Shown here piece after piece: positions 1-64,000 of a stretch of 64,000 nucleotides of DNA (the first letter of the stretch is position 1; each line of letters opens with the position of its first letter). This stretch comes from Tahibacter amnicola. Lineage in GTDB: Bacteria; Pseudomonadota; Gammaproteobacteria; Xanthomonadales; Rhodanobacteraceae. The stretch covers positions 1,761,001 to 1,825,000 of the forward strand of contig NZ_CP104694.1 in assembly GCF_025398735.1 (NCBI RefSeq), read 5' to 3'. Below the pieces are notes generated by a model. It did no database searches and was not told the DNA's origin. It saw only the letters and a list, made by a program, of their open reading frames with translations. The translations under genes and the position numbers were made by a program.

Positions 1-921
1 GGCGGCATCCGCTACACCCGCGAGGAAAAGACCGCCGACGTGCTCAATCGCACCTTCACCGATGCCACCTTCGCCACGCCAGTGGCGACGACGGCGGATT
101 TCAAGGATTCGGTCAGCACGAACAACGTGTCGCCAAGGATCTCGCTCGACTATCACGTCACGCCGGATGTCCTGCTGTATGCCTCGGCGTCGCGCGGCTT
201 CAAATCCGGCGGCTTCAATATCCGCGCCAATGTTGCTGCTGCGCCGGACTCGGCACGCCCGTTCAAGGACGAGCAGGTCGATGCCTTCGAGATCGGCAAC
301 AAGCTGGCGCTGATGGACGGCCGTTTCCATGTCAACACCGCGCTGTTCCACAACACGTACCGGGACATCCAGCTGTCGGTGTTCACCTCCTACACCCTGC
401 CCAACGGTACCCAGGGATTTTTCGGCGATTTCACCAATGCCGGGCGCGCCACCGTGAACGGTGCAGAAGTGGAATTCGCCTTCAAGCCCGATGTGCACTG
501 GACCTTCAGCGGCAACCTGGCCTTCCTTGATCCCGAGTACGACGAGTACATCGACCGCGGGGTCAACATTGCCTCGCGGCAGCGCTTCACGAATGCACCG
601 GCTTTCCAGGGCGGGCTTAACGTCGAGTACACCACGGACTTGGGCGCCGGCGCATTGACCGCGCGCGTGGGCTACCGCCACCAGACCAAGGTGGTTCCGA
701 CGACCGATCTGTCGACGGCGATCGCCCAGGACGAGTACGGCCTGCTCGACGCGGCGATCGTATGGGACACCGGCACGGCGTGGAATCTCGCCCTGCGCGG
801 CACGAACCTGACAGATCGCTCCTACCGTACGACGGGATACAACATTCCGGCGCTGGGTATCCTGACCGGCTTCTACGGGCCGCCGCGGCAGGTTTCTGTG
901 ACGGCGACCTACGCGTTCTGA
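1..921 (+). CDS. TonB-dependent receptor, C-terminal part (5' end outside window)
   Basis: The frame is open from base 1, so the gene begins upstream of the window. The visible 306 residues are the end of an outer-membrane beta-barrel. They start at GGIRYTREEK and have strands rich in aromatic and Gly residues, with blocks typical of siderophore or large-substrate receptors such as ASRGFKSGGFN, EIGNKLALMDGRFHVNTALF and LRGTNLTDRSYRTTGY. The protein ends in VTATYAF, whose terminal Phe is the usual insertion signal for outer-membrane barrels. The plug domain and TonB box are not in view, so the substrate cannot be inferred. Family level is secure. Confidence 0.9.
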   Translation, partial: GGIRYTREEKTADVLNRTFTDATFATPVATTADFKDSVSTNNVSPRISLDYHVTPDVLLYASASRGFKSGGFNIRANVAAAPDSARPFKDEQVDAFEIGNKLALMDGRFHVNTALFHNTYRDIQLSVFTSYTLPNGTQGFFGDFTNAGRATVNGAEVEFAFKPDVHWTFSGNLAFLDPEYDEYIDRGVNIASRQRFTNAPAFQGGLNVEYTTDLGAGALTARVGYRHQTKVVPTTDLSTAIAQDEYGLLDAAIVWDTGTAWNLALRGTNLTDRSYRTTGYNIPALGILTGFYGPPRQVSVTATYAF

Positions 922-1060
922 GGGGCGGACCGGTGATCCGGTTCAAGGGGGATATTCGGTATGCTGCGTCACGGAGTTCCCTCTGCAACCGAAGTCCGGA
1001 TGTGCCTGCCATGGCCAGCATTACACGACGGATGCCCTTGCTGCGTACCTTGTCCGGGTG

Positions 1061-4000
1061 ATGCCCTCTAAAGCGATCGTCATCGCCGCCGGCCTGATCT
1101 GGCTCGGCGGCCTCTTCGCCGTTGCGCTCTGGGGCGAGCGGCGCGGCGATCGGTTATCGCGCCAGTGGCCCTGGATCTACGGATTGTCCCTGGCGGTGTA
1201 CTGCACCTCGTGGACGTTCTACGGCACCGTCACGCAGGCGGCGCAGTCCGGCTGGTGGCTGCCGCCGACCTTTGTGGGTTCGATCCTGCTCTACGTGTTC
1301 GCGATCGGCGTGCTGGAAAAGCTGGTCGCGATCGCGCGCGAGTACAACGCCAGCTCCATTGCCGACCTCGTGGCCGCGCGGCTGGGACGCAGCAGCAGCG
1401 TGGCGGCGATCGTCACGGCGGTGGCGGTGCTGGGCATCGTTCCCTACATCGCCCTGCAGCTCAAAGCCGTGGCCATGAGCTATTCCATCCTGACCCAGGG
1501 CGGCGCGCCGCCTGGCCCCGCCTGGCAGGACAGCGCGCTGTGGGTGGCGCTGGTGATGGCGCTGTTCGCGATCCTGTTTGGCACGCGTCGTGTCTCGGCG
1601 GCGGAACACAATCGCGGGCTGGTTCTGGCGATGGCCTTCGAGGCCGTGCTCAAGCTGGTGGCGATGCTGGCGCTGTTGTGGGTGATTCCGCAGGTGCCCG
1701 CAGCCAGCGGCGTGGCACCCGGCACGCAGGGGGACGGCAGCCTGGTGGGGCTGGTCATTCTGGGGGCGCTGGCCATGTTCACGCTGCCGCACCAGTTCCA
1801 CGTCGGCGTGGTGGAGTGCCGCCAGGTACAGCACCTGGCGACGGCACGCTGGCTGTTTCCGCTGTACATGGTGCTGATCGCCGTGCCGATCCTGCCGTTG
1901 GCCCGGGCCGGCGAATCACTGCTGGCTGCGCGCGGCGTGCCGTCTGACCTGTATGTTCTGGCCCTGCCGATGGCGACCGGCCACGACAGCCTGGCCCTGC
2001 TGGCCTTCCTCGGCGGATTGTCTGCGGCGACGGGCATGGTGATCCTGGCGACGCTCAGTCTGAGCCTGATGATCGGCAATCATTGGCTGGCGCCGTTGTG
2101 GGTCCGTGGCGGCTGGGCCTACGGCCGTGGCGGCGATCTGCGCGGGGCCGTGCTGCTGCAGCGACGGGTCGGCGTGGTGGCCATCGTGCTGCTGGCCTGG
2201 ATCTACAGCCGTGCGGTCAGCGCCGGCGACGCGCTGGCGGATATTGGCGCCATCTCGTTCTCGGTGCTGGGGACCCTGGCCCCGGCCGTCCTTGTCGCGG
2301 TGTACCGGCCGGGCATCGGCCCGCGCGTGGTCGCCGCCGGAATCGCGGCCGGTGTGGCAGTGTGGATCTATGTACTTTTGCTTCCCTCGCTGCTCGACGC
2401 GCAGGGCGCATCGCCCGCCTGGCTGACGCAGGGGCCGTGGGGGGCGTCCTGGCTGGCACCCGAGTCGCTGTTCGGACTGGGCGGGTGGGAACGTCTGAAC
2501 CGGGCGGTGATTCTGTCGCTGGGCATCGAGATTGCCGTGATCGTGCTGCTCACGCCGCGTGCCGGCCGCCGCGCAGGGCGCGAGCGGCTGGCGGTGGTGC
2601 CCGTCGAGCTGCAGCGCATTGCGCGCAGATTTCTGAGTGAGGAGCGCGTGGCGGCCCTGTTCGCCGACAGCGCGCAGCAGCCTGTGATGACGGAGACCGA
2701 CGTCGCCCGCGTCGAGCATGAACTGGCGGCCGTGATCGGGACGGCCTCGGCGCGGTTGCTGGTGGACACGGTACGGCGTGAGGCGGGCCCGCAGCTGGAC
2801 CAGGTGGCGAGCATCGTCACCGAGGCCTCGGCGGACCTGCGCTTCAACCAGCGCGTCCTGGAAGCGGCCCTGCAGAACATGAGCCAGGGCATGTGCGTGG
2901 TCGGGCCTGACCTGTGCCTGGTCGCCTGGAACCGGCGCTATGCGGAGATGTTTGGTTTTCCGCCGGAGATGCTGCACGTGGGACGCCCGATTGCCGACCT
3001 GCTGCGCCACAGCCTGGCGCAGGCGGTACTGGGTGATGCCGACATCGATGCCGCGGTGCAGCGGCGCCTGTTCCACCTGCGTGCCGGAACGGCCTACGTG
3101 GCCGAGCGGCGGTTGTCCGACGACACGATCATCCAGATCCGGCGCAATCCGATGCCTGGCGGCGGGTTCGTCGCGACGTTCACCGACGTGACGGTGTTTC
3201 GCCACAACGAAGCAGCGTTGCGGCGCGCGAACGAAACCCTGGAAACGCGCGTGATCGAACGCACGGCCGAACTGGAGGCTGCCACGCGCGAAGCGCAGCG
3301 GGCGCATGCGGCCAAGAGCCGTTCGCTCGCCGCGGTGAGCCACGACCTGGCGCAGCCGCTCAATGCCGCGCATCTGTTCACTCACGCGCTGTCGCAACAG
3401 CTGCGTCACCCGCAGTACCGCGAGGCGGTCGACAACATCGACGGTGCGCTCAATTCGGCCGAAGCGCTGCTGGGGGGATTGCTCGAAGTCGCGCGGCTGG
3501 ACGCCGGCGGCCTCAAGCCGCAACCGGGCCCGGTGCGCATCGATGACCTGCTGCAGCACCTGGCCGCCGAGTTCCGCGTGCTCGCCGCAGAGAAGGGCCT
3601 GGCCCTGCACGGCGTGGCGACACGTGCGTGGGTCCTGACGGATGCGCCGCTGCTGCGTCGCGTGCTGCAGAACTTTCTCGCCAACGCGGTGCGCTACACC
3701 GCCACCGGACGCATTCTTGTGGGGTGCCGGCGCCAGCGAGGGATGCTGTGGATCCAGGTGTGGGACAGTGGCGTCGGTATTGCGCCGGATGACCAGAAAG
3801 TCATTTTTGAAGAATTCCGACGCCTTGATCGCGGCGGCAGCGGGCTGGGAATTGGTCTTTCGATCGCGCAGCGCATCGCCGACCTGCTGGACCATCCGAT
3901 TGCCGTGCGATCGTGGCCGGGACGCGGCAGCTGCTTCAGTGTCGGCGTACCGCTGACCACGGCGACCGCACCGGCGTCGACAGAAATGGCTGCGCCGGCG

Positions 4001-4390
4001 GTACGTACGCCGCGGCGGCGGGTACTGGTGATCGACAACGACGCGGCAGTGCGCAAGGCGATGCAGGCGCTGTTGTCGGGCTGGCACTGCGACGTGTCGT
4101 GCGCCGCGGATTGCGCCCAGGCCCTCGCGGCCGTCGTTGCATCCCGGCCAGACCTGGTGCTGCTCGACTTCCATCTCGATGGCGAGGTGACCGGCGATGC
4201 GGTACTGCATCGTCTGCGAGCCGAAGCCGGCGAGATTCCCTGCGTCTTCATCACCGCCGATCGCGGCGAAGCTGTCCGCACGGCTTGCGAAGATCTCGGG
4301 TGCCCGGTGCTGTACAAGCCGCTCAAGCCGCTGGCACTAAAGTCGGTGATGACGCGGCTGGCAGGCAGCGACAACGCCGCGCCGGCGTGA
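1061..4390 (+). CDS. Hybrid sensor histidine kinase/response regulator with sodium:solute symporter-like sensor
   Basis: About 1109 residues; GTG at 1058 is an alternative start one codon earlier. The N-terminal ~480 residues form about a dozen hydrophobic helices resembling a sodium/solute symporter (SSS/PutP-like) module, as in CbrA-type kinases. A PAS domain follows near residues 600-710 (NMSQGMCVVGPDLCLVAWN), then a coiled coil and a HisKA box with phospho-acceptor His761 (AVSHDLAQPLNAAHLF). The HATPase has its N box (NFLANAVRYT) and G boxes (DSGVGIAP, GSGLGIGLSIA). A C-terminal receiver domain has Asp1036 (VLLDFHLDGE). It is probably an inner-membrane nutrient-sensing kinase. No response regulator gene is adjacent, and the ligand is unknown. 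Confidence 0.9.
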   Translation: MPSKAIVIAAGLIWLGGLFAVALWGERRGDRLSRQWPWIYGLSLAVYCTSWTFYGTVTQAAQSGWWLPPTFVGSILLYVFAIGVLEKLVAIAREYNASSIADLVAARLGRSSSVAAIVTAVAVLGIVPYIALQLKAVAMSYSILTQGGAPPGPAWQDSALWVALVMALFAILFGTRRVSAAEHNRGLVLAMAFEAVLKLVAMLALLWVIPQVPAASGVAPGTQGDGSLVGLVILGALAMFTLPHQFHVGVVECRQVQHLATARWLFPLYMVLIAVPILPLARAGESLLAARGVPSDLYVLALPMATGHDSLALLAFLGGLSAATGMVILATLSLSLMIGNHWLAPLWVRGGWAYGRGGDLRGAVLLQRRVGVVAIVLLAWIYSRAVSAGDALADIGAISFSVLGTLAPAVLVAVYRPGIGPRVVAAGIAAGVAVWIYVLLLPSLLDAQGASPAWLTQGPWGASWLAPESLFGLGGWERLNRAVILSLGIEIAVIVLLTPRAGRRAGRERLAVVPVELQRIARRFLSEERVAALFADSAQQPVMTETDVARVEHELAAVIGTASARLLVDTVRREAGPQLDQVASIVTEASADLRFNQRVLEAALQNMSQGMCVVGPDLCLVAWNRRYAEMFGFPPEMLHVGRPIADLLRHSLAQAVLGDADIDAAVQRRLFHLRAGTAYVAERRLSDDTIIQIRRNPMPGGGFVATFTDVTVFRHNEAALRRANETLETRVIERTAELEAATREAQRAHAAKSRSLAAVSHDLAQPLNAAHLFTHALSQQLRHPQYREAVDNIDGALNSAEALLGGLLEVARLDAGGLKPQPGPVRIDDLLQHLAAEFRVLAAEKGLALHGVATRAWVLTDAPLLRRVLQNFLANAVRYTATGRILVGCRRQRGMLWIQVWDSGVGIAPDDQKVIFEEFRRLDRGGSGLGIGLSIAQRIADLLDHPIAVRSWPGRGSCFSVGVPLTTATAPASTEMAAPAVRTPRRRVLVIDNDAAVRKAMQALLSGWHCDVSCAADCAQALAAVVASRPDLVLLDFHLDGEVTGDAVLHRLRAEAGEIPCVFITADRGEAVRTACEDLGCPVLYKPLKPLALKSVMTRLAGSDNAAPA

Positions 4391-4406
4391 CGACGACGTT
4401 GACCGG

Positions 4407-4424
4407 GCATTGCGATGGCAATGC
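4407..4424 (+). terminator. Small hairpin after the histidine kinase gene
   Basis: GCATTGC-GATG-GCAATGC, a perfect 7-bp stem 16 bases after the kinase stop codon. There is no T tract, so it is only a weak terminator candidate. It separates the kinase from the STM4015 operon, whose probable -10 (TATGCT, 4440-4445) lies just after it. Confidence 0.4.
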
Positions 4425-4477
4425 GGCGCGCAGAGTCGCTATGCTCGGCCTCCAAAGTCCGAACGCGAGGGAAGGCG

Positions 4478-5383
4478 ATGACGGTCAACGAGTGCCTGGG
4501 AACGTTCTACGGCAAGCCGGTCCGCGAGTTCCGCCACGGCGACGCGATCACGCCGGGCGATGTCGTCTACCGGCTCACGCAGGACTACGATGATGAGGAA
4601 AGCCAGGAGGAACTACTGGCGGACTTCCTCGGCAAGGTCGACGCCTCGCAGCTCCAGGCGCTGGTCATCGGCGCCTGGTCCGAGGCGACGGACCGCTCGC
4701 CGGATGGCTTCCTCAACGCCCTGATCGCCCGTCGCGCGCAGTTGCCCCGGTTGGCCGCCCTCTTTGTCGGCGACATGACCTACGAGGAGTGCGAGATCTC
4801 CTGGATCATCCAGACCGGCTATTCGGCATTGCTGGAGGCGTTTCCGGCGCTGGAGCTGCTGCGGGTCCGCGGCAGCACCGATCTCTCATTCCAGCCTGTC
4901 CACCATGCCGGCCTGCGCGAGCTGGCGATCGAATGCGGGGGGCTGCCATCGTCCGTCGTCAACGCCATCGCCGCCTCCCGGCTACCGTCGCTGCGGCGCC
5001 TGGAGTTGTGGCTGGGCGACGACAACTACGGCTTCGACGGCGACCTGGACACCTATGTCCGCCTCATCGAGGCGATCGAGCCCGAACGGCTGGAATACCT
5101 GGGATTGCGCAATGCGATGATCAGCGATGCGCTCGCGGCGTGGCTGGCAAAGCAGTCGTGGTTGCCGAAGATCGGACACCTGGATCTGTCCATGGGGACG
5201 ATCGGCGACGAAGGGGCCCAGGCCCTGCTCGACAGCCCCTACGTCGCGCAGCTCCGGACGCTGGACGTGAGTCATCACTACATTTCGGCGCCCCTGGCGG
5301 CGCGTCTGCAGGCGCTGCCCGTGAAAGTCATCCTCGATGATGCCCAGGACGACGACGAACGCTACGTTGAAGTCGCCGAGTAG
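4478..5383 (+). CDS. STM4015 family protein (leucine-rich-repeat-like)
   Basis: 301 residues from ATG 4478, chosen because a GAGGGAAGG ribosome-binding site precedes it and the conserved start (MTVNECLGTFYGKPV) lies there; upstream in-frame codons look non-coding. The body has leucine-rich, repeat-like segments (LPSLRRLELWLGDDNYG, LEYLGLRNAMISDALAAWL, IGHLDLSMGTIGDEGAQALL) suggesting a solenoid interaction surface. It is the first gene of a five-gene run that I recognise as the STM4011-STM4015 neighbourhood named after Salmonella loci; the families have no established function. The next gene overlaps its 3' end. Very acidic C-terminus (DDAQDDDERYVEVAE). Confidence 0.8.
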   Translation: MTVNECLGTFYGKPVREFRHGDAITPGDVVYRLTQDYDDEESQEELLADFLGKVDASQLQALVIGAWSEATDRSPDGFLNALIARRAQLPRLAALFVGDMTYEECEISWIIQTGYSALLEAFPALELLRVRGSTDLSFQPVHHAGLRELAIECGGLPSSVVNAIAASRLPSLRRLELWLGDDNYGFDGDLDTYVRLIEAIEPERLEYLGLRNAMISDALAAWLAKQSWLPKIGHLDLSMGTIGDEGAQALLDSPYVAQLRTLDVSHHYISAPLAARLQALPVKVILDDAQDDDERYVEVAE

Positions 5384-6485
5384 GAACCTGCTGCTCGTCG
5401 GACGCGCGGCCTCGCGCCGCACGCTGCTGCTGCGCGAGGCGCTCGAGCGGCGCGGTATCGCGTTGCAGGTGATCGAATGGCGGGATCTCGCGGTGCGGCC
5501 ATCGGTCCTGGCCACTGCGCTCGCGCGGCACCACCCGTTGGCTTGCAAGATCGATTCGCCCGGCGAAGATGCGGCGACCACGGACCGCCTGATCACGCTC
5601 GGCTGGCAGCGCCGCGGCGAACCCGGTGTCCGCCCGCACCCGCTGCAGCACGGTGAATTGTCGTTCCGTCACTGGTGGTACGCGGGTTTTGCCCACGTGC
5701 TGGCCGGCGTGTCGCAGGCGCTGCGGGGCTCCGCGCCGGTACCGCCACTGGTGAATTCGGTCGACGGCATTCTGGCAATGACCGACAAATGGCGCTGCCA
5801 GCAGCGACTGGCAGAAGCGGGTGTCCCGGTGCCGCCGCTCGCGGGACGGGTCGTGTCGTTCGACCAGCTGGAAAGTGACTACCCGGCCACGCGATGGCCG
5901 CGGTTGTTCATCAAGGCGCGCTACGGGTCGTCGGCGGCGGGCGTAGTGGCCCTGCAGCGACGTCCCGACGGGCGTGTGTCGGCCATGAGTGCAACCCGCT
6001 TGGGCCCGCACGGCAGGCTGTTCAATCATCTGCGTCCGGCGCTGTATCGCCGTCGGGCCGATATTGCGGCGCTGGTCGACCGGCTCGCCGCGCAGGAGGC
6101 CTATGCCGAAGCGTGGATCACCAAGCCGCGTACGCCGGATGCCGCGGGAAGTCACTACGACCTGCGCGCTGTCGTGTTCGGCGGCCGCGTGCGCCAGCGC
6201 GTGGCGCGGCTGAGCCGCGGTGCCGTTACGAACCTGCACCTGGGCAACGCGCGTGCGGCGCCCGACTGGTTGTGCGCAGGGCGTGAAGCGCGCATGGCGC
6301 GCGCGGGCGAGCAGGCGGCGTCCGCGTTTCCGGCCTGCCATTCGATCGGCCTCGACCTGATCGTGGACCATCGCGGTGCACACGTGCTGGAGGCGAATGC
6401 CTTCGGCGACCTCCTGCCGGGCCTGTGCTACGAAGGCAATAGCACCTATGACGACCAGGCAGCGTGGATGACGGCCCATGGTTGA
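5337..6485 (+). CDS. STM4014 family protein (ATP-grasp-like)
   Basis: 382 residues from ATG 5337, which overlaps STM4015 by 47 bases; an in-frame TTG at 5367, closer to the conserved sequence NLLLVGRAASRRTLLL, is an alternative. The middle and C-terminal regions look like an ATP-grasp ligase: MTDKWRCQQRLAEAGVPVPP, a Lys/Gly segment FIKARYGSSAAGVV, and the late GLDLIVDHRGAHVLEANAFGDLLPG, which resembles the metal-binding part of the fold. ATP-grasp enzymes join a carboxylate to an amine through an acyl phosphate, so a peptide or amino-acid ligase role is possible. The substrate is unknown. Confidence 0.75.
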   Translation: MMPRTTTNATLKSPSRNLLLVGRAASRRTLLLREALERRGIALQVIEWRDLAVRPSVLATALARHHPLACKIDSPGEDAATTDRLITLGWQRRGEPGVRPHPLQHGELSFRHWWYAGFAHVLAGVSQALRGSAPVPPLVNSVDGILAMTDKWRCQQRLAEAGVPVPPLAGRVVSFDQLESDYPATRWPRLFIKARYGSSAAGVVALQRRPDGRVSAMSATRLGPHGRLFNHLRPALYRRRADIAALVDRLAAQEAYAEAWITKPRTPDAAGSHYDLRAVVFGGRVRQRVARLSRGAVTNLHLGNARAAPDWLCAGREARMARAGEQAASAFPACHSIGLDLIVDHRGAHVLEANAFGDLLPGLCYEGNSTYDDQAAWMTAHG

Positions 6486-7317
6486 TCCCATTCCCGACAT
6501 GAATCAGATCGTCGGCAGTCACGACATCGTGCTGCTGACGCTCGACACGCTGCGCTATGACGTGGCCCAGCAGGAATTCCTGGCCGGCCGGCTGCCCCAC
6601 CTGGGTGCCTTCCTGCCCGCGGATGGTTGGGAGAAGCGGCATACGCCCGGCAGCTTCACCTATGCCGCGCACCGGGCATTCTTCGCCGGATTTCTGCCGA
6701 CACCGGCCGAGCCCGGCCTGCATCCACGCCTTTTCGCGCTGTATTTTCCAGGTAGTGAAACCACCCACGAACACACCGCGGTGTTTCACAGTGGCGACAA
6801 TATTGCCGCGGCGCTGGCGCACCTGGGGTATCACACGGTCTGCATCGGCGGGGTCGGCTTTTTCAATCCCTACACGCCGCTGGGACGCGATTTGCCAGGA
6901 TTGTTCGACGAAGCGCACTGGCGTCCCGCGTTTTCCGTCGTCGCACCCGATTCCACGGCAGCCCAGGTGACGCTGGCCTGCCGGCGCCTGAGCGATCCGG
7001 ATTTCGCGCGCCGGAAGCTGTTCCTCTTCATGAATATCTCGGCGTTGCACCAACCGAATCATCACTACCTGGCTGGTTGCGAGGTCGACGACATCCATAG
7101 CCACGCGGCCGCGCTGCGCTATGTCGATGAGGCCCTTGCACCCCTGTGGCGCACGCTGCGGCGGCGCGGGCCGGCCTTCGTCATCGTCTGCTCGGACCAC
7201 GGCACGGCCTATGGCGAAGACGGCTACACCGGACACCGGCATGCGCACGAGGTCGTCATGACCGTGCCCTACGCGCACTTCCAGCTCCCCCGAATGACCG
7301 GCAGCCCCAATGACTGA
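6478..7317 (+). CDS. STM4013/SEN3800 family hydrolase (alkaline-phosphatase/sulfatase fold)
   Basis: 279 residues; ATG 6478 overlaps the preceding stop by 8 bases, indicating translational coupling. The start of the fold has a metal-ligand-like segment (HDIVLLTLDTLRYDVAQ) equivalent to the Asp/Thr nucleophile region of sulfatases and phosphodiesterases. The late block VIVCSDHGTAYGEDGYTGHRHAHEV contains the DHG and His ligands expected for the second half of a bimetal site. It therefore looks like a catalytically competent metal hydrolase acting on a phosphate, phosphonate or sulfate ester. The next gene overlaps by 8 bases. Confidence 0.82.
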   Translation: MVDPIPDMNQIVGSHDIVLLTLDTLRYDVAQQEFLAGRLPHLGAFLPADGWEKRHTPGSFTYAAHRAFFAGFLPTPAEPGLHPRLFALYFPGSETTHEHTAVFHSGDNIAAALAHLGYHTVCIGGVGFFNPYTPLGRDLPGLFDEAHWRPAFSVVAPDSTAAQVTLACRRLSDPDFARRKLFLFMNISALHQPNHHYLAGCEVDDIHSHAAALRYVDEALAPLWRTLRRRGPAFVIVCSDHGTAYGEDGYTGHRHAHEVVMTVPYAHFQLPRMTGSPND

Positions 7318-8635
7318 CCTGCTTGAACGCCTGGCGGCGTCGCCGTTCGAGGCCTACGCCTATTCGTATCCGCACAAGACCGCGTACCGGGCGCTGGCAG
7401 AAGCGGTGCCCCTGGCAGGCGCGTGGCAGGCTGAGGATCGCTCCCGGCTTTTTGCCTATTTCCACATTCCCTTCTGCACCTACCGCTGTGGCTTCTGCAA
7501 CCTGTTCGCCATTGGCCAGCCCGGTGATGACCTGGTGGATCGCTATCTCGACCAGATGCAGCGGCAGATGACCATCGTTGCCGGACAGCTGGGCGATCAC
7601 CGCATTGCGCAGGTGGTACTGGGCGGTGGAACGCCCAGCTATCTGACGGCCGCCCAGCTGGCGACGCTTTTCGAGGTCATCGGCCGGCGCTTCACGGTGG
7701 ACCTTGGAAAGGCACCCGTCGGCATGGAGGTCAGTCCGGAAACGGCGACCCATGACCGTCTTTCCGTGTGCCGCTCGGCGGGCGTCGACCGGATCAGCAT
7801 GGGCGTGCAGAGTTTCAGCGAGTCCGAGCTGTCAGCCCTGGTGCGGCCGGCGTCGGTGCGGGCCGTGCTGGATGCCGTCGACGTGATCCGCCGGCTGGAT
7901 TTCCCCACGCTCAATCTCGATCTGATCTATGGCATTCCCGGCCAGACGCCTGCCTCGTTCGTGCAGTCGCTGCGCCAGCTGCTCGCGCTGCAGCCGGAGG
8001 AGATCTACCTCTACCCGTTGTACGTGCGGCCGCAGACCGGAATGGATCGCCTGGCCCGCCAGCCCGCCGACGCCGCGCGACGGCAGTTGTACGAGGTCGG
8101 CCGCGATCACCTTCTGGCCTCCGGCTATCACCAGGTGTCAATGCGGTTGTTCCGCACGACGCCGCTCACGGCCGCCCCGGCGACGGCCTACCGTTGCCAG
8201 GATGACGGCATGGTCGGCATCGGCTGCGGCGCGCGGTCCTATACCCGCGCGCTGCACTATTCCGACGACTACGCCGTGGCGCGTTCGGGCATCCATGCGA
8301 TTCTGCGCCGTTACGTCGAACTGGCGCCGGAAGCATTCGCACAGGCGCGGCACGGTTTTGTGCTCAATGACGAGGAGCAGCGCCGCCGTTATCTGATCCA
8401 GTCGCTGCTGACCTGGCCGGGACTGGGCATCGCGGATTACGCGACGCGGTTCGGGGAAACGCCGCAGCACGACTTTCCCGAGATCGACGCCCTGCAGGCG
8501 GCGGGGCTCGCGCGAGCCGATGCCGCGCATATCGCGCTGACGCCGGAGGGCATGGCGTATGCGGATGCGATCGGGCCCTGGCTCAATTCCGCGCCGGTGC
8601 AGCAGCGCATGGCCGAGTACGCGCATGCGGTCTGA
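7310..8635 (+). CDS. STM4012 family radical SAM protein (HemN/HemW-like)
   Basis: 441 residues from ATG 7310, overlapping the hydrolase by 8 bases. The radical SAM cluster motif CX3CX2C is present as FCTYRCGFCNLFAIG near residue 60. It is followed by signatures of the coproporphyrinogen-oxidase-like branch: LGGGTPSYL, VSPETATHDRL, DRISMGVQSF and NLDLIYGIPGQT. The C-terminal HemN-type domain is present. True HemN genes make protoporphyrinogen; this neighbourhood is unlike heme genes, so a different SAM-dependent reaction (modification or methyl transfer) is more likely. The following gene starts 11 bases before this stop. Confidence 0.85.
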   Translation: MTDLLERLAASPFEAYAYSYPHKTAYRALAEAVPLAGAWQAEDRSRLFAYFHIPFCTYRCGFCNLFAIGQPGDDLVDRYLDQMQRQMTIVAGQLGDHRIAQVVLGGGTPSYLTAAQLATLFEVIGRRFTVDLGKAPVGMEVSPETATHDRLSVCRSAGVDRISMGVQSFSESELSALVRPASVRAVLDAVDVIRRLDFPTLNLDLIYGIPGQTPASFVQSLRQLLALQPEEIYLYPLYVRPQTGMDRLARQPADAARRQLYEVGRDHLLASGYHQVSMRLFRTTPLTAAPATAYRCQDDGMVGIGCGARSYTRALHYSDDYAVARSGIHAILRRYVELAPEAFAQARHGFVLNDEEQRRRYLIQSLLTWPGLGIADYATRFGETPQHDFPEIDALQAAGLARADAAHIALTPEGMAYADAIGPWLNSAPVQQRMAEYAHAV

Positions 8636-9506
8636 ATCCGTGCTACGGCTTCTGTATCGCGGGCGCCTGTCCAGTTGCAACTACGACTGCGGCTACTGCC
8701 CGTTCGCCAAGCGGCGCGACAGCCGCGAGACACTCCGGCGCGATGCGGCGGACCTTGCGCGGTTTGTCGAATGGGCACAGGCAGCGCCGGAGTCCCTGGC
8801 TATCCTGTTTACGCCCTGGGGCGAGGGGCTGGTGCGCCGACACTACGTCGAGGCACTGGTGCGCCTCAGCCACGCTCCGCGCGTGCGCCGTGTTGCCATC
8901 CAGACCAACCTGAGCAGCAACCTGCGCTGGCTTGAACGCGCCGATCCCGCAACGCTGGCGTTGTGGTGCACCTACCATCCTTCGCAGATCACGCGGGAAC
9001 GGTTTCTCGCACGGGTTTCCCGCCTGCACGATGCGGGCATCCGCTTCAGTGTCGGCATGGTTGGCCGGCGCGAGGACCTGCCGGAAATCGAAGCGATGCG
9101 TCACGCACTGGCGCCGTCGGTGTATCTGTGGATCAACGCCTTCGATCCGCTACCGCGGGACTACTATTCGGCCGACGAGATTGAGCGCCTGGGCCGGATC
9201 GACCCGCATTTTCCGGTCAATCTCGCGCCGCCGCCCAGTCGCGGCGCCGATTGCCGGGCGGGAGACTCGGCATTCTCCGTCGACGGTGATGGCGCGGTGC
9301 GTCCCTGCCATTTCGTGCAGCGCGACCTGGGCAACCTCTACGACGGCAGTTTCCGGCAGCGGCGCGGTGTGCAGCGGTGTCCCAATGCCACATGCGATTG
9401 CTACATCGGTTACATGCACCGGCGCGACCTGCCTGCCATGCGCGCGTTCGGAGACGGTGTACTGGAGCGCGTGCTGGCGCTGCGTGAGGTGCCGCTGTCA
9501 GCGTAG
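8625..9506 (+). CDS. STM4011 family radical SAM protein with extra C-terminal cysteine cluster
   Basis: 293 residues from ATG 8625 (MRSESVLRLLYRG), overlapping STM4012. The N-terminus has the radical SAM motif CNYDCGYC near residues 18-25. Near the C-terminus seven Cys (DCRAGDS, RPCHFVQ, RCPNATCDCYIGY) resemble a SPASM-like auxiliary iron-sulfur site of the kind found in enzymes that modify peptides. The pairing of two radical SAM enzymes with an ATP-grasp-like protein and a repeat protein suggests one pathway that builds or modifies a small molecule or peptide. No precursor peptide is obvious between 4391 and 9506. The last 9 bases overlap the convergent phosphatase gene. Confidence 0.83.
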   Translation: MRSESVLRLLYRGRLSSCNYDCGYCPFAKRRDSRETLRRDAADLARFVEWAQAAPESLAILFTPWGEGLVRRHYVEALVRLSHAPRVRRVAIQTNLSSNLRWLERADPATLALWCTYHPSQITRERFLARVSRLHDAGIRFSVGMVGRREDLPEIEAMRHALAPSVYLWINAFDPLPRDYYSADEIERLGRIDPHFPVNLAPPPSRGADCRAGDSAFSVDGDGAVRPCHFVQRDLGNLYDGSFRQRRGVQRCPNATCDCYIGYMHRRDLPAMRAFGDGVLERVLALREVPLSA

Positions 9507-9818
9507 GAAGCGCGAAGCGCGCGCCTTGAGCAGGGCGACGAGCGCCTCGTCCATGTAAGGAAACACATCCGGGATATCCAGGCAGACGAGGCGCTTGCCC
9601 TTCAGCTGGGAGCGGAACCGCTGGTGCAGGCGCAGCCGATGCGCATTCTCCATCACGACGACCACATCGGCCCAGGCGAGCAGGTCCGGGCACACCGGAC
9701 TGGCGCAGGTCGGGTCGGTGCCCGCGGATGCGGTCTCGATGCCGGGGTAGTGCGCGAACACCTGCTCGGCCGTCGGGCTGCGCAGGCGATTCTGGCTGCA
9801 CACGAACAGGATGTTCAT
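9498..9818 (-). CDS. Low-molecular-weight protein tyrosine phosphatase-like protein
   Basis: 106 residues from ATG at 9818. The N-terminus MNILFVCSQNRLRSPTAEQV contains the CX5R(S/T) P-loop of low-molecular-weight phosphatases, with nucleophile Cys7 and Arg13. A general-acid-like Asp lies in LDIPDVFPYMDEALV. At 106 residues it is shorter than the ~150-residue canonical enzymes, matching the short 'low molecular weight phosphatase family protein' group. Its ATG overlaps the stop of the upstream SRPBCC gene (4 bases), so the two are co-transcribed. Substrates cannot be told from the sequence. Confidence 0.85.
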   Translation of the reverse strand: MNILFVCSQNRLRSPTAEQVFAHYPGIETASAGTDPTCASPVCPDLLAWADVVVVMENAHRLRLHQRFRSQLKGKRLVCLDIPDVFPYMDEALVALLKARASRFLR

Positions 9819-10345
9819 GCGCCGGGTGCGGCAATGCTGCCGGACATCTGCGGCGGCGTTTTTCCACGGCCGGCGATCCAGCGCAGTACGCACACCTGGC
9901 GCGTCCACGGCACTACGCGCACCGGCAGGCCCAGTGCGCGTTCCGCGCAGGCCAGGGCGTCTTCGAGCAGGGCATCGTGCAGGGGGCGGAAGAACAGCGG
10001 CCAGCTCAGGCGCGCAAGTCCCTGCGGGCGCATTTGCAACACGTGGCGCAGGCGCGTGGCCGTGGCGTTGATCGCGGCGACGTCGAGGCCATGCCAGCCG
10101 TCGAATCCGCGGGGCCCTTCGAAGCGGAAGCGCACCGCCCTGGACGGTTCGTAGTGCTCGACCCGGTAGCGCACCGGGCCATGCCCCCCGGCCGCGCCCT
10201 CGCCCAGCGGCGCGGACAGGCGCATCGGCATCCACTGCGCCCGCGGCCACAGGCGATCGTCGGCGCTGGCAAGTGTGTCGATCAGGCCGCCGACGGCATC
10301 CAGCGGTGCCGCAAGAACCCGCTCGTGAACATTGATCACCGGCAT
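9815..10345 (-). CDS. SRPBCC-fold protein of unknown function
   Basis: 176 residues from ATG at 10345 (MPVINVHERVLAAPLDAVGGLIDTLA). The pattern of an N-terminal strand and helix followed by curved-sheet strands (VRYRVEHYEPSRAVRFRFEGPRGFDGWHGLDV, ATRLRHVLQMRPQG) fits the START/SRPBCC helix-grip fold that binds hydrophobic ligands. No catalytic motif is seen. It is translationally coupled to the small phosphatase downstream. The 221 bases upstream, up to the divergent subtilase start at 10567, hold no gene; a TATAGT -10-like box at 10529-10534 faces the subtilase. Confidence 0.7.
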   Translation of the reverse strand: MPVINVHERVLAAPLDAVGGLIDTLASADDRLWPRAQWMPMRLSAPLGEGAAGGHGPVRYRVEHYEPSRAVRFRFEGPRGFDGWHGLDVAAINATATRLRHVLQMRPQGLARLSWPLFFRPLHDALLEDALACAERALGLPVRVVPWTRQVCVLRWIAGRGKTPPQMSGSIAAPGA

Positions 10346-10566
10346 GTCGGTGTTTCCCCGGAGTGCGCGCTGTGGCCCGGAATGGTAACCGGCGCGGTGG
10401 GAAGATCCTGCTGCTGCGACATCGTGAAGCGCACGGGTAAGGTCTGGGCCAGTTGGTCCAGACCTTCCCTCGACGTCACATGCTCCGCCGGATGGCCGAA
10501 GGCGGTGGGGCGACCGGGCGTTTCTCCGTATAGTCGACGATTCAATTCATTGTCCGGGAGGTAGCC

Positions 10567-12084
10567 GTGAAGCGTTCCCCTGTCGCTCCGCCACGCCGTT
10601 GGCGTGTATCGCCCCTGGTGCTGGCCTGCCTTGCGGGCATTGCCGGCGCCCAGACCTCCTCGAAGATCGAGCCGGCCCTGCGTTCGCTCGCGCAGCAGGG
10701 TGAGCCGGTCGAGGCGCTGGTCACGGTCGCGGGGCGGGCCGATCCGCGCCTGCTCGATCCGAACGCGGATCACCTCTCCCGGCGCCGCGCCTGGGTGGAA
10801 ACCCTCCAGGCCACGGCCCGCGAGCGCCAGGGTGACCTGGTCGACTTCCTCGCTGCCCGCGGCGTGGAGTACCGCTCTTTCTGGATCAACAACACGATCT
10901 GGATCAAGGCGGATGCCGCGACGCTCGAGCTGCTGGCGCAGCGCGCGGACGTCACTCACCTCCACGCCAATCCGTCGGTGAGCAACCGGGTGCCGCAGCC
11001 GGTGGCCGAACGGAACGCACAGCCGGTGCCAACGGGCATTGCGTGGGGCGTGAGCAAGATCCGCGCGCCGCTGGTGTGGGCCGAAGGCGTCAACGGCGCG
11101 GGCGTCGTGGTGGCCGGCCAGGACACGGGCTACCGCTGGGATCATCCGGCCATCAAGGGCAAGTACCGGGGCTGGGACGGTATGGCGGCGGCCCATGCCT
11201 ACAACTGGCACGACGCGATTCACAGCAATGGCGGCACGAGCTGCCCGTCGGATTCGCCGGCAGCCTGCGACGGCCAGTCGCACGGTACCCACACCATGGG
11301 CACTATCGTTGGCGATGACGGCGGTACCAACCAGATCGGCGTGGCGCCCGGCGCGCGCTGGATCGGCTGCCGCAACATGGACGGTGACGGCTACGGCTCG
11401 CCGGCCACCTACACCGAATGCATGCAGTGGCTGCTGGCGCCGACAGACCTCGCCGGCGCCAATCCCAACCCGGATCTCGCACCGGACGTGATCAACAATT
11501 CCTGGGGTTGCCCGGAAGAGGAAGGCTGCACGACGGGGCAGGAAATCAAGCAGGCGGTCGACAACCTCGTTGCCGGCGGCATCGTGTTTGTCGCGTCCGC
11601 CGGCAATGGTGGCACTACGTGCGGCGGCATGACCATGCCGCCGGCCATCTATGACTCGGCTTTCGCCGTTGGTGCGACCGACAGCAGCGACCGCCTTGCC
11701 AGCCTGTCGCTGCGCGGCCCGGTCGCGGGATCGAACCTGATCCGTCCGGATCTGTCCGCGCCCGGCATCCAGGTGCCCTCGGCCGTCCCGCCGGCGGGTT
11801 ATGCCAACCTGAGCGGTACCAGCATGGCGGGCCCGCACGCGGCCGGCGTGGTGGCGCTGATGATGTCGGCCAACCCCGCGCTCAAGGGTGATGTGGCCCG
11901 CGTAGCGCAGATCCTGCGCGAGACGACGATCACGGCCGGCATCACCAATACCAATGGCCTGACGCAGAGCTGCGGCGGTACCGCCATCACCACCTGGCCG
12001 AACAATATGGTCGGCTATGGCCGCCTGGACGCCTGGAACGCATTCCGCCGTGCCGAGTCCATCTTCGCGACCGGCCACGAGTGA
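10567..12084 (+). CDS. Secreted S8 family serine peptidase (subtilase)
   Basis: 505 residues from a GTG start with a GGGAGGTAG ribosome-binding site. An N-terminal Arg-rich segment and hydrophobic stretch (PLVLACLAGIAGAQ) form a signal peptide. A pro-region follows to about residue 150. The catalytic triad is visible: Asp186 (VAGQDTGY), His239 (SHGTHTMGTI) and Ser419 (GTSMAGPHAAG), with the oxyanion Asn in ASAGNGG. Several Cys in the catalytic domain suggest disulfides suited to an extracellular enzyme. There is no C-terminal pre-peptidase or autotransporter domain. A perfect hairpin terminator follows the stop. Confidence 0.93.
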   Translation: MKRSPVAPPRRWRVSPLVLACLAGIAGAQTSSKIEPALRSLAQQGEPVEALVTVAGRADPRLLDPNADHLSRRRAWVETLQATARERQGDLVDFLAARGVEYRSFWINNTIWIKADAATLELLAQRADVTHLHANPSVSNRVPQPVAERNAQPVPTGIAWGVSKIRAPLVWAEGVNGAGVVVAGQDTGYRWDHPAIKGKYRGWDGMAAAHAYNWHDAIHSNGGTSCPSDSPAACDGQSHGTHTMGTIVGDDGGTNQIGVAPGARWIGCRNMDGDGYGSPATYTECMQWLLAPTDLAGANPNPDLAPDVINNSWGCPEEEGCTTGQEIKQAVDNLVAGGIVFVASAGNGGTTCGGMTMPPAIYDSAFAVGATDSSDRLASLSLRGPVAGSNLIRPDLSAPGIQVPSAVPPAGYANLSGTSMAGPHAAGVVALMMSANPALKGDVARVAQILRETTITAGITNTNGLTQSCGGTAITTWPNNMVGYGRLDAWNAFRRAESIFATGHE

Positions 12085-12092
12085 TGTCACGG

Positions 12093-12119
12093 AGCCTGCC
12101 CCGCCGTGCGGGGCAGGCT
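12093..12119 (+). terminator. Intrinsic-type hairpin after the subtilase
   Basis: AGCCTGCCCCG-CCGTG-CGGGGCAGGCT, a perfect 11-bp stem starting 9 bases after the subtilase stop. No T run follows, but position and strength fit transcription termination before the 5'-nucleotidase gene. Confidence 0.75.
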
Positions 12120-12132
12120 AAACTTGCGTGCA

Positions 12133-13053
12133 ATGACCACCGCCATCCGCCAAGACACCGTTGACGACCGCCTCGTCGTCGCCATTTCCTCCCGTGCGCT
12201 GTTCGACCTGAGCGAAAGCCATGCGCTGTATGAGCGCGAAGGGCTCGATGCGTATCGCCGCTACCAGATGGACCACGAGGATGAACTCCTCGCGCCGGGT
12301 ATCGCATTTCCACTCGTACAGAAATTGCTTCGGCTGAACGGGTCGGGTGCGAAGGTGCCGCGGGTCGAGGTGATCCTGCTGTCGCGCAACTCGGCCGACA
12401 CCGGCCTGCGCATTTTCAATTCAATCGAACACTACGGGCTGGGCATCGAACGCGCCGCCTTCACCAACGGCGCGCCGACGCATAACTACGTGCAGCCCTT
12501 CCAGGCCGACGTCTTCCTCTCGGCGCATTCGGACGACGTCAGCCACGCTCTGGCGGCGGGTGTCGCTGCTGCGACCATCCTGCCTTCCAAGGCGCCGACG
12601 CTGGCCTCGGAGCAGCTGCGCATCGCGTTCGACGGCGACGCCGTGCTGTTTGGCGATGAGTCCGAGCGGGTGTCCCAGGAACAGGGGCTCGATGCCTTCC
12701 ACCGGCACGAAACCGAGCACGCCGCGCGGCCGTTGAGCGGCGGCCCGTTCCGCGGCTTTCTCGATGCCCTGCATCGCATCCAGAGCGCGTTTCCGCTGGA
12801 GCAGTCGCCGATCCGCACCGCGCTGGTCACGGCGCGTTCGGCGCCGGCGCACAAGCGGGTGATCCTGACCCTGCGCTCCTGGGGCGTGCGCATCGATGAA
12901 GCCCTGTTTCTGGGGGGGCGCGACAAGGGGCCGTTCCTGGAAGCCTTCGGGGCCGACATTTTCTTCGACGACTCCCGCAACAATGTCGAGTCGGCGCGCC
13001 GTCATGTCGCGACGGGGCATGTCCCGCACGGTGTATCGAACCAGGCACGGTGA
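12133..13053 (+). CDS. 5'-nucleotidase
   Basis: 306 residues from ATG 12133 (MTTAIRQDTVDDRLVVAISS), preferred over the in-frame codon at 12106, which lies inside the terminator hairpin. Matches the bacterial cytosolic 5'-nucleotidase family (about 300 residues): SSRALFDLSESHALYEREG near the start, PRVEVILLSRNSADTGLRIFNS, RIAFDGDAVLFGDESE and the C-terminal FGADIFFDDSRNNVESA. The phosphatase Asp cluster is FDGDAVLF and the late DD fits metal binding. Expected to dephosphorylate nucleoside monophosphates in the cytoplasm. Confidence 0.88.
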   Translation: MTTAIRQDTVDDRLVVAISSRALFDLSESHALYEREGLDAYRRYQMDHEDELLAPGIAFPLVQKLLRLNGSGAKVPRVEVILLSRNSADTGLRIFNSIEHYGLGIERAAFTNGAPTHNYVQPFQADVFLSAHSDDVSHALAAGVAAATILPSKAPTLASEQLRIAFDGDAVLFGDESERVSQEQGLDAFHRHETEHAARPLSGGPFRGFLDALHRIQSAFPLEQSPIRTALVTARSAPAHKRVILTLRSWGVRIDEALFLGGRDKGPFLEAFGADIFFDDSRNNVESARRHVATGHVPHGVSNQAR

Positions 13054-13122
13054 CGGCGTCCGCGCCGGCGCCCGTGGCGGATCCGCTATGATGTCCGGCC
13101 ATTTCCGCTGTCAGCCTGCCGC

Positions 13123-14064
13123 GTGATCGATCACCTCAAACGCCAGTTCGCCGATGCCTGGCACTTCGTCATCGCGCCGGGTGTTGCGGCCCTGATGCCG
13201 TGGCGACTGGCGTGGCGCTGGCTGTGCTGGTTGTCCCGGCGTTCCTTCGGTGCCTTCGACGAGGCAGCACGCGCGGCGCAGCTGCATGCTCCCAACTACC
13301 TGCCGATCGCAGACCCCGTCGCGTTCGGCGCGCGCGTGCGGCTGCACTGGCTGATCGATACCTGCGACCTGTACCTGTCGTTGCTGCGCCGGCGTCGCGA
13401 CGTGCTGCCCTGGCACGTCGAGCAGGTGGGGCAGTGGCCGCGTGACGGTCATTTCGTGGTGGCCGGTTTTCATCACGGCAACGGCCTGTGGGTCTTCCGC
13501 ACGCTCGCGGCGGCGGGCTACCAGGCCGCACTGGTCTCGGCGCGCTGGGACAAGGCCGATTACCCGGGCTTGCCGGTGCGTTACTGGTATGGCCGCGTCC
13601 GTGGCGGCGAAGTGGCACGGATCAGCCAGCGGCCGGTGATCTACCGGCCGGGGGCCAAGGCACGCCTGGCCCAGGCGCTGGAGGAGGGTGCTGCCGTGGT
13701 GAGCGTGCTGGACATGCCGCCACGCCTTGCGCCGCGCGGCCAGAAGCCGGTGCGCCTGCTCGGCGCCGATGCCTGCTTTCCCGACGGCACGCTGGAACTG
13801 GCGCGGGGCGCCGGCGTGCCGGTCGTACCGTACTGGATGGAATACGACCTTGATCGCGGCATCCGCCGTTTCGTGATCGGCGAGCCCATGGATCCGCACG
13901 CGCCCGACACGCTGCAGCGCCTGGCGGACCTGCTCGACACGGCCATTCGCCGTACGCCGTCGGCGTGGTTTTTCTGGCCTGAGTGGTCGGCCTGGTTGGC
14001 TGACACGCCCGCCGCCATCGCGGCGCCGGCCGCAGCCGCCGGGGTATCCGAGAGGAGTGAATGA
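13123..14064 (+). CDS. LPLAT-superfamily (LpxL/LpxM-like) acyltransferase
   Basis: 313 residues from a GTG start. The protein resembles membrane-associated lysophospholipid/lipid A acyltransferases. An N-terminal Trp-rich amphipathic segment (MPWRLAWRWLCWLSRRSF) is followed by the acyltransferase core with GFHHGNGLWVF, then ALEEGAAVVSVLDMPPR, LELARGAGVPVVPYWMEYD and a late RTPSAWFFWPEW. The normal HX4D motif is not evident: the position has HHGNGLW with no Asp, as in some divergent LPLATs. It heads a unit with the two small paralogous proteins; the next ATG abuts this stop codon. Acceptor unknown. Confidence 0.7.
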   Translation: MIDHLKRQFADAWHFVIAPGVAALMPWRLAWRWLCWLSRRSFGAFDEAARAAQLHAPNYLPIADPVAFGARVRLHWLIDTCDLYLSLLRRRRDVLPWHVEQVGQWPRDGHFVVAGFHHGNGLWVFRTLAAAGYQAALVSARWDKADYPGLPVRYWYGRVRGGEVARISQRPVIYRPGAKARLAQALEEGAAVVSVLDMPPRLAPRGQKPVRLLGADACFPDGTLELARGAGVPVVPYWMEYDLDRGIRRFVIGEPMDPHAPDTLQRLADLLDTAIRRTPSAWFFWPEWSAWLADTPAAIAAPAAAAGVSERSE

Positions 14065-14559
14065 ATGGATATATCTGATTTTATCTTTGTGACGGAAGTG
14101 GATGACGGCCCGGCCTTTGCCGACGATCTGTTCCGGCGCAAGTTCGGCCAGGGCGTGCCGACGTTCCGTCACCACTTCGTGAGCCTCTATCGCAAGGCCT
14201 GGGATCACTTCATGCCGGCCTGCTACGTGCACATGACCGATTGCCAGGATATTGCCCTCATCGGCGGCGCCTGCACCGACGGCCGCACCGTCGCGGCCAT
14301 GGACGAGGCGCAGCGTGACTGCGTGCGCCAGTCCGGCGGTATCTACCTGCACGCGCTGCGCCACATATTCTGCCGTCACCACGACGACTACGATGCCTTT
14401 TTCGGCGTGTGCGGTGATCCGCGCGCCTACGAGGTGGACCGCCAGGCCGGTTTCGTCGACACGCCGATTGCGCAGCTGATCGTGTACACGCCGCGGCCCC
14501 TGCGCGCGGCGCGCCTGGCGGAGCTGACCGCCAAGGCGAAGTCCTTCATGCCCTTCTGA
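14065..14559 (+). CDS. Uncharacterised 164-residue protein, tandem paralogue 1 (possibly acyltransferase-like)
   Basis: 164 residues from the ATG that follows the acyltransferase stop directly, with GAGAGGAGTG as ribosome-binding site. I do not recognise a named family. Features shared with the next gene are an N-terminal TEVDD(G/A), FxRKFGxxxPxxxHHxxxxYR, a glycine-rich IGGACTDGR, a long central helix with LRxxF, and FFGVCGDPRAYEVDRQAGF followed by an LIVYTPRPL strand. The order of strands and the CGDxRAxEVDxxAGF block are reminiscent of GNAT-type transferases, but no acetyl-CoA loop is clear. Cytosolic; no signal peptide. Confidence 0.65.
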   Translation: MDISDFIFVTEVDDGPAFADDLFRRKFGQGVPTFRHHFVSLYRKAWDHFMPACYVHMTDCQDIALIGGACTDGRTVAAMDEAQRDCVRQSGGIYLHALRHIFCRHHDDYDAFFGVCGDPRAYEVDRQAGFVDTPIAQLIVYTPRPLRAARLAELTAKAKSFMPF

Positions 14560-14581
14560 CTATTGCGGGGAATCGCCCACC

Positions 14582-15082
14582 ATGAGCCAGGACGTACCGC
14601 CTTTCCTTTACCTGACCGAGGTGGACGATGCCGCACCGCTGGTCGGTGCCGTGTTCGAGCGCAAGTTCGGCCACGCGTTTCCCGAGTGGAAACACCATCT
14701 CATCGCGTTCTACCGCCGCGATGACGGCGCGCTGGTGCCGCTGTCGTACGTGAAGTTCTTCTTCCTGGGCAGCGTGATGCTGGTGGGTGGCGCCTTTACC
14801 GACGGTCGCGGTTTCGCCGCGATGTCACAGGAACAGCGCGATGCGGTGACGGCCAGCGGTGGCGTCATGGTGCATCTGCTGCGTTACGGATTCCGCCATT
14901 TTGCGGACCGCTGTGATGCCTACTTCGGCTATTGCGGCGATGCCCGGGCCTGGGAGGTCGACCTGGCGGCCGGTTTCGAGCCGGTCGGTCCGGAGCGCCT
15001 GCTCGCGCACTGGCACAAGCCGCTCCACGCGAACACGCGCAAGGCCTATATCGCGATGGCCGAGGCACTCGGCGCGTTCTAG
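14582..15082 (+). CDS. Uncharacterised 166-residue protein, tandem paralogue 2
   Basis: 166 residues from ATG 14582. It is clearly homologous to the preceding gene across its whole length: YLTEVDDAAPLVGAVFERKFGH, VGGAFTDGRGFAAM, FGYCGDARAWEVDLAAGFEPVG, LLAHWHKPLHANTRKAY. The pair arose by tandem duplication followed by strong divergence (by eye roughly a third identical). Both lie immediately downstream of an LPLAT acyltransferase and end convergent to a polysaccharide deacetylase, so a role in envelope or lipid modification is a reasonable but unproven guess. Confidence 0.65.
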   Translation: MSQDVPPFLYLTEVDDAAPLVGAVFERKFGHAFPEWKHHLIAFYRRDDGALVPLSYVKFFFLGSVMLVGGAFTDGRGFAAMSQEQRDAVTASGGVMVHLLRYGFRHFADRCDAYFGYCGDARAWEVDLAAGFEPVGPERLLAHWHKPLHANTRKAYIAMAEALGAF

Positions 15083-15086
15083 CGGC

Positions 15087-15914
15087 TTAGGCGGCCTGGT
15101 CGAGGATCGCCGCCAGTTCCGCCGGCGACTTCCAGTGCCAGCCGCAGATGTAGCGTGGGATATTCCAGCGATGGCTCTGCGTGGTCGCCGGTTGTGCACC
15201 ATCGCCGAACGCAGCGGCCAGCCCGATCGCTTCGCCGTTGCGCGGCAGCCAGTCGTCGGCGAGAAACGCGTTCACGTGCCCGAACGGATAACAGAACAGG
15301 CTCGGCCGGTGTGGCGCCAGGCGCGCGGCGAGGTAGTCCTGTGCCTGGCGGATTTCGTGGTCGGCCTTGGCATCTGTCGTGACGTCATGGAAATCGCCGC
15401 GCACCAGGCCGGCCGGCCCAGGGTTGGCCAGACAGGGATGGTTGTGATCCCAGCTGTGGTTCTCGATCGCCACCAGGCCGCTGCTTTGGGCGGCGCGCCA
15501 CCAGTGTTCCTGCATCCAGTCGTGGCCGATCAGGCAGGCGCGGTCCATTGCGGTGCGCGCCGAGGGATCGGCGATGGCGAATACGGTGAGGTGCAGGTCG
15601 GGCTGCGCCGCACGGCCATGGCGGGCGCGGAAATCAAGCAGGAGGTTGTACAGGCTGCGCTGTCGCCCGTGCTGCGGGTGATCCAGGTCGTGGTAGTCGA
15701 AGTCGCTGCCGTCGTCGCAGGTCAGCGCGACGCAGCGGCGCAGGTCCCTGTCAGCCTTGCCCAGCCGTTGCTCGACGATCCAGTGCAGCGGGACGATGCG
15801 CCAGCCGGTGGCATGCAGCATTTCCAGATCGGCGGCGAAGGCCACGTGGTCGTTGCTGGCGTAGTCGTTCCCGGCGATGTTGACCGCGTGATAGGTGAGA
15901 ATCGGAACCCGCAT
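15087..15914 (-). CDS. Polysaccharide deacetylase family protein (carbohydrate esterase 4-like)
   Basis: 275 residues from ATG at 15914 (MRVPILTYHAVNIAGNDYAS); longer in-frame upstream sequence is Arg-rich and unlikely to be coding. NodB-type motifs are present: opening LTYHAVN, TCDDGSDFD in place of the usual TFDDG, and HSWDHNHP providing the His-x3-His metal ligands. A later WNIPRY aligns with the substrate-groove region. No signal peptide is seen, so it may be cytoplasmic or act on a lipid-linked sugar. It converges on the paralogous pair with only 4 bases between stops. Confidence 0.82.
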   Translation of the reverse strand: MRVPILTYHAVNIAGNDYASNDHVAFAADLEMLHATGWRIVPLHWIVEQRLGKADRDLRRCVALTCDDGSDFDYHDLDHPQHGRQRSLYNLLLDFRARHGRAAQPDLHLTVFAIADPSARTAMDRACLIGHDWMQEHWWRAAQSSGLVAIENHSWDHNHPCLANPGPAGLVRGDFHDVTTDAKADHEIRQAQDYLAARLAPHRPSLFCYPFGHVNAFLADDWLPRNGEAIGLAAAFGDGAQPATTQSHRWNIPRYICGWHWKSPAELAAILDQAA

Positions 15915-16153
15915 CGTCGACTGTTTCCCCGGTGGTTCTGGCGCTGGCAGAATGGTTGCCGGTATCACCCGCGCCGGTGAGGTCCGTGGTGCCAATCGGC
16001 CGGCACCCGGACACGCAAGTGTCTGATTTTCGGTGCCTGCGCGCCAGCATGGCCTGCGCGAAACGACGCGCAGTGGCTCCTGCCTCTTTCGCAAGGGCCT
16101 GCTAGAATAGCGGGCTCCTTTGTTGCAGTGCAAAAAAACCGGAATCCCACGCC

Positions 16154-17326
16154 ATGGCCGCCAGCACGCTCAACCCGTATGACCTCTACGACGTCCGTTC
16201 CCTTCTTTCCGAAGAAGAGGTCATGGTGCAGGACACCGTCGCACGCTTCACGGACGAACGCGTCCTGCCGATCATCGGCGAATGTTTCGATAAGGGCATC
16301 TTCCCGCAGGACCTGATCCCGGAGATGGCCGAACTGGGCCTGCTGGGTTCGTCCCTGCCCACGGAATACGGCTGCGCCGGCATGAACGGCGTGAGCTACG
16401 GCCTGATCTGCCAGGAGCTGGAGCGCGGCGATTCGGGTATCCGCAGCTTTGCCTCCGTGCAGTCGTCGCTGTGCATGTATCCCATCTACGCCTACGGTTC
16501 GGAAGAGCAGCGCCAGCGCTGGCTGCCGCAGATGGCCGCGGGCAAGGTCATCGGCTGCTTCGGCCTGACCGAGCCGCATGGCGGCTCGGATCCGGCCAAC
16601 ATGAAGACCCACGCCAAGCGCGACGGCGGTGACTGGGTCATCAACGGCGCCAAGATGTGGATCACCAATGGCAATCTTGCCCATATCGCCATCGTCTGGG
16701 CGCAGACCGACGAAGGTATCCAGGGCTTCATCGTCGAAAAGGGCATGCCGGGCTTCGCCGCCCAGGAAGTCCACCGCAAGATGAGCCTGCGCGCCTCGGT
16801 CACCTCGGCCCTGTTCTTCGACAACGTGCGCGTTCCCGAAGCCAATCGCCTGCCGAACGTGAAGGGTCTGAAGGGGCCGCTGGGCTGTTTGACCCAGGCC
16901 CGCTACGGCATCACCTGGGGCCCGATCGGCGCCGCCATCGCCTGCCTGCACGAAGCCACCGAGTATTCCAAGACGCGTGTCCTGTTCAATCGCCCGATCG
17001 CGGCGACGCAGAGCGTGCAGATGAAGCTGGCCGACATGGCCCGTCGCATCACCCAGGCGCAGCTGCTGTCGCTGCAGCTGGGCCGCCTCAAGGATGCGGG
17101 CAAGATGCAGCCGACCCAGGTGAGCCTGGCCAAATGGAACAACGTGCGCATGGCGCTGGATATCGCCCGCGAAGCGCGCGACATCCTGGGTGGCGCCGGC
17201 ATCACCACTGAATACAGCCCGATCCGCCACGCGCTGAACCTGGAATCGGTGATCACCTATGAAGGCACCGAAACCGTTCACCAGCTGGTGGTCGGTCGCG
17301 AGCTCACGGGTATCAACGCGTTCTGA
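16154..17326 (+). CDS. Acyl-CoA dehydrogenase, glutaryl-CoA dehydrogenase-like
   Basis: 390 residues from ATG 16154; a TAGAAT -10-like box lies at 16103-16108. It is a full-length acyl-CoA dehydrogenase: CFGLTEPHGGSDPANMKTHAKR (FAD/substrate loop), GDWVINGAKMWITNG, TQARYGITWGPIGAA, and the C-terminal YEGTETVHQLVVGRELTG, which holds the catalytic Glu in the YEGT position shared with glutaryl-CoA dehydrogenases. Such enzymes oxidise and decarboxylate glutaryl-CoA to crotonyl-CoA in lysine/tryptophan breakdown; other short-chain substrates are possible. FAD-dependent, passes electrons to ETF. Confidence 0.88.
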   Translation: MAASTLNPYDLYDVRSLLSEEEVMVQDTVARFTDERVLPIIGECFDKGIFPQDLIPEMAELGLLGSSLPTEYGCAGMNGVSYGLICQELERGDSGIRSFASVQSSLCMYPIYAYGSEEQRQRWLPQMAAGKVIGCFGLTEPHGGSDPANMKTHAKRDGGDWVINGAKMWITNGNLAHIAIVWAQTDEGIQGFIVEKGMPGFAAQEVHRKMSLRASVTSALFFDNVRVPEANRLPNVKGLKGPLGCLTQARYGITWGPIGAAIACLHEATEYSKTRVLFNRPIAATQSVQMKLADMARRITQAQLLSLQLGRLKDAGKMQPTQVSLAKWNNVRMALDIAREARDILGGAGITTEYSPIRHALNLESVITYEGTETVHQLVVGRELTGINAF

Positions 17327-17448
17327 TGCATACCCGCGGTTGCGTGCCGCCGCAGCCTGAGCGCTGCGGCCGGCCGCGCCGCCAGCGGCGGGAGCGCCGC
17401 CGCGATCTGGCCCTCAACGCCCATTGGCATCGAATCCTCGGATCTGAC

Positions 17449-17979
17449 ATGTCTCCGCGCCTTGAAACCGAACGCCTCATCCTTCGCACCACCCAGCGCG
17501 AAGATTTCGACATGTGGGCCGATCTGATGGGCGATGAGGTTTCCGCCCGTTTCATCGGCGGCAAGCAGCCCCGCGCTGCCGCGTGGCGCGGCTTTCTGAC
17601 GATGGCAGGCGCCTGGCAGATCCAGGGCTTTGCGATGTTCACGGTGATCGAGAAAGCCACCGGACGCCCGGTCGGGCGGCTGGGACCGTGGCAGCCGGAA
17701 GGCTGGCCGGGCACGGAAGTCGGTTGGGGTATCGCCCGCGAGTTCTGGGGCAAGGGCTACGCGACCGAAGGGGCCGCGGCCGCGATCGACTGGGCCTTCG
17801 ACAACCTGGGCTGGACCGAGGTCATCCACTGCATCGATCCGGAGAACATCCCCTCGCAGCAGGTGGCGCGCAAGCTGGGGTCCCGCCTGCTCGGTTCGAC
17901 GGTCCTGCCGCCGCCGTTCGAAAACCTGCCAGTCCAGAAATGGGGCCAGACGCGCGAGGAATGGCGCGCGCGGCGATGA
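17449..17979 (+). CDS. GNAT family N-acetyltransferase (RimJ/RimL-like)
   Basis: 176 residues from ATG 17449 (MSPRLETERLILRTTQREDF), chosen because the conserved LETERLxLR opening of the RimJ/RimL-type GNAT group begins here; the upstream in-frame sequence is Arg-rich. The acetyl-CoA loop region reads GWGIAREFWGKGYATEGAAAAIDWAF, giving the (R/Q)xxGxG/A-type motif as FWGKGYATEG. The later WTEVIHCIDPENIPSQQVARKLG matches the helix that closes the site. Substrate unknown. Confidence 0.87.
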   Translation: MSPRLETERLILRTTQREDFDMWADLMGDEVSARFIGGKQPRAAAWRGFLTMAGAWQIQGFAMFTVIEKATGRPVGRLGPWQPEGWPGTEVGWGIAREFWGKGYATEGAAAAIDWAFDNLGWTEVIHCIDPENIPSQQVARKLGSRLLGSTVLPPPFENLPVQKWGQTREEWRARR

Positions 17980-18018
17980 TATTCCGCTGATCCCCCGCCG
18001 CACTTCGTCGAGGTTTCA

Positions 18019-18621
18019 ATGCTGACCGTCCATGGCATGAAAGCATCGGGCAATTGCTACAAAGTGCAATTGTTGCTAGAGCTGCTCGGCCAGCCCTTCC
18101 GCTGGAATGAGATCGATACGCTGGCCGGCGAAACCCGTACGCCGCAATTCCTGAGCAAGAATGCCAACGGCAAGGTGCCGTTGCTGGAACTGGCAGACGG
18201 CCGCTGCCTGCCCGAATCCAACGCGATCCTCTGCTATCTCGCCGAAGGTTCGCCGTTCCTGCCGGACGACCGCTGGGAACGCGCACAGGCGCTGCAATGG
18301 ATGTTCTTCGAGCAATACAGCCACGAGCCGTACGTCGCCGTCGCGCGCTACATCTGCAAGTTCCTGCCGGCCGATCACGCGCGCCGCGCCGATCTGGACC
18401 GGCTGCGCGAGCGGGGATACCAGGCACTGGACGTGATGGAACGCCATCTTGCGGCGCAACCGTATTTTGCCGGTGGACGGTTCACGGTCGCCGACATCGC
18501 CTTGTACGCCTATACGCATGCCGCCGCGGACGGCGGATTCGACCTTGCCCGCTACGCCGCGATCGGGCAGTGGCTGCAGCGCGTAAGCGCGCAGCCACGC
18601 TTCGTCCCACAGGGCGCTTGA
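18019..18621 (+). CDS. Glutathione S-transferase family protein
   Basis: 200 residues from ATG 18019. N-terminal thioredoxin fold with MLTVHGMKASGNCYKVQLLLELLG and the cis-Pro/ESNAILCYLAEGSPFLP segment (NGKVPLLEL...LPESNAIL) that binds the glutathione gamma-glutamyl group. The C-terminal all-helical domain ends with GGRFTVADIALYAYTHAA, the conserved N-capping box of GSTs. Probably cytosolic detoxification or a dehalogenase/isomerase-like role. It precedes the fused E1 gene by about 95 bases on the same strand. Confidence 0.9.
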   Translation: MLTVHGMKASGNCYKVQLLLELLGQPFRWNEIDTLAGETRTPQFLSKNANGKVPLLELADGRCLPESNAILCYLAEGSPFLPDDRWERAQALQWMFFEQYSHEPYVAVARYICKFLPADHARRADLDRLRERGYQALDVMERHLAAQPYFAGGRFTVADIALYAYTHAAADGGFDLARYAAIGQWLQRVSAQPRFVPQGA

Positions 18622-18716
18622 CCGGTCGGAAGAGTCCGTCGCATCGCCAACACCGAATTTCCTTTCCACACCGCGCCACGGTGACTCTCACCGACGCGAA
18701 TCAGCCGAGCCAAGCC

Positions 18717-20981
18717 ATGTCTGCCGTCGCCCCGATTCCCGCCCGCCATAAAAACGTCAACCGCGCCGAAGTCTGCGACCAGAATTTCCAGGAGTTCGTG
18801 CGCGACTGGCACGGCACCGTGCACGCCCGTCCCGCAGCGGACGCGCCGGTGCTGCCGGGCAGCCTGTGCAATGCCACGGATTTCCAGCAATTGCTGGAGT
18901 CGCAACTGGTCAGCCGCCATCTGGACCTGATGGCCCGCGTGCTGCGCGTGAAGAACAAAGTGTTCTACACCATCGGTTCGTCGGGCCATGAAGGCAATGC
19001 CATGGTTGCGCGCCTGACGCGTCACACCGACCCGGCCTTCCTCCACTACCGTTCCGGCGGCTTCATGGCCGAGCGGTTCCGCAAGCTGCCGGGCATGGAT
19101 CCGATCATGGATTCGGCCCTGTCGTTCGCCGCGAGCAAGGACGATCCGGCCTCGGGTGGTCGCCACAAAGTGTGGGGATCAAAGCCGCTCTGGGTGCTGC
19201 CGCAGACATCCACCATCGCCTCGCACCTGCCCAAGGCGCTGGGCACGGCGGTCGCGATCGAACAGGCACGCCGCATCGGCCACACGCTGCCGGTGCCGGA
19301 AGATTCAATCACGATCTGCTCCTTCGGCGATGCCTCGGCCAATCACGCCACCGCGCAGACGGCGTTCAACGCCGCCGGCTGGACCGCCTACCAGAAGCTG
19401 CCGGCGCCTGTGCTTTTCGTGTGCGAAGACAACGGCATCGGCATTTCGGTGAAGACGCCTACGGACTGGATCAGCGCCAGTTTCAGCCAGCGCCGTGACC
19501 TGGATTACTTCTACGCCAATGGCCTGGATATCGCCGAGGGTTACGAGCAGGTCGCCCGCGCGGTGTACCACTGCCGCACGACACGTCGCCCGACCTTCCT
19601 GCACCTGCGCACTACGCGCATCATGGGCCACGCCGGTACCGACTTCGAAATCGAATGGCGTAGCGTGGAAGAACTGATGGCCGTGGAGGCCACTGATCCG
19701 CTGCTGCGCTCCGCGCACATCGCGCTGGCATCGGGCCTCTACACCAAGGAAACCCTGCTTGCGCTGTACGAAGGCACGCGCCAGAAGTGCTTCGCCGCGG
19801 CGGAAGAGGCCGACCGTCGCCCGAAACTGACCGATCTCGCCGAAGTGATCGCGCCACTCGCGCCCTATCACCCGGACGCCGTGAATGCGGAAGCCCGGCG
19901 CACGGATTTTGCGGACCGTCGTGCAGCGGTCTTTGGTGGCGACGAAAAGCTGCCAGAGAAACTGGCGCCACGTCACCTCGCCATCCAGATCAACAATGCC
20001 TTGCACGACCTGTTCTGCAAGTATCCCGAAGCCCTGCTGTTTGGCGAGGACGTGGCCCAGAAGGGTGGCGTGTACACCGTCACCAAGGGGCTGCACAAGG
20101 CTTTCAAGAGCCAGCGCGTGTTCAACACGCTGCTCGACGAGACCATGATCCTGGGCCTGGCGCAGGGGTATGCCAACATGGGCATGCTGCCGGTGCCCGA
20201 GATCCAGTACCTGGCCTATTTCCACAATGCCTGCGACCAGATCCGTGGCGAAGCCTGCTCGCTGCAGTTCTTCTCCAACGGCCAGTACCGCAACCCGATG
20301 GTCATGCGCATTGCCTCGCTGGGCTACCAGCGCGGATTCGGCGGTCACTTCCACAACGACACCTCGATCACCGCCCTGCGCGACATCCCGGGCCTGGTCG
20401 TCGGTTGCCCCAGCCGCGGCGACGACGCGGCGATGATGCTGCGCACCCTGATGGCGCTGGCAAAGGTGGACGGTCGCGTATGCGCCTTCCTCGAGCCGAT
20501 CGCGCTGTACATGACCAAGGATCTGTACGAAGCCGGTGACGGCCAGTGGCTGACCAGCTATCCGGCGCCTGACCAGTACATTCCCCTGGGCGAGGAACGC
20601 ACCTATTCGCCGGAAGCGACGGACCTGGTGATCTTCTGCTACGGCAACACCGTGCCGATGAGTCTTCGTGCTGCACGCGCCCTGGAAGCCAGGCGCGGCT
20701 GGAAGGTGCGTGTGGTAGACCTGCGCTGGCTGCAGCCGCTCAATGAATCGGCCATTGCACGTCACGCCGCCGATTGCGCGCGCATCCTCGTGGTGGACGA
20801 GGGCCGTCGCTCGGCCGGCGTGGGCGAGGGCATCTTTACCGCGATCGTCGAGGGTGGGCAGGGTGCCAAGCCGCAGAAGCGCGTGGTCGGTGTCGACACC
20901 TATACCCCGCTTGCGGGCGCGGCCTTCCTGGTGCTGCCCAGCGACGAAGACATCATTGCCGCGGCGGAATCGCTGGCCTGA
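18717..20981 (+). CDS. 2-oxoacid (2-oxoisovalerate-type) dehydrogenase E1, fused alpha and beta subunits
   Basis: About 754 residues from ATG 18717 (GTG at 18681 is an alternative). The N-terminal half is E1 alpha: HYRSGGFMAERFRKLPG and the thiamine-diphosphate motif from SFGDASANHATAQ to CEDNGIGIS. The C-terminal half is E1 beta, from about residue 415: LFGEDVAQKGGVYTVTKGL, VFNTLLDETMILGLAQGYA, RGGFGGHFHNDTS-type loop and the transketolase C-terminal ICYGN/VVDEGRRSAGVGEGI. Fused E1 chains occur in Bacteroidetes and some Proteobacteria. E2 and E3 are not nearby, so partners must be encoded elsewhere. A strong terminator follows. Confidence 0.9.
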   Translation: MSAVAPIPARHKNVNRAEVCDQNFQEFVRDWHGTVHARPAADAPVLPGSLCNATDFQQLLESQLVSRHLDLMARVLRVKNKVFYTIGSSGHEGNAMVARLTRHTDPAFLHYRSGGFMAERFRKLPGMDPIMDSALSFAASKDDPASGGRHKVWGSKPLWVLPQTSTIASHLPKALGTAVAIEQARRIGHTLPVPEDSITICSFGDASANHATAQTAFNAAGWTAYQKLPAPVLFVCEDNGIGISVKTPTDWISASFSQRRDLDYFYANGLDIAEGYEQVARAVYHCRTTRRPTFLHLRTTRIMGHAGTDFEIEWRSVEELMAVEATDPLLRSAHIALASGLYTKETLLALYEGTRQKCFAAAEEADRRPKLTDLAEVIAPLAPYHPDAVNAEARRTDFADRRAAVFGGDEKLPEKLAPRHLAIQINNALHDLFCKYPEALLFGEDVAQKGGVYTVTKGLHKAFKSQRVFNTLLDETMILGLAQGYANMGMLPVPEIQYLAYFHNACDQIRGEACSLQFFSNGQYRNPMVMRIASLGYQRGFGGHFHNDTSITALRDIPGLVVGCPSRGDDAAMMLRTLMALAKVDGRVCAFLEPIALYMTKDLYEAGDGQWLTSYPAPDQYIPLGEERTYSPEATDLVIFCYGNTVPMSLRAARALEARRGWKVRVVDLRWLQPLNESAIARHAADCARILVVDEGRRSAGVGEGIFTAIVEGGQGAKPQKRVVGVDTYTPLAGAAFLVLPSDEDIIAAAESLA

Positions 20982-20990
20982 TCCTGCTTC

Positions 20991-21017
20991 CCCCGGCGAC
21001 GCACACCGTCGCCGGGG
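20991..21017 (+). terminator. Hairpin terminator between the E1 gene and the TetR gene
   Basis: CCCCGGCGAC-GCACACC-GTCGCCGGGG, a perfect 10-bp stem 9 bases after the E1 stop, followed by CCTTCCTC. Placed between two convergent genes, it may serve both. Confidence 0.8.
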
Positions 21018-21087
21018 CCTTCCTCATGCTGCCGCGCCAGCCATCGCGCGGCTTCCCGTGCCGGCCGCCTGAGCCTGGCCACACTTG

Positions 21088-21666
21088 CTATGCCCGTAGC
21101 GACTCGACGATGCCGTCGACAAAGCTGTTCAGGGTTTTCCTGCTGTGGTCCAGCTTCACCATGACCAGCAGCCCCTGATAGTTGAGCAGAAGGTGCCGCG
21201 CCAGCACCGCCGCGCTGCGGCCGGCGCGGACCAGTCCCATCCTCTGGGCCTTCTTGATCAACCGTTCAAATTCCACCTCGAACGCCTGCATGCCTTTGAT
21301 GACCTTGTCCCGGGTGCGTTCGTCCAGATTGCCGATCTCCACCGCCGTATTGGTCAGCAGGCAGCCGCGGCAGTCACCGAGCTTGTGCACATAGGTGGAT
21401 ACGAACAGCGCACGGATGTCCTCGATCGGATCGTCGCCGGACAGGAACTGGCGGATCCGCTTCGTCACGATGTGCTCGATGTAGTAGTCGAGCGCGGTGA
21501 GAAACAGCTCGTGCTTGTTGCCGAACGTGTTGTACAGGCTGCCGGCCTTCAGTCCGGTAACGGCTTCCAGATCTTTTATCGACGTCGCCTCGTAGCCGCG
21601 ACGGCGAAACACATGCATGACCTCCCGGGTGGTTTCGGCGATGTCAAAGCTCTTCTCTCTGGCCAT
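21088..21666 (-). CDS. TetR/AcrR family transcriptional regulator, divergent from the PKS cluster
   Basis: 192 residues from ATG at 21666. The N-terminal HTH reads TTREVMHVFRRRGYEATSIKDLEAVTGLKAGSLYNTFGNKHELFLTAL, with the SLYNTFGNKHEL recognition helix of the NemR/AcrR-like group. The C-terminal domain carries GDCRGCLLTNTAVEIGNLDERTRDKV, whose Cys may sense an electrophile or thiol-reactive ligand, as in NemR-type members. It is transcribed away from the megasynthase and is the obvious local regulator. The DNA just upstream has an imperfect CGTCC/GGACG inverted repeat (about 21699-21715) that could allow autoregulation. Confidence 0.9.
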   Translation of the reverse strand: MAREKSFDIAETTREVMHVFRRRGYEATSIKDLEAVTGLKAGSLYNTFGNKHELFLTALDYYIEHIVTKRIRQFLSGDDPIEDIRALFVSTYVHKLGDCRGCLLTNTAVEIGNLDERTRDKVIKGMQAFEVEFERLIKKAQRMGLVRAGRSAAVLARHLLLNYQGLLVMVKLDHSRKTLNSFVDGIVESLRA

Positions 21667-22124
21667 TGGACTTCTCAGTGGTCGTGCGCTCGTCCACTAA
21701 CCGGACGACGGTGCGCGGGATGGTCAGCCCGGGCCTCCCTGCACACTGGGTCGGCCCCCCTGGCCGACGCTGGTATCCCAACCCTTTGCCATTTCGATTG
21801 CAAGTGGTTCTGTGCATATGCGTGGCCAACAATCGTTTCGCAGTTCCGCCCGGGAAAGTGTCGCGGGATCTGAGACGTCAAATGCTTTCAATACCCCCGC
21901 TGCAGATCCGTGTTCCCCTTCCGGTCTAGTCCCCTGTGGCGCTTTCGTCACGAAGTTGTCCAACACTCACGCAACGTGGCCATATCTGTCGCTTCCCTGT
22001 TGCGAGAAACGTTAACTAGTTCCCTTCGCTACATATTCCGTAAAAGTTCCGTGAATGAATTTGCCTAGTTAGTGCGCTCTAAAAGGCCACTTTCGTTGCA
22101 ATAGATAGCAAAATGTCATTATTT

Positions 22125-22154
22125 TTGAACGGTCGACCAAATAATGTGTATGCT
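22125..22154 (+). promoter_or_regulatory. Predicted megasynthase promoter with palindromic operator in the spacer
   Basis: TTGAAC (22125-22130) and TATGCT (22149-22154) are separated by 18 bases, a good sigma-70-like arrangement. The spacer begins with GGTCGACC (22131-22138), a perfect 8-bp palindrome of the CGGTC type often bound by AcrR/NemR-like TetR regulators. A repressor bound there would cover the promoter. Assignment to the adjacent TetR protein is inference from position and motif style. Confidence 0.6.
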
Positions 22155-22210
22155 ACGGTTCCTGGAAGGTCGATCCGGTCGCGTGTGCAAGGTGCGGTCA
22201 TCGGCGTTTC

Positions 22211-22226
22211 TTGAACGGTCGGCAAA
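22211..22226 (+). repeat. Second copy of the TTGAACGGTCG element
   Basis: TTGAACGGTCGGCAAA repeats the first element (TTGAACGGTCGACCAA, 22125-22140) 86 bases downstream, with 13 of 16 bases identical, including the first 11. It may be a second operator or a second promoter (-35 TTGAAC with CAATAT at 22236-22241, 19-base spacing). Confidence 0.55.
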
Positions 22227-22267
22227 CAGGCCGATCAATATGCGAAATAGTTCTCTTTTCTCGTTCT

Positions 22268-22290
22268 CACCCCGTGCGTCGCACGGGGTG
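22268..22290 (+). promoter_or_regulatory. Leader hairpin upstream of the megasynthase start
   Basis: CACCCCGTGC-GTC-GCACGGGGTG, a perfect 10-bp stem with a 3-base loop, 75 bases before the ATG at 22366. It would lie in the 5' leader of the mRNA. No U run follows directly, so it may act as an attenuator partner, an mRNA-stabilising stem or an RNA-binding site. Confidence 0.5.
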
Positions 22291-22365
22291 CAGGGAAGTG
22301 TTTCTCTCAAGTTGTCCGGGACGCAGTGGGCGCCCTGGATCGGGCAACCAGAAAGGTTTACCTCG

Positions 22366-25300
22366 ATGAACACAGTACGGAAAAGCAAGAGTCGGACGGA
22401 TGCAGCAGGTTCTTCGGAAAAGATCGCTGTTGTCGGCATCGGTTGCCGCTATCCGGGTGCGGAATCGCCGCGCCAACTATGGGAAAATATCCTTTCTGCA
22501 CGACGCGAGTTCCGCCGCATGCCGGATGTGCGTCTGCCGATCGCTGACTATCACGACGGCGACCGCACCACGCCGGACAAAACCTACGGCCTGCGCGCCG
22601 CGGTGATTGATGGCTACGAGTTCGACTGGGCCGGCCGACGGATTCCGAAAACCACCTATGACGCCACCGATCTCGCCCACTGGCTGGCGCTGGATACGGC
22701 GTTGCAGATGTTGTCGGATGCGGGTTACGACGCTTCCCGACTGCCCGGTGAAACCACGCAGGTCATCGTGGGAAATACACTGACCGGCGAATTCACGCGT
22801 TCCAATACCTTGCGTCTGCGCTGGCCGTATGTCCGGCGCGCGTTGCGCGCCTCGGCGGAAAACTGCGGCATGCCGGCATCGGCATTGCAGGCGCTCGAAG
22901 AAGACATGGAACTGGTCTTCAAGTCCGCCTTTGCGCCGGTCAACGAAGACACGCTTGCCGGCGGTCTTGCCAATACCATCGCCGGTCGCATCACCAACTA
23001 TCTCAATCTCAACGGCGGCGGCTATGTCGTGGACGGCGCCTGCTGTTCCTCGCTGATTGCCGTCTACAGCGGAGCCGTTGCCCTGGCGGCCGGTGAGGCC
23101 GACTTCGTGATCGCCGGCGGCGTCGACATCAGCCTCGACCCGTTCGAGCTGGTGGGATTTGCAAAGACCGGTGCGCTCTCGCCCACGCAGATGCGTGTCT
23201 ATGACAGCCGCGGCAACGGCTTCATTCCCGGTGAAGGCTGTGGCTTCGTCGGCCTCAAGCGCCTGGCCGACGCGCAGCGCGATGGCGACAAGATCTACGC
23301 CGTGCTCGACGGGTGGGGTATGTCGTCCGACGGACGCGGCGGCATCACTGCGCCGAGCATCAGCGGCCAGGCGATTGCGTTGGCCCGCGCCTACCAGTCC
23401 GTCGACCTCGACGCATCGCCCCTGGACTTCATCGAAGGGCATGGTACCGGCACCTCGCTGGGCGACAAAGTGGAATTGTCGGCCATATCGCGAACCGTCA
23501 CTGCCGAAGGTGATTCGGCGGTGCGGACCTGCGGCGTGACCTCCTTCAAGTCGATCGTCGGACACACCAAGGCGGCCGCCGGTATTGGTGCATTCATCAA
23601 AGGCGTCATGGCGGTCAACCAGCGCGTACTGCCGCCGACGGCCGGCTGCGAACAGCCGCACGACGTTTTCCAGGGTGACGGACGCGCGATCTATCCGCTG
23701 CTCCGCGGCGAAAAGCGCGCACCCGACGGCGCGATGCGCGCCGGTGTCTCGGCCATGGGATTCGGCGGCATCAACGTGCACGTCACGGTGACGGCGCCGC
23801 CCGCCGCGCCACAGTCGCACCTCGCGCCGACTATCGACGAGCGCGCCGTGATGAGCTCCTCGCAGGATTCCGAGCTCTTCGTGTTCGCGGCGATCGACGC
23901 CGCCGAACTGGGCGCCCAGGTACGCCGCGTGCGCGCCGAGGCCGTTGATATCAGCCTCGCCGAGCTGGCCGACCTGTCGGCCTCGCTTTGCGAACGCATC
24001 GAAGCGGGGCAGGCGTGGCGTGCCAGTGTCGTCGCCTCTTCTCACGACGATCTGCTCAGCAGCCTGGATCAGCTGATTCAGCGCATCAGTCAGGGCGGGC
24101 TGCGCCAGGGCGACATCGTGGTCGACCGGGAACACCGCTACACGCTGAGCAACAGCGCGCGAAGCGCAGATCTGGGATTCGTCTTTCCTGGCCAGGGCTC
24201 GCAGCAGCTGTGCATGGCGCGCAGCCTGATCGAGCGTTTCGATTGGGCGCGATCACTGGCCCAGCAAGCCGACGCCTGGGCAGCCGAAGTCGGCACGCCG
24301 GGGCTGCTCGATGCCATTTATCCCAATCTGAACCTGTACCCCTTCAAGGCCGAGCGGACGGTACTGGCCGAGACGCTCATGCAGACCCAGCTTGCGCAGC
24401 CGGCGATCGTGCTGGCATCGCTGCTGTGGCTGGAGCGGCTGCGCCGTCTGGGCGTCGAGCCGGCGGCGGTACTCGGTCACAGCCTGGGCGAGCTCACCGC
24501 CTTCCACGCGGCCGGTGCCTACGATGCGAAGGCCCTGATCCAGCTGGCCACGGTGCGTGGCCGCTGCATGGCCGAATCCGCCGAGCGCATCGGCGCGATG
24601 GCGAGTCTCGCCTGTGCGCTCGAGCGGGCGAACACGCTGGTTGCCGCCGCGTCCTCCCACGGATACCTGGTGGTTGCCAACGTCAACAGTCCCGAGCAGG
24701 TCGTCGTGTCGGGCGACACCAGCGCCATCGATGCGGTGGTGTCGCAGGCGCAGCAGCAGGGCATCAACGCCCGCCTGCTGCCCGTCAGCAATGCATTCCA
24801 TTCCGAGCTGATGAATCCAGCAGCCGAGCGGCTGCTGGCCCAGGCGCCGGTACCCGCATCGCCTCAGGCGCTGCGCGCCACGGTGTACTCGGCCTGCCTG
24901 GCCGGCACGGTCGACGACTCGGTCGCGTTGCCGCGCTATTTCGCCGATCAAATGCTCAAGCCAGTGCAGTTCGTGGCTGCGACGCGGGCATTGACCGGCC
25001 GTCACAAGCTGCTGGTCGAAGTCGGGCCGGGCAGGGTGCTCTCGAACCTGATCTCGCGCATCGACGGCGGTGACACGCTCTGCCTGCCGTTGGAAGGCGA
25101 AGCCGAGCGCCACGCCGACTTCCACTGGGCGCTGGCCTGTCTCCATGCCTATGGTGTTGCGGTTCGCTGGACGCAGCTCCACGCCAACCGGCTGGTCCGC
25201 CCGTTCGTGCCGGCTGCGCAGAAGCAGTTCATCGTCAATCCTTGCGAGCGGCCGCTCGCAGAGCCGGTTCCGCGCCTCGAGCCAGTCTTCGCGGCGGCGT

Positions 25301-26478
25301 CGCCGGTGGCTGTGGCAAGCAGCGGTGGTGATTCCATCGATAGCGCCATCGATCAGTTGCAGCGTTACCTCTCGGACCGTGGTCGCTTCATCGCGGAAGT
25401 CATGAAGGCGGACATCCGCCACTCCGGCACAGGTACCGCACCTGTGCCGGCGGCGTCGGCCGCGGTGTCCGCGAGCGGCAGCATCGTGGAGCGCCTGCTG
25501 GCGGCCACGCCTGCCGCGCCGGCCGCCTCCGTCACGAAAAGCGCCCCATCGACACCCGCCGTCGCGGCCGTTGCCACGCCGGCGGCGGCCACGGGCGGCG
25601 CGACGCGATCGGTGCTGGTGCGCCTTGCGGCGGAGCTGACCGGATTCGACGCGCAGCGCATCGCGTTGTCGATGCGCCCGGTCGATGACCTCAACCTCGA
25701 TTCCATCAAGGCGGGGAGCCTGGTCGGGCGCGCTGCCGTTGAACTGGGTATCGCCGGGCAGCTCGACGCCAGCGAGCTGGCTTCCCTCACGCTCGAAGAA
25801 ATTGCTGCTCGCATGGACGCCCTGGTCGGACCGCAGAGCATCGCCGTCACGGCGCCTGTCACCCACGCCAGCACGGCCTCGGCGATGCCGATCCTGCTCG
25901 ATGCCGTCGCGCAGATGACCGGCTTCGCCACCAACCGCCTGACGCCGAACCTGCGTCTGATCGACGACCTCAACATGGATTCGATCAAAGTCGGCGCGCT
26001 GCTGGCGGAGGTGGCCAGCCAGTGCGGTCTCGCCGGGCAGGTGGATGCGAGCGAACTGGCCGGCTCGACACTCGGCGAGATCGCGGCACGCATGGATGCG
26101 CTGGCCGGGCCGGCGCGTCCTGCGCCAGCGGCGTCGACGTCCGCTTCGGCACCGGCGGCCATGACTGTCCTGCGCGATGCCGTCGCGCAGATGACGGGCT
26201 TCGCCGCGGACCGGCTTACGCCGGAGCTGCGCCTGATCGACGACCTCAACATGGATTCGATCAAGGTCGGTGCCTTGCTCGCCGACGTTGCCACGCGGTG
26301 TGGACTGGCCGGAAAAGTGGATTCCGCCGAACTGGCGGGCGCCACGCTGGGCGAAATTGCTACTCGTCTCGACGCGCTGGCAACCCCGGCAACGCCGAAG
26401 TCCTCGGCGCCGGTGGTCGCGGCTGCGCCCCGATCGACCCGGCGCGCCTGCCATCCTGGGTGCGTGGTTTCGAGCTGA
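22366..26478 (+). CDS. Iterative type I polyketide synthase, first part: KS-AT-ACP-ACP-ACP
   Basis: 1370 residues from ATG 22366, chosen for the AGAAAGG ribosome-binding site and the start of homology just after it (IAVVGIGCRYPGAESPRQLWENIL). KS: catalytic Cys226 (VDGACCSSLIAV), His359 (EGHGTGT) and His400 (VGHTKAAAG). AT: VFPGQGSQQL near 605 and Ser706 (GHSLGE). Three tandem acyl carrier domains follow an Ala/Pro-rich linker; phosphopantetheine Ser at 1113, 1206 and 1298 in DDLN(L/M)DSIK. The set resembles enediyne PKSE and PUFA synthase (PfaA). After ACP3 the frame ends in 20-odd unrelated residues, while the KR portion continues in the -1 frame, so this is half of a split or frameshifted megasynthase. 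Confidence 0.88.
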   Translation: MNTVRKSKSRTDAAGSSEKIAVVGIGCRYPGAESPRQLWENILSARREFRRMPDVRLPIADYHDGDRTTPDKTYGLRAAVIDGYEFDWAGRRIPKTTYDATDLAHWLALDTALQMLSDAGYDASRLPGETTQVIVGNTLTGEFTRSNTLRLRWPYVRRALRASAENCGMPASALQALEEDMELVFKSAFAPVNEDTLAGGLANTIAGRITNYLNLNGGGYVVDGACCSSLIAVYSGAVALAAGEADFVIAGGVDISLDPFELVGFAKTGALSPTQMRVYDSRGNGFIPGEGCGFVGLKRLADAQRDGDKIYAVLDGWGMSSDGRGGITAPSISGQAIALARAYQSVDLDASPLDFIEGHGTGTSLGDKVELSAISRTVTAEGDSAVRTCGVTSFKSIVGHTKAAAGIGAFIKGVMAVNQRVLPPTAGCEQPHDVFQGDGRAIYPLLRGEKRAPDGAMRAGVSAMGFGGINVHVTVTAPPAAPQSHLAPTIDERAVMSSSQDSELFVFAAIDAAELGAQVRRVRAEAVDISLAELADLSASLCERIEAGQAWRASVVASSHDDLLSSLDQLIQRISQGGLRQGDIVVDREHRYTLSNSARSADLGFVFPGQGSQQLCMARSLIERFDWARSLAQQADAWAAEVGTPGLLDAIYPNLNLYPFKAERTVLAETLMQTQLAQPAIVLASLLWLERLRRLGVEPAAVLGHSLGELTAFHAAGAYDAKALIQLATVRGRCMAESAERIGAMASLACALERANTLVAAASSHGYLVVANVNSPEQVVVSGDTSAIDAVVSQAQQQGINARLLPVSNAFHSELMNPAAERLLAQAPVPASPQALRATVYSACLAGTVDDSVALPRYFADQMLKPVQFVAATRALTGRHKLLVEVGPGRVLSNLISRIDGGDTLCLPLEGEAERHADFHWALACLHAYGVAVRWTQLHANRLVRPFVPAAQKQFIVNPCERPLAEPVPRLEPVFAAASPVAVASSGGDSIDSAIDQLQRYLSDRGRFIAEVMKADIRHSGTGTAPVPAASAAVSASGSIVERLLAATPAAPAASVTKSAPSTPAVAAVATPAAATGGATRSVLVRLAAELTGFDAQRIALSMRPVDDLNLDSIKAGSLVGRAAVELGIAGQLDASELASLTLEEIAARMDALVGPQSIAVTAPVTHASTASAMPILLDAVAQMTGFATNRLTPNLRLIDDLNMDSIKVGALLAEVASQCGLAGQVDASELAGSTLGEIAARMDALAGPARPAPAASTSASAPAAMTVLRDAVAQMTGFAADRLTPELRLIDDLNMDSIKVGALLADVATRCGLAGKVDSAELAGATLGEIATRLDALATPATPKSSAPVVAAAPRSTRRACHPGCVVSS
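25890..26385 (+). repeat. Near-identical ACP2 and ACP3 coding repeats
   Basis: Two consecutive ~276-base units, roughly 25890-26100 and 26165-26385, are highly alike in DNA (GATGCCGTCGCGCAGATGAC, CTGATCGACGACCTCAACAT and ATGGATTCGATCAA recur). The first ACP, around 25620-25830, is clearly more divergent. This indicates a recent internal duplication or gene conversion of a carrier domain. Confidence 0.75.
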
Positions 26479-29400
26479 CGTTGCAGCCGGAGTCCCTGCA
26501 GGTTTCGGATGTCTCCCTGTTGCGCCAGTTTGACGGTGCCACCGTATTCATTGCCCGTGACGAGGCTGATGCCGCGGTCGGGGACGCGATCGCCGAGCAC
26601 CTGCAGGGGCATGGCGCGCAGGTGATTGCCGGTGATCACGCCGCACTCAGGTCGCGTCCTGCCCGCAGCATCCAGCACCTGATTACCGTGCTGCCACGGC
26701 GGCCTGCCGATGGGGTCGCGAATCACGACAGCTTGGCGCCGGTGGTCGAGCGACTGAGTGATATCGCCGTCGTGTCGGCGGAGCAGGGCTGTGCTTCCGT
26801 GAGCATCGTGCAGTCCGGTGCCCTGGCGACGCTGGGGCGCGGAGACGTCGGCGTCACGGGCATCGCGCAGGGTTGTGCCCGCGCATTTGCCGCCAGCCTG
26901 CACCTGGAGCGACCCACGGCGAAAATTCGCGTACTCGACATCGAAGAGGCGATGGCGCCGGTGGATGTCGCGATTCGCGTGGCCGCGGAACTCGCCGTGG
27001 ACGGCGGGTACGTCGCCAGCTTCCACGACGGCGAGAGTGGGCGGCACATCGGGCGGATGGCGGTGGTTTCCGCCGCCGCAATGCCGCCACGTGACATCCC
27101 GTGGAACGGCGACGACGTGGTGATCGTCACCGGCGGCGGCAAGGGCATTACCGCCGAATGTGCGCTCGCGTTCGCACGGCAGACGCGGGTGCGCACGGTG
27201 CTGGTCGGCAGCACCACGACCGATCAGGCGTTGCGGTCCGGTAGCGAGATTGCCGCGACATTGGAGCGGTTCCGCAATGCCGGTCTTACGGCACGTTACT
27301 ACGCCTGCGATATCGCTGATGCCGGCGCAGTGTCCGAGCTGGTACGCCAGGTGGAAACGGAGGTTGGCCCGGTTAGCGGTTTCGTGCACGGTGCCGGCGT
27401 CAACAAGCCGCGCCGCGCCGAGCAGGTGAACGCCGCGCAGGCCATGGCCGAGATCGCACCGAAGTTGCTGGGCGCGCTGAACTTCGTTGCTGCGCTGGAT
27501 GCGAGCCCGCTCAAGCTCATCGTGGGCCTGGGTTCGATCATCGGCCTTACCGGGATGCCCGGCAATGCCTGGTACGCCTTCTCGAACGAGGCGCTGGACC
27601 TGGTCCTGCAGCAGCACCGTGCCCGGCATCCCTCGGTGGATGTCGTCACCGTCGCCTACAGCGTCTGGGCCGAAGTGGGCATGGGCGCGAAGCTCGGTAG
27701 TACCGACAAGCTCGCGAAAATGGGCATCGATGCCATTCCGAAGGACCAGGGTGTCGACTACTTCCTGGCCTGCGCGCTGCGGCGGCAACCGGCCAGCCAG
27801 ATCGTCGTCGCCAGCCGTCTGGGTGGGCTCGACACCTGGCCGATCGCGCGCGACCTGGCGCCGCTGCACCGGGATCGCCGCTTTGTCGAGGAGGTCATCG
27901 CGCATGAACCCGGCGTCGAGCTGGTCTGCCGCACCCGCTTGTCCATCGATAGCGACCTGTACCTGAAAGACCACTACTACCGCGGCGTCTATCTCTTCCC
28001 GACGGTCTTCGGACTGGAAGCGATGGCGCAGTTGGCTGGAGCGGTTCTTGACCGCGCAAACCTGTCCGCCGTGTCGCTCGAAAATGTCAGCCTGGAGCGG
28101 CCGATCGTCGTCAACGGCGGTGCCGGCGAACGGATCGAGCTGCACGCCCTGGTGCTCGATCGCACGGATGACGCGCAGCCGCTCAAAGTCCGTGTCGGCA
28201 TCCGCACCGAGCAGACCGGCTTCAAGCGCGACCATTTCGCTGGAACCGTCGTGTTCGCACCGCCGTCGCACGACGCAGGCATTCCGTCGCTGGCCAGTCG
28301 CAGTGCGGAGCCCGTGCCGATGCTCGACCCGATGATCGACCTCTACGGCGGCCTGCTGTTCCAGGGCGCAGTGTTCCAGCGGATCGAGCAGGTGTTCGAA
28401 ATGGGGTGGGGCGGCTCGTTCACGGCAGTCCGTCGTGGTGCCGAATCGACCTACTTCCATGCCGACCTGCCATCGCGGCTGCACCTGGGTGATCCTTCGT
28501 TCCGCGACGCATTGCTCCAGACTGCGCAGCTGTCGGAGAAGGGGCAGTACCTGCCGGTGCATATCGACACCTTGCACCTGCACGATCTCGAACAGTCCAA
28601 CCGCGGCACGATGCGTGTTGCCAACACCATCACCGGCCGGCGGTCGGATGAACTGCTGTGTGACGTGCACGCCTGCACCGAAGACGGACAGGTTATCGAG
28701 TCCTTGCTGGGCTACCGCCTCAAGCGCACGGTCGCCAACGACAGCGCGCCGACGCCGGACGACTGGGTTGATCCCAGCGAACGCGATGCGCGGCTGCTGG
28801 ATGATGCACTGTCGCAACACAGCGGGGCACTCAAGATCGCCGTCCCGAAGTTCTCTCTGGCGTTCGTGCCCGGGCTCTCGCAGATGGAGAAGGGCCGCCG
28901 GCATCTGAGCGAGCTGCCGCTGTTCCTCGAAGCCATTCACCGCGTCGCGCCGGACCTGGGCGATCAGCTGGATGCGCTGGAAATCCAGTGGAGTGCGTCG
29001 GGCAAGCCGTCCGTCGTCGGCTTCCCGGCCGATGACCTGAACGTCTCTCTGTCACACGACCTGAGCCATTGCCTGAGCGTGTGCGGATTCGGCGCGCAGG
29101 GCTGCGACATCGAGTCGGTCGACCAGCGGAGCGCAGAACAGTGGCGCGCACTCCTGGGTGACAAGCGGGAGGGCATCCTCGCGGCGCTGAATCATCGCGG
29201 CGACACGCTCGATGACGCCGGAACGCGGATCTGGTGCGCGGTGGAAAGCGCCCAGAAGGCGCTTGGCAAAGCGGCGGTGGACCTGGAAATCCTCCGTTCC
29301 GCCGGCGATGCGATCCTGTGGCGTGCGAGCGCCGCCGGCGAAGCCGAAGGCGTCGAGGTGCTGACCTTCCCGGTCGTGCTGACGCGTCCGCGGCGCAAGA

Positions 29401-30536
29401 TGGTCGGCATCGTCGTCAAACCGGCGACCGTGACGCCACCGCCGGGCAACGCCGCGCTGCCTGCCGTACTCGCGGCGCTGGATCGCGGTGCTGATGACGT
29501 CGGCGTCACTGCCTTCATCACGCAGGGGCCGCAGGGCCAGACGCAGACCTGCCATCGTTTCCGCGTTCCGTTCAAGGAAGTGACCAGCCGTCGTCGCCGC
29601 CTGAACTTCCCGGTGTTCGCCGACTGGATGGGCATGATCCGAGAGCTGGCCATCACCGGGATCGCCGTCGACCTGGTTCCCGATTTCGCATCGGGTCGCT
29701 GGGGCATGGTCACCAACCACTCGAACATTTCGATCGTCGGCGACGCGAACTGTCTCGACCTCATCGAGGGCCGGCTGTGGATCAGCCGCGTCTACGGCGC
29801 GGCGAACTCCTCGATCGACATGCACTTCGACTGGGTCCGCATCGACGACTCCGGCGCTGAGCATCCGGTGGCGAGCGCGAACATGGCGACGACCTGGGTC
29901 GAGATCACCGGTCACGGCACCGTCGAGCTCAAGCCGCTGCCCGATTACCTGAGCCGGTTCGCGCACGGCTACCTGCCGAAAGAGCCGTTCGGCGACCCGC
30001 TCAAGCGCAACGGTGCACCGACCCATGGCCTGGCGTTGAAGGGAGCGCTCTACCGGGCACCGGCAGCGCCGAAGATCGAGCCCGAGCTGGCACGCCACGT
30101 ATTCGCCACCTCGATGGAAGAGTCGAATCTGGTCGGCAACATCTACTTCTCCAATTACTACCACTGGCAGGGTCGCCTTCTCGACCGGTTCCTCTTCGGC
30201 CTGTCGAGCGACTACTTCCGCGCTGGCGTCGCCACCAGCGACCTTCACTGCATCGATACCCGGATCGAGCACCTGCGCGAGGCGATGCCATTCGACGACA
30301 TCGAAGTGGTGATGGGCCTGGAAGGGCTGTTCGAGAATGGCGTGCGGCTGCACTTCGACTTCTACCGTGTCGGTGCGGGTGGTGACCGCGCCAAGCTGGC
30401 CTTCGGCGTGTCCGACTTCGCCTGGGTCGTGGATGCGGACAACGCAGCCGGAGCGCTGACCGCACCATTGCCCGACTGGCTCAAGTCCGCGCTATTGCAG
30501 CGCGCCGGGCGCCTCGCGTCGCTGGCGGCTGGCTGA
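26460..30536 (+). CDS. Iterative type I polyketide synthase, second part: KR-DH-PPTase-hot-dog-thioesterase
   Basis: If independent, the first plausible start is GTG 26460 (1358 residues), which lacks a convincing ribosome-binding site; coding similarity already begins near 26430. Residue numbers count from 26460. KR: Rossmann VTGGGKGIT near 222-230, Ser359 (LGSIIG) and Tyr372 (WYAFSNEAL). DH-like hot-dog: His505 in KDHYYRGVYLFP. Sfp-type phosphopantetheinyl transferase: GCDIE with Asp883 and Glu885, then WCAVESAQKALGK near 925, expected to self-activate the ACPs. Then a hot-dog domain from about 1030 and a terminal thioesterase near 1215-1345 (SMEESNLVGNIYFSNYYHWQGR in overlapping pieces), very like enediyne CalE7-type thioesterases. 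No enoyl reductase or methyltransferase. Confidence 0.85.
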   Translation: MRGFELTLQPESLQVSDVSLLRQFDGATVFIARDEADAAVGDAIAEHLQGHGAQVIAGDHAALRSRPARSIQHLITVLPRRPADGVANHDSLAPVVERLSDIAVVSAEQGCASVSIVQSGALATLGRGDVGVTGIAQGCARAFAASLHLERPTAKIRVLDIEEAMAPVDVAIRVAAELAVDGGYVASFHDGESGRHIGRMAVVSAAAMPPRDIPWNGDDVVIVTGGGKGITAECALAFARQTRVRTVLVGSTTTDQALRSGSEIAATLERFRNAGLTARYYACDIADAGAVSELVRQVETEVGPVSGFVHGAGVNKPRRAEQVNAAQAMAEIAPKLLGALNFVAALDASPLKLIVGLGSIIGLTGMPGNAWYAFSNEALDLVLQQHRARHPSVDVVTVAYSVWAEVGMGAKLGSTDKLAKMGIDAIPKDQGVDYFLACALRRQPASQIVVASRLGGLDTWPIARDLAPLHRDRRFVEEVIAHEPGVELVCRTRLSIDSDLYLKDHYYRGVYLFPTVFGLEAMAQLAGAVLDRANLSAVSLENVSLERPIVVNGGAGERIELHALVLDRTDDAQPLKVRVGIRTEQTGFKRDHFAGTVVFAPPSHDAGIPSLASRSAEPVPMLDPMIDLYGGLLFQGAVFQRIEQVFEMGWGGSFTAVRRGAESTYFHADLPSRLHLGDPSFRDALLQTAQLSEKGQYLPVHIDTLHLHDLEQSNRGTMRVANTITGRRSDELLCDVHACTEDGQVIESLLGYRLKRTVANDSAPTPDDWVDPSERDARLLDDALSQHSGALKIAVPKFSLAFVPGLSQMEKGRRHLSELPLFLEAIHRVAPDLGDQLDALEIQWSASGKPSVVGFPADDLNVSLSHDLSHCLSVCGFGAQGCDIESVDQRSAEQWRALLGDKREGILAALNHRGDTLDDAGTRIWCAVESAQKALGKAAVDLEILRSAGDAILWRASAAGEAEGVEVLTFPVVLTRPRRKMVGIVVKPATVTPPPGNAALPAVLAALDRGADDVGVTAFITQGPQGQTQTCHRFRVPFKEVTSRRRRLNFPVFADWMGMIRELAITGIAVDLVPDFASGRWGMVTNHSNISIVGDANCLDLIEGRLWISRVYGAANSSIDMHFDWVRIDDSGAEHPVASANMATTWVEITGHGTVELKPLPDYLSRFAHGYLPKEPFGDPLKRNGAPTHGLALKGALYRAPAAPKIEPELARHVFATSMEESNLVGNIYFSNYYHWQGRLLDRFLFGLSSDYFRAGVATSDLHCIDTRIEHLREAMPFDDIEVVMGLEGLFENGVRLHFDFYRVGAGGDRAKLAFGVSDFAWVVDADNAAGALTAPLPDWLKSALLQRAGRLASLAAG

Positions 30537-30547
30537 GGAGCGCCCGC

Positions 30548-31117
30548 ATGAGCCGGATCATCAAGGAGCGCGTCACTGTCGATGAGAAGGAGGAATTCGT
30601 CGTACTCCTCATCGGCATGCGCATCAACAAATGGTGGAAGGTACACAAGTGGCTTCCGGTGGCGTGGTCCATGCGCACCATGGTCAAGCAGCTGGGCAAG
30701 CTCACGGGCGACTCGGGATACCTCGGTGGTGAATACCGCACCGCCGGGAATCCCATCGTGTTCGTGCAGTACTGGCGGTCCTACGACGCGCTGGAGAAGT
30801 ACGCCTCAAACGCGTCGCTGCACCACCGCAAGATGTGGGGATGGTTCTTCCGCAGCATCGGATTGAAGGGCGACGTGGGGATCTATCACGAGTCCTACCG
30901 GATCACGCCGGGCAACTACGAATGCGTCTACCTGAACATGCCGCCGTTCGGCCTGGGCAAGGTTTTCCCGCTGGTTCCCGCCAGCAAGGGATACGCCTCG
31001 TCGCGGGGCCGCATGGAGAAATGGCACGGAAAGCCCGGCGCGCCGATCCCGGACGCGCATATCGAGGCTGCCGCAGTGACACCGTCGCACGGCGCTGCCG
31101 TTGCAGAATGCGATTAA
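30548..31117 (+). CDS. DUF4188 domain-containing protein
   Basis: 189 residues from ATG 30548 with a GAGGAG ribosome-binding site, 11 bases after the megasynthase. Matches the DUF4188 family: EFVVLLIGMRINKWWKVHKWLPV, the repeat of a ferredoxin-like alpha/beta barrel (GNPIVFVQYWRSYDALEKYA) and YHESYRITPGNYECVYLNMPPFGLGKVFPLVPA. The family is related by fold to small monooxygenase/ABM-type dimeric proteins and often sits beside oxidative tailoring genes. A cofactor-free oxygenase or heme-binding role is possible; no function is established. Cytosolic, Arg/Lys-rich. Confidence 0.75.
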   Translation: MSRIIKERVTVDEKEEFVVLLIGMRINKWWKVHKWLPVAWSMRTMVKQLGKLTGDSGYLGGEYRTAGNPIVFVQYWRSYDALEKYASNASLHHRKMWGWFFRSIGLKGDVGIYHESYRITPGNYECVYLNMPPFGLGKVFPLVPASKGYASSRGRMEKWHGKPGAPIPDAHIEAAAVTPSHGAAVAECD

Positions 31118-31144
31118 TATACTCTTCTCCTGGAGGATGGTCGG

Positions 31145-32461
31145 TTGAACACGCAATCATCAAAGGCTGGCGTCGTCATCGTCGGCGCCAGTGTCGCCGG
31201 CTGCGCTGCAGCCATCGCGTTCGCGAAGAAGGGCGTGCCTGTCACGCTGATCGAGAAGCGCAGCAACGCCGATTTTCACAAGCCCATCTGCACGCACTTC
31301 ATCCAGCCCTGCAGCGTGGAGGCGTGGAAGAAGCTCGACATGTACGACGCCCTCATGACCGCCGGTGGCGTGAAGAACACCATTGCGATCTCCACGCGGT
31401 GGGGGTGGATACCCAACGCACCGATCGACGAGGAGCACGCCATCAACATGCGGCGCCTCACGCTGGATCCGATGATCCGGCAGAAGGCCATCTCGACGCC
31501 CGGTGTGACGCTGGTGGGCGGCTCGCGTGTCGTCGCGCTGACCGTTGACGAAAGCCAGCGGGTGGTGGGTGTCAGTGCGGAGAAGGTGTCCGGTGGCGGC
31601 CGCGTCGACTATCCCTGCTCGCTGGTCATCGCAGCGGACGGGCGCGAATCGGAGATCGCCGAGCTGGCGCAGGTGAAGACGCGCGAATGGGTCAACAACC
31701 GCTTCTCGTGCTTTGCCTTTTTCCGCGGTATCCCGAATGAATCGCGCACGGTGTCGCGCATGTGGATGCTCGATCCGTATATCGCCTACCAGTTCCCGAA
31801 CGACGGCGACACGACCCTGATCGCGTTGATGCCGACGAAGGACCGCGTCGACGACTTCAAGGATGATCGCGACAGAAGCTTTCGCGAGATCGTGCGAAAC
31901 CTGCCCGACGCGCCGGATATCGAGAACGCCGAACGCCTGGGCGAATACCGCATCAACACGAAGAACTCGATGTTGCTGCGGGAGAAACCGCCGGCGGGTC
32001 TCGCCCTGGTGGGTGACGCCTTCATCACGACCGATCCCTTGCACGGGTTCGGCATCTCGTGGGGCATCCTGTCATCGATACAGCTCGCCGAATATGCCGC
32101 TGATGCCGTACTTGGCGGCCGCAAGGAAAGCATTGACCGGAGCGTGGAGCGTTATCACCGCGACCGGCAACGCGAAGTGTGGGGGCACTTCAAGATCATG
32201 GCCGACATGGCACGGGCGGAGCCCATGCCGAAGCCGCAGCAGATTCTGTTCAGCGCCGCGACGCGCGACGACACGATGGCCACCATCGTGCAGCGCTTCC
32301 TCGCGGGGCTGACGGGCACCAGCGAACTGCTGTCCCCTTTCACGATGGTACGGGCGATCTCCGCCAACGTTCGCCATGCCGTCAGGAAACGTCTGAAGCG
32401 CGAGTCAACGCCTAGGACGGGCAAGCTGCAAGACACACTTCTATCCAGCGAGGAAACTTGA
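31145..32461 (+). CDS. FAD-dependent monooxygenase (group A-like)
   Basis: 438 residues from a TTG start at 31145, about ten bases after GGAGG; the only ATG in that space is out of frame and quickly terminated. N-terminal FAD fold VVIVGASVAGCAAAIAFAKKG with IEKR at the end of strand 2, the substrate/FAD segment NMRRLTLDPMIRQKA, VIAADGRES, and the second FAD motif LVGDAFITTDPLHGFGISWG near residue 285. This is the layout of aromatic/polyketide hydroxylases and epoxidases of the PHBH type. It likely oxidises the cluster's carbon chain. The stop codon overlaps the ribosome-binding region of the next gene. Confidence 0.85.
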   Translation: MNTQSSKAGVVIVGASVAGCAAAIAFAKKGVPVTLIEKRSNADFHKPICTHFIQPCSVEAWKKLDMYDALMTAGGVKNTIAISTRWGWIPNAPIDEEHAINMRRLTLDPMIRQKAISTPGVTLVGGSRVVALTVDESQRVVGVSAEKVSGGGRVDYPCSLVIAADGRESEIAELAQVKTREWVNNRFSCFAFFRGIPNESRTVSRMWMLDPYIAYQFPNDGDTTLIALMPTKDRVDDFKDDRDRSFREIVRNLPDAPDIENAERLGEYRINTKNSMLLREKPPAGLALVGDAFITTDPLHGFGISWGILSSIQLAEYAADAVLGGRKESIDRSVERYHRDRQREVWGHFKIMADMARAEPMPKPQQILFSAATRDDTMATIVQRFLAGLTGTSELLSPFTMVRAISANVRHAVRKRLKRESTPRTGKLQDTLLSSEET

Positions 32462-32463
32462 CC

Positions 32464-33123
32464 ATGAAGATCCTGATGATCGTCACCAGCCACGACAAGC
32501 TCGGCAACACCGGCAATGCGACCGGCCTGTTCCTGTCGGAGCTGAGCCATCCCTACGAAGTTTTCAAGAAGAATGGCATCCAGGTCGACATCGCCTCGCC
32601 CAACGGTGGCAAGGCGCCGATCGATCCGAACAGCCTGCAGGCCGAAGACGTACAGCCGTTCAAGCACCTGGCCGATGCGACGCTGAAGCTGAGCGCCATC
32701 AACACCGACGACTACGCCGGTGTGTTCATTGTCGGCGGCCACGGCACGATGTACGACCTGCCGACCAGCAAAGATCTGCAGCGCATCCTGATCGAAGCCG
32801 ACAGCGCCGGGAAGATCGTCGCCTCGGTCTGCCACGGCCAGGCAGGCCTGATCAATGTCGTCGACAAGAACGGCGAGTACCTGTTCAAGAGCCGCAAGCT
32901 CACCGCGTTCAGCAACGCTGAAGAATCGCAGATCGGCCTGTCCGGCGTGGTGCCGTTCTCGCTGGAAGATGAGCTCACCCAGCGCGGCAGCAATTATTCC
33001 TGCGGCGCGCCGTGGCAGGAACACGTCGTCGTCGACCAGAACCTCGTGACGGGCCAGAACCCGGCTTCGGCCAAGCGCATGGCGGAAGTCATTTCGAAGA
33101 TGGTCGAGACAGCATCGGCCTGA
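32464..33123 (+). CDS. DJ-1/PfpI family protein (Hsp31-like)
   Basis: 219 residues from ATG 32464 with GAGGAAA as ribosome-binding site, 2 bases after the monooxygenase stop. It belongs to the type 1 glutamine amidotransferase-like superfamily: MKILMIVTSHDKLGNTGNATG, DIASPNGGKAPIDPNS, FIVGGHGTMYDLP and the nucleophile elbow IVASVCHGQAGLINV with the reactive Cys near residue 124 followed by His. Relatives are glyoxalase III/deglycase-type enzymes or chaperones; in biosynthetic clusters such proteins can act as hydratases or isonitrile-type hydrolases. Exact role unknown. Confidence 0.87.
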   Translation: MKILMIVTSHDKLGNTGNATGLFLSELSHPYEVFKKNGIQVDIASPNGGKAPIDPNSLQAEDVQPFKHLADATLKLSAINTDDYAGVFIVGGHGTMYDLPTSKDLQRILIEADSAGKIVASVCHGQAGLINVVDKNGEYLFKSRKLTAFSNAEESQIGLSGVVPFSLEDELTQRGSNYSCGAPWQEHVVVDQNLVTGQNPASAKRMAEVISKMVETASA

Positions 33124-33142
33124 CAACCTAAGGAGTGTGCGC

Positions 33143-33589
33143 GTGAACGCAGACACATTGATCAAGAGCTATATCGAAGCATGGGAGACCCGGAATTTCG
33201 CGCTGTTCGGCGAGATCTTCGCGCCTTCTGTGACGTACTGGGATCCGTTGGTAGGGGAGCCGATCACACTCGGTGCGATGGGTGAGTATGTCGGCCAGCT
33301 TCTGGGTGCATTCCCGGATCTGCGCTTTGATGTCTCGTTCACGCGCACCGGCCCGGATTTCGGCACGTTTGAGTGGATCATGCGCGGCACCAACCGTGGT
33401 GAGTCGCCTTTCCATCTGCCGACCCACAAGGTGCTGGCACTGCCGGGCATCGACCTGATCCGCGTCGCGGACGGAAAGATCCAGTCAGTCAAGGCCTATT
33501 TCGATCTCAAGGACTACGCCGAGCAACTCGGGCTGAGCTCGGTCCAGGCGCCGGAAACTGCCGGTGTCGCCACTGCCGCCACAGCGTGA
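33143..33589 (+). CDS. SnoaL/NTF2-like protein (ester cyclase-type)
   Basis: 148 residues from GTG 33143, the start best spaced (7 bases) from AGGAG; GTG 33137 is too close. A cone-shaped NTF2/SnoaL fold is indicated by LIKSYIEAWETRNFALFGEIFAPSVTYWDPLVGEP, LGAFPDLRFDVSF, FEWIMRGTNRG and GIDLIRVADGKIQSVKAYFD. In polyketide clusters SnoaL-like proteins catalyse intramolecular aldol or other cyclisations and small hydrolyses. The acidic/His residues needed for a specific assignment cannot be fixed by eye. Confidence 0.82.
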   Translation: MNADTLIKSYIEAWETRNFALFGEIFAPSVTYWDPLVGEPITLGAMGEYVGQLLGAFPDLRFDVSFTRTGPDFGTFEWIMRGTNRGESPFHLPTHKVLALPGIDLIRVADGKIQSVKAYFDLKDYAEQLGLSSVQAPETAGVATAATA

Positions 33590-33617
33590 CGGTCAGCCCT
33601 TTCCGAAGGAGAAAATC

Positions 33618-34727
33618 GTGGGTTTGAGGAATCATCTGCGGAAAATCCTGTGTGCAGCGCTGACTGGTGCGGCACTGTCGAGCGGCGCAGCGCTTGCATC
33701 CGATCACCGTGAGTCGCCGGAAGCGGCGGCCCATCCGGGGTCGGATATCACCGACTACTACGCGTTCGTCAATCCGAACGATCCGAGCAAGCTGGTTTTC
33801 GTTCTGACAGTGAACCCGGCTTCGATCCCGTCCATTGCGCGCACCTATGTGATGGACTCCCGTTCGCGCTTTGTATTTCATATCGATAACAACGGCGACT
33901 ATCGCGACGACGCCAAGATCGTCTTCCGGTTCTCGAAGGAGGAGTTCCCGCCGTCGGTGCCGGGCGTCGGCATCGTGCCAGGACAGGTCTACAACGCCCG
34001 CTTCACGATCGGTTCCGACTCGTTCAACGTGGAAGGCGAGGTCACGCCGTTCAGCCAGCAGTTCCCTGAACCGCCGGCTCCGATCATCACCGAATCCCAC
34101 GGCGTGAAGGTGTTCGTCGGCCCCTGCAACGATCCGTTCTTCTTCGACAGCGTGGATTCGTTCCGCGTGCTGGCGAAGGTGCAGCCGAAATTCCAGAGTG
34201 CGCAGGACCGCAACTGGGGCTCGAATGTCCACGCAATCGTGGTCGAGATGCCGAGCCGGATGATCTACAAGAACAAGCCGCTCAATACCTGGACGGCGAC
34301 CGAGGAGCTCAATCGCGCGGGCGAGTGGAAGCAGGTGCAGCGCCAGGGCAACCCGGCCCTGAAGGCGGTGTTCATTCCGGAGAAGCTTCGCTACAAGTTC
34401 AACACCACGCATCCGAAGGACGATCCGCGGAATTTCCGCGCGGTGATCGCCGACCAGCTCGTCGAGGTCTTCAACGTCCAGCCGCCGGATATCGCGCGTT
34501 ACCTGAAGTTGACGGTGCCCGATACCTTGCTGCTCGATCCGACCAAGCCGGTCAAGCTGGGGCAGAACGGCCGCACGCTGGATGACGACATCGACCTGAT
34601 GTTCTGGTTCAACCTCGACAAGCCACTCGCCTATGCGCCGGGCCAGCTCGACGGTGTGCCTGCCAACGATGTCCCCAGCCGCAGCGTGTTCCCCTACGTT
34701 GCCCCGCCGACGTCGGTGCCGAACTGA
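33618..34727 (+). CDS. DUF4331 domain protein, paralogue 1 (exported)
   Basis: 369 residues from GTG 33618 with GAAGGAG ribosome-binding site. Signal peptide (KILCAALTGAALSSGAALA), and the mature protein begins with the family hallmark SDHRESPEAAAHPGSDITDYYAFVNPNDPSKLVFVLTVNP. Conserved blocks include CNDPFFFDSVDSFRVL, EMPSRMIYKNKPLNTWTATEEL and the C-terminal LDDDIDLMFWFNLDKPLAYAPGQLDGVPANDVP. DUF4331 proteins are periplasmic or extracellular and of unknown function; the acidic and His-rich start would suit metal binding. A second gene of identical length follows. Confidence 0.88.
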   Translation: MGLRNHLRKILCAALTGAALSSGAALASDHRESPEAAAHPGSDITDYYAFVNPNDPSKLVFVLTVNPASIPSIARTYVMDSRSRFVFHIDNNGDYRDDAKIVFRFSKEEFPPSVPGVGIVPGQVYNARFTIGSDSFNVEGEVTPFSQQFPEPPAPIITESHGVKVFVGPCNDPFFFDSVDSFRVLAKVQPKFQSAQDRNWGSNVHAIVVEMPSRMIYKNKPLNTWTATEELNRAGEWKQVQRQGNPALKAVFIPEKLRYKFNTTHPKDDPRNFRAVIADQLVEVFNVQPPDIARYLKLTVPDTLLLDPTKPVKLGQNGRTLDDDIDLMFWFNLDKPLAYAPGQLDGVPANDVPSRSVFPYVAPPTSVPN

Positions 34728-34809
34728 ACCGAGAGCCAGGCCGCCGCGCGCCGCGACAGGGCACACCTGTTCCGGGCGCGGTCGCGTCGCCCATCATGGA
34801 GTTTCACGA

Positions 34810-35919
34810 ATGAAATCCAGTACGACCCAGCGCTTGATGGCGCTCGTGCAAGGCGTGGCGGTTTCTGTCGCGTCGTTGCTCTGCAGTACCACCGCCATGG
34901 CTTCGGACCATCGCGAATCGCCCGAGATCGTCAACTATCCGACCGCGGATATCGGCGACTTCTGGGCCTTCATCAGCCCCAGTGATCCTTCGAAGCTGGT
35001 GTTCGTGATGGCGGTGAACCCGTATGCGGTTCCGCTGATCTCCAAGTCCTACATTTTCTCGCCAGACATCCGCTACGTCTTCAAGATCGACAGCGACAAT
35101 GACGCGCGGGCTGACAGTGAGATCGTGTCGCGTTTCTCCAAGGAAAATGCGTTTGCGCATCCCGATGGTCACGGGGGCCTGACCACGCAGACCTTCCGCA
35201 CGACTTTCTCGATGGGGCTGGCACCGCTGGTCGGCAAGGTCACGCCGACGACGCAGGTGCGCAAGACGCCGCTCGATCCGATCATTCTGCAGGGGCGCGA
35301 CGGCACCAAGGCGTTCGCCGGCTTGCGCGACGACCCGTTCTTCTTCGACCTGGTCGCATCCGATCGCACTTTCTCTGGCATGGCCAACGGATTCCGCACC
35401 AAGACCGACCGCTTCGCCTGGTTCGCGGTGTCGGCGCTGGTGGTGGAGATTCCGCTCGCATCGGTCTATCGCGGGCAGCCACTGCGTCTGTGGGCAACCA
35501 CCGAGGAGCTTGGCCAGCGCGGGTGGAAGCAGATCCAGCGCGTGGGCAATCCGGCAGTGAAGGGCGTCTACATTCCCGAGAACATGACTGAGCGTTTCAA
35601 TGCAAGCGAACCGCACAACGACGTGCGCGACTTCAAGGCGGTCGCGGAGCAGTCGGCGCGGACCATGTTCGGGCTGCAGGGGGAAACGCTTGATCGGCTG
35701 ATGGGCATCATCATCCCCGACACGCTGACCCTGGATCCGACCCAGCCGACCAAGTCGCCGAACGGCCGTGCGCTGGACGATGACCTCGACCTGATGTTCT
35801 GGTTCAACCTCCATGCACCTATCGCTTACGCGCCCGGCGATCTCGATGGCGTGCACGGCAACGACGTGCCCAACAGCACCACGTTCCCGTACCTCGCACC
35901 ACCGATCCATCCGCAGTAA
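34810..35919 (+). CDS. DUF4331 domain protein, paralogue 2 (exported)
   Basis: 369 residues from ATG 34810 with GGAG upstream; signal peptide ending AMA|SDHRESPE. It keeps every block of the first paralogue (DIGDFWAFISPSDPSKLVFVMAVNP, RDDPFFFDLVASDRTF, LDDDLDLMFWFNLHAPIAYAPGDLDGVHGNDVP) at the same spacing. The two are clearly tandem duplicates that have since diverged (about half identical by eye). The equal length suggests they may assemble together. A strong terminator lies after this gene. Confidence 0.88.
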   Translation: MKSSTTQRLMALVQGVAVSVASLLCSTTAMASDHRESPEIVNYPTADIGDFWAFISPSDPSKLVFVMAVNPYAVPLISKSYIFSPDIRYVFKIDSDNDARADSEIVSRFSKENAFAHPDGHGGLTTQTFRTTFSMGLAPLVGKVTPTTQVRKTPLDPIILQGRDGTKAFAGLRDDPFFFDLVASDRTFSGMANGFRTKTDRFAWFAVSALVVEIPLASVYRGQPLRLWATTEELGQRGWKQIQRVGNPAVKGVYIPENMTERFNASEPHNDVRDFKAVAEQSARTMFGLQGETLDRLMGIIIPDTLTLDPTQPTKSPNGRALDDDLDLMFWFNLHAPIAYAPGDLDGVHGNDVPNSTTFPYLAPPIHPQ

Positions 35920-35959
35920 GTGACGCAGGCGATTCGCGCCAATGGCGCGGATCGATGCA

Positions 35960-35988
35960 ACCCGTCCGGACGTCGCGTCCGGACGGGT
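35960..35988 (+). terminator. Strong hairpin after the second DUF4331 gene
   Basis: ACCCGTCCGGACG-TCG-CGTCCGGACGGGT, a perfect 13-bp stem with a 3-base loop, 41 bases after the stop. It divides the cluster into an upstream synthase/DUF4331 unit and a downstream TPR/HupE/receptor unit. Confidence 0.75.
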
Positions 35989-36062
35989 ATCCACCCCCTT
36001 TGCCGAATTCGAGCGACGGTGCGCTGTATCTGCGCACGCCGCGCTGTCTGGAAGTGATTGCC

Positions 36063-37265
36063 GTGAAGATCCGATTGGGCAACTGGTTGTGCGGCCTGCT
36101 CGTGGCCGCAACCGCCACCGGTTCTGCCGATGCGGCCGAACCCTACGTGCCGTCCGACGACGGCGAAGTCCTCGTCCAGCTGCCCGCGTCGCTGCGGGGC
36201 CAGCAGACCCGCATCGACGGGTTGAAGGCGCAGCGGGATGCCGCGCCAACGGATGTCACCGTTGCGACCGAACTGGCCAGCCATTATCTGGATGTGGCCA
36301 GGCGCGACCGCAACCTGCGCTACTACGGTTATGCCGAATCGGCGATCCAGCCCTGGCTGTCGCGCGCGGACGTTCCATTGGCGACGCTGGTCGTGCGCGC
36401 CGACATCCACCAGTACTTCCATCGCTTCGATGCGGCCAAGGCAGACTATCTGCAGGTGGTCCGTGCCAATCCCGCGTATTCCAAGGCCTGGTTCAGCCTG
36501 GCGATGATCAGCGCCGCCCAAGCCGACCATGAGACCGCGCTGGCGCACTGCCAGGCGCTGATGCGGCTCAATGTCCATTCGTGGAAGTTGTGCCGTGGTG
36601 CTGTCAGCGGGGGAACGTCCGGCATCGCGCAAGGCCAGGCGCTGCTCCGGTCCGCGCTGGACGAGATTCCGTCGTCGGCGGTGGATGAGCGGATCTGGGC
36701 GCTGACGGCGTTGGCGGATATCGCGGTGCGCCTGGAGCGGATCGACGAAGCCGATATCTATTTCAAGGAGGCACTCGCCCTGCGTAAAGACAGTGCCGAC
36801 GTGCTGTTGCCGTATGCCGATTTCCTGCTCGAACAGGGCCGCGCACAGGACGCGCTGGCCGTGCTGGCGAACGATGGGGACACGCTCAATGGCGCGGTCC
36901 GGCGATGTCTGGCGCTGCAAGTCACGTCGCCGGGGGACATCGACGCCTGTCGTCTGGCGCTGAAGGCGCGATTTGCCGATAGCGCGTTGCGTGGCGATCC
37001 GCCGTACTTCAACGAGGAAGTCCGCGCCAATCTTTATCTGTTCGACGATGCCGCGCGAGCCCTCGCCCTGGCCAAGGAGAACTGGCAAATGGTCAAGACG
37101 CCGGCCGATGCGCAGCTGCTGCTGCGCGCCGGACTGGCGGCAAACGATGTGGATGCCGTAACGGCCGTTCGCCAGTGGCTCGCTCCCGTTGCCGCTGCCA
37201 ATCCGGCGCTCGTGCGTCAGCTCGCTGTCGGACCGGAGGCATCCTCGCATGGCGCCGCTCCGTAA
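36063..37265 (+). CDS. Exported tetratricopeptide-repeat protein
   Basis: 400 residues from GTG 36063 (VKIRLGNWLCGLLVAATATGSADA), the start that gives a clean signal peptide; GTG 36054 is possible. The body is made of helical TPR-like units, for example VATELASHYLDVARRDRNLRYYGYAESAIQPW, LVVRADIHQYFHRFDAAKADYLQVVRANPAYSKAWFSLAMI and ADIAVRLERIDEADIYFKEALAL. TPR proteins mediate protein contacts. Genes of this kind are recurrent neighbours of DUF4331 and HupE/UreJ genes, suggesting a shared periplasmic assembly. The downstream gene starts inside its 3' end (17-base overlap). Confidence 0.82.
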   Translation: MKIRLGNWLCGLLVAATATGSADAAEPYVPSDDGEVLVQLPASLRGQQTRIDGLKAQRDAAPTDVTVATELASHYLDVARRDRNLRYYGYAESAIQPWLSRADVPLATLVVRADIHQYFHRFDAAKADYLQVVRANPAYSKAWFSLAMISAAQADHETALAHCQALMRLNVHSWKLCRGAVSGGTSGIAQGQALLRSALDEIPSSAVDERIWALTALADIAVRLERIDEADIYFKEALALRKDSADVLLPYADFLLEQGRAQDALAVLANDGDTLNGAVRRCLALQVTSPGDIDACRLALKARFADSALRGDPPYFNEEVRANLYLFDDAARALALAKENWQMVKTPADAQLLLRAGLAANDVDAVTAVRQWLAPVAAANPALVRQLAVGPEASSHGAAP

Positions 37266-38382
37266 TATTCTTCTTCTGCTGTTGACCCTGTGCGGGATGG
37301 TGCGGACGGTGTCCGCGCATAGCCCCAGCACGAGCTACCTGTACCTGCAGGCGCAGGAATCGCTGATCGACGTTCGGTGGGACGTCTCCCTGTTCGATCT
37401 CAACGACGCCGTCACCCTGGACACCAACGGCGACGGCGCGGTGACCTGGGGCGAATTGCGCAACCAATCCGCGCGCCTCGCGACACTATTGGCAAGCCAT
37501 GTCGTGATCAGCCAGGACGGCGCATCCTGCGCGCCAGTTCCGCCGATAGGTCTCAGCGTGTTGCACCGGCAGGGTGATACGTTTGCGGTCGTACAGCAGG
37601 GCATGCGCTGCAAGGAAGCGCTGACGTCGGCTGACTTGCGCTATTCGTTTCTGTTCGAGCGGAATCTCAAGCACCGTGCGATAGTGACGCTGAATGCGGG
37701 CGAGCCGACGGCGTCCGTGCTGGTGGCTTCGCCGGAGCAGCGTACCGTCGCGCTGCGTTTCGACGACAACGCAATGGCGACCTCCTTCGGCGGATTTGTC
37801 GTCCATGGCATGCACCACATCCTGGAAGGGCCGGATCACATCCTCTTTGTCTGCACGCTGATCATCGCCGTGCTGCTGCCGCGGCGGCGTCCGAAGACGG
37901 ATGCCCGTGGCCTGGGTTCCCGCCTGTGGGAACTGACCAAGCTGGTCTCGGTGTTCACGCTGGCGCATTCCCTGACGCTCGGGGCGTCGGCGCTGGGGCT
38001 TGTTGCAGCACCGGTCCGGTTCTTCGAATCAGCGATTGCGGTGTCGATCGTCGTGATGGCCCTGAACACCTTGTGGCCGGTTGTACCTGACCGGTTCGAG
38101 AAGGGCGTCGTGTTCGGTTTCGGCCTGCTGCACGGCCTGGGTTTCGCCACCTTGCTGCAGGAGCTGTCGCTGCCGCAGACAGGCAGGCTTGCCAGTCTCG
38201 CGGGCTTCAATATTGGCGTCGAGATCGGCCAGCTGGCCATTCTCGTGGTGGCCGTACCTGTCGTGCTGTCCGTTTCGTTGTGGCGGCCGGCGCGGGCAGC
38301 CTTGGTCATGGCCAGCGCATTCGGCATCGCCGTGATGGGCACCTTCTGGTTCCTCCAGCGCGCACTGGGCATCGGGGCCTGA
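37249..38382 (+). CDS. HupE/UreJ-like membrane protein
   Basis: 377 residues from ATG 37249, overlapping the TPR gene by 17 bases. A signal peptide (NILLLLLTLCGMVRTVSA) precedes a periplasmic domain of about 170 residues beginning HSPSTSYLYL, with an acidic DLNDAVTLDTNGDGAVTWGEL segment. About seven membrane helices follow, opening with the His-rich VHGMHHILEGPDHILFV characteristic of HupE/UreJ metal-transport-like proteins; later helices carry TLAHSLTLGASALG and GFGLLHGLGFATLL. The family includes nickel/cobalt permease relatives. Metal transport is plausible, but the partner and substrate are not shown. Confidence 0.85.
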   Translation: MAPLRNILLLLLTLCGMVRTVSAHSPSTSYLYLQAQESLIDVRWDVSLFDLNDAVTLDTNGDGAVTWGELRNQSARLATLLASHVVISQDGASCAPVPPIGLSVLHRQGDTFAVVQQGMRCKEALTSADLRYSFLFERNLKHRAIVTLNAGEPTASVLVASPEQRTVALRFDDNAMATSFGGFVVHGMHHILEGPDHILFVCTLIIAVLLPRRRPKTDARGLGSRLWELTKLVSVFTLAHSLTLGASALGLVAAPVRFFESAIAVSIVVMALNTLWPVVPDRFEKGVVFGFGLLHGLGFATLLQELSLPQTGRLASLAGFNIGVEIGQLAILVVAVPVVLSVSLWRPARAALVMASAFGIAVMGTFWFLQRALGIGA

Positions 38383-38516
38383 TGCCCTCGCGCTCGCATC
38401 GCCGGCATCCGGTACGGGAGGCGGCTGCGTAAGGAAAGGGGATGACCCTGTGCCGACGCGCGCTCCGCATCGCAATGCCGTGTGTTCAACGCATCGGATC
38501 GAAAGGAAATACAACG

Positions 38517-39293
38517 ATGACTGCTTTTGACACGGAACGGGTCTTGCGCGTCAGACACTGGACGCCGGCCTATTTCAGCTTCACCACGACGCGTGGCACC
38601 GGCCTTCGCTTCGAGAACGGCCAGTTCGTCATGATCGGGCTGCCGGTCGATGGCAAGCCGCTGGTGCGTGCCTACTCGATCGCATCGGGGAACTGGGAAG
38701 AGGAGCTGGAGTTTTTCAGCATCAAGGCGCCGAATGGTCCGCTCACCTCGCGGCTGCAGCATCTGCGGGAAGGTGACGACATTCTGGTGAGCCGCAAGCC
38801 GACAGGCACGCTGCTCACGCACGACCTGCATGCCGGGCGCAACCTTTACCTGTTGGCGACCGGCACCGGCCTGGCGCCGTTTCTCGCCGTGATCAAGGAC
38901 CCGCAGACCTATGAGCGGTTCGAGCGTGTCGTCCTGGCGCACGGCGTGCGCTACGAATCGGACCTGGCCTATCGCGACTACCTTACGCGCGGGCTGCCCG
39001 AACACGAGTACCTGGGCGAGACGATCCGTCGCCAGCTGCTGTACTACCCGGCCGTCACCCGCGAGCCCTTCGCGCACCAGGGTCGGCTCACCCGGTTGAT
39101 GGCGAGCGGCCAGATGATGCGGGACCTGGGTATCGAGCCGCTCGACGCGGCGCGCGACCGCGCCATGATCTGCGGCAGCCCCCAGATGCTGTCCGACCTG
39201 CGCGAGCTGCTGGATGCACGCGGCTTCACGGCCTCGCCGCGCATCGGTACACCCGGTGAATATGTCTTTGAACGGGCTTTTGTGGAGAAATGA
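38517..39293 (+). CDS. fpr: Ferredoxin--NADP reductase
   Basis: 258 residues from ATG 38517 with AAAGGAA ribosome-binding site. FAD-binding RAYSIAS (residues about 50-56) and GPLTSRLQHL, NADP-binding LATGTGLAPFLAVI near 113, a CGSPQM motif near the end (MICGSPQML) and the bacterial C-terminus YVFERAFVEK. This is the subclass of short bacterial ferredoxin/flavodoxin-NADP reductases (Fpr). Reduces ferredoxin or flavodoxin with NADPH. In this setting it could feed electrons to the cluster's oxidative enzymes, or be an independent redox gene. Confidence 0.9.
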   Translation: MTAFDTERVLRVRHWTPAYFSFTTTRGTGLRFENGQFVMIGLPVDGKPLVRAYSIASGNWEEELEFFSIKAPNGPLTSRLQHLREGDDILVSRKPTGTLLTHDLHAGRNLYLLATGTGLAPFLAVIKDPQTYERFERVVLAHGVRYESDLAYRDYLTRGLPEHEYLGETIRRQLLYYPAVTREPFAHQGRLTRLMASGQMMRDLGIEPLDAARDRAMICGSPQMLSDLRELLDARGFTASPRIGTPGEYVFERAFVEK

Positions 39294-39309
39294 CGTGCGG
39301 GAGCAGGAA

Positions 39310-41451
39310 ATGATGACCGCGCCGGTCAGAACGAATCAACCCGGTGTGGCGCTGCCGCAGGTTCCGGCGGCCCCTAGGTCGATCGCCCGTCGGGCGACGC
39401 TGGCCTTGGCCGTCTGCGCGACTGTCGCCGGCGTTCCACCGATGGTGCATGCCGAGCCGCTGGCCGAAACGCGGTTATCCGCGATCGATGTCGACGAAGT
39501 AAATGGCGAAGCGGCCAAGCCCGGCGTGGAGGCTGCATCGGCCGGTATCGTCACGGCGGCCGATCTGCGCGTACGTCCGCTGTCACGTCCGGCGGAGGTG
39601 CTGGAGGTGATGCCGGGCCTGGTTGCGACCCAGCACAGCGGCAACGGCAAGGGAAACCAGTATTTCCTGCGTGGATTCAATCTCGATCACGGGACCGATC
39701 TCTCCACGACGATCGACGGAGTGCCGAACAACCTGCGCACGCACGGCCACGGGCAGGGCTACAACGACCTCAACGGACTGATCCCGGAACTGATCCGGCG
39801 CATCGAGTACCGAAAGGGCCCCTACGCGGCGGACGACGGCGATTTCTCGTCTGCCGGTGCGGCGCATATTCGCTATGTGGATAAAGTTTCCAGGCCATTC
39901 GTCGACGTCACGGCCGGCGAGCACGGCTTCGCCCGCGTACTGGCGGCCGGATCGGGCGAGTTCGACCACGACCGGTCGCTCTTGCTCGGGGTGGACCTGG
40001 GCCGCAACGACGGTCCCTGGGAAAAGCCCGAAGACGCCCGGCGGGCGTCCGTCATCGCGAAGTTCCGCCAGGGCAATGCCGATACGCGCTGGGGCATCGC
40101 ATACCTGGGCTACCGCAATCGCTGGGCGTCGAGCGACCAGGTCCCGTTGCGGGCGGTTGAATCCGGCCGCATCGGGCGGTTCGGTCAGATCGACCCGGAC
40201 CTTGGAGGGGATACGTCGCGACATACCCTCGTGGCCGATGTGACGCATGCGACTGATACCGGCGAATGGCAGGCGAACGCCTACGCGGTTCGCTACCGGC
40301 TCGACCTGTTCTCCAACTTCACCTACCTGCTGGAGCACCCGGATGAGGGAGACCAGTTCGCGCAGGCGGACGATCGTACCTACTACGGCGGGGCGCTGAC
40401 GTATTCGCACCGGTGGACTTCGGGCGAGGTCCTGCACGAACTGGCCACCGGTGCCGAACTGCGCATCGACGATATCGATCGCGTAGGGCTCTATCACACG
40501 CGGGCGCGTCAGACGCTGGGTGTCGTGCGGCAGGACCAGGTCGCGGAAACATCCGCCGGCCTGCATGCCAGCCTGCGCAGTCAGTGGACCAGCACGTTTC
40601 ACAGCGTCGTTGGCCTCCGCGGTGACTACTACGATGCCGACGTCGACAGCCTGCTGTCGCCCAATTCCGGTGCTGCCAGCCAGTTCCGGGCCAGCCCGAA
40701 GTTCAGTCTGATGTATTCCCCGGTGGCACCGCTGGCGCTCTATGCCAATGCGGGGCGCGGCTTCCATTCGAACGACGCGCGCGGTGCGACCACCCGCGTC
40801 AATCCGCTGGCCCCCTCCGAGCCTGCGCAGCCACTGGATCTCATCGTGCCCACGCGCGGCGAGGAAGTGGGAATCCGCTACGCCCCGGTGCCAAACCTGA
40901 TGCTCAGTGCCGTGTTCTGGCGGCTGCGCATCGGATCGGAACTGGTGTTCTCCGGCGACGGCGGTTCGACCGAGGCGAGCCGCGCCTCGCGCCGCCAGGG
41001 TATCGAGGCGGAACTGACCTACCGGCCATTGCCGTGGCTGCGGCTGGAGGCGGATTTCGCGCGTTCGCAGGCGCGTTTCACGGAATTCGATCCGGCCGGC
41101 GACGCCATCCCCGGTGCTATCGAGAAAGTGGCATCCGTTGGCATCTACGTGGACCACGGCGGCCGCTGGTCCGGTGGCCTGCGCTACCGCTATCTCGGCC
41201 CGGCACCGCTGGTGGAGGACGGCAGCGTGCGCTCCCGCTCGACCACGCTCGTCAATCTGGATGTCAACTACGCCATCAGTACGAACGCGGCGCTGCGGCT
41301 GGAGGTGCACAACCTCCTCGACAGTGACGACAACGACATCACCTATTTTTACGAGTCACGCATGACCGGTGAAACGGATCCTGTCGCGGACATCCATTTC
41401 CATCCCGTGGAGCCGCGCACTGTGCGCCTTTCCTGGCGCTACACCTTTTGA
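39310..41451 (+). CDS. TonB-dependent receptor
   Basis: About 713 residues from ATG 39310 (ATG 39313 and GTG 39295 are alternatives; AGCAGGAA precedes). Signal peptide ARRATLALAVCATVAGVPPMVHAEPLAETRLSAIDV. Plug domain: RPAEVLEVMPGLVATQHSGNGKGNQYFLRGFNLDHGTDL and a His-rich loop NNLRTHGHGQGYND then RRIEYRKGPYAADDGDFSSAGA. It continues as a beta-barrel ending PRTVRLSWRYTF with terminal Phe. The His/Asp-rich plug loop and HupE-like neighbour hint at a metal or metal-chelate substrate, but uptake or release of the cluster's own product is equally possible. Confidence 0.9.
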   Translation: MMTAPVRTNQPGVALPQVPAAPRSIARRATLALAVCATVAGVPPMVHAEPLAETRLSAIDVDEVNGEAAKPGVEAASAGIVTAADLRVRPLSRPAEVLEVMPGLVATQHSGNGKGNQYFLRGFNLDHGTDLSTTIDGVPNNLRTHGHGQGYNDLNGLIPELIRRIEYRKGPYAADDGDFSSAGAAHIRYVDKVSRPFVDVTAGEHGFARVLAAGSGEFDHDRSLLLGVDLGRNDGPWEKPEDARRASVIAKFRQGNADTRWGIAYLGYRNRWASSDQVPLRAVESGRIGRFGQIDPDLGGDTSRHTLVADVTHATDTGEWQANAYAVRYRLDLFSNFTYLLEHPDEGDQFAQADDRTYYGGALTYSHRWTSGEVLHELATGAELRIDDIDRVGLYHTRARQTLGVVRQDQVAETSAGLHASLRSQWTSTFHSVVGLRGDYYDADVDSLLSPNSGAASQFRASPKFSLMYSPVAPLALYANAGRGFHSNDARGATTRVNPLAPSEPAQPLDLIVPTRGEEVGIRYAPVPNLMLSAVFWRLRIGSELVFSGDGGSTEASRASRRQGIEAELTYRPLPWLRLEADFARSQARFTEFDPAGDAIPGAIEKVASVGIYVDHGGRWSGGLRYRYLGPAPLVEDGSVRSRSTTLVNLDVNYAISTNAALRLEVHNLLDSDDNDITYFYESRMTGETDPVADIHFHPVEPRTVRLSWRYTF

Positions 41452-41455
41452 CGAG

Positions 41456-41489
41456 CCCTTCCGCGGTTGCAGCGCACCTCTGCGAAGGG
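41456..41489 (+). terminator. Imperfect hairpin after the TonB receptor
   Basis: CCCTTCCGC pairs with GCGAAGGGG with one bulge across a 17-base loop, starting 4 bases after the stop codon. A weak terminator candidate. Confidence 0.35.
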
Positions 41490-41534
41490 GGCGCTGCGGG
41501 TGTGGGAGGGCGACGATTGCCGAGGACGGAACCG

Positions 41535-42518
41535 ATGAAGCAGATCCAGTTTGCCCGGACGGGCATCCCCAGCGAGGTCGTGGCGTGCGTGGATGTCCCC
41601 GAGCCGGCTTCGCCGGGGCCCGGCGAAGTGCTGGTGCAGGCCCAGGCGTTCCCCATCAACCCGGCCGACATTCTGACGCTGCGCGGCGGCTATGCCCGGC
41701 GCGCGGACGGCGTCGGCGTGCCCGGATCCGAGGCCGTTGGCGTGGTCGTGGCGACCGGCGAGGGTGTCGCGAACGTCGCCGTCGGTGATCGCGTCATCTA
41801 CCTGTGCCGTGACAACTGGTTGGCGTTCAAGTGCGTGCCTGCGCACCAGGTCATGCCGGTGCCACGCCAGGCAGACCTGCTCCAGCTGGCGATGCTCAAA
41901 GTGAATCCGGCGACCGCGCACTGCCTGCTGGAACGGTTCGTTGCGCTTGGCGCAGACGACTGGGTGATTCAGAACGCGGCCAATTCCGGCGTCGGCCGCA
42001 GCCTCACCCAGTTGGCGCGCCTGCGCGGGATCCGCTCGATCAGCGTGGTGCGTAGGGACGACGTGTCCGCCGAGCTCATGGCGTTGGGGGCTACGGCCGT
42101 TCTGCGCGATGGTGACGACCTGGCAGCCCGGGTTCGTGAGCAGACGGGCGGTGCACGCGTCGCGCTGGCGGTGGACGCCGTTGGCGGCGCCGCGACCGCA
42201 CGCCTGGCGGACGCGGTGTCGGACGGGGCCACCCTGGTCAACTACGGCGGCATGCAGGGCGAAGCATGCATCGTCCGGCCGGATCAGCTGATCTTCCGCG
42301 ACATCGCCGTGCGTGGCTTCTGGCTGACCCGTACCGTGGAGTCCATGCCCTACGCCGACGCGAAGCTGATGTACGACGCGCTGTCCGGCCACGTGCTGGC
42401 GGGCAACCTGCACACGCCGGTGGAGGCGCGCTATCGCGCCGAAGAGATACAGCAGGCCGTGGCGCACGCCGAGCGTGGCGGTCGCCATGGCAAGGTGCTG
42501 GTGGAATTCAGCAACTAG
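41535..42518 (+). CDS. MDR-superfamily oxidoreductase, trans-2-enoyl reductase (MECR/ETR)-like
   Basis: 327 residues from ATG 41535 with GAGGACGGA upstream. Medium-chain dehydrogenase fold without the structural-zinc Cys cluster: MKQIQFARTGIPSEVV, AFPINPADILTLRGGYARR, GSEAVGVVVATGEG, then the nucleotide fold IQNAANSGVGRSLTQLARLRGI and RDDVSAELMALGATAVL. The QNAANSGVGR signature and the INPADI/GGY segment are those of mitochondrial-type 2-enoyl thioester reductases, which reduce enoyl-ACP/CoA with NADPH. The megasynthase has no enoyl reductase domain, so this enzyme could supply that step in trans. A general quinone reductase is the alternative. Confidence 0.82.
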   Translation: MKQIQFARTGIPSEVVACVDVPEPASPGPGEVLVQAQAFPINPADILTLRGGYARRADGVGVPGSEAVGVVVATGEGVANVAVGDRVIYLCRDNWLAFKCVPAHQVMPVPRQADLLQLAMLKVNPATAHCLLERFVALGADDWVIQNAANSGVGRSLTQLARLRGIRSISVVRRDDVSAELMALGATAVLRDGDDLAARVREQTGGARVALAVDAVGGAATARLADAVSDGATLVNYGGMQGEACIVRPDQLIFRDIAVRGFWLTRTVESMPYADAKLMYDALSGHVLAGNLHTPVEARYRAEEIQQAVAHAERGGRHGKVLVEFSN

Positions 42519-42560
42519 CGGTGCGCCGGCCCGATTCGGCGGGTTTGCGCGTCGGGTTGT

Positions 42561-42606
42561 CCCCCGCGACCTGGCGGTCCGCTCCCCGGCGGGGCGACTG
42601 CGGGGG
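42561..42606 (+). terminator. GC-rich nested hairpin after the enoyl-reductase-like gene
   Basis: CCCCCGC and GCGGGGG pair around an inner CCCC-GGC-GGGG element. It lies 43 bases after the stop and before the cyclase gene. No T tract. The 184-base interval 42519-42702 holds no gene. Confidence 0.35.
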
Positions 42607-42702
42607 CGGGCGCCAGGACGGGGCTTTGCGCCGCCGGAAGGTGGCGGCCGGCGCCCCGGTGGGCTTCTGGACCTCCGCTGAATCGCCTATGATCGCGCCG
42701 AG

Positions 42703-43605
42703 ATGACCCAGCGCCAGCCCTTGACCATCCTCTTTGCCGACGTCTCCGGCAGCACCAAGCTGTTCGAGACCCGTGGCGACGAAACCGCGCGACGGATCGT
42801 ATCCGGCGTGCTCAACGTCCTGGGGGAGATTACCCAGCATCACGGCGGGCGTGTCATCAAGACCATCGGCGACGAGGTCATGTGTACGTTTCCGGGGCCT
42901 CTCAACGGCCTGCTGGCCGCGACGGACATGCAGAAGCGGGTGTCCAGCGACCCGGCGTTCATCCGCGACAACCTGGCCATCCGCGTCGGCCTGCACCATG
43001 GCGACACCTTGCTCGAAGACGGCGACGTCTACGGCGATGCCGTGAACACGGCCGCCCGCATGAGCTCCCTGGCCAAGCGTGAGCAGATCGTCACCACGGC
43101 CAGTACTGTTTCGGGCGTCACCAACGTGGGGCCGTTGCGCACGCGTGCACTGGGAACGGCGCGGGTCTCGGGCAAACTGTTGCCGATCGAGATCGTCGAC
43201 GTGATGTGGCAGGAAGACACCTCCAACGTGACCACCGTGCAGCGCGTGGTGAAGCTGGTGGAGCAGGGGCCGCGCAAACAGCGGCTGCTGCTGCGCTATC
43301 GCAGCCAGTCGTACGAGATCGACGAGCTGGCACCACCGTTCTCGCTCGGTCGCGAGGCCAGCAATAATCTGATGATCGACGCCGAGTGGGTCTCGCGGAC
43401 GCACGCGACGATCGAATACAAGCGTGGCCATTGGGTGCTGGGGGACCGTTCCACCAACGGTACCTGGGTCCGCCTGGGCGACGGTGACGAATTGCGGCTG
43501 CATCGCGACGAGTTGCACCTGCGGCGCACGGGCACGATCAGCCTCGGCCAGGAAACCTCGCTCAATCCCGACTACGTCCTCACCTTCCAGTGCATGGAAG
43601 CGTGA
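42703..43605 (+). CDS. Class III nucleotidyl cyclase fused to an FHA domain
   Basis: 300 residues from ATG 42703; a TATGAT -10-like box lies just upstream (GCCTATGATC). The N-terminal cyclase homology domain has metal-binding Asp in LFADVSGSTKLF, the second Asp in IKTIGDEVMCTF, and DAVNTAARMSSLA carrying the transition-state Asn/Arg. The C-terminal ~90 residues form an FHA phosphothreonine-binding domain (FSLGREASNNLMIDAEWVSRTHATIEY, DRSTNGTWVRL). It thus links cAMP or cGMP synthesis to Ser/Thr phosphorylation. The window also encodes a Ser/Thr kinase (56469-59093) that could be an upstream partner. Confidence 0.88.
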   Translation: MTQRQPLTILFADVSGSTKLFETRGDETARRIVSGVLNVLGEITQHHGGRVIKTIGDEVMCTFPGPLNGLLAATDMQKRVSSDPAFIRDNLAIRVGLHHGDTLLEDGDVYGDAVNTAARMSSLAKREQIVTTASTVSGVTNVGPLRTRALGTARVSGKLLPIEIVDVMWQEDTSNVTTVQRVVKLVEQGPRKQRLLLRYRSQSYEIDELAPPFSLGREASNNLMIDAEWVSRTHATIEYKRGHWVLGDRSTNGTWVRLGDGDELRLHRDELHLRRTGTISLGQETSLNPDYVLTFQCMEA

Positions 43606-43614
43606 TTCGCCGTT

Positions 43615-44076
43615 TCAGTCGTAGGGATCGCTGATACCCAGCCCGGCCAGCGCGCGCCGCTCCAGGGTCTCCATTGCTTCGGCCTCGTCATCCGCCATGT
43701 GGTCGTAGCCGAGCAGGTGCAAGGTGCCGTGTATGGTCATGTGGGCATAGTGGTCGCGCAGCGCCTTGCCCTGTTCACGCGCCTCGCGGGCGACGACCGG
43801 TGCGCAGATCACCAGATCCCCCAACAGCGGCAGGCGTAGTCCGGGTGGCAGGTCGGCCGGAAAGGACAGCACGTTCGTGGCGTAATCGCGCTGGCGGTAG
43901 GTGCGGTTGAGTTCGCGCCCTTCCGGCGTATCGACGATGCGGATGGTCAGCTCCGCCGCGCGGCGACGACGGGCCACGCGCAGTGCCGCTTCGACCCACG
44001 CCTGGAAACTGGCGCGCGTCGGTACACCCGCGCGCGGCAGGCCGCTGGCGCGTGAGACGTGCAGGCTCAGGTTCAT
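43615..44076 (-). CDS. ybeY: Endoribonuclease YbeY (16S rRNA maturation factor)
   Basis: 153 residues from ATG at 44076 ([15 protein letters not shown]). Family motifs: [33 protein letters not shown] and the zinc site [24 protein letters not shown] with [11 protein letters not shown] giving three His. YbeY is a single-strand endoribonuclease needed for 16S 3' maturation and 70S quality control. It follows ybeZ after 25 bases, the conserved order. Its 3' end converges on the cyclase gene with 9 bases between. Confidence 0.96.
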
Positions 44077-44101
44077 GGGCGGGCGGCGGGCGCGGAGTGG
44101 A

Positions 44102-45079
44102 TCACTCCTTCGCCCCGCGTTCGTGGCTTTCGTACGCCCGGACGATGCGTTGAACCAGCGGATGGCGAACGACGTCCCGCGCGGTGAAGAAGGTGAAGCT
44201 GATGCCGTCGACACCGCGCAGCACATCGATCGCATCGCGCAGGCCGGAGCGCACGTGCTTGGGCAGGTCGATCTGGGTGACATCGCCCGTGACGACGGCA
44301 ACGGACCCGAAGCCGATGCGTGTAAGAAACATCTTCATTTGTTCCACCGTCGTGTTCTGGGCCTCGTCCAGGATCACGAAGGAGTCGTTGAGCGTGCGTC
44401 CGCGCATGTATGCCAGCGGGGCAATTTCAATGACGTTGCGTTCGATCAGCTTGGCGACTTTCTCGAACCCGAGCATCTCGTAGAGGGCATCGTAGAGTGG
44501 GCGCAGGTAGGGATCGACCTTCTGGGTCAGGTCGCCTGGCAGAAAGCCCAGCTTTTCGCCGGCCTCGACGGCCGGGCGGACCAGGATGATGCGCTGCACG
44601 CGATTGTCTTCGAGCGCATCGACGGCGCTGGCGACGGCGAGGTAGGTCTTGCCAGTACCGGCCGGCCCGATTCCGAAATTGATGTCGTGCGTGGCCACGG
44701 CATGGAGATAGCGCGCCTGGTTCGGGCCGCGTCCCTTGATGGTGCCGCGCTTGACCCGGATCACGACTTCCTGCGCCCCTTCGGCGGCGCGCTCGTGCAG
44801 GGCTTCAACACCCGATTGCTGCAGATACAGGTTCAACCGATGCGCATCCAGCGTTTCGGTCTCGGTCGATGCGTAGAGTTCATGCAGCAGGCGCATGGTC
44901 AGCTCGACTGTGCGATCGTCGCCGATCACCCGGAAGAGGTTGCCGCGGTTGTTGATCTCCACCCCCAGCCGCAGTTCGATCTGGCGCAGGTGTTCGTCGA
45001 AGGGGCCAACCAGGTTGGCCAGGCGCTCGACATCGTCGGGCTGGAGGGCAAAGTCGCGATGGGAGAGGGGCGCTGTCAT
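44102..45079 (-). CDS. ybeZ: PhoH-like ATPase YbeZ
   Basis: 325 residues from ATG at 45079. N-terminal RNA-binding-like region ([17 protein letters not shown]) followed by a PhoH-type P-loop ATPase: [19 protein letters not shown] (Walker A), [45 protein letters not shown] (Walker B DEAQ) and [12 protein letters not shown]. It partners with YbeY in RNA processing. miaB is only a few kilobases away here, although in many proteobacteria miaB-ybeZ-ybeY are contiguous; the cluster is broken by the signalling and outer-membrane genes. Confidence 0.95.
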
Positions 45080-45114
45080 AGGGGCGCGAGGGTAGCGCGC
45101 ACGCGGAAGCAGCG

Positions 45115-46281
45115 CTACCCGGACGTCGAGGCGAGGTCCAGCCTGCCAATCGCAGGTCCAACGCTTTCCACCAGGCGCACGCCGCGTCCGTCTTCGCTGC
45201 GCAGCGTCGCCGGCGAAATGCCGAGTCCGGAGATTCGCGCGGCACGCGCGTCGTCAGGTCCGGGCAGCACGCCAAAGGCACGGTTGCGGCCGGCTGTCTT
45301 GCTCAGGTAGCAGGCGGCATCCGCCAGGCTGAGTGTCTGCTCGATGGATGCCTGCGCCAGCTTTTCGCCCACCCACGGAAAGGGTGCATAGCCGACCGAG
45401 CAGGTCACCGTCTCCTGGTGCGGGCCCAGCTGCATGGGTGAGCCGCCGATCGCCTCCAGCAGGCGTTGTGCAGCGGCCGTCGGCTCATCCAGGTCGTAGT
45501 AGCGCGCAATGATCAGGAACTCTTCGCCGCCCCAGCGCAACACGGCATCGTCCGCCCGTACTGACGAGCGCAACCGGGCCGCGGTCTCGACCAGGGCGAT
45601 GTCACCGGCGTCATGGCCGAGCCGGTCGTTGATCTGCTTGAAGTGGTCCAGATCCATCAGGAATACCGTCGTGCGCGCCGGCGCGCGGCGGCGTTCGTGG
45701 CTGGCCCGGCGGGACTCGGTATGCTCGTCAAGGAACAATTTCAGAAAGCGGCGATTGCGCAAACCGGTCAAGGTGTCGGTCAGCACCGACTCGGCCAGCT
45801 CGCGGTTGATCTGCTCGATCAACCGGTTGCGTTGCTCCAGCTCGGACTGGCTGCGCAGCAGCGCCTCGTAGGCTTCCGCGCGCTCGCGCGCGGCCTTGAG
45901 CGCGTTGGCGTGGTAGCGGACGCGGGCGTTGAGTTCCAGGGGGCTGGGCAGTTTCACGACGTAGTCGTTGGCGCCGTACTTGAACGCTTCGACCTTGGTT
46001 TCCGGATCTTCCACCGCGGACAGCATCACCACGGGCACGTCGGCCAGCTCGGGCTGCGCGCGGATGCCGCGCAGCACGTCCAGGCCGTTGATCGGGTTCA
46101 TGTGAATATCGAGGAGAATGACCGCCGGTGCGATCGCGCGAGCCTTCGCTACGGCGCTCGCGGAGTCGTTGTGCAGGTGAATTTCCAGGTCGTCGGCGGA
46201 CAGCAGGCGCCGTAAGGCTTCGAGAATGACGACCTGATCGTCGATGACCAGGACCTTGGCACGCTCGATTTTCTGGCTCAT
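45115..46281 (-). CDS. Response regulator with GGDEF domain (WspR-like diguanylate cyclase)
   Basis: 388 residues from ATG at 46281 (MSQKIERAKVLVIDDQ). N-terminal receiver domain with Asp in VILLDIHMNPINGLDV and the Lys of VVKLPSP. A coiled-coil linker follows (ARERAEAYEALLRSQSELEQRNRLIEQINREL). Then the cyclase: DTLTGLRNRRFLKLFLDEH, DLDHFKQINDRLGHDAGD and the active-site RWGGEEFLIIA (GGEEF). It should make cyclic di-GMP when phosphorylated. Order and spacing match WspR. An inhibitory RxxD site is not obvious. No cognate kinase is adjacent. Confidence 0.92.
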   Translation of the reverse strand: MSQKIERAKVLVIDDQVVILEALRRLLSADDLEIHLHNDSASAVAKARAIAPAVILLDIHMNPINGLDVLRGIRAQPELADVPVVMLSAVEDPETKVEAFKYGANDYVVKLPSPLELNARVRYHANALKAARERAEAYEALLRSQSELEQRNRLIEQINRELAESVLTDTLTGLRNRRFLKLFLDEHTESRRASHERRRAPARTTVFLMDLDHFKQINDRLGHDAGDIALVETAARLRSSVRADDAVLRWGGEEFLIIARYYDLDEPTAAAQRLLEAIGGSPMQLGPHQETVTCSVGYAPFPWVGEKLAQASIEQTLSLADAACYLSKTAGRNRAFGVLPGPDDARAARISGLGISPATLRSEDGRGVRLVESVGPAIGRLDLASTSG

Positions 46282-46388
46282 GCCGCGCACCCCCTGTCCA
46301 AGGGGTTCCGGAACGTTGCCAGCGAAACAGTTCGCATGCGGCCAGGCTCCCGATAGCGCGCCGCCGGACCAATGACGCCGGCCGGCGG

Positions 46389-46403
46389 TGTGATTGAATC
46401 ACA
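46389..46403. promoter_or_regulatory. Perfect odd-centred palindrome upstream of the diguanylate cyclase
   Basis: TGTGATT-G-AATCACA, two perfect 7-base arms. It resembles a CRP/Clp half-site pair (TGTGA/TCACA) but with a 5-base rather than 6-base spacer. It lies 108 bases upstream of the cyclase ATG and is flanked by GCCGGCGGT/ACCGCC(A)GCCGGC, so it could alternatively be the loop of a large hairpin ending the neighbouring outer-membrane gene. Confidence 0.4.
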
Positions 46404-46470
46404 GGACCGCCAGCCGGCCTAGCGGGGGCGATGCGTCAGCGACGCGACGCCCGGGCATAGCGCCCGGCGG

Positions 46471-46487
46471 CGCCCCTTGCCGGGGCG
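46471..46487 (-). terminator. GC hairpin after outer-membrane protein 1
   Basis: CGCCCC-TTGCC-GGGGCG, 14 bases beyond the minus-strand stop codon at 46501. Short stem in a very GC-rich context. Confidence 0.4.
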
Positions 46488-46500
46488 TCGACGGGGGGGC

Positions 46501-47064
46501 TCAGAAGCGGTATTCGGTGCTGATCGACAGTTTGTCCACGTTGTTGGAGCTGCCCGCGCCGACCTTGAAGTAGTCGTAGTTCAGACCCACGCCCCAGTTG
46601 GCATTGATGTCGTAGCCGACGCCGACGCCGGCGTACCAGTCCGTGTCGGTGATATCGCCGGCGCCGCGCGTGCCGTCGGAATCGAGGTAGCGGTAGTCGG
46701 CCTTCCAGTGGAACAGGCCGGCGCGGGCCGACAGGTACCAGTGGTCATTGAGATTGAAGTGGCCATTGCCGCCGAGCGTCCAACCGGACAGCTCGGTCGA
46801 GCCCCTGCTGTGGAAGGTGGGCGACAGGTAGTAGAGCTGATCAACCTGGCCCAGGTCCACATAGCCGCCTTCCACGCCGAAAGAACCCCAGCGGTAGCCA
46901 CCGTTGATAGCGAAGGCGTTGTCGCTCTCGTTGTAGCCGAGGCTGTCGAGGTCGGACCGGCCTACGCGACCTTCGATGAAGGCTCCGTCAGCCAGTGCGA
47001 CAGACGGGGCGAACCCGATGAGTGACAGGGCCACTGCCAGGCCCGCCGCAAGATACTTCTTCAT
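46501..47064 (-). CDS. Outer-membrane beta-barrel protein, tandem paralogue 1
   Basis: 187 residues from ATG at 47064. Signal peptide MKKYLAAGLAVALSLIGFAPSVALA, then an eight-stranded OmpA/OmpW-like barrel: GAFIEGRVGRSDLDSLGY, FAINGGYRWGSFGVEGGYVDLG, WTLGGNGHFNLNDHWYLSARAGLFHW, WYAGVGVGYDINANWGVGLNYDY and terminal KLSISTEYRF with C-terminal Phe. No OmpA peptidoglycan-binding domain. A second copy lies 128 bases upstream. Likely a small surface or ion-channel-like barrel; function not inferable. Confidence 0.88.
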   Translation of the reverse strand: MKKYLAAGLAVALSLIGFAPSVALADGAFIEGRVGRSDLDSLGYNESDNAFAINGGYRWGSFGVEGGYVDLGQVDQLYYLSPTFHSRGSTELSGWTLGGNGHFNLNDHWYLSARAGLFHWKADYRYLDSDGTRGAGDITDTDWYAGVGVGYDINANWGVGLNYDYFKVGAGSSNNVDKLSISTEYRF

Positions 47065-47146
47065 TTTTCAGTGTCCGGATAACAGTGGATGGAATTCGTC
47101 CAGGGTCTTGCGCGAACGCCTTTTCGTTTCGTGCCGGCCTGAACGG

Positions 47147-47170
47147 ACGACGGCCCTTCCGGGCCGTCGT
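47147..47170 (-). terminator. Strong hairpin between the two outer-membrane genes
   Basis: ACGACGGCCC-TTCC-GGGCCGTCGT, a perfect 10-bp stem, 22 bases past the stop of the upstream minus-strand gene. It should separate the two paralogues into individual transcripts. Confidence 0.75.
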
Positions 47171-47192
47171 GGATGTCACAGATAGCGTGCGA

Positions 47193-47747
47193 TCAGAAGC
47201 GATATTCGGTGCTGAGCGAGATCTTGTTCACGTCGAAATCGAACACACCCTTCTCAGCGGCATAGTGGTCGTAGTTGATGCCCACGCCCCAGTTGGCATT
47301 GATGTCGTAGCCGACGCCGACGCCGGCGTACCAGTCGGTGGAATCGGTATCGCCTTTCATGCGCGGGCCGTTCACCGGGATGGTGTCGATATCGGCGTTC
47401 CAGTGGAACAGACCGGCCCGGGCGGACAGATACCAGTGCTCATTGAGGTTGAAATGGCCGTTTGCACCGAGGGTCCAGCCGTCCATGCTGACGCCGTGCT
47501 TGCCCGCGCCGATGTAGTTCCTGTCGAACTCGCCCAGATCCACGTAGCCGGCTTCCAGGCCGAACGCGCCCCAGCGATAGCCGCCGTTGATGGCGAATGC
47601 GGTGTCATTGTCGTCAAGGCCGTAGTTGTCGAAGTCGGAACGGCCGACGCGACCTTCGACAAAGAGGCCGTCGGCGAGGGCTGTCGCAGGAATAGCGCTG
47701 AAAGCGGCCAGGGCGAGCATCAAACTAATAGCAATATTCTTTTTCAT
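47193..47747 (-). CDS. Outer-membrane beta-barrel protein, tandem paralogue 2
   Basis: 184 residues from ATG at 47747 (MKKNIAISLMLALAAFSAIPATALADG signal region). Same barrel as its neighbour, with long identical segments: VEGRVGRSDFDNYG, AFAINGGYRWGAFGLEAGYVDLGEFD, GHFNLNEHWYLSARAGLFHWNAD, WYAGVGVGYDINANWGVGINYDHY and terminal SLSTEYRF. Strand sequences are conserved while extracellular-loop sequences differ, as expected for surface-exposed diversification after duplication. It has its own downstream terminator. Confidence 0.88.
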   Translation of the reverse strand: MKKNIAISLMLALAAFSAIPATALADGLFVEGRVGRSDFDNYGLDDNDTAFAINGGYRWGAFGLEAGYVDLGEFDRNYIGAGKHGVSMDGWTLGANGHFNLNEHWYLSARAGLFHWNADIDTIPVNGPRMKGDTDSTDWYAGVGVGYDINANWGVGINYDHYAAEKGVFDFDVNKISLSTEYRF

Positions 47748-47901
47748 GATAGTCCCTTGGGGTCGTCGTGTTGTCGCCGCGTGCTTTCCCCATGCAGTGT
47801 CTGCGGCGGGCGAAATATGGGCGAAAGCAGCTGAACCGCCACGCAGCGCGAAGCTGAACGCTTTAGGCGTGGTTCAGAACCATGACGTATGGCCTAGGTG
47901 A

Positions 47902-47922
47902 CAGGCGGTTGAGTGCCGCCTG
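47902..47922 (-). terminator. Hairpin downstream of miaB (1)
   Basis: CAGGCGG-TTGAGTG-CCGCCTG, 7-bp stem, in the 239-base gap between miaB and the outer-membrane gene. The gap holds no gene. Confidence 0.4.
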
Positions 47923-47938
47923 CTTGAGTGCGTCAGCA

Positions 47939-47955
47939 GCTATCGTCGCGATAGC
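47939..47955 (-). terminator. Hairpin downstream of miaB (2)
   Basis: GCTATCG-TCG-CGATAGC, perfect 7-bp stem about 31 bases past the miaB stop on the minus strand. Confidence 0.45.
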
Positions 47956-47986
47956 GGCCGCAGGGACGCGATGCGCGAGGACCGTG

Positions 47987-49315
47987 TCAGGCGGATGCGA
48001 TGCGGCCGCGCAACGAATTGGATAGCGCCTCGGTGATCACCACGTCGACGAACTGGCCGATCAGCGACGCGGGGCCGGGAAAGTTCACGTAGCGCATGTT
48101 TTCCGTGCGGCCGGTCAGCTCGCTGGCATTCTTGCGGCTGGGCTTTTCGACCAGCACGGTCTGGCGCGTGCCAACCATTGCCTGGCTGATTCTGGCGGCG
48201 TTCTCGTTGATATGCGCCTGCAGGCGCAGCAGTCGCTGGCTCTTGACCTCGGCCGGGGTCGTGTCTTCCAGGTTGGCCGCGGGAGTGCCGGGGCGCTTGG
48301 AATAGATAAAACTGAAGCTCTGGTCGAAGCCGACGTCTTCGATGAGTTTCATCGTCTTGTCGAAATCCGCATCGGTTTCACCGGGGAAGCCGACAATGAA
48401 ATCCGATGAGATAGAAATATCCGGGCGCACGGCGCGGAGCTTGCGGATCTTCTGCTTGAATTCCAGCGCGGTGTAGCCGCGCTTCATGGCGGCGAGGATC
48501 CGGTCCGAGCCTGCCTGCACGGGCAGGTGCAGGTAGTTCGCCAGCTTGGGCACGCTGGCATAGGCCTCGACCAGGGAATCGGAGAACTCCAGCGGGTGCG
48601 AGGTGGTGAAACGGATGCGGCCGATGCCATCGAGCTGCGCGATCGCGTGGATCAGAAGCGCAAGATCCGCAACACCGCCTTCGTGCATGGCACCGCGGTA
48701 GGCGTTGACGTTCTGCCCGAGCAGGTTCACTTCGCGCACGCCCTGTTCCGCCAGTGCGGCCACTTCGGCGATGACATCGTCGAACGGGCGGCTGACTTCG
48801 TCGCCGCGCGTGTACGGCACGACGCAGAACGTGCAGTACTTGGAACACCCTTCCATGATGGACACGAACGCCGTGGGGCCTTCCGCGCGCGGTTCCGGCA
48901 GGTTGTCGAACTTTTCGATCTCGGGGAAGCTGATGTCGACCTGCGGTTTACCCGACTGGCGCTTGGCTTCGATCATCTCGGGCAGTCGGTGCAAGGTCTG
49001 CGGACCGAAGACCAGGTCCACGAACGGGGCACGCTTGACGATGCTGTCGCCTTCCTGTGACGCGACGCAACCACCGACGCCGATGATCAGCTTATTGTTG
49101 GCCTGCTTGAGTTCACGCCAGCGGCCCAATTGCGAAAACACCTTTTCCTGCGCCTTCTCGCGAATGGAACAGGTGTTGATCAGGATGACGTCCGCTTCAG
49201 CCTCATTTTCGGTCAGCTCCAGACCCTGCGCCGCAGCGAGCACATCCGCCATTTTGGACGAGTCGTACTCGTTCATCTGGCAACCGTGGGTTTTGATAAA
49301 AAGCTTGCCGGGCAT
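47987..49315 (-). CDS. miaB: tRNA-2-methylthio-N6-dimethylallyladenosine synthase MiaB
   Basis: 442 residues from ATG at 49315 ([22 protein letters not shown]). The N-terminal methylthiotransferase domain supplies three Cys for the auxiliary cluster ([26 protein letters not shown]). The radical SAM CX3CX2C is [17 protein letters not shown] near residue 155. Further [25 protein letters not shown], and a C-terminal TRAM domain ([32 protein letters not shown]). Adds a methylthio group to i6A37 of tRNAs. Complete and typical length. Confidence 0.97.
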
Positions 49316-49465
49316 GGGGGCGAAACCAAAAAATCGAGTGAACGCGATAGTTTACGCCCAGATTGCCCGTATCGCCAGTTGCTGCCGGGGAACCCCGGGA
49401 CGGCCGGATGGTCTTGGAATTTCGCCTTTCCTGTCAGAAACTTGGCCTCCGGAGTTTGGGGACCT

Positions 49466-50395
49466 ATGAAAAACCGCCGCCACCACCGCCTGATCCGTGG
49501 GCTCGTCGCCCTTGCGCTGGCGTGCGCCGCCTGGCCCGCTTTTGCCGGCGAACTCTTTCGCTGCAGTGGCAAGAACGGCGAGATGGCCTATACGAACAAA
49601 CCCGCCGGATACGCCAACTGCGTGAAGGTGGCGGGCTACAAAGAAAACAATGCCAGGCCAGTCACCGCGGCGACCGCGCCCGCCGCGTCCTCGCCCGGGT
49701 TTGTGCCCGGCAGTGCGCCGGCGGCGAATGCGAAGCCGGGCCAATGGAACTACCAGGACAGCACCGCTTCCGCGGGAACGCCGCCAGCCGCCGGTACGGC
49801 ATCAGCTGCGCCCGTGGCGAAGTCCGAGTCGCCCAAGGTGCTGCGGGGCGCGGTGTACAAAGTCAATAAGGCCAACGGCATTACCGAGTACACCAACATC
49901 CGTCCCGCCGGAAAGCACTACCAGGTGCTCTTCACCTATATCTCCACGTGCTTCGCCTGCGACGTCCATTCAAAGGTGAACTTCTCGTCGGTGCGCCTCA
50001 ATCGCGACGCCTATCGAGCCGAGATCGCCGCTGCGGCCGCTGAATTCGGCCTGGATGAATCGCTGCTGCGCGCCGTGGTTCATGCCGAATCCGCATTCAA
50101 TCCGAATGCGTTGTCGAACAAGGGCGCGCAGGGCTTGATGCAGCTGATGCCGGGCACGGCCGACGACATGGGTGTGGACAACCCCTTCGACGCCGTCCAG
50201 AACATCCGCGGTGGTGCCCAGTATCTGTCGCTGCAGTTGAAGAACTTCCAGGGCGACGAACGCCGCGCGATCGCGGCCTATAACGCCGGTCCGGCAAACG
50301 TGACCAAGTACGGTGGCGTGCCGCCGTTTGATGAAACCCAGGTCTACGTCTCGCGGGTGTCGACCCTGCGCGACCGCTACCGTCAGACCAACTGA
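49466..50395 (+). CDS. Lytic transglycosylase with N-terminal DUF4124 domain
   Basis: 309 residues from ATG 49466 (MKNRRHHRLIRGLVALALACAAWPAFAG signal peptide). A DUF4124 segment ELFRCSGKNGEMAYTNKPAGYANCVKV with two Cys is followed by a Pro/Ala linker, a TNIRPAGKHYQVLFTYIS stretch, and a family-1 SLT domain: AAEFGLDESLLRAVVHAESAFNPNALSNKGAQGLMQLMPGTADDMGV (catalytic Glu in HAESAF) and ERRAIAAYNAGPANVTKYGGVPP. It cleaves peptidoglycan to 1,6-anhydro products in the periplasm. Divergent from miaB with 150 bases between. Confidence 0.92.
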   Translation: MKNRRHHRLIRGLVALALACAAWPAFAGELFRCSGKNGEMAYTNKPAGYANCVKVAGYKENNARPVTAATAPAASSPGFVPGSAPAANAKPGQWNYQDSTASAGTPPAAGTASAAPVAKSESPKVLRGAVYKVNKANGITEYTNIRPAGKHYQVLFTYISTCFACDVHSKVNFSSVRLNRDAYRAEIAAAAAEFGLDESLLRAVVHAESAFNPNALSNKGAQGLMQLMPGTADDMGVDNPFDAVQNIRGGAQYLSLQLKNFQGDERRAIAAYNAGPANVTKYGGVPPFDETQVYVSRVSTLRDRYRQTN

Positions 50396-50421
50396 CCGGC
50401 ATTCCCGGCCGGCACGCGCGT

Positions 50422-51612
50422 TCAGCTCATCGGAATCATGGGCTGGTTGACGACCGGGCGTTGCTTGAGCGTAGCGTCCGTTTCAAAGGGAATGCCGGCG
50501 CGAAGGCCGGTGATGTGGACGGTTGTTCCCGGAGCGATCGCGCCCTCCCGCTTGCGCAGGTCCAGGGGATCGGCGATTTCGGCCATGTCGAGCTTGGTGA
50601 TGACGTCCTCGGGCTGCAGGCCCGCATCCGCGGCCGGGCTGTTGGGATAGATTGCGACGATTTTCGCGCCGCGCTGCGCGCTGCTGACCTCTCCGCCGGA
50701 GGCGACGATCACCGGCTCGTACTCGGCGCCCAGCCAGCCGCGCACGACCACGCCGTGGGCGACCAACTGGTCGAACACCTGCTTGGCGGTCGCCGTCGGA
50801 ATGGCAAATCCGATACCTTCGGTGCCCGTCCGGCGCGCATTGGAGGCCGCCGTATTGATGCCGATGAGATCGCCGTGGGCATTGATCAGGGCGCCGCCCG
50901 AATTGCCGACATTGATCGCGGCGTCGGTCTGGATGAACTCCTCCGACGCCCATTGTTCCAGGTGACGTCCGACCGCGCTGACCACGCCCATCGTCACCGT
51001 CTTGCCAATACCGGCCGCATTGCCGATGGCAAGGACCACGTCGCCGACGACCGGCGGCGCGCCGTGGGTCAGGTCAACGGTGGGCAGGTCGGTCAGGTCG
51101 ATTTTCAATACCGCAAGGTCGGTATCGTCGTCGCCTCCGACCAGTTGCGCGGTCGCGAACCGGCCGTCGTGGAGCAGAACCTCGATGTTGTGCGCCTGGG
51201 CGATGACGTGGTTGTTGGTCATCACATAACCATTGGCGCTGACGATGACCCCCGATCCGAGGCTGCGCTCCCGCCGCTGCGTCGGCACGATGCTGTAGCC
51301 GCCGAGAAGGCGCTGCATGAGGGGGTCGCGCTGGACCAGTCGGGCGGTGGAGGCGACGAACTTCGTGGCATAGATGTTCACGACCGCCGGCGCGGCCTTG
51401 GCGACGGCGTCGGCGTAGGAAACCGGGCCGACGCCGGCCGGGCTGGGGAAGCTTGCAGCCGGCGCGGGCGTTGCCGTTGCGGGCGGGATGTTGGCGGGCG
51501 TCGGCGCCGGCGCCGGCGTTGCAGGCCACAACCGGGTAATGACGAACGCGGCCGCCAGTCCGACCGTGACTGACTGCAGCAGGAAGGCGAGCGTACGCAA
51601 CGCAGATTTCAT
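50422..51612 (-). CDS. Trypsin-like periplasmic serine protease with PDZ domain (DegS/DegQ-like)
   Basis: 396 residues from ATG at 51612 (MKSALRTLAFLLQSVTVGLAAAFVITRLW), giving one N-terminal membrane anchor and a Pro/Ala linker as in DegS. Triad: His in VMTNNHVIAQAHN, Asp in DDDTDLAVLKIDL and Ser in VGNSGGALIN. A single C-terminal PDZ domain (AKIVAIYPNSPAADAGLQPEDVITKLDM) supports DegS rather than two-PDZ DegP/DegQ. It would act in envelope stress signalling or protein quality control. The 281 bases up to petA (51613-51893) show no gene. Confidence 0.88.
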   Translation of the reverse strand: MKSALRTLAFLLQSVTVGLAAAFVITRLWPATPAPAPTPANIPPATATPAPAASFPSPAGVGPVSYADAVAKAAPAVVNIYATKFVASTARLVQRDPLMQRLLGGYSIVPTQRRERSLGSGVIVSANGYVMTNNHVIAQAHNIEVLLHDGRFATAQLVGGDDDTDLAVLKIDLTDLPTVDLTHGAPPVVGDVVLAIGNAAGIGKTVTMGVVSAVGRHLEQWASEEFIQTDAAINVGNSGGALINAHGDLIGINTAASNARRTGTEGIGFAIPTATAKQVFDQLVAHGVVVRGWLGAEYEPVIVASGGEVSSAQRGAKIVAIYPNSPAADAGLQPEDVITKLDMAEIADPLDLRKREGAIAPGTTVHITGLRAGIPFETDATLKQRPVVNQPMIPMS

Positions 51613-51893
51613 GCGGGATCCGAGCGATGGAGCTGCGCACGAGGGGAAGTGCGCGGCGGGCGAAGTCGGCTGCGCGTTTGATTGTGCGCTGCCTGCCATG
51701 CCGCTAAACTAACACGATTTTTGGGGCCAGCCGTCACGTCAGCCGGTCATACCGGCACGGATCCACCGCCCATCGCGGCACGCACTACCCGATGCGCCCC
51801 CGGCGGCGCACGTCACTCGCGTTCCCGATGCCCCCGGTCGATTGCTGACAGCCGGTTCCAACCGTATTCCCAAGTATTAAACCGGAGATCCGG

Positions 51894-52511
51894 ATGGCGA
51901 ACGAAGGCGTCAATCATGGCCGCCGCCGGTTCCTCACGGCCACGACGGCTGTCGTCGGCGGTGCAGGGGCCCTTGTGGCGGCAGTGCCTTTCATCAAATC
52001 GTGGTTGCCCAGTGCCCGAGCGAAAACCGCCGGCGCACCGGTGCAGCAGGACATCAGCAAGATCGACGTCGGCCAGATGGTGATCACCGAATGGCGCGGC
52101 CAGCCGGTCTGGATCGTCCGCCGTTCGCCGGAGCAGCTGGCCGCGCTGGCCAGCCAGGACGGCCGCCTGCGCGACCCGAAGTCCGAAAACGAAGAACAGC
52201 AGCCGAAGTTCGCGCAGAACCCGCACCGTTCGATCAAGCCCGAGTGGCTGGTCATGGTCGGCGTCTGTACCCACCTGGGCTGCTCGCCGAAGTTCCACGG
52301 CGACATCAAACCCGAACCGTTCGACGCGGAATGGAAGGGCGGCTTCTTCTGCCCTTGCCACAAGTCGCGCTTCGACATGGCCGGTCGCGTGTACCAGGGC
52401 GTTCCCGCGCCGACCAACCTCAAGGTGCCGCCGTACTACTTCACCAACGCGGACAAGACGCTGGTGATCGGCGAGGTGTCCGGCAATCCGGCTGAGCAAG
52501 GAGCGGCGTGA
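51894..52511 (+). CDS. petA: Ubiquinol-cytochrome c reductase iron-sulfur (Rieske) subunit
   Basis: 205 residues from ATG 51894. N-terminal twin-arginine-type anchor GRRRFLTATTAVVGGAGALVAAVPFI. Rieske motifs CTHLGC (near 124-129) and CPCHKSRFD (near 152-160) bind the [2Fe-2S] cluster through two Cys and two His. Component of the cytochrome bc1 complex in the inner membrane. First gene of petABC; the stop overlaps the next ATG (TGATG). Confidence 0.97.
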   Translation: MANEGVNHGRRRFLTATTAVVGGAGALVAAVPFIKSWLPSARAKTAGAPVQQDISKIDVGQMVITEWRGQPVWIVRRSPEQLAALASQDGRLRDPKSENEEQQPKFAQNPHRSIKPEWLVMVGVCTHLGCSPKFHGDIKPEPFDAEWKGGFFCPCHKSRFDMAGRVYQGVPAPTNLKVPPYYFTNADKTLVIGEVSGNPAEQGAA

Positions 52512-53758
52512 TGGCGAACACGATCCAGCGCACCGTCGCGAATGTCACGGAGTGGTTCAACTACCGCACCCCGGGCCTGATGCCTGCCTACCGCAAGCAC
52601 ATGTCCGAGTACTGGGCACCGAAGAACTTCAACGTGTGGTACTTCTTCGGTTCGCTCGCCTTGCTGGTGCTGGTCAACCAGATCCTCACCGGCATCTTCC
52701 TCACGATGCACTTCAACCCGAGCGCGGCGGGAGCCTTCAACTCGGTCGAGTACATCATGCGCGACGTCGAGTGGGGGTGGCTGATCCGCTACATGCACTC
52801 CACTGGTGCATCAGCCTTCTTCATCGTCGTCTACCTGCACATGTTCCGCGGCATCCTGTACGGCTCGGCGCAGAAACCGCGCGAGCTGGTGTGGATCCTC
52901 GGCATGCTGATCTACCTCGTGCTGATGGCCGAAGCCTTCATGGGCTACGTGCTCCCATGGGGCCAGATGTCGTTCTGGGGCGCCAAGGTCATCATCTCGT
53001 TGTTCGGTGCCATTCCCGTGGTCGGCGACACCCTCGTCGAATGGATCATGGGTGACTACCTGCCGGCCGACGCCACGCTCAACCGCTTCTTCGCGCTGCA
53101 CGTGATCGCGCTGCCGCTGGTCCTGTTGCTGCTGGTGGTGCTGCACATCGCGGCGCTGCATGAAGTGGGTTCCAACAATCCCGATGGCGTCGACATCAAG
53201 AAGACCAAGGATTCCCGTGGTCGCCCGCTGGACGGCATCGCCTTCCACCCGTACTACACGGTGAAGGACATCTTCGGCGTCGGCTTCTTCCTGACGATCT
53301 GCGCGTTCGTGATCTTCTTCGAGCCGACCTTCGGTGGCTGGTTCCTTGAGCACGACAACTTCGTCGCCGCCAACAAGATGGTGACGCCGGAGCACATCAA
53401 GCCGGTGTGGTACTACACACCGTACTACGCCATGTTGCGCGTGGTGCCGGACAAGCTGCTCGGCGTGCTGGTGATGTTCGGCGCGATCGCGATCCTCTTC
53501 CTCGTGCCGTGGCTGGATCGCAGCCCGGTGAAGTCGTTCCGCTATCGCGGCCTGCTGTCCAAGGTGGCGCTCGGCCTGTTCGCCCTGTCGTTCGTATGGC
53601 TGGGCAAGATCGGCGCGGGCCCGGGCACGGATCCGGTAGAGACCATCATCGGCCGCGTGCTGACGCTGCTCTACTTCGCCTTCTTCATCACGATGCCGGT
53701 GTGGACCCGCATCGACAAGACCAAGCAGGTCCCGGAACGGGTGAAAATGCATGATTAA
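52511..53758 (+). CDS. petB: Cytochrome b of the bc1 complex
   Basis: 415 residues from ATG 52511, overlapping the petA stop by one base. Membrane protein with heme-ligand His pairs in the b-type helices (RYMHSTGASAFFIVVYLHMFRG; FALHVIALPLVLLLLVVLHIAALHEVG), the quinol-site PEWWYTP-equivalent PVWYYTPYYAMLR, and C-terminal helices. Carries electrons from ubiquinol across the membrane. It ends 8 bases inside petC. Confidence 0.97.
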   Translation: MANTIQRTVANVTEWFNYRTPGLMPAYRKHMSEYWAPKNFNVWYFFGSLALLVLVNQILTGIFLTMHFNPSAAGAFNSVEYIMRDVEWGWLIRYMHSTGASAFFIVVYLHMFRGILYGSAQKPRELVWILGMLIYLVLMAEAFMGYVLPWGQMSFWGAKVIISLFGAIPVVGDTLVEWIMGDYLPADATLNRFFALHVIALPLVLLLLVVLHIAALHEVGSNNPDGVDIKKTKDSRGRPLDGIAFHPYYTVKDIFGVGFFLTICAFVIFFEPTFGGWFLEHDNFVAANKMVTPEHIKPVWYYTPYYAMLRVVPDKLLGVLVMFGAIAILFLVPWLDRSPVKSFRYRGLLSKVALGLFALSFVWLGKIGAGPGTDPVETIIGRVLTLLYFAFFITMPVWTRIDKTKQVPERVKMHD

Positions 53759-54587
53759 GGACGCCTTGACCAAGATCGGTCTGACCCTTGCCGTTGCCCT
53801 GACGGCCGCCTCTCCGGCTGCCATCGCCAGCTCGGGCGGCGGGGACCTGCAGCCTGCGGGTACCCGAGTTGACAACATCGCCTCGCTCCAGCGCGGCGCC
53901 AAGCTCTATTTCAACTACTGCATCGGCTGTCATTCGCTGCAGTACATGCGCTATTCGCGCATCGGTGAAGACCTCGGTCTGTCCGAGGACGTGGTGATGA
54001 AGAACCTCAACTTCACCGGCGCCAAGTACGGCGAGACGATCGTCTCCTCGATGCCGGCAGCCGACGCGGAGCGCTGGTTCGGCAAGGCACCGCCGGATCT
54101 GTCGCTCGAAGCACGCGCCAAGGGCCCGGACTGGATCTACACCTACCTGAAGTCGTTCTACATCGATCCGGCACGTCCGGTGGGCTGGAACAACTCGGTG
54201 TTCCCGGGCGCGTCGATGCCCAATGTCCTGTGGGAACTGCAGGGCACCCAGCACGCCGTCTTCGAGCCAAAGGTCAAGGGCGAGGAAAGCTGCTCCGGCA
54301 CGGAGGGTGGCTGCAAGAACGGCAAGCGTGAAGTCGAGCACTGCAAGGAAGGCCAGAAGGAACTGGACGGCAAGTGCCTGGTCAAGTTCGAAATTCCGGT
54401 GAAGGGCACGCTCAATGAGCATGCCTTCGAGGAAGCGGCCCGCGACCTGACGGCGTTCCTGCAGTATGTCGGCGAGCCTGCCGCCCTCAAGCGCCAGAAA
54501 CTGGGCGTCTGGGTGCTGCTCTACCTGTCCGTGTTCACCTTCCTGGCCTGGCTGCTCAAGAAGGAATACTGGAAGGACGTGCACTAA
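53751..54587 (+). CDS. petC: Cytochrome c1 of the bc1 complex
   Basis: 278 residues from ATG 53751, overlapping cytochrome b by 8 bases. Signal sequence LTKIGLTLAVALTAASPAAIAS, c-type heme site YCIGCHSLQYMR (CXXCH near residue 60), the distal Met ligand region NSVFPGASMPNVLWEL and a C-terminal anchor VLLYLSVFTFLAWLLKKEYWKDVH. Unusual is an insertion of about 40 residues before the anchor (GEESCSGTEGGCKNGKREV and on) with four Cys and many charges. A very strong terminator follows. Confidence 0.95.
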   Translation: MIKDALTKIGLTLAVALTAASPAAIASSGGGDLQPAGTRVDNIASLQRGAKLYFNYCIGCHSLQYMRYSRIGEDLGLSEDVVMKNLNFTGAKYGETIVSSMPAADAERWFGKAPPDLSLEARAKGPDWIYTYLKSFYIDPARPVGWNNSVFPGASMPNVLWELQGTQHAVFEPKVKGEESCSGTEGGCKNGKREVEHCKEGQKELDGKCLVKFEIPVKGTLNEHAFEEAARDLTAFLQYVGEPAALKRQKLGVWVLLYLSVFTFLAWLLKKEYWKDVH

Positions 54588-54595
54588 GCGTTTCC

Positions 54596-54625
54596 CCGGC
54601 CGGCAGCCCCCAGGCTGCCGGCCGG
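54596..54625 (+). terminator. Terminator of the petABC operon
   Basis: CCGGCCGGCAGCC-CCCA-GGCTGCCGGCCGG, a perfect 13-bp stem 8 bases after petC, preceded by TTT. Strongest hairpin in the window. Confidence 0.85.
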
Positions 54626-54645
54626 TGCTTCCTGGCCACGGCTAG

Positions 54646-54674
54646 GCGAATCTACGGTCAAGTAGTAGATTCGC
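54646..54674. repeat. Perfect inverted repeat upstream of sspA
   Basis: GCGAATCTAC-GGTCAAGTA-GTAGATTCGC, 10-base arms with a 9-base centre, 47 bases before the sspA start. Relatively AT-rich, unlike a terminator; it could be an operator or a 5' leader stem of sspA. Confidence 0.5.
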
Positions 54675-54721
54675 GCGAGACGGCTCAGATGGGGGCCGGC
54701 TCATCGTGGCGGGGGAGAGGC

Positions 54722-55345
54722 ATGGCCTTGAGCACACGTTCGCGCACGGTACTGACGTTGTATTCGGCTCGTGATTGCGTGCATTGCCATCGGATTCGCC
54801 TGATTCTCGCGGCGAAAGGCGTTGCCTACGAACTGGTGCTGGTGGATCCGGCAAAGCCGCCGGAGGACCTGATCGATCTCAACCCCTACCATTCGGTTCC
54901 CACCCTGATCGATCGCGACCTTGTCCTGTACGAGACCGGCGTAGTGGCCGAGTACCTGGACGAACGCTATCCGCACCCGCCATTGATGCCGATCGACCCG
55001 TTGTCGCGGGCGCGGCTGAGGTTGGCAGTGGCGCGGCTCGAGAAGGACTGGTTGCCCCTCGTGGAGCAATGCGCAGGCAACAGCAAGAATGCCGAGGCGG
55101 CGCGAAAGCGCCTGCGTGACGACATCCTGGCTGCTTTGCCATTGTTCAAGGCGTCGAAGTTCTTTCTGAACCCGGAGATGAGTCTGGCAGACTGTGCGTT
55201 GGCGCCGCTGATCTGGCGCTTGTCCAGCCTCGGAGTCAGCCTGCCGAAAGAGGCGCATGCCATCCAAGATTACGGCGAACGTATTTTCCGCAACCCGGGA
55301 TTTGCGCGCAGCCTGACCCCAGACGAGAAACTGCTGCGTGACTGA
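54722..55345 (+). CDS. sspA: Stringent starvation protein A (SspA), GST-fold
   Basis: 207 residues from ATG 54722 with GGGGGAGAGG upstream. GST-like fold: VLTLYSARDCVHCHRIRLILAAKGV, NPYHSVPTLIDRDLVLYETGVVAEYLDERYPHPPLMP, and C-terminal MSLADCALAPLIWRLSSLG. SspA binds RNA polymerase and alters promoter use under starvation and acid stress; it lacks GST activity. Its N-terminal CVHC pair is slightly unlike the usual SspA segment. Coupled to sspB by an 8-base overlap and placed after petABC, the common gammaproteobacterial order. Confidence 0.95.
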   Translation: MALSTRSRTVLTLYSARDCVHCHRIRLILAAKGVAYELVLVDPAKPPEDLIDLNPYHSVPTLIDRDLVLYETGVVAEYLDERYPHPPLMPIDPLSRARLRLAVARLEKDWLPLVEQCAGNSKNAEAARKRLRDDILAALPLFKASKFFLNPEMSLADCALAPLIWRLSSLGVSLPKEAHAIQDYGERIFRNPGFARSLTPDEKLLRD

Positions 55346-55760
55346 CGACAAGGCCGGTACGTCCGGCATGACTTCCAATCGCCCGTACCTGCTTCGCGCC
55401 ATCTATGACTGGATCAGCGACAACGGACTGACGCCCTACCTCCTGGTCGATGCGTCCTGGCCGGGTGTCCTGGTGCCGCCCCAGGCGGCCAAGGACGGCC
55501 GTGTCGTGCTCAATGTCGCGGCGCGCGCCGTCGCCTCATTTGACCTGGGCAAGGACTGGATCCGTTTCCTGGCCCGCTTCGGCGGCGTCAGCCATACGGT
55601 CGAGGTGCCCATCGGCGCCGTCCTGGCGATCTATGCCCAGGAAAACGGCCAGGGGATGATGTTTCCGGCGGAAGAAAGCCCGCCGTCGCCGCCATCGCCG
55701 ACCCGGAGCGAACCCGAGAGCCCGGCAAAAAAGGGCGGGCATCTGCGCGTCATCAAATAG
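55338..55760 (+). CDS. sspB: ClpXP protease specificity-enhancing factor SspB
   Basis: 140 residues from GTG 55338 (ATG 55368 is an alternative start). Adaptor fold: NRPYLLRAIYDWISDNGLTPYLLVDASWPGVLVP, VLNVAARAVASFDLGKDWIRFLARFGGVSHTVEVPIGAVLAIYAQENGQGM. An acidic/Pro-rich flexible tail ends in a short basic segment (KKGGHLRVIK), the ClpX-docking peptide. It tethers ssrA-tagged proteins to ClpXP. Confidence 0.95.
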   Translation: MTDDKAGTSGMTSNRPYLLRAIYDWISDNGLTPYLLVDASWPGVLVPPQAAKDGRVVLNVAARAVASFDLGKDWIRFLARFGGVSHTVEVPIGAVLAIYAQENGQGMMFPAEESPPSPPSPTRSEPESPAKKGGHLRVIK

Positions 55761-55805
55761 CGCGGATCACACCGGTGTGGTGGGAGAATTTCCGGCCCGT
55801 GCGGA

Positions 55806-56147
55806 TCAGTGCAGGGTCGGAGACGACCATACTGCCGGCTCGCTCGGACGAACCGGCAGGGTGAAATCCTCCAGCCGGTCGCCATTGATCCGCAAGCTGC
55901 CGCGATGACGGTCACTGCCGTCCGTGCTGACGTCAAATCCATACTGGCGGCGCAAGCCCAGGCGCCCGGACGACTGGCGGACCAGGCTCATGCGCTTGAG
56001 CGACACGGACTGGTCCAGAAACTGCAAGCCGGCACGTTCGCAGAGGGTGCGCGTGATCGCCGTGGCGCGGTCCCGGGCGCGCACGGCGTCCTGCCAGACC
56101 AATGCCGCGAAACTGACCAGTAAGAAGACGAACAGGGTACTTAGCAT
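55806..56147 (-). CDS. DUF3301 domain-containing membrane-anchored protein
   Basis: 113 residues from ATG at 56147. One N-terminal helix (LSTLFVFLLVSFAALVWQDAVRARD) followed by a compact domain RTLCERAGLQFLDQSVSLKRMSLVRQSSGRLGLRRQYGFDVSTDGSDRHRGSLRINGDRLEDFTLP. This matches the small DUF3301 family, function unknown. It converges on sspB and diverges from the kinase gene. Confidence 0.8.
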   Translation of the reverse strand: MLSTLFVFLLVSFAALVWQDAVRARDRATAITRTLCERAGLQFLDQSVSLKRMSLVRQSSGRLGLRRQYGFDVSTDGSDRHRGSLRINGDRLEDFTLPVRPSEPAVWSSPTLH

Positions 56148-56468
56148 CCCCGCAGTGTGGTGCCGCGATCCTACAAACACAACCGTTTCCCGACGCTGCC
56201 CACGGCGATTTGCCGTGTGGGCGGTGTCCCCCGGGGGCGTCGAAATCCGATTACCTCACGCTTCCGAAGCCCTCGCCGTTCCCGGAGCATCCATGCAGGC
56301 TGAGGCTGGTACGTGTCGAGCCGCCCGTTACGGGGCGACCGGGCAGGGGGTTGCCAATTCCTGGCACAGTCGTGGCCGGGGCTGCGCATCGATTCTCACC
56401 CCACACCCGGCCACACCTCATACAATGCCCCCGCATGCGGTAGCGGCAGTACAGGGGAGTGCAAGGCC
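56148..56468. other. 321-bp divergent intergenic region without a gene
   Basis: Between the DUF3301 and Ser/Thr kinase starts. It holds a GCCCAC...GTGGGC inverted repeat near 56196-56222 and a TACAAT -10-like box at 56421-56426 pointing to the kinase; no good -35 is visible. In-frame codons before 56469 are open but lack homology. Confidence 0.5.
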
Positions 56469-59093
56469 GTGATCGAAATCGTCGGATACCAGATCAAGCG
56501 GGAAATTGGCCAGGGCGGCATGGCGAGCGTCTATCTGGCCGTACAGAGCTCGCTGGAGCGCGAAGTCGCGCTCAAGGTAATGGCGCCCGCACTGGCTGCC
56601 GATCCCACCTTTACGCGACGCTTCCTGCAGGAAGCGCGCACGCTGGCGTCTCTGGCCCATCCGAACATCGTGCAGGTGTTCGATGTCGGCGTGACACCCA
56701 ACCAGCAGCACTATTTCTCGATGCAGTACCTCGCCAACGGCGATTTCGTGGCCCGCGTGCACCGGGGCCTTGACGAAGCCGAACTCAAGCGGATCCTGCA
56801 GGGTGTGGCCCGGGCACTGGCCTACGCCCACCAGCGCGGCTATGTCCACCGGGACGTTGCACCCGGCAACATCCTGTTCGATTCGGCGAACAATCCGGTG
56901 CTGACGGATTTCGGCATTGCCCTGGCCGCCAGTCAGGCAACACGGATCACCAGCGCCGGTTTCTCGGTGGGCACCAGTCACTACATGAGCCCCGAGCAGG
57001 CCCGCGGCGGCGATATCGACACCCGTTCGGACATCTACAGCCTCGGCGTGCTGGCCTGGTACGGGCTCACCGGACACCCGCCCTTCGATGGCTCGGACGG
57101 GTTCGCCATCGCGTATGCGCATGTCTTCGAGCCGATCCCGCGCTTACCGCCGAAATTCGCCCATTGGCAGCCCCTTTTCGACCGGGCATTGGCGAAGGAC
57201 CCGAAAGACCGGTTTGCCGACGTGGAGCAGTTTGCGGAGGCACTGGAAACCATCGGTGTGCCCGACTTGCCGGCCCCCAAGACACTGCCCGAGCCGAACG
57301 GCAAGGCAACCGTCGTGACGCGTTCACCGGCCGCCGCGCCTACGCCGGCGGCGGCCGCAAAGGCAGATCCCTCCCGGGCGCCTGCGCCAGCCGCCAAGGC
57401 GCCTCCGGCGCCAAAATCGGCGGCAAAGCCCTCAGCGGCGGCAAAACCACCTCAAGTACCTGCGCAATCCGCACCCGCCGCGTCACGGCAGACGGGCTTG
57501 TGGCTGGGAATCGGTGCTGTCGCCGTACTGGGGCTGGGCGCCGTCGGTTATCTCCTGACGCGCCCGATGGCGCCGGCCGACGACATGGCTGCCACGGCTC
57601 CGGTGCCGGCAAGTGTGGTCTCCACCCCTGCGGCGCCGGCCGTCCCGGCGACAGCCACCCCGTCGACTCCGCCGCCTGCACCGGTCGACACGCCTGCGAG
57701 TGCGCCGCCGGTGGACCCGGCCGTGACTTCGGAGCCATTCGCGGCGGCTCTGGCGGCGGTCCCTTCCGACACCGTGCCGCCCGGTGATGCTCCACTGACC
57801 GACGTGCTGCCGACAGATTTGCCGCCGGAAGGCGCGGCGGACGTGCCAACCGCCGATGGCATCGAGGCTGCGCCCAATGGGGCGATGACCGACGCCGCCT
57901 TCCTCGCCAGCCTGCCCACCGTCGAAGACCCGGTCGCCAAGCTGGTCCGCCAGGGACGGGGCGACCTCACGGCCCAGCGTTACTCGACGCCGCCGGGCGG
58001 AAATGCACTGGACCGTTTCCGACTCGCCCTGCGCATTGATGCGCGGGACAAGGGGGCCAAGCAAGGTATTGCCGATACCGCGCGCGCTTACCTGAATCTG
58101 GGCAACAAGGCCGCGACGGCGGGTGACCTGGCACTGGCCCGTTCGCACTTCGAGAAGGCGATCGAGATCGCGACATTCGCGCCCCCCGAAAGCAAGCCCG
58201 TCACTGACGAGGTCAACCACCGGCGCGCGGCGCTGGCGGGCCCCTTCATCGATGAAGCCAAGCGTGCCGCGGCGGCGTGGGACAAGGAGGCCGCGCAGGC
58301 GGCCTATGAGAAGGCGCTGGCCATCGATCCGAAAAACGCCGTTGCGCAGGAAGGGTTGAAAAAGCTGCCGTCGATCGGATCGGCGGGCTTTGTTTTCCGC
58401 GACCGTCTCGATGACGGCGGTTCCGGCCCCGAGCTCGTCGTTCTTCCCGGCGCAAAAGTCGCTGCCGGGCGCTACGAAGTCACCCGCGGCGAGTTCCGCC
58501 GCTGGTGGACCGCGGCCGGTGCCAAGGTCTTTGGCGCCAAGGAACCCTCCTGCCGCGATCGCGAATCCTTCTTCCGAAGTTCCAAAAAGCGCAATTGGCA
58601 GAATGCCGATGTGCAGCAGGAAGACAACCATCCGGTCGTCTGCGTCAGCTGGGACCAGGCGGTGGCGTTCACCCAGTGGTTGTCCCAGCGCAGCGGACAC
58701 ACCTACCGGCTCCTGACCAATGCCGAGTGGGATGCGCTGTCGCGCGACGCGAAGCCCGCATCGTGCAGCACCGCCAACCTGGCCGACGCGGCATTCAACA
58801 GCACGTTCGAAGCCCGCTCGGGCGCCGCCTGCGAAGACGGTTTCGCGGGTACGTCGCCGGTCGGCCGCTATGGGGCCATCGCCAACGGGCTCTACGACGT
58901 TGACGGCAACGTGCGGGAATGGGTCAATTCGTGCCAGGCCGGCGCGACATCCTGTCGTGAACACCGGATGCGTGGCCGCAGCTGGATGTCGCCGCCCGAC
59001 AAGGAGACAGTGGCGTTCACCGACACCGTGGCATCGGACGTCGCGTCCAATAACGTCGGCTTCCGCGTCGCGCGCGAGCTTGGCGGGCGTTGA
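56469..59093 (+). CDS. Membrane Ser/Thr protein kinase fused to a sulfatase-modifying-factor (FGE-like) domain
   Basis: 874 residues from GTG 56469 (VIEIVGYQIKREIG). Kinase domain, residues about 5-270: glycine loop IGQGGMASVYLA, Lys36 in VALKVMAP, catalytic loop HRDVAPGNIL, DFGIALA and the APE-equivalent SPEQARGG. The usual Lys of HRDxKPxN is Ala here. A Pro/Ala linker, one membrane helix near 340-360 (LGIGAVAVLGLGAVGYLL) and TPR-like segments lead to a C-terminal formylglycine-generating-enzyme-like domain (ELVVLPGAKVAAGRYEVTRGEFRRWW, HPVVCVSWDQAVAFTQWLS, LLTNAEWDAL, DVDGNVREWVNSC, NNVGFRVAREL). The topology places the kinase inside and the FGE-like domain in the periplasm. Such domains often bind ligands without catalysis. 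Confidence 0.9.
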   Translation: MIEIVGYQIKREIGQGGMASVYLAVQSSLEREVALKVMAPALAADPTFTRRFLQEARTLASLAHPNIVQVFDVGVTPNQQHYFSMQYLANGDFVARVHRGLDEAELKRILQGVARALAYAHQRGYVHRDVAPGNILFDSANNPVLTDFGIALAASQATRITSAGFSVGTSHYMSPEQARGGDIDTRSDIYSLGVLAWYGLTGHPPFDGSDGFAIAYAHVFEPIPRLPPKFAHWQPLFDRALAKDPKDRFADVEQFAEALETIGVPDLPAPKTLPEPNGKATVVTRSPAAAPTPAAAAKADPSRAPAPAAKAPPAPKSAAKPSAAAKPPQVPAQSAPAASRQTGLWLGIGAVAVLGLGAVGYLLTRPMAPADDMAATAPVPASVVSTPAAPAVPATATPSTPPPAPVDTPASAPPVDPAVTSEPFAAALAAVPSDTVPPGDAPLTDVLPTDLPPEGAADVPTADGIEAAPNGAMTDAAFLASLPTVEDPVAKLVRQGRGDLTAQRYSTPPGGNALDRFRLALRIDARDKGAKQGIADTARAYLNLGNKAATAGDLALARSHFEKAIEIATFAPPESKPVTDEVNHRRAALAGPFIDEAKRAAAAWDKEAAQAAYEKALAIDPKNAVAQEGLKKLPSIGSAGFVFRDRLDDGGSGPELVVLPGAKVAAGRYEVTRGEFRRWWTAAGAKVFGAKEPSCRDRESFFRSSKKRNWQNADVQQEDNHPVVCVSWDQAVAFTQWLSQRSGHTYRLLTNAEWDALSRDAKPASCSTANLADAAFNSTFEARSGAACEDGFAGTSPVGRYGAIANGLYDVDGNVREWVNSCQAGATSCREHRMRGRSWMSPPDKETVAFTDTVASDVASNNVGFRVARELGGR

Positions 59094-59225
59094 TCGCCCG
59101 ATCGCCTCCCGCGCGCGCTTGCGCAAGGCGTCCGGGGCCGCCTAAGCTCGGTGCGTTCTCCGCCGGGGGTCGGCGGAGCGACCACTACAAGCTCTTCCAA
59201 GAGCATGATCATGGGGCAGGATCGA

Positions 59226-60026
59226 ATGAAGCTGACTTTCCCGAACGGCGAGCACGAACCGGTTACGCTGGGCGAAGGCATTACCGCGATCGGGACCAGT
59301 GCGGAGTGTCCGATCGTGCTTGCAGCGCCAGGAATCGCTCTGCGTCACGCGGAAATTCACATGCGGAACGGCCAGGCGCTGGTGCGCGTTCCTGATCCGC
59401 GCAACGTCGTCGTGCTCAACGGCCGGCAGGTCACCCAGGACATGGCGATCAAGCCCGGCGACCTGCTGCTGTTCGCCAAGGTGGGCTGCCAGGTGATGGC
59501 GCCTCCCGAGCGCGCTGCACCGACGCCGCCACCGCGCCCGGCCACCGGGACGGGCGAGGAATCCGACGGACGCACCCGCATCCGGCAAGCCTTGCCAAAA
59601 TACATGCTGCGTGGGGTGTCCGGTTCCACGTTCGGTAAGACGTATGCCCTGGTGGGCACTATGACGGTCGGTCGCCAGCAGGACTGCGACATCAGCATTC
59701 CCGGCGACGAGATCTCGCGTCACCACGCGAAGCTGCAGGTGTTGCCGGACGGCGTGATGGTCGAAGACATGGGCTCGGCCAACGGTACCTTCATCAACGA
59801 CAAGCGCGTGCATAGCGGCGTGATCAAGCCCGGGGAGGAATTGCGCCTGGATACGGTGCGTTTTCTCCTGATGGCCCCGGGCATGGAAGTGAACAAGCCC
59901 GCCGCCGCACCACCACCGCCGGCACCTGAGCCGAAGTCCGGCCCTGGGGCAGGGTTGTGGGTCGGGGTTGCCGTGGTGGTGTTGGCCGCCGCAGCCGGTG
60001 CCGCGAAGTTCTTCGGGCTGTTCTGA
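59226..60026 (+). CDS. Double FHA-domain protein with C-terminal membrane anchor
   Basis: 266 residues from ATG 59226 with GGGGCAGGAT upstream (ATG codons at 59205/59211 less likely). A degenerate N-terminal FHA domain (IVLAAPGIALRHAEIHMRNGQALVRVPDPRNVVVLNGRQV) is followed by a typical one: VGRQQDCDISIPGDEISRHHAKLQVLPDG and DMGSANGTFINDKRV, with GR, SRHH and SANGT phosphothreonine-binding residues. The C-terminus has a Pro-rich linker and a helix GLWVGVAVVVLAAAAGAAKFFGLF. Directly downstream of the Ser/Thr kinase, so the second FHA domain probably reads its phosphorylations at the inner membrane. Confidence 0.88.
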   Translation: MKLTFPNGEHEPVTLGEGITAIGTSAECPIVLAAPGIALRHAEIHMRNGQALVRVPDPRNVVVLNGRQVTQDMAIKPGDLLLFAKVGCQVMAPPERAAPTPPPRPATGTGEESDGRTRIRQALPKYMLRGVSGSTFGKTYALVGTMTVGRQQDCDISIPGDEISRHHAKLQVLPDGVMVEDMGSANGTFINDKRVHSGVIKPGEELRLDTVRFLLMAPGMEVNKPAAAPPPPAPEPKSGPGAGLWVGVAVVVLAAAAGAAKFFGLF

Positions 60027-60150
60027 CCAGCGGCAGCGCGATTGCCTGAAAGTGTGTTCCTGGCAGGTCCAGTACGGGCGTTCCGCACTGGATCTCGCTG
60101 TTGCGCCAGACGCTCAGGACGATCGGCGGCAGTGCGTCATCGGCGCACGA

Positions 60151-61005
60151 TCACAAGCCAACAGCGACCCGCATCGAGAGATCGATCGCGCGCACGTGCT
60201 TGGTCAGCGCGCCGATCGAGATGAAGTCGACACCGGTCTGCGCGATCGCGCGTACGCGTTCGAGGCTCACGCCGCCGGAAACCTCCAGCGGTACGCGGCC
60301 GGCGACGTCGGCGACCGCGCGGCAGAGGTCGTCGTCGGAGAATTCATCGAGCATGATGCGGTCGACGCCGCAGGCGAGTGCCTGGTGTAATTCGTCAAAA
60401 TTCTCCACTTCCACTTCGAGCAGGAGATCCGGGAAGTGCGAGCGCGCGGCGCGGACCGCGGCCGCGAGCGAGCCGGCCGCCGCAATGTGGTTTTCCTTGA
60501 TGAGAATGGCATCGAACAAGCCGATGCGATGATTCCATCCGCCGCCGCAGCGCACGGCGTACTTCTGCGCGAGGCGCAGGCCCGGGATGGTCTTGCGCGT
60601 ATCCAGGATGCGCGTCCGTGTCCCTTCGACAGCGGCGACATGGCGCGCCGTGACGGTGGCTGTCGCGGAAAGGGTCTGTACGAAATTCAGTGCGCAACGC
60701 TCGCCGCTGACGAGGGCGCGCGCATTGCCGCGCAAGGAAACGAATTTCTGGTTCGGAAGAAGGCGGTCGCCATCGGACGCGTGCCACTGGATGACCACGG
60801 CCGGATCGAGCGCCCGGAAGCAGGCATCGAACCACGCCTGACCGCAGAGAATGGCTTCTTCGCGGGTGATCACGAAGGCTTCGGCATTGACGGTGTCCGG
60901 CAGCAGCTGCGCGGTGGCGTCGCCGCTGCCGATGTCCTCGTCCAGCGCGCGCTGCACGTCCGCCCGGATGGCCGCCGCCTCGGGCAGCTGAAAAGTGGAA
61001 TTCAT
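60151..61005 (-). CDS. nadC: Nicotinate-nucleotide pyrophosphorylase (carboxylating)
   Basis: 284 residues from ATG at 61005 (MNSTFQLPEAAAIRADVQRALDEDIGSGDATAQLL). QPRTase signatures: NFVQTLSATATVTARHVAAVEGTRTRILDTRKTIPGLRLAQKYAVRCGGGWNHRIGLFDAILIKENH, then LLLEVEVENFDELHQAL, IMLDEFSDDDL, LEVSGGVSLERVRAIAQTGVDFISIGALTKH. Converts quinolinate and PRPP to NaMN in NAD synthesis. It starts 22 bases after the DUF1631 stop. Confidence 0.97.
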   Translation of the reverse strand: MNSTFQLPEAAAIRADVQRALDEDIGSGDATAQLLPDTVNAEAFVITREEAILCGQAWFDACFRALDPAVVIQWHASDGDRLLPNQKFVSLRGNARALVSGERCALNFVQTLSATATVTARHVAAVEGTRTRILDTRKTIPGLRLAQKYAVRCGGGWNHRIGLFDAILIKENHIAAAGSLAAAVRAARSHFPDLLLEVEVENFDELHQALACGVDRIMLDEFSDDDLCRAVADVAGRVPLEVSGGVSLERVRAIAQTGVDFISIGALTKHVRAIDLSMRVAVGL

Positions 61006-61027
61006 CGCGTCCTGCGGATCGTCGGGG

Positions 61028-63403
61028 TCAGGTGGCAGCCTGCTGCGCGGCAGCAGGGGACTTGGCGGCATGAGCGCTCTTGAGTCGTTCGACGATCGCA
61101 TCGAGCGCGCGATCGAAGAGCGGCACTTCCTCAAGAATCACCACGCGGGCACTGGCCAGGTCCGAGGCCAGTTGCAGCGCAGTGCGGTCGGCGACCTTCA
61201 GTCCCTTGCGGTTGACGAAGAGGTACTTCGAGCTGATCGGGCTGATCCAGGAAAGCTTCGCGCGCTCCTTGGCACCCTGCTCGTCGGTGAATTCGATCCA
61301 GGTGCCGACCTTGAGCTCACGTACCGCGTTCGTCCACTGCTCATCGACCTGTTCGGCCGGGTGCAGCGGCGGCGGTTCCTCTTCGATCGCGCTCATGACG
61401 TTGTCCGCGCCGTCCTGGCTGACCATCGGCAGCGGATCGGTCAACTCCAGCGTCGGCACTTCGCTCACGCCGCCGGGATCGGTCGGATGGAGCAGGGCCT
61501 GGTAGACGACATTCAGCTGCTGCATCAGCTTGCGAACGTCGTTCTCGTCGAAGGCGACAGTCGCAAGCCCGTGTCGCAGCGTTTTCTCCAGCTGCGGCAG
61601 CAGTGCGTGAAGCCGCTCGCGTTCGGCGGCGCTGGACTTGGGCTGCACGCTCCACACCAGCTCGTCGGCGAAACGCAGCGCATGGCGCCATTCGTCCGAC
61701 GTATCGCCCTGGCGCAGCAGCACCAGCACGAGATAGTTGGCCCAGGGGCGCGACAGCAGGTTGCGGATGAGATCCGGCAGTTCCCGGCTTTCAATCCGCT
61801 GCATCACTTCGCGCGCCGCCGTGCGACGCGCTTCGAGCAGTTTCTCGCGGCCGCGGGTGGCTTCGCTCGCGCGTTGCTCGGCGAGGTCTGCGCGCCGCTT
61901 GTTGGCTTCGACAAAGGCTTCGAAGTCGATGCGCAGACGATCAAAGATGCCCAGGTCGTCTTCAAAATCCTTCAGCAGCGACTCGACCACTTCGCGCACT
62001 TTGTCCTGCAGGCGGCGGTCGCGGTCGGATTCCTCCGACCACCCCACGCAGGCGTGCGCGAGGCTGTCGAGCAGCACGCGGGCCGGATGCGTGCGGCGGG
62101 CGAAGAGATGCTTGTCGAGCAGCGCCACCTTGAGGAAGGGAATCTGCAGGCGCCCGAGCATTGCCTGCATCTGCGCCGGAAGATTGCGGTCCTGCAGGAT
62201 GTACTCGAATAACATGCCAACGAGGTCGATGGTGTCCTCGTCGGCGCTGGAAACATTGGCGCCGTTCTCGCCGCGCAGCTTTCCGGCCTGGCCCAGCAGC
62301 TCCTCCTTCATCTTGATCGCGAGCTGCGCGGTCTCGGCGGCGCTCTGCATGCTCAGCGCCTGGTTCTGGAGGATCGTCAGGGCCGAGAGCAGTTCGGTCG
62401 GATTGAGCGGCGTGACATTGGGGTTGTAGGTCAGCGGCACGTAGCCGCCCGGCAGGCCCATCGGGCCTTCGTTCGTATCGTGTCGACGCGTGGCGAGCAG
62501 CGCCCGCAGCGAGCTGTACAGGTTGGCCTGCATTTCCGCGGCAGCGGCATCGACCGGCATGTAGCCGCCGACAGCCGCTTCGGCGGCCATCTCGGCCGGG
62601 GTTTGTGGCATGCCCGGAACGCCGGGCGTGCCCGGCCGGGGTGCGCCGGGAGTACCCGGGGTGGCCGCGGGACCGGCAGGGGCGCCGGGGCGGCGCGCCA
62701 CGCTGGAGCGCATCTGCGGCAGCACGCCGGCGTGCACCAGCAAGGCATTGAGTTCGTCGTAGAACTGGTCGAGTCCGCCCATGACATAGCGGTCGAACAG
62801 CTTGTAAATGATCAGGCGGACCGGCAGCCCCATTTCCAGTTCGCTGCTCGCCGTGCGGAAGGCCTGGCCGACAGCAGTCGGGCCGACCGGGCTGTTGGCG
62901 TCCTCCACGCGCTGGTTGGTCAGGGCGGAAAGCCGCTGGTTGACGGCGAACAGAACCCGCTGGAGACGGTTTTCGGTTTTGGCGACCATGCTGGCTACCG
63001 CCAGCGATTCTTCCAGTTCCTGGTTGTCGACCAGCGACAACGACAACTCGCCGCCTTCGCTCTTGAGGGCGTTGGGCTGGCGACCCGCCATGAAATCGAC
63101 GAACTGGCGAGCCAGCTGCTCCTGGAACCGCAATTCGATCTGCTGGCGCTTCTTGCGCACCTCGCGCATGCCGTCGAAGTACTCGGCCTGCACCGCATTG
63201 CTGTCAGCCTTGCTGGCCAGGTCGAAAAGGGCGTCGTCGGCGTTCTCGAACAGCGTGGTTGCCAGCGCGGTCAGGCGCTTGAGCGCATGCGTACGGACCT
63301 GCCCCAGCGTTTCAGCCGGGCGCTCGCCGAGGGTCGCCGCTGCGCTGCGCTGGTTGAGGTCGACCACTTTCGGATTGTTGTCGTTGGAACTCATAGGCCG
63401 CAT
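61028..63403 (-). CDS. DUF1631 family protein
   Basis: 791 residues from ATG at 63403 (ATG at 63394 is equally possible). A large, mostly helical, charged cytosolic protein (RYVMGGLDQFYDELNALL, LARQFVDFMAGRQPNALKSEGGELSLSLVDN, RTHPARVLLDSLAHACVGW) with a Pro/Gly-rich hinge (residues about 235-265). The C-terminal ~110 residues (LKVGTWIEFTDEQGAKERAKLSWISPISSKYLFVNRKGLKV) look like a degenerate PilZ-type beta barrel, as reported for this family, so a link to cyclic di-GMP signalling is possible. Preceded by a CRP-type palindrome. Confidence 0.85.
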   Translation of the reverse strand: MRPMSSNDNNPKVVDLNQRSAAATLGERPAETLGQVRTHALKRLTALATTLFENADDALFDLASKADSNAVQAEYFDGMREVRKKRQQIELRFQEQLARQFVDFMAGRQPNALKSEGGELSLSLVDNQELEESLAVASMVAKTENRLQRVLFAVNQRLSALTNQRVEDANSPVGPTAVGQAFRTASSELEMGLPVRLIIYKLFDRYVMGGLDQFYDELNALLVHAGVLPQMRSSVARRPGAPAGPAATPGTPGAPRPGTPGVPGMPQTPAEMAAEAAVGGYMPVDAAAAEMQANLYSSLRALLATRRHDTNEGPMGLPGGYVPLTYNPNVTPLNPTELLSALTILQNQALSMQSAAETAQLAIKMKEELLGQAGKLRGENGANVSSADEDTIDLVGMLFEYILQDRNLPAQMQAMLGRLQIPFLKVALLDKHLFARRTHPARVLLDSLAHACVGWSEESDRDRRLQDKVREVVESLLKDFEDDLGIFDRLRIDFEAFVEANKRRADLAEQRASEATRGREKLLEARRTAAREVMQRIESRELPDLIRNLLSRPWANYLVLVLLRQGDTSDEWRHALRFADELVWSVQPKSSAAERERLHALLPQLEKTLRHGLATVAFDENDVRKLMQQLNVVYQALLHPTDPGGVSEVPTLELTDPLPMVSQDGADNVMSAIEEEPPPLHPAEQVDEQWTNAVRELKVGTWIEFTDEQGAKERAKLSWISPISSKYLFVNRKGLKVADRTALQLASDLASARVVILEEVPLFDRALDAIVERLKSAHAAKSPAAAQQAAT

Positions 63404-63466
63404 GACTTCGCGTTCTCGGCAAGCGGGCGGTACAGGGCAAGGATCAGAAACCGGTCACGTTTTTAG

Positions 63467-63482
63467 TGTGACGGGCGTCACA
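63467..63482. promoter_or_regulatory. Perfect CRP/Clp-type site upstream of the DUF1631 gene
   Basis: TGTGA-CGGGCG-TCACA matches the CRP core TGTGA-N6-TCACA exactly, and the spacer is itself nearly symmetric. It is centred about 71 bases upstream of the ATG at 63403 and overlaps the Trm112 stop codon. For minus-strand transcripts no U tract follows, which argues against a simple terminator. Confidence 0.6.
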
Positions 63483-63756
63483 ATTTTGACGCGCTGGGAA
63501 ATCCCGTCAATTGCGTCGTGCCAATCGCCTCATCGGCCAGCATGACTGGAATATCGTCGTCGATCCGATAGATCACCTTACCGTCCGTCGTTATCAGACC
63601 CGCAGCAAAGGGTGTGCCTATTTTCTCGCCAGCGACACTGGCGACCTGGCCGCCCGCAATGGCGGCGTTGAGGGCATCGAGCTGGGCGCGGCTCAAGGGA
63701 GTGACGGGGGTCTTGGAAACCGGACAGCACAGTACGTCTAGCAGGCGCTTATCCAC
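63478..63756 (-). CDS. Trm112 family protein
   Basis: 92 residues from GTG at 63756 (VDKRLLDVLCCPVSKTPV); upstream in-frame codons lack homology. The bacterial Trm112 (YcaR-like) small zinc-ribbon-like fold is shown by LLDVLCCPVSKTPVTPL and the C-terminal ITTDGKVIYRIDDDIPVMLADEAI. Eukaryotic Trm112 activates methyltransferases; bacterial members often sit by lpxK/kdsB, here by purE. It is longer than the usual ~60 residues by a central insertion of about 30 (ALNAAIAGGQVASVAGEKIG). Diverges from purE with 56 bases between starts. Confidence 0.85.
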   Translation of the reverse strand: MDKRLLDVLCCPVSKTPVTPLSRAQLDALNAAIAGGQVASVAGEKIGTPFAAGLITTDGKVIYRIDDDIPVMLADEAIGTTQLTGFPSASKL

Positions 63757-63812
63757 TGCGCATTCCTCTCTTGCATTTGCTACTACAATAACCCTTTTGC
63801 GAAGGCGGACCA

Positions 63813-64000
63813 ATGAGCATGGCGAGCGCAGGCGAGCCCGCGGGAAACGCCGTTGTCGGCGTGGTGATGGGCTCCCGTTCCGACTGGGAGACGATGCAGC
63901 ACGCCGCGGAGACGCTGACCCGTCTTGGCGTTCCCCATGAGGTGAAAGTGGTCTCGGCGCACCGGACCCCCGACCTGCTGTTCCAGTACGCCGAGCAGGC
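63813..64000 (+). CDS. purE: N5-carboxyaminoimidazole ribonucleotide mutase (3' end outside window)
   Basis: The first 62 residues are visible from ATG 63813 with GAAGGCGG as ribosome-binding site. [41 protein letters not shown] is the PurE signature: GSxSDW phosphate loop and SAHRTP active-site His. Isomerises N5-CAIR to CAIR in purine synthesis. The remainder lies beyond base 64000. Confidence 0.95.

Follow-up and report, generated by a model that had tools for sequence, protein, structure and literature searches.

An island in Tahibacter amnicola combines an enediyne-like iterative synthase, predicted to make a linear polyene, with oxidase and DUF4331-HupE genes

In Rhodococcus erythropolis PR4, the iterative synthase RerA/RerB makes hexa- to nonaenes, and its KS has been described as enediyne-like (PMC11563203). 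Oxidative cleavage of a polyene is reported for the fumagillin enzyme Fma-ABM (af470) (PMC7020470). Here we describe an island in a 64,000-nucleotide stretch of Tahibacter amnicola DNA, the whole of which is referred to as the window. The island holds 14 ORFs, namely a divergent TetR gene, a synthase in two ORFs and eleven plus-strand genes. It is likely that this is an acquired island in which a RerA/RerB-like enediyne-type synthase makes a linear polyene that is tailored by oxidases and handled by an envelope module; product, tailoring, transport and regulation are what we infer. Its features are:

20985..42662, no strand: island borders, at an E1-type 2-oxoacid dehydrogenase gene and a cyclase/FHA gene
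21088..21666, minus: TetR-family regulator (Pfam TetR_N, TetR_C_13; 52-53% to the Dyella copies, which have the same position)
22125-22140 and 22211-22226, plus: two operator-like repeats (2 found against 0.02 expected, for a pattern derived from the same two sites)
22366..26478, plus: synthase part 1, KS-AT-ACP-ACP-ACP (longest ORF from 22144)
26460..30536, plus: synthase part 2, KR-DH-PPTase-domain Y-thioesterase (conservation of this frame begins near 26430; earliest start GTG 26460)
29502..30521, plus: double hot-dog thioesterase (domain Y and TE)
30548..31117, plus: DUF4188 / Monooxy_af470-like monooxygenase (PF13826, E 1.4e-36; 125.8 bits against a gathering score of 25)
31145..32461, plus: group A-like FAD monooxygenase (GASVAG, DG and GD motifs; 63-64% to both Dyella)
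32458..33123, plus: DJ-1/PfpI protein (best NCBIfam match HchA, below cutoff)
33137..33589, plus: SnoaL-like protein (PF12680/PF07366; 51-55% to Dyella)
33618..34727, plus: DUF4331 protein a (PF14224, E 6e-38; export-signal-like N-terminus by eye, then SDHRESP)
34810..35919, plus: DUF4331 protein b (PF14224, E 1e-34)
35955..37265, plus: TPR protein (longest ORF, true start probably internal; 42-44% to Dyella)
37249..38382, plus: HupE/UreJ_2 membrane protein (PF13795, E 5e-43)
38517..39293, plus: Fpr-like ferredoxin/flavodoxin-NADP reductase (PRK10926, E 3.6e-42, below cutoff)
39214..41451, plus: TonB-dependent receptor (longest ORF, true start probably internal; PF00593, PF07715)
41535..42518, plus: PIG3-type oxidoreductase (ORF from TTG 41448; TIGR02824, E 1.4e-38, below cutoff)

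The segment 20985..42662 (about 21.7 kb) is contiguous in T. amnicola, and the same site is empty in all six comparable genus-mates. In blastn comparisons, the island flanks match stretches of these six genomes at 80-85%, with one further flank piece at 74% in one of them, and between the flanks the island matches nothing in the six (E 1e-5). At the empty site of G007, about 130 bp separate the two flanking genes. Another genus-mate, G003, was left out because its two flanks are on different contigs, which makes it unusable for this comparison. Loss in the genus-mates could also produce the absence of the segment. A compositional trace of transfer was sought and none was found, the GC content being 64.9% in the island and 65.8% in the rest of the window. 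The island was probably acquired horizontally, and we infer the direction of that transfer.

Twelve of the 14 ORFs recur, with their order largely kept, in both of two Dyella species, D. subtropica and D. silvatica (in the latter, the cluster spans two contigs that are presumed to adjoin). In each of the three genomes, the oxidases are followed by the DUF4331 pair. The TonB and Fpr genes are placed differently among them, and the Fpr-like gene (61-62% to Dyella) adjoins the TetR gene in the Dyella loci. The DUF4188 protein is at 74% to that of D. subtropica, and the end of a D. silvatica contig holds its first 24 residues; in both Dyella the DJ-1/PfpI and SnoaL proteins are joined in one ORF. 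The PIG3-type oxidoreductase lies within the empty-site segment but was not found in the Dyella loci. The FAD monooxygenase is rare, being matched at E 1e-15 in three of 147 genomes including T. amnicola, and the same three have a full-length relative of synthase part 2; at E 1e-10, part 2 finds 33 of the 147, in 30 of which the match covers part of it only, mostly the KR region. Matches to the FAD monooxygenase also occur on plasmids (10 records), and in one of these, from Kitasatospora, no synthase match was found in the 25 kb examined. The gene grouping is more than chance, given the gene set and much of its order in two Dyella, the empty site in six genus-mates and the rarity of the FAD monooxygenase. 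The earlier note had named the TetR gene, the synthase domains and the eleven partner genes, all of which profile matches and motifs find present, and had taken them for one unit, as the ORFs shared with Dyella and the contiguous segment absent from the genus-mates bear out.

The note had further described a KS-AT-ACP3 / KR-DH-PPTase-thioesterase synthase, and these domains are confirmed. Three carrier repeats bear DSIK (residues 1186, 1279 and 1371), where Pfam itself gives one ACP stretch. The PPTase-like stretch, with SLSHD, CDIE and ESAQKALGK, has no Pfam match and lies within the part that aligns to the C-1027 PKS. The best solved relatives of the thioesterase are DynE7/CalE7 (E 2e-13), and it also matches the C-1027 thioesterase, while a PDB sequence search with the stretch 27,870-28,770 around the DH gave nothing useful. 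The ‘domain Y’ of RerB appears to have its counterpart, in the island, in the first of the two halves of a FatA-like double hot-dog, and the island synthase thereby suggests an identity for it. The homologous synthase sequence moves to another frame near 26,390-26,430, and this second frame shows conservation even before the earliest start open to it, GTG 26,460. The D. subtropica synthase, to which part 1 aligns at 55% over 1413 columns, is a single ORF of 2,755 aa; the two ORFs are therefore probably not two genes by design. The frame break is a sequencing error, a recent break or a true split, three cases that look alike in the sequence, and if it is real the synthase could be inactive or act as two proteins.

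The first 74 residues of the 22,144 ORF show no conservation in Dyella, and the synthase likely starts at ATG 22,366, behind the two operator-like repeats. Several downstream genes likely also start inside their longest ORFs. The related TTGA(A/C)CGATC is found upstream of tetR in both Dyella. Scanning 21,000-40,900 for promoters gave no sigma-70-type site, where chance alone would give 2.7. TetR may repress the operon through the putative operators upstream of the synthase.

The best NCBIfam match of part 1 is PfaA (TIGR02813). Along with the tandem carriers and a PIG3-type reductase at the island end, this would suit a PUFA-like or secondary-lipid synthase that makes a membrane fatty acid, the last oxidoreductase acting as enoyl reductase. 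We consider this improbable: the match reaches 459 bits against a cutoff of 1010, there is one KS, and no second KS/CLF or PfaD occurs among the island genes scanned, for which reasons membership of the PUFA synthases was rejected. The reductase was not found in the Dyella loci either, and the T. amnicola genome has a separate PfaA (1357 bits) with PfaD. A KS tree parts the island KS from that of this PfaA (100/99), with a warning of long branches joining one another among the KS rows of this genome.

Alignment to the C-1027 PKS (NZ_CP013739.1) gives 41% over 1004 columns for part 1 and a further 32% over 869 columns. As the thioesterase is homologous to the same record too, and genus-mate G003 has an apparent full C-1027-like cassette on two contigs, the locus could be an enediyne cluster whose divergent companions convert the polyene to a warhead. 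This is highly improbable, because nothing in the window matches the E2, E3, E4, E5, E6, E7 or E9 genes of C-1027 (E 1e-3), DUF1702 (E3) is absent from the whole T. amnicola genome in a search that finds it in the C-1027 plasmid and in G003, and the E10-type thioesterase is fused and doubled, not free-standing. Membership of the enediyne PKS cassettes was rejected on the E3, E4 and E5 companions, unmatched within the window, whose assignment to genes of the record is in part presumed by us. The KS tree gives no support (67/77) for separating actinobacterial PKSE from the wider family. Enediyne is not mentioned for Rhodanobacteraceae, Dyella, Luteibacter or Tahibacter among the matches listed from openly licensed literature.

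The enediyne-like synthase family spans multiple phyla in a single locus scan with two short peptide patterns, which gave 29 loci, or 28 after L053 (a weak KR-region match) was dropped. Partner genes were sought at these loci at E 1e-4, taking the best two matches per gene. The earlier note held that relatives keeping the synthase without the downstream genes would count against the cluster, and 26 of the 28 have no partner gene in the available DNA, an upper estimate because several contigs end close to the synthase; the two Dyella keep nearly the whole set. Annotation of the surroundings covered ten neighbours for the Microcystis, Okeania, desulfobacterial and myxobacterial loci, and ten for those of Pandoraea and Rhodoferax. 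The Microcystis and Gloeothece loci resemble the island in their synthase type, with the double hot-dog end, and in the FAD enzymes downstream. In place of the oxidase/DUF4331 set, however, both have halogenase-like FAD proteins, joined in Microcystis by an alpha/beta hydrolase and an HlyD protein and in Gloeothece by a carotenoid oxygenase. FAD-dependent halogenases carry a WxWxIP motif; the FAD monooxygenase of the island lacks it (no W-x-W-x-I) and was rejected as such a halogenase. The CRTAC1 gene of the C-1027 record is weakly matched (26%, E 6e-8) near the G345 synthase, so this locus may carry an enediyne-type companion.

The island carries DUF4331, TPR and HupE_UreJ_2 genes in a row, and the N-termini of both DUF4331 proteins resemble export signals by eye. 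HupE is a nickel-related protein. PDB sequence searches with DUF4331 a and with the DUF4188 protein gave nothing useful, and a DUF4331 structure prediction from four sequences (pLDDT 50.3) was not used. DUF4331 is named in none of the openly licensed papers searched and DUF4188 in one of them, and HupE UreJ was absent among the matches listed there for TonB-dependent plus tetratricopeptide. Outside synthase clusters, DUF4331 and HupE_UreJ_2 are near neighbours, no more than about 4 kb apart, in 18 of 147 genomes, of which 17 lack a full-length synthase. The count was made by eye and includes G075, where the HupE match falls short of the family cutoff. Three of the four plasmid HupE records examined show the DUF4331 trio (Pseudoalteromonas, Lichenicola and Marinobacter); in the fourth, from Deinococcus, HupE adjoins a phosphoesterase and no DUF4331 is annotated. 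These stand-alone modules keep the gene order of the island, with DUF4331 first, then a TPR-type or hypothetical protein, then HupE, and in that of L056 a TonB gene follows. Unlike the island, they have a single DUF4331, small extra genes in two records and no synthase in the stretch, and upstream of them L105 has sigma/anti-sigma genes and L056 has a sigma gene. The TonB receptor of the island is equally close (41%) to its counterpart in the D. silvatica cluster and to that of a stand-alone module.

Such modules are known without a synthase, and about 8.5 kb separate TPR-HupE from DUF4331 in D. subtropica, where no TonB was found in the 37 kb examined. Two unrelated operons could thus lie side by side, a polyene synthase with a few oxidases and a polyene-independent DUF4331-TPR-HupE-TonB envelope system. 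This seems unlikely, as both parts lie in the one segment missing from the genus-mates, the DUF4331 pair comes after the oxidases in all three genomes, and the three synthase-linked HupE copies form one clade and share a common origin (support 100/96 in a tree of 18 hand-chosen rows, from 15 of 30 loci, 52 places in all, plus three more, with a fourth T. amnicola HupE copy left out). The TonB receptor, HupE-type permease and export-signal-like DUF4331 N-termini might also form the uptake system of a secreted metal- or cofactor-binding polyene acid. We think this quite improbable: no chelating group is predictable, the role of HupE_UreJ_2 is putative, and no stand-alone module among the loci examined adjoins such a synthase.

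For the preferred reading, a linear polyene from an acquired island, knowledge of the family predicts that the iterative synthase would build an all-conjugated chain from malonyl units. KS and AT would condense these on three tandem carriers activated by the built-in PPTase, KR and DH would leave one double bond per round, and the FatA-like double hot-dog thioesterase would free the chain as a polyene or polyenone. Chain length is unreadable from the sequence. Without E3/E4/E5 companions, the chain would stay short of enediyne conversion. The Fpr-like reductase possibly feeds the af470-like and FAD monooxygenases, which may oxidise the polyene or cleave it; PfpI and SnoaL may process reactive carbonyl or epoxide intermediates; and the DUF4331-TPR-HupE-TonB module, with its two DUF4331 proteins, may handle the product, or something that the product binds, at the cell surface. 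We suggest only tentatively a distinct Gram-negative polyene pathway, in which the enediyne-type synthase yields a free polyene, af470-like cleavage turns this into a polyene acid or aldehyde, and the DUF4331-TPR-HupE-TonB proteins serve as a dedicated machine for its placement or recovery at the outer membrane; the uncharacterised DUF4331/HupE module would then gain its first substrate. The island links a multi-phylum synthase family to defined partner genes and a known empty site, so that gene deletions could test what the end product is and what DUF4331, HupE_UreJ_2 and bacterial af470-like monooxygenases do.

No characterised cluster with the same gene set was found in a search run outside MIBiG and antiSMASH. 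The description ‘undescribed-looking’ was nevertheless too strong, since the synthase has a counterpart in RerA/RerB (PMC11563203) and DUF4331-TPR-HupE is also a stand-alone module: the kind of core synthase is known, and the roles of its set of partner genes are putative. The note was right to see an enediyne/PUFA-type iterative synthase without the companions of either in the window. It was also right in naming a polyene or modified chain, which the architecture predicts as the likely product. The C-1027 record has a homologous KS-AT-ACP-KR-DH-PPTase and hot-dog thioesterase, whereas the island has three ACPs, a fused, doubled thioesterase and no E3/E4/E5 match in the window. Pfa and other secondary lipid synthases, as described by Shulse and Allen 2011 (PMC3098273), share tandem ACPs and the KS-AT-ACP-KR order, but the island has PPTase and TE in the chain and lacks a second KS/CLF or PfaD. 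Fma-ABM, whose substrate bears a polyene chain, gave its name to the Pfam family to which the DUF4188 gene belongs; the enzyme is fungal and acts on a terpene-polyketide hybrid, so the analogy is at family level. The island synthase has the RerAB-type architecture, KS-AT-tandem ACP-KR-DH / PPTase-domain Y-thioesterase, a likeness by described architecture only and with a PPTase that Pfam does not match. RerA/RerB has two ACPs where the island has three, and is split after the DH, where the island is split after the ACPs and D. subtropica has one ORF. Judged by architecture, RerA/RerB appears to be the closest characterised system found, and a linear polyene is thus the best prediction for the product.

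All the genes listed in the earlier note were borne out in position: TetR is divergent, and eleven genes share a strand with the two synthase proteins (KS-AT-ACP and KR-DH-PPTase-thioesterase). The extent it proposed, from TetR to the last oxidoreductase, is the segment that genus-mates are without (20,985-42,662 of the window, ~21.7 kb); its observation was correct, and the island is one real unit. Active-site-like motifs are readable in the synthase ORFs for KS, AT, three carriers, KR, DH, PPTase and thioesterase, with the number of ACPs (three) being a count of DSIK motifs. The PPTase stretch gave no Pfam match, and its assignment comes from motifs and from alignment with the PKS of the C-1027 record, an enediyne cluster on a plasmid.

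The synthase is likely to start at the ATG at 22,366, and the N-terminal 74 residues of its long ORF show no conservation in Dyella. The sequence TTGAACGGTCG(A/G)C occurs twice 5' of this conserved start (0.02 expected, for a pattern drawn from these copies), and a related site precedes tetR in both Dyella species. No sigma-70-type site was found in the window between 21,000 and 40,900. All synthase domains are contained in one 2,755-aa ORF in Dyella subtropica, compared with two ORFs in the window, where homology switches reading frame near 26,390-26,430 and conservation in the second frame begins upstream of its first possible start codon. This frame change may be an error, a recent break or a real split; in D. 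silvatica the frame breaks elsewhere, between KS and AT (L021 7114-8994 and 8873-15364).

The genes flanking the island, an E1-type dehydrogenase upstream and a cyclase with an FHA domain downstream, are present in all eight genomes of the genus, including the window genome, and share a single contig in seven. At this site, stretches from the six other single-contig genus-mates match the window flanks to 20,984 and from 42,663 onward, with no match to the 21.7 kb island at E 1e-5. Across the genus, the gap between the dehydrogenase and the cyclase ranges from ~0.13 to 21.7 kb (window site 20985-42662; loci L124 and L125). The site is variable within the genus, since ~130 bp separate the flanking genes in G007, and other DNA fills the gap in two genus-mates, 7.3 kb in G005 and 8.4 kb in G006. 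Of four ORFs scanned at the G005 site, three encode a subtilase, a CHAT protein and a metallo-beta-lactamase-fold protein, and the fourth gave no match. Comparison of the GC content of the island with the rest gave no trace of transfer. The simplest reading is that the island was gained in the window lineage; it may instead have been lost in the other lineages of the genus.

Synthase part 2 was matched at E 1e-10 in 33 of 147 genomes (the window genome and relatives), with full-length matches only in the window genome, D. silvatica and D. subtropica; the genus-mate G003 has a partial, more distant match. At E 1e-15, the FAD monooxygenase occurs in exactly these three genomes (3/147). The af470-like (DUF4188) family exceeds its cutoff in six of the 147, strongly in the window genome, D. 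subtropica and G056, which is without a synthase match, and weakly in three others; a contig end in D. silvatica carries the first 24 residues of this protein. D. subtropica retains TetR, Fpr, synthase, DUF4188, the FAD monooxygenase, PfpI and SnoaL (as one ORF) and both DUF4331 genes, with TPR-HupE ~8.5 kb beyond the DUF4331 pair; TonB was not found within the 37 kb fetched. The separating DNA (L022 6259-14757) includes genes for an MFS transporter and for a protein resembling flavin monooxygenases, and its place is occupied by TonB in D. silvatica. There, a second contig, presumed to follow the first, carries the FAD monooxygenase, PfpI and SnoaL (again as one ORF), two DUF4331 genes, TonB, TPR and HupE. 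Fpr adjoins TetR in both Dyella species, and neither Dyella locus yielded the last oxidoreductase. A class-wide sample of 369 genomes gave matches at 1e-40 in six, the window genome among them. Partner genes were not found in the stretches fetched from G281 and G345, the latter having a weak CRTAC1 match.

DUF4331 (32/147 genomes) and HupE_UreJ_2 (45/147) occur mostly without the synthase, and lie side by side in 18 of the 147. Two additional DUF4331-HupE pairs are present in the window genome, and the annotation of three of four plasmid records examined gives DUF4331, then a TPR-type or hypothetical protein, then HupE. One stand-alone module (L056) has a divergent sigma factor in front of it and, behind it, a TonB receptor with 41% identity to the window receptor. 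When 18 chosen HupE proteins were placed in a tree, the three synthase-linked copies formed one clade (100/96), separate from the copies of genus-mates, which suggests that HupE travelled together with the synthase and that the module probably did too. TonB shows no preference for the synthase-linked copy (41% both ways).

The C-1027 PKS aligns to the window synthase with 41% identity across KS-AT and 32% across KR-DH-PPTase, and the C-1027 thioesterase is 29% identical to its last domain. The window KS shares 52% identity with the KS of the C-1027 PKS and 40% with that of the genome's own PfaA. The KS tree separates the family and actinobacterial PKSE from the other KS sequences of the window genome (100/99; a long-branch warning applies). 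An identity as PfaA was rejected, the NCBIfam PfaA score being 459 bits where the cutoff is 1010. Elsewhere in the window genome, one PfaA/PfaD cluster exceeds both cutoffs (L111, G000:C1:3562000-3581999), and a further PfaA-like system scores under the cutoff (L110, G000:C1:1185000-1204999). At 3.45-3.69 Mb of this genome, KS matches lie within open frames as long as 10,445 aa, suggestive of a very large modular PKS region.

We take E3, E4 and E5, from annotation, to be the DUF1702, CRTAC1 and RnfD genes. The enediyne cassette is defined as E3/E4/E5/E/E10 (PMC5181780). Reading the island as such a cassette was rejected: the remaining C-1027 genes tested had no window match at E 1e-3, and DUF1702 was found neither in the whole window genome nor in either Dyella genome. 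DUF1702, the family of two genes 5' of the C-1027 PKS, does occur on the C-1027 plasmid and in the genome of G003. This gammaproteobacterium, of the same genus as the window genome, carries what appears to be a full enediyne PKS cassette:

L115 3518-126, PKSE, cut by the contig end
L115 4444-3575, cassette gene
L115 6396-4522, cassette gene
L115 8392-7427, cassette gene
L024 26-2898, cassette stretch on a second contig

Identities to the C-1027 record are 42% (DUF1702), 44% (CRTAC1), 50% (RnfD), 42-47% (PKSE) and 49% (free E10-like thioesterase), and the PKS has the thioesterase immediately after it, an arrangement shared with S. goshikiensis (L109). The two contigs are short (GC 67-68%), come from a fragmented genome, are presumed to be adjacent, and may be contamination. 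Two further gammaproteobacterial loci (L097 in G393, L098 in G177) have an enediyne-type PKS beside a separate match to the C-1027 thioesterase (44-51% identity). A DUF1702 match (32%; L051 5235-6023) adjoins a myxobacterial locus whose synthase belongs to the fused-thioesterase family, possibly linking this type with the enediyne-cassette type. Two papers mention enediyne-type KS clades for cyanobacteria and lake metagenomes (PMC4247773, PMC5826242), and the wider synthase family had therefore been noticed earlier. No account of a cluster such as the island was found in the literature searched.

The synthase would resemble in its working the polyene-making half of enediyne biosynthesis. The family of the DUF4188 gene, PF13826, takes its name from af470, and Fma-ABM (af470) is reported to convert prefumagillin via oxidative cleavage (PMC7020470). 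By analogy, this kinship is a lead to a candidate polyene-cleaving step in the island. The FAD protein has the GASVAG, DG and GD motifs and lacks WxWxIP; hydroxylation or epoxidation would therefore be likelier than halogenation. Halogenase-like FAD proteins occupy a comparable place in the synthase loci of Microcystis and Gloeothece. The type of synthase is already known, and it is the set of partner genes that is a new variant.
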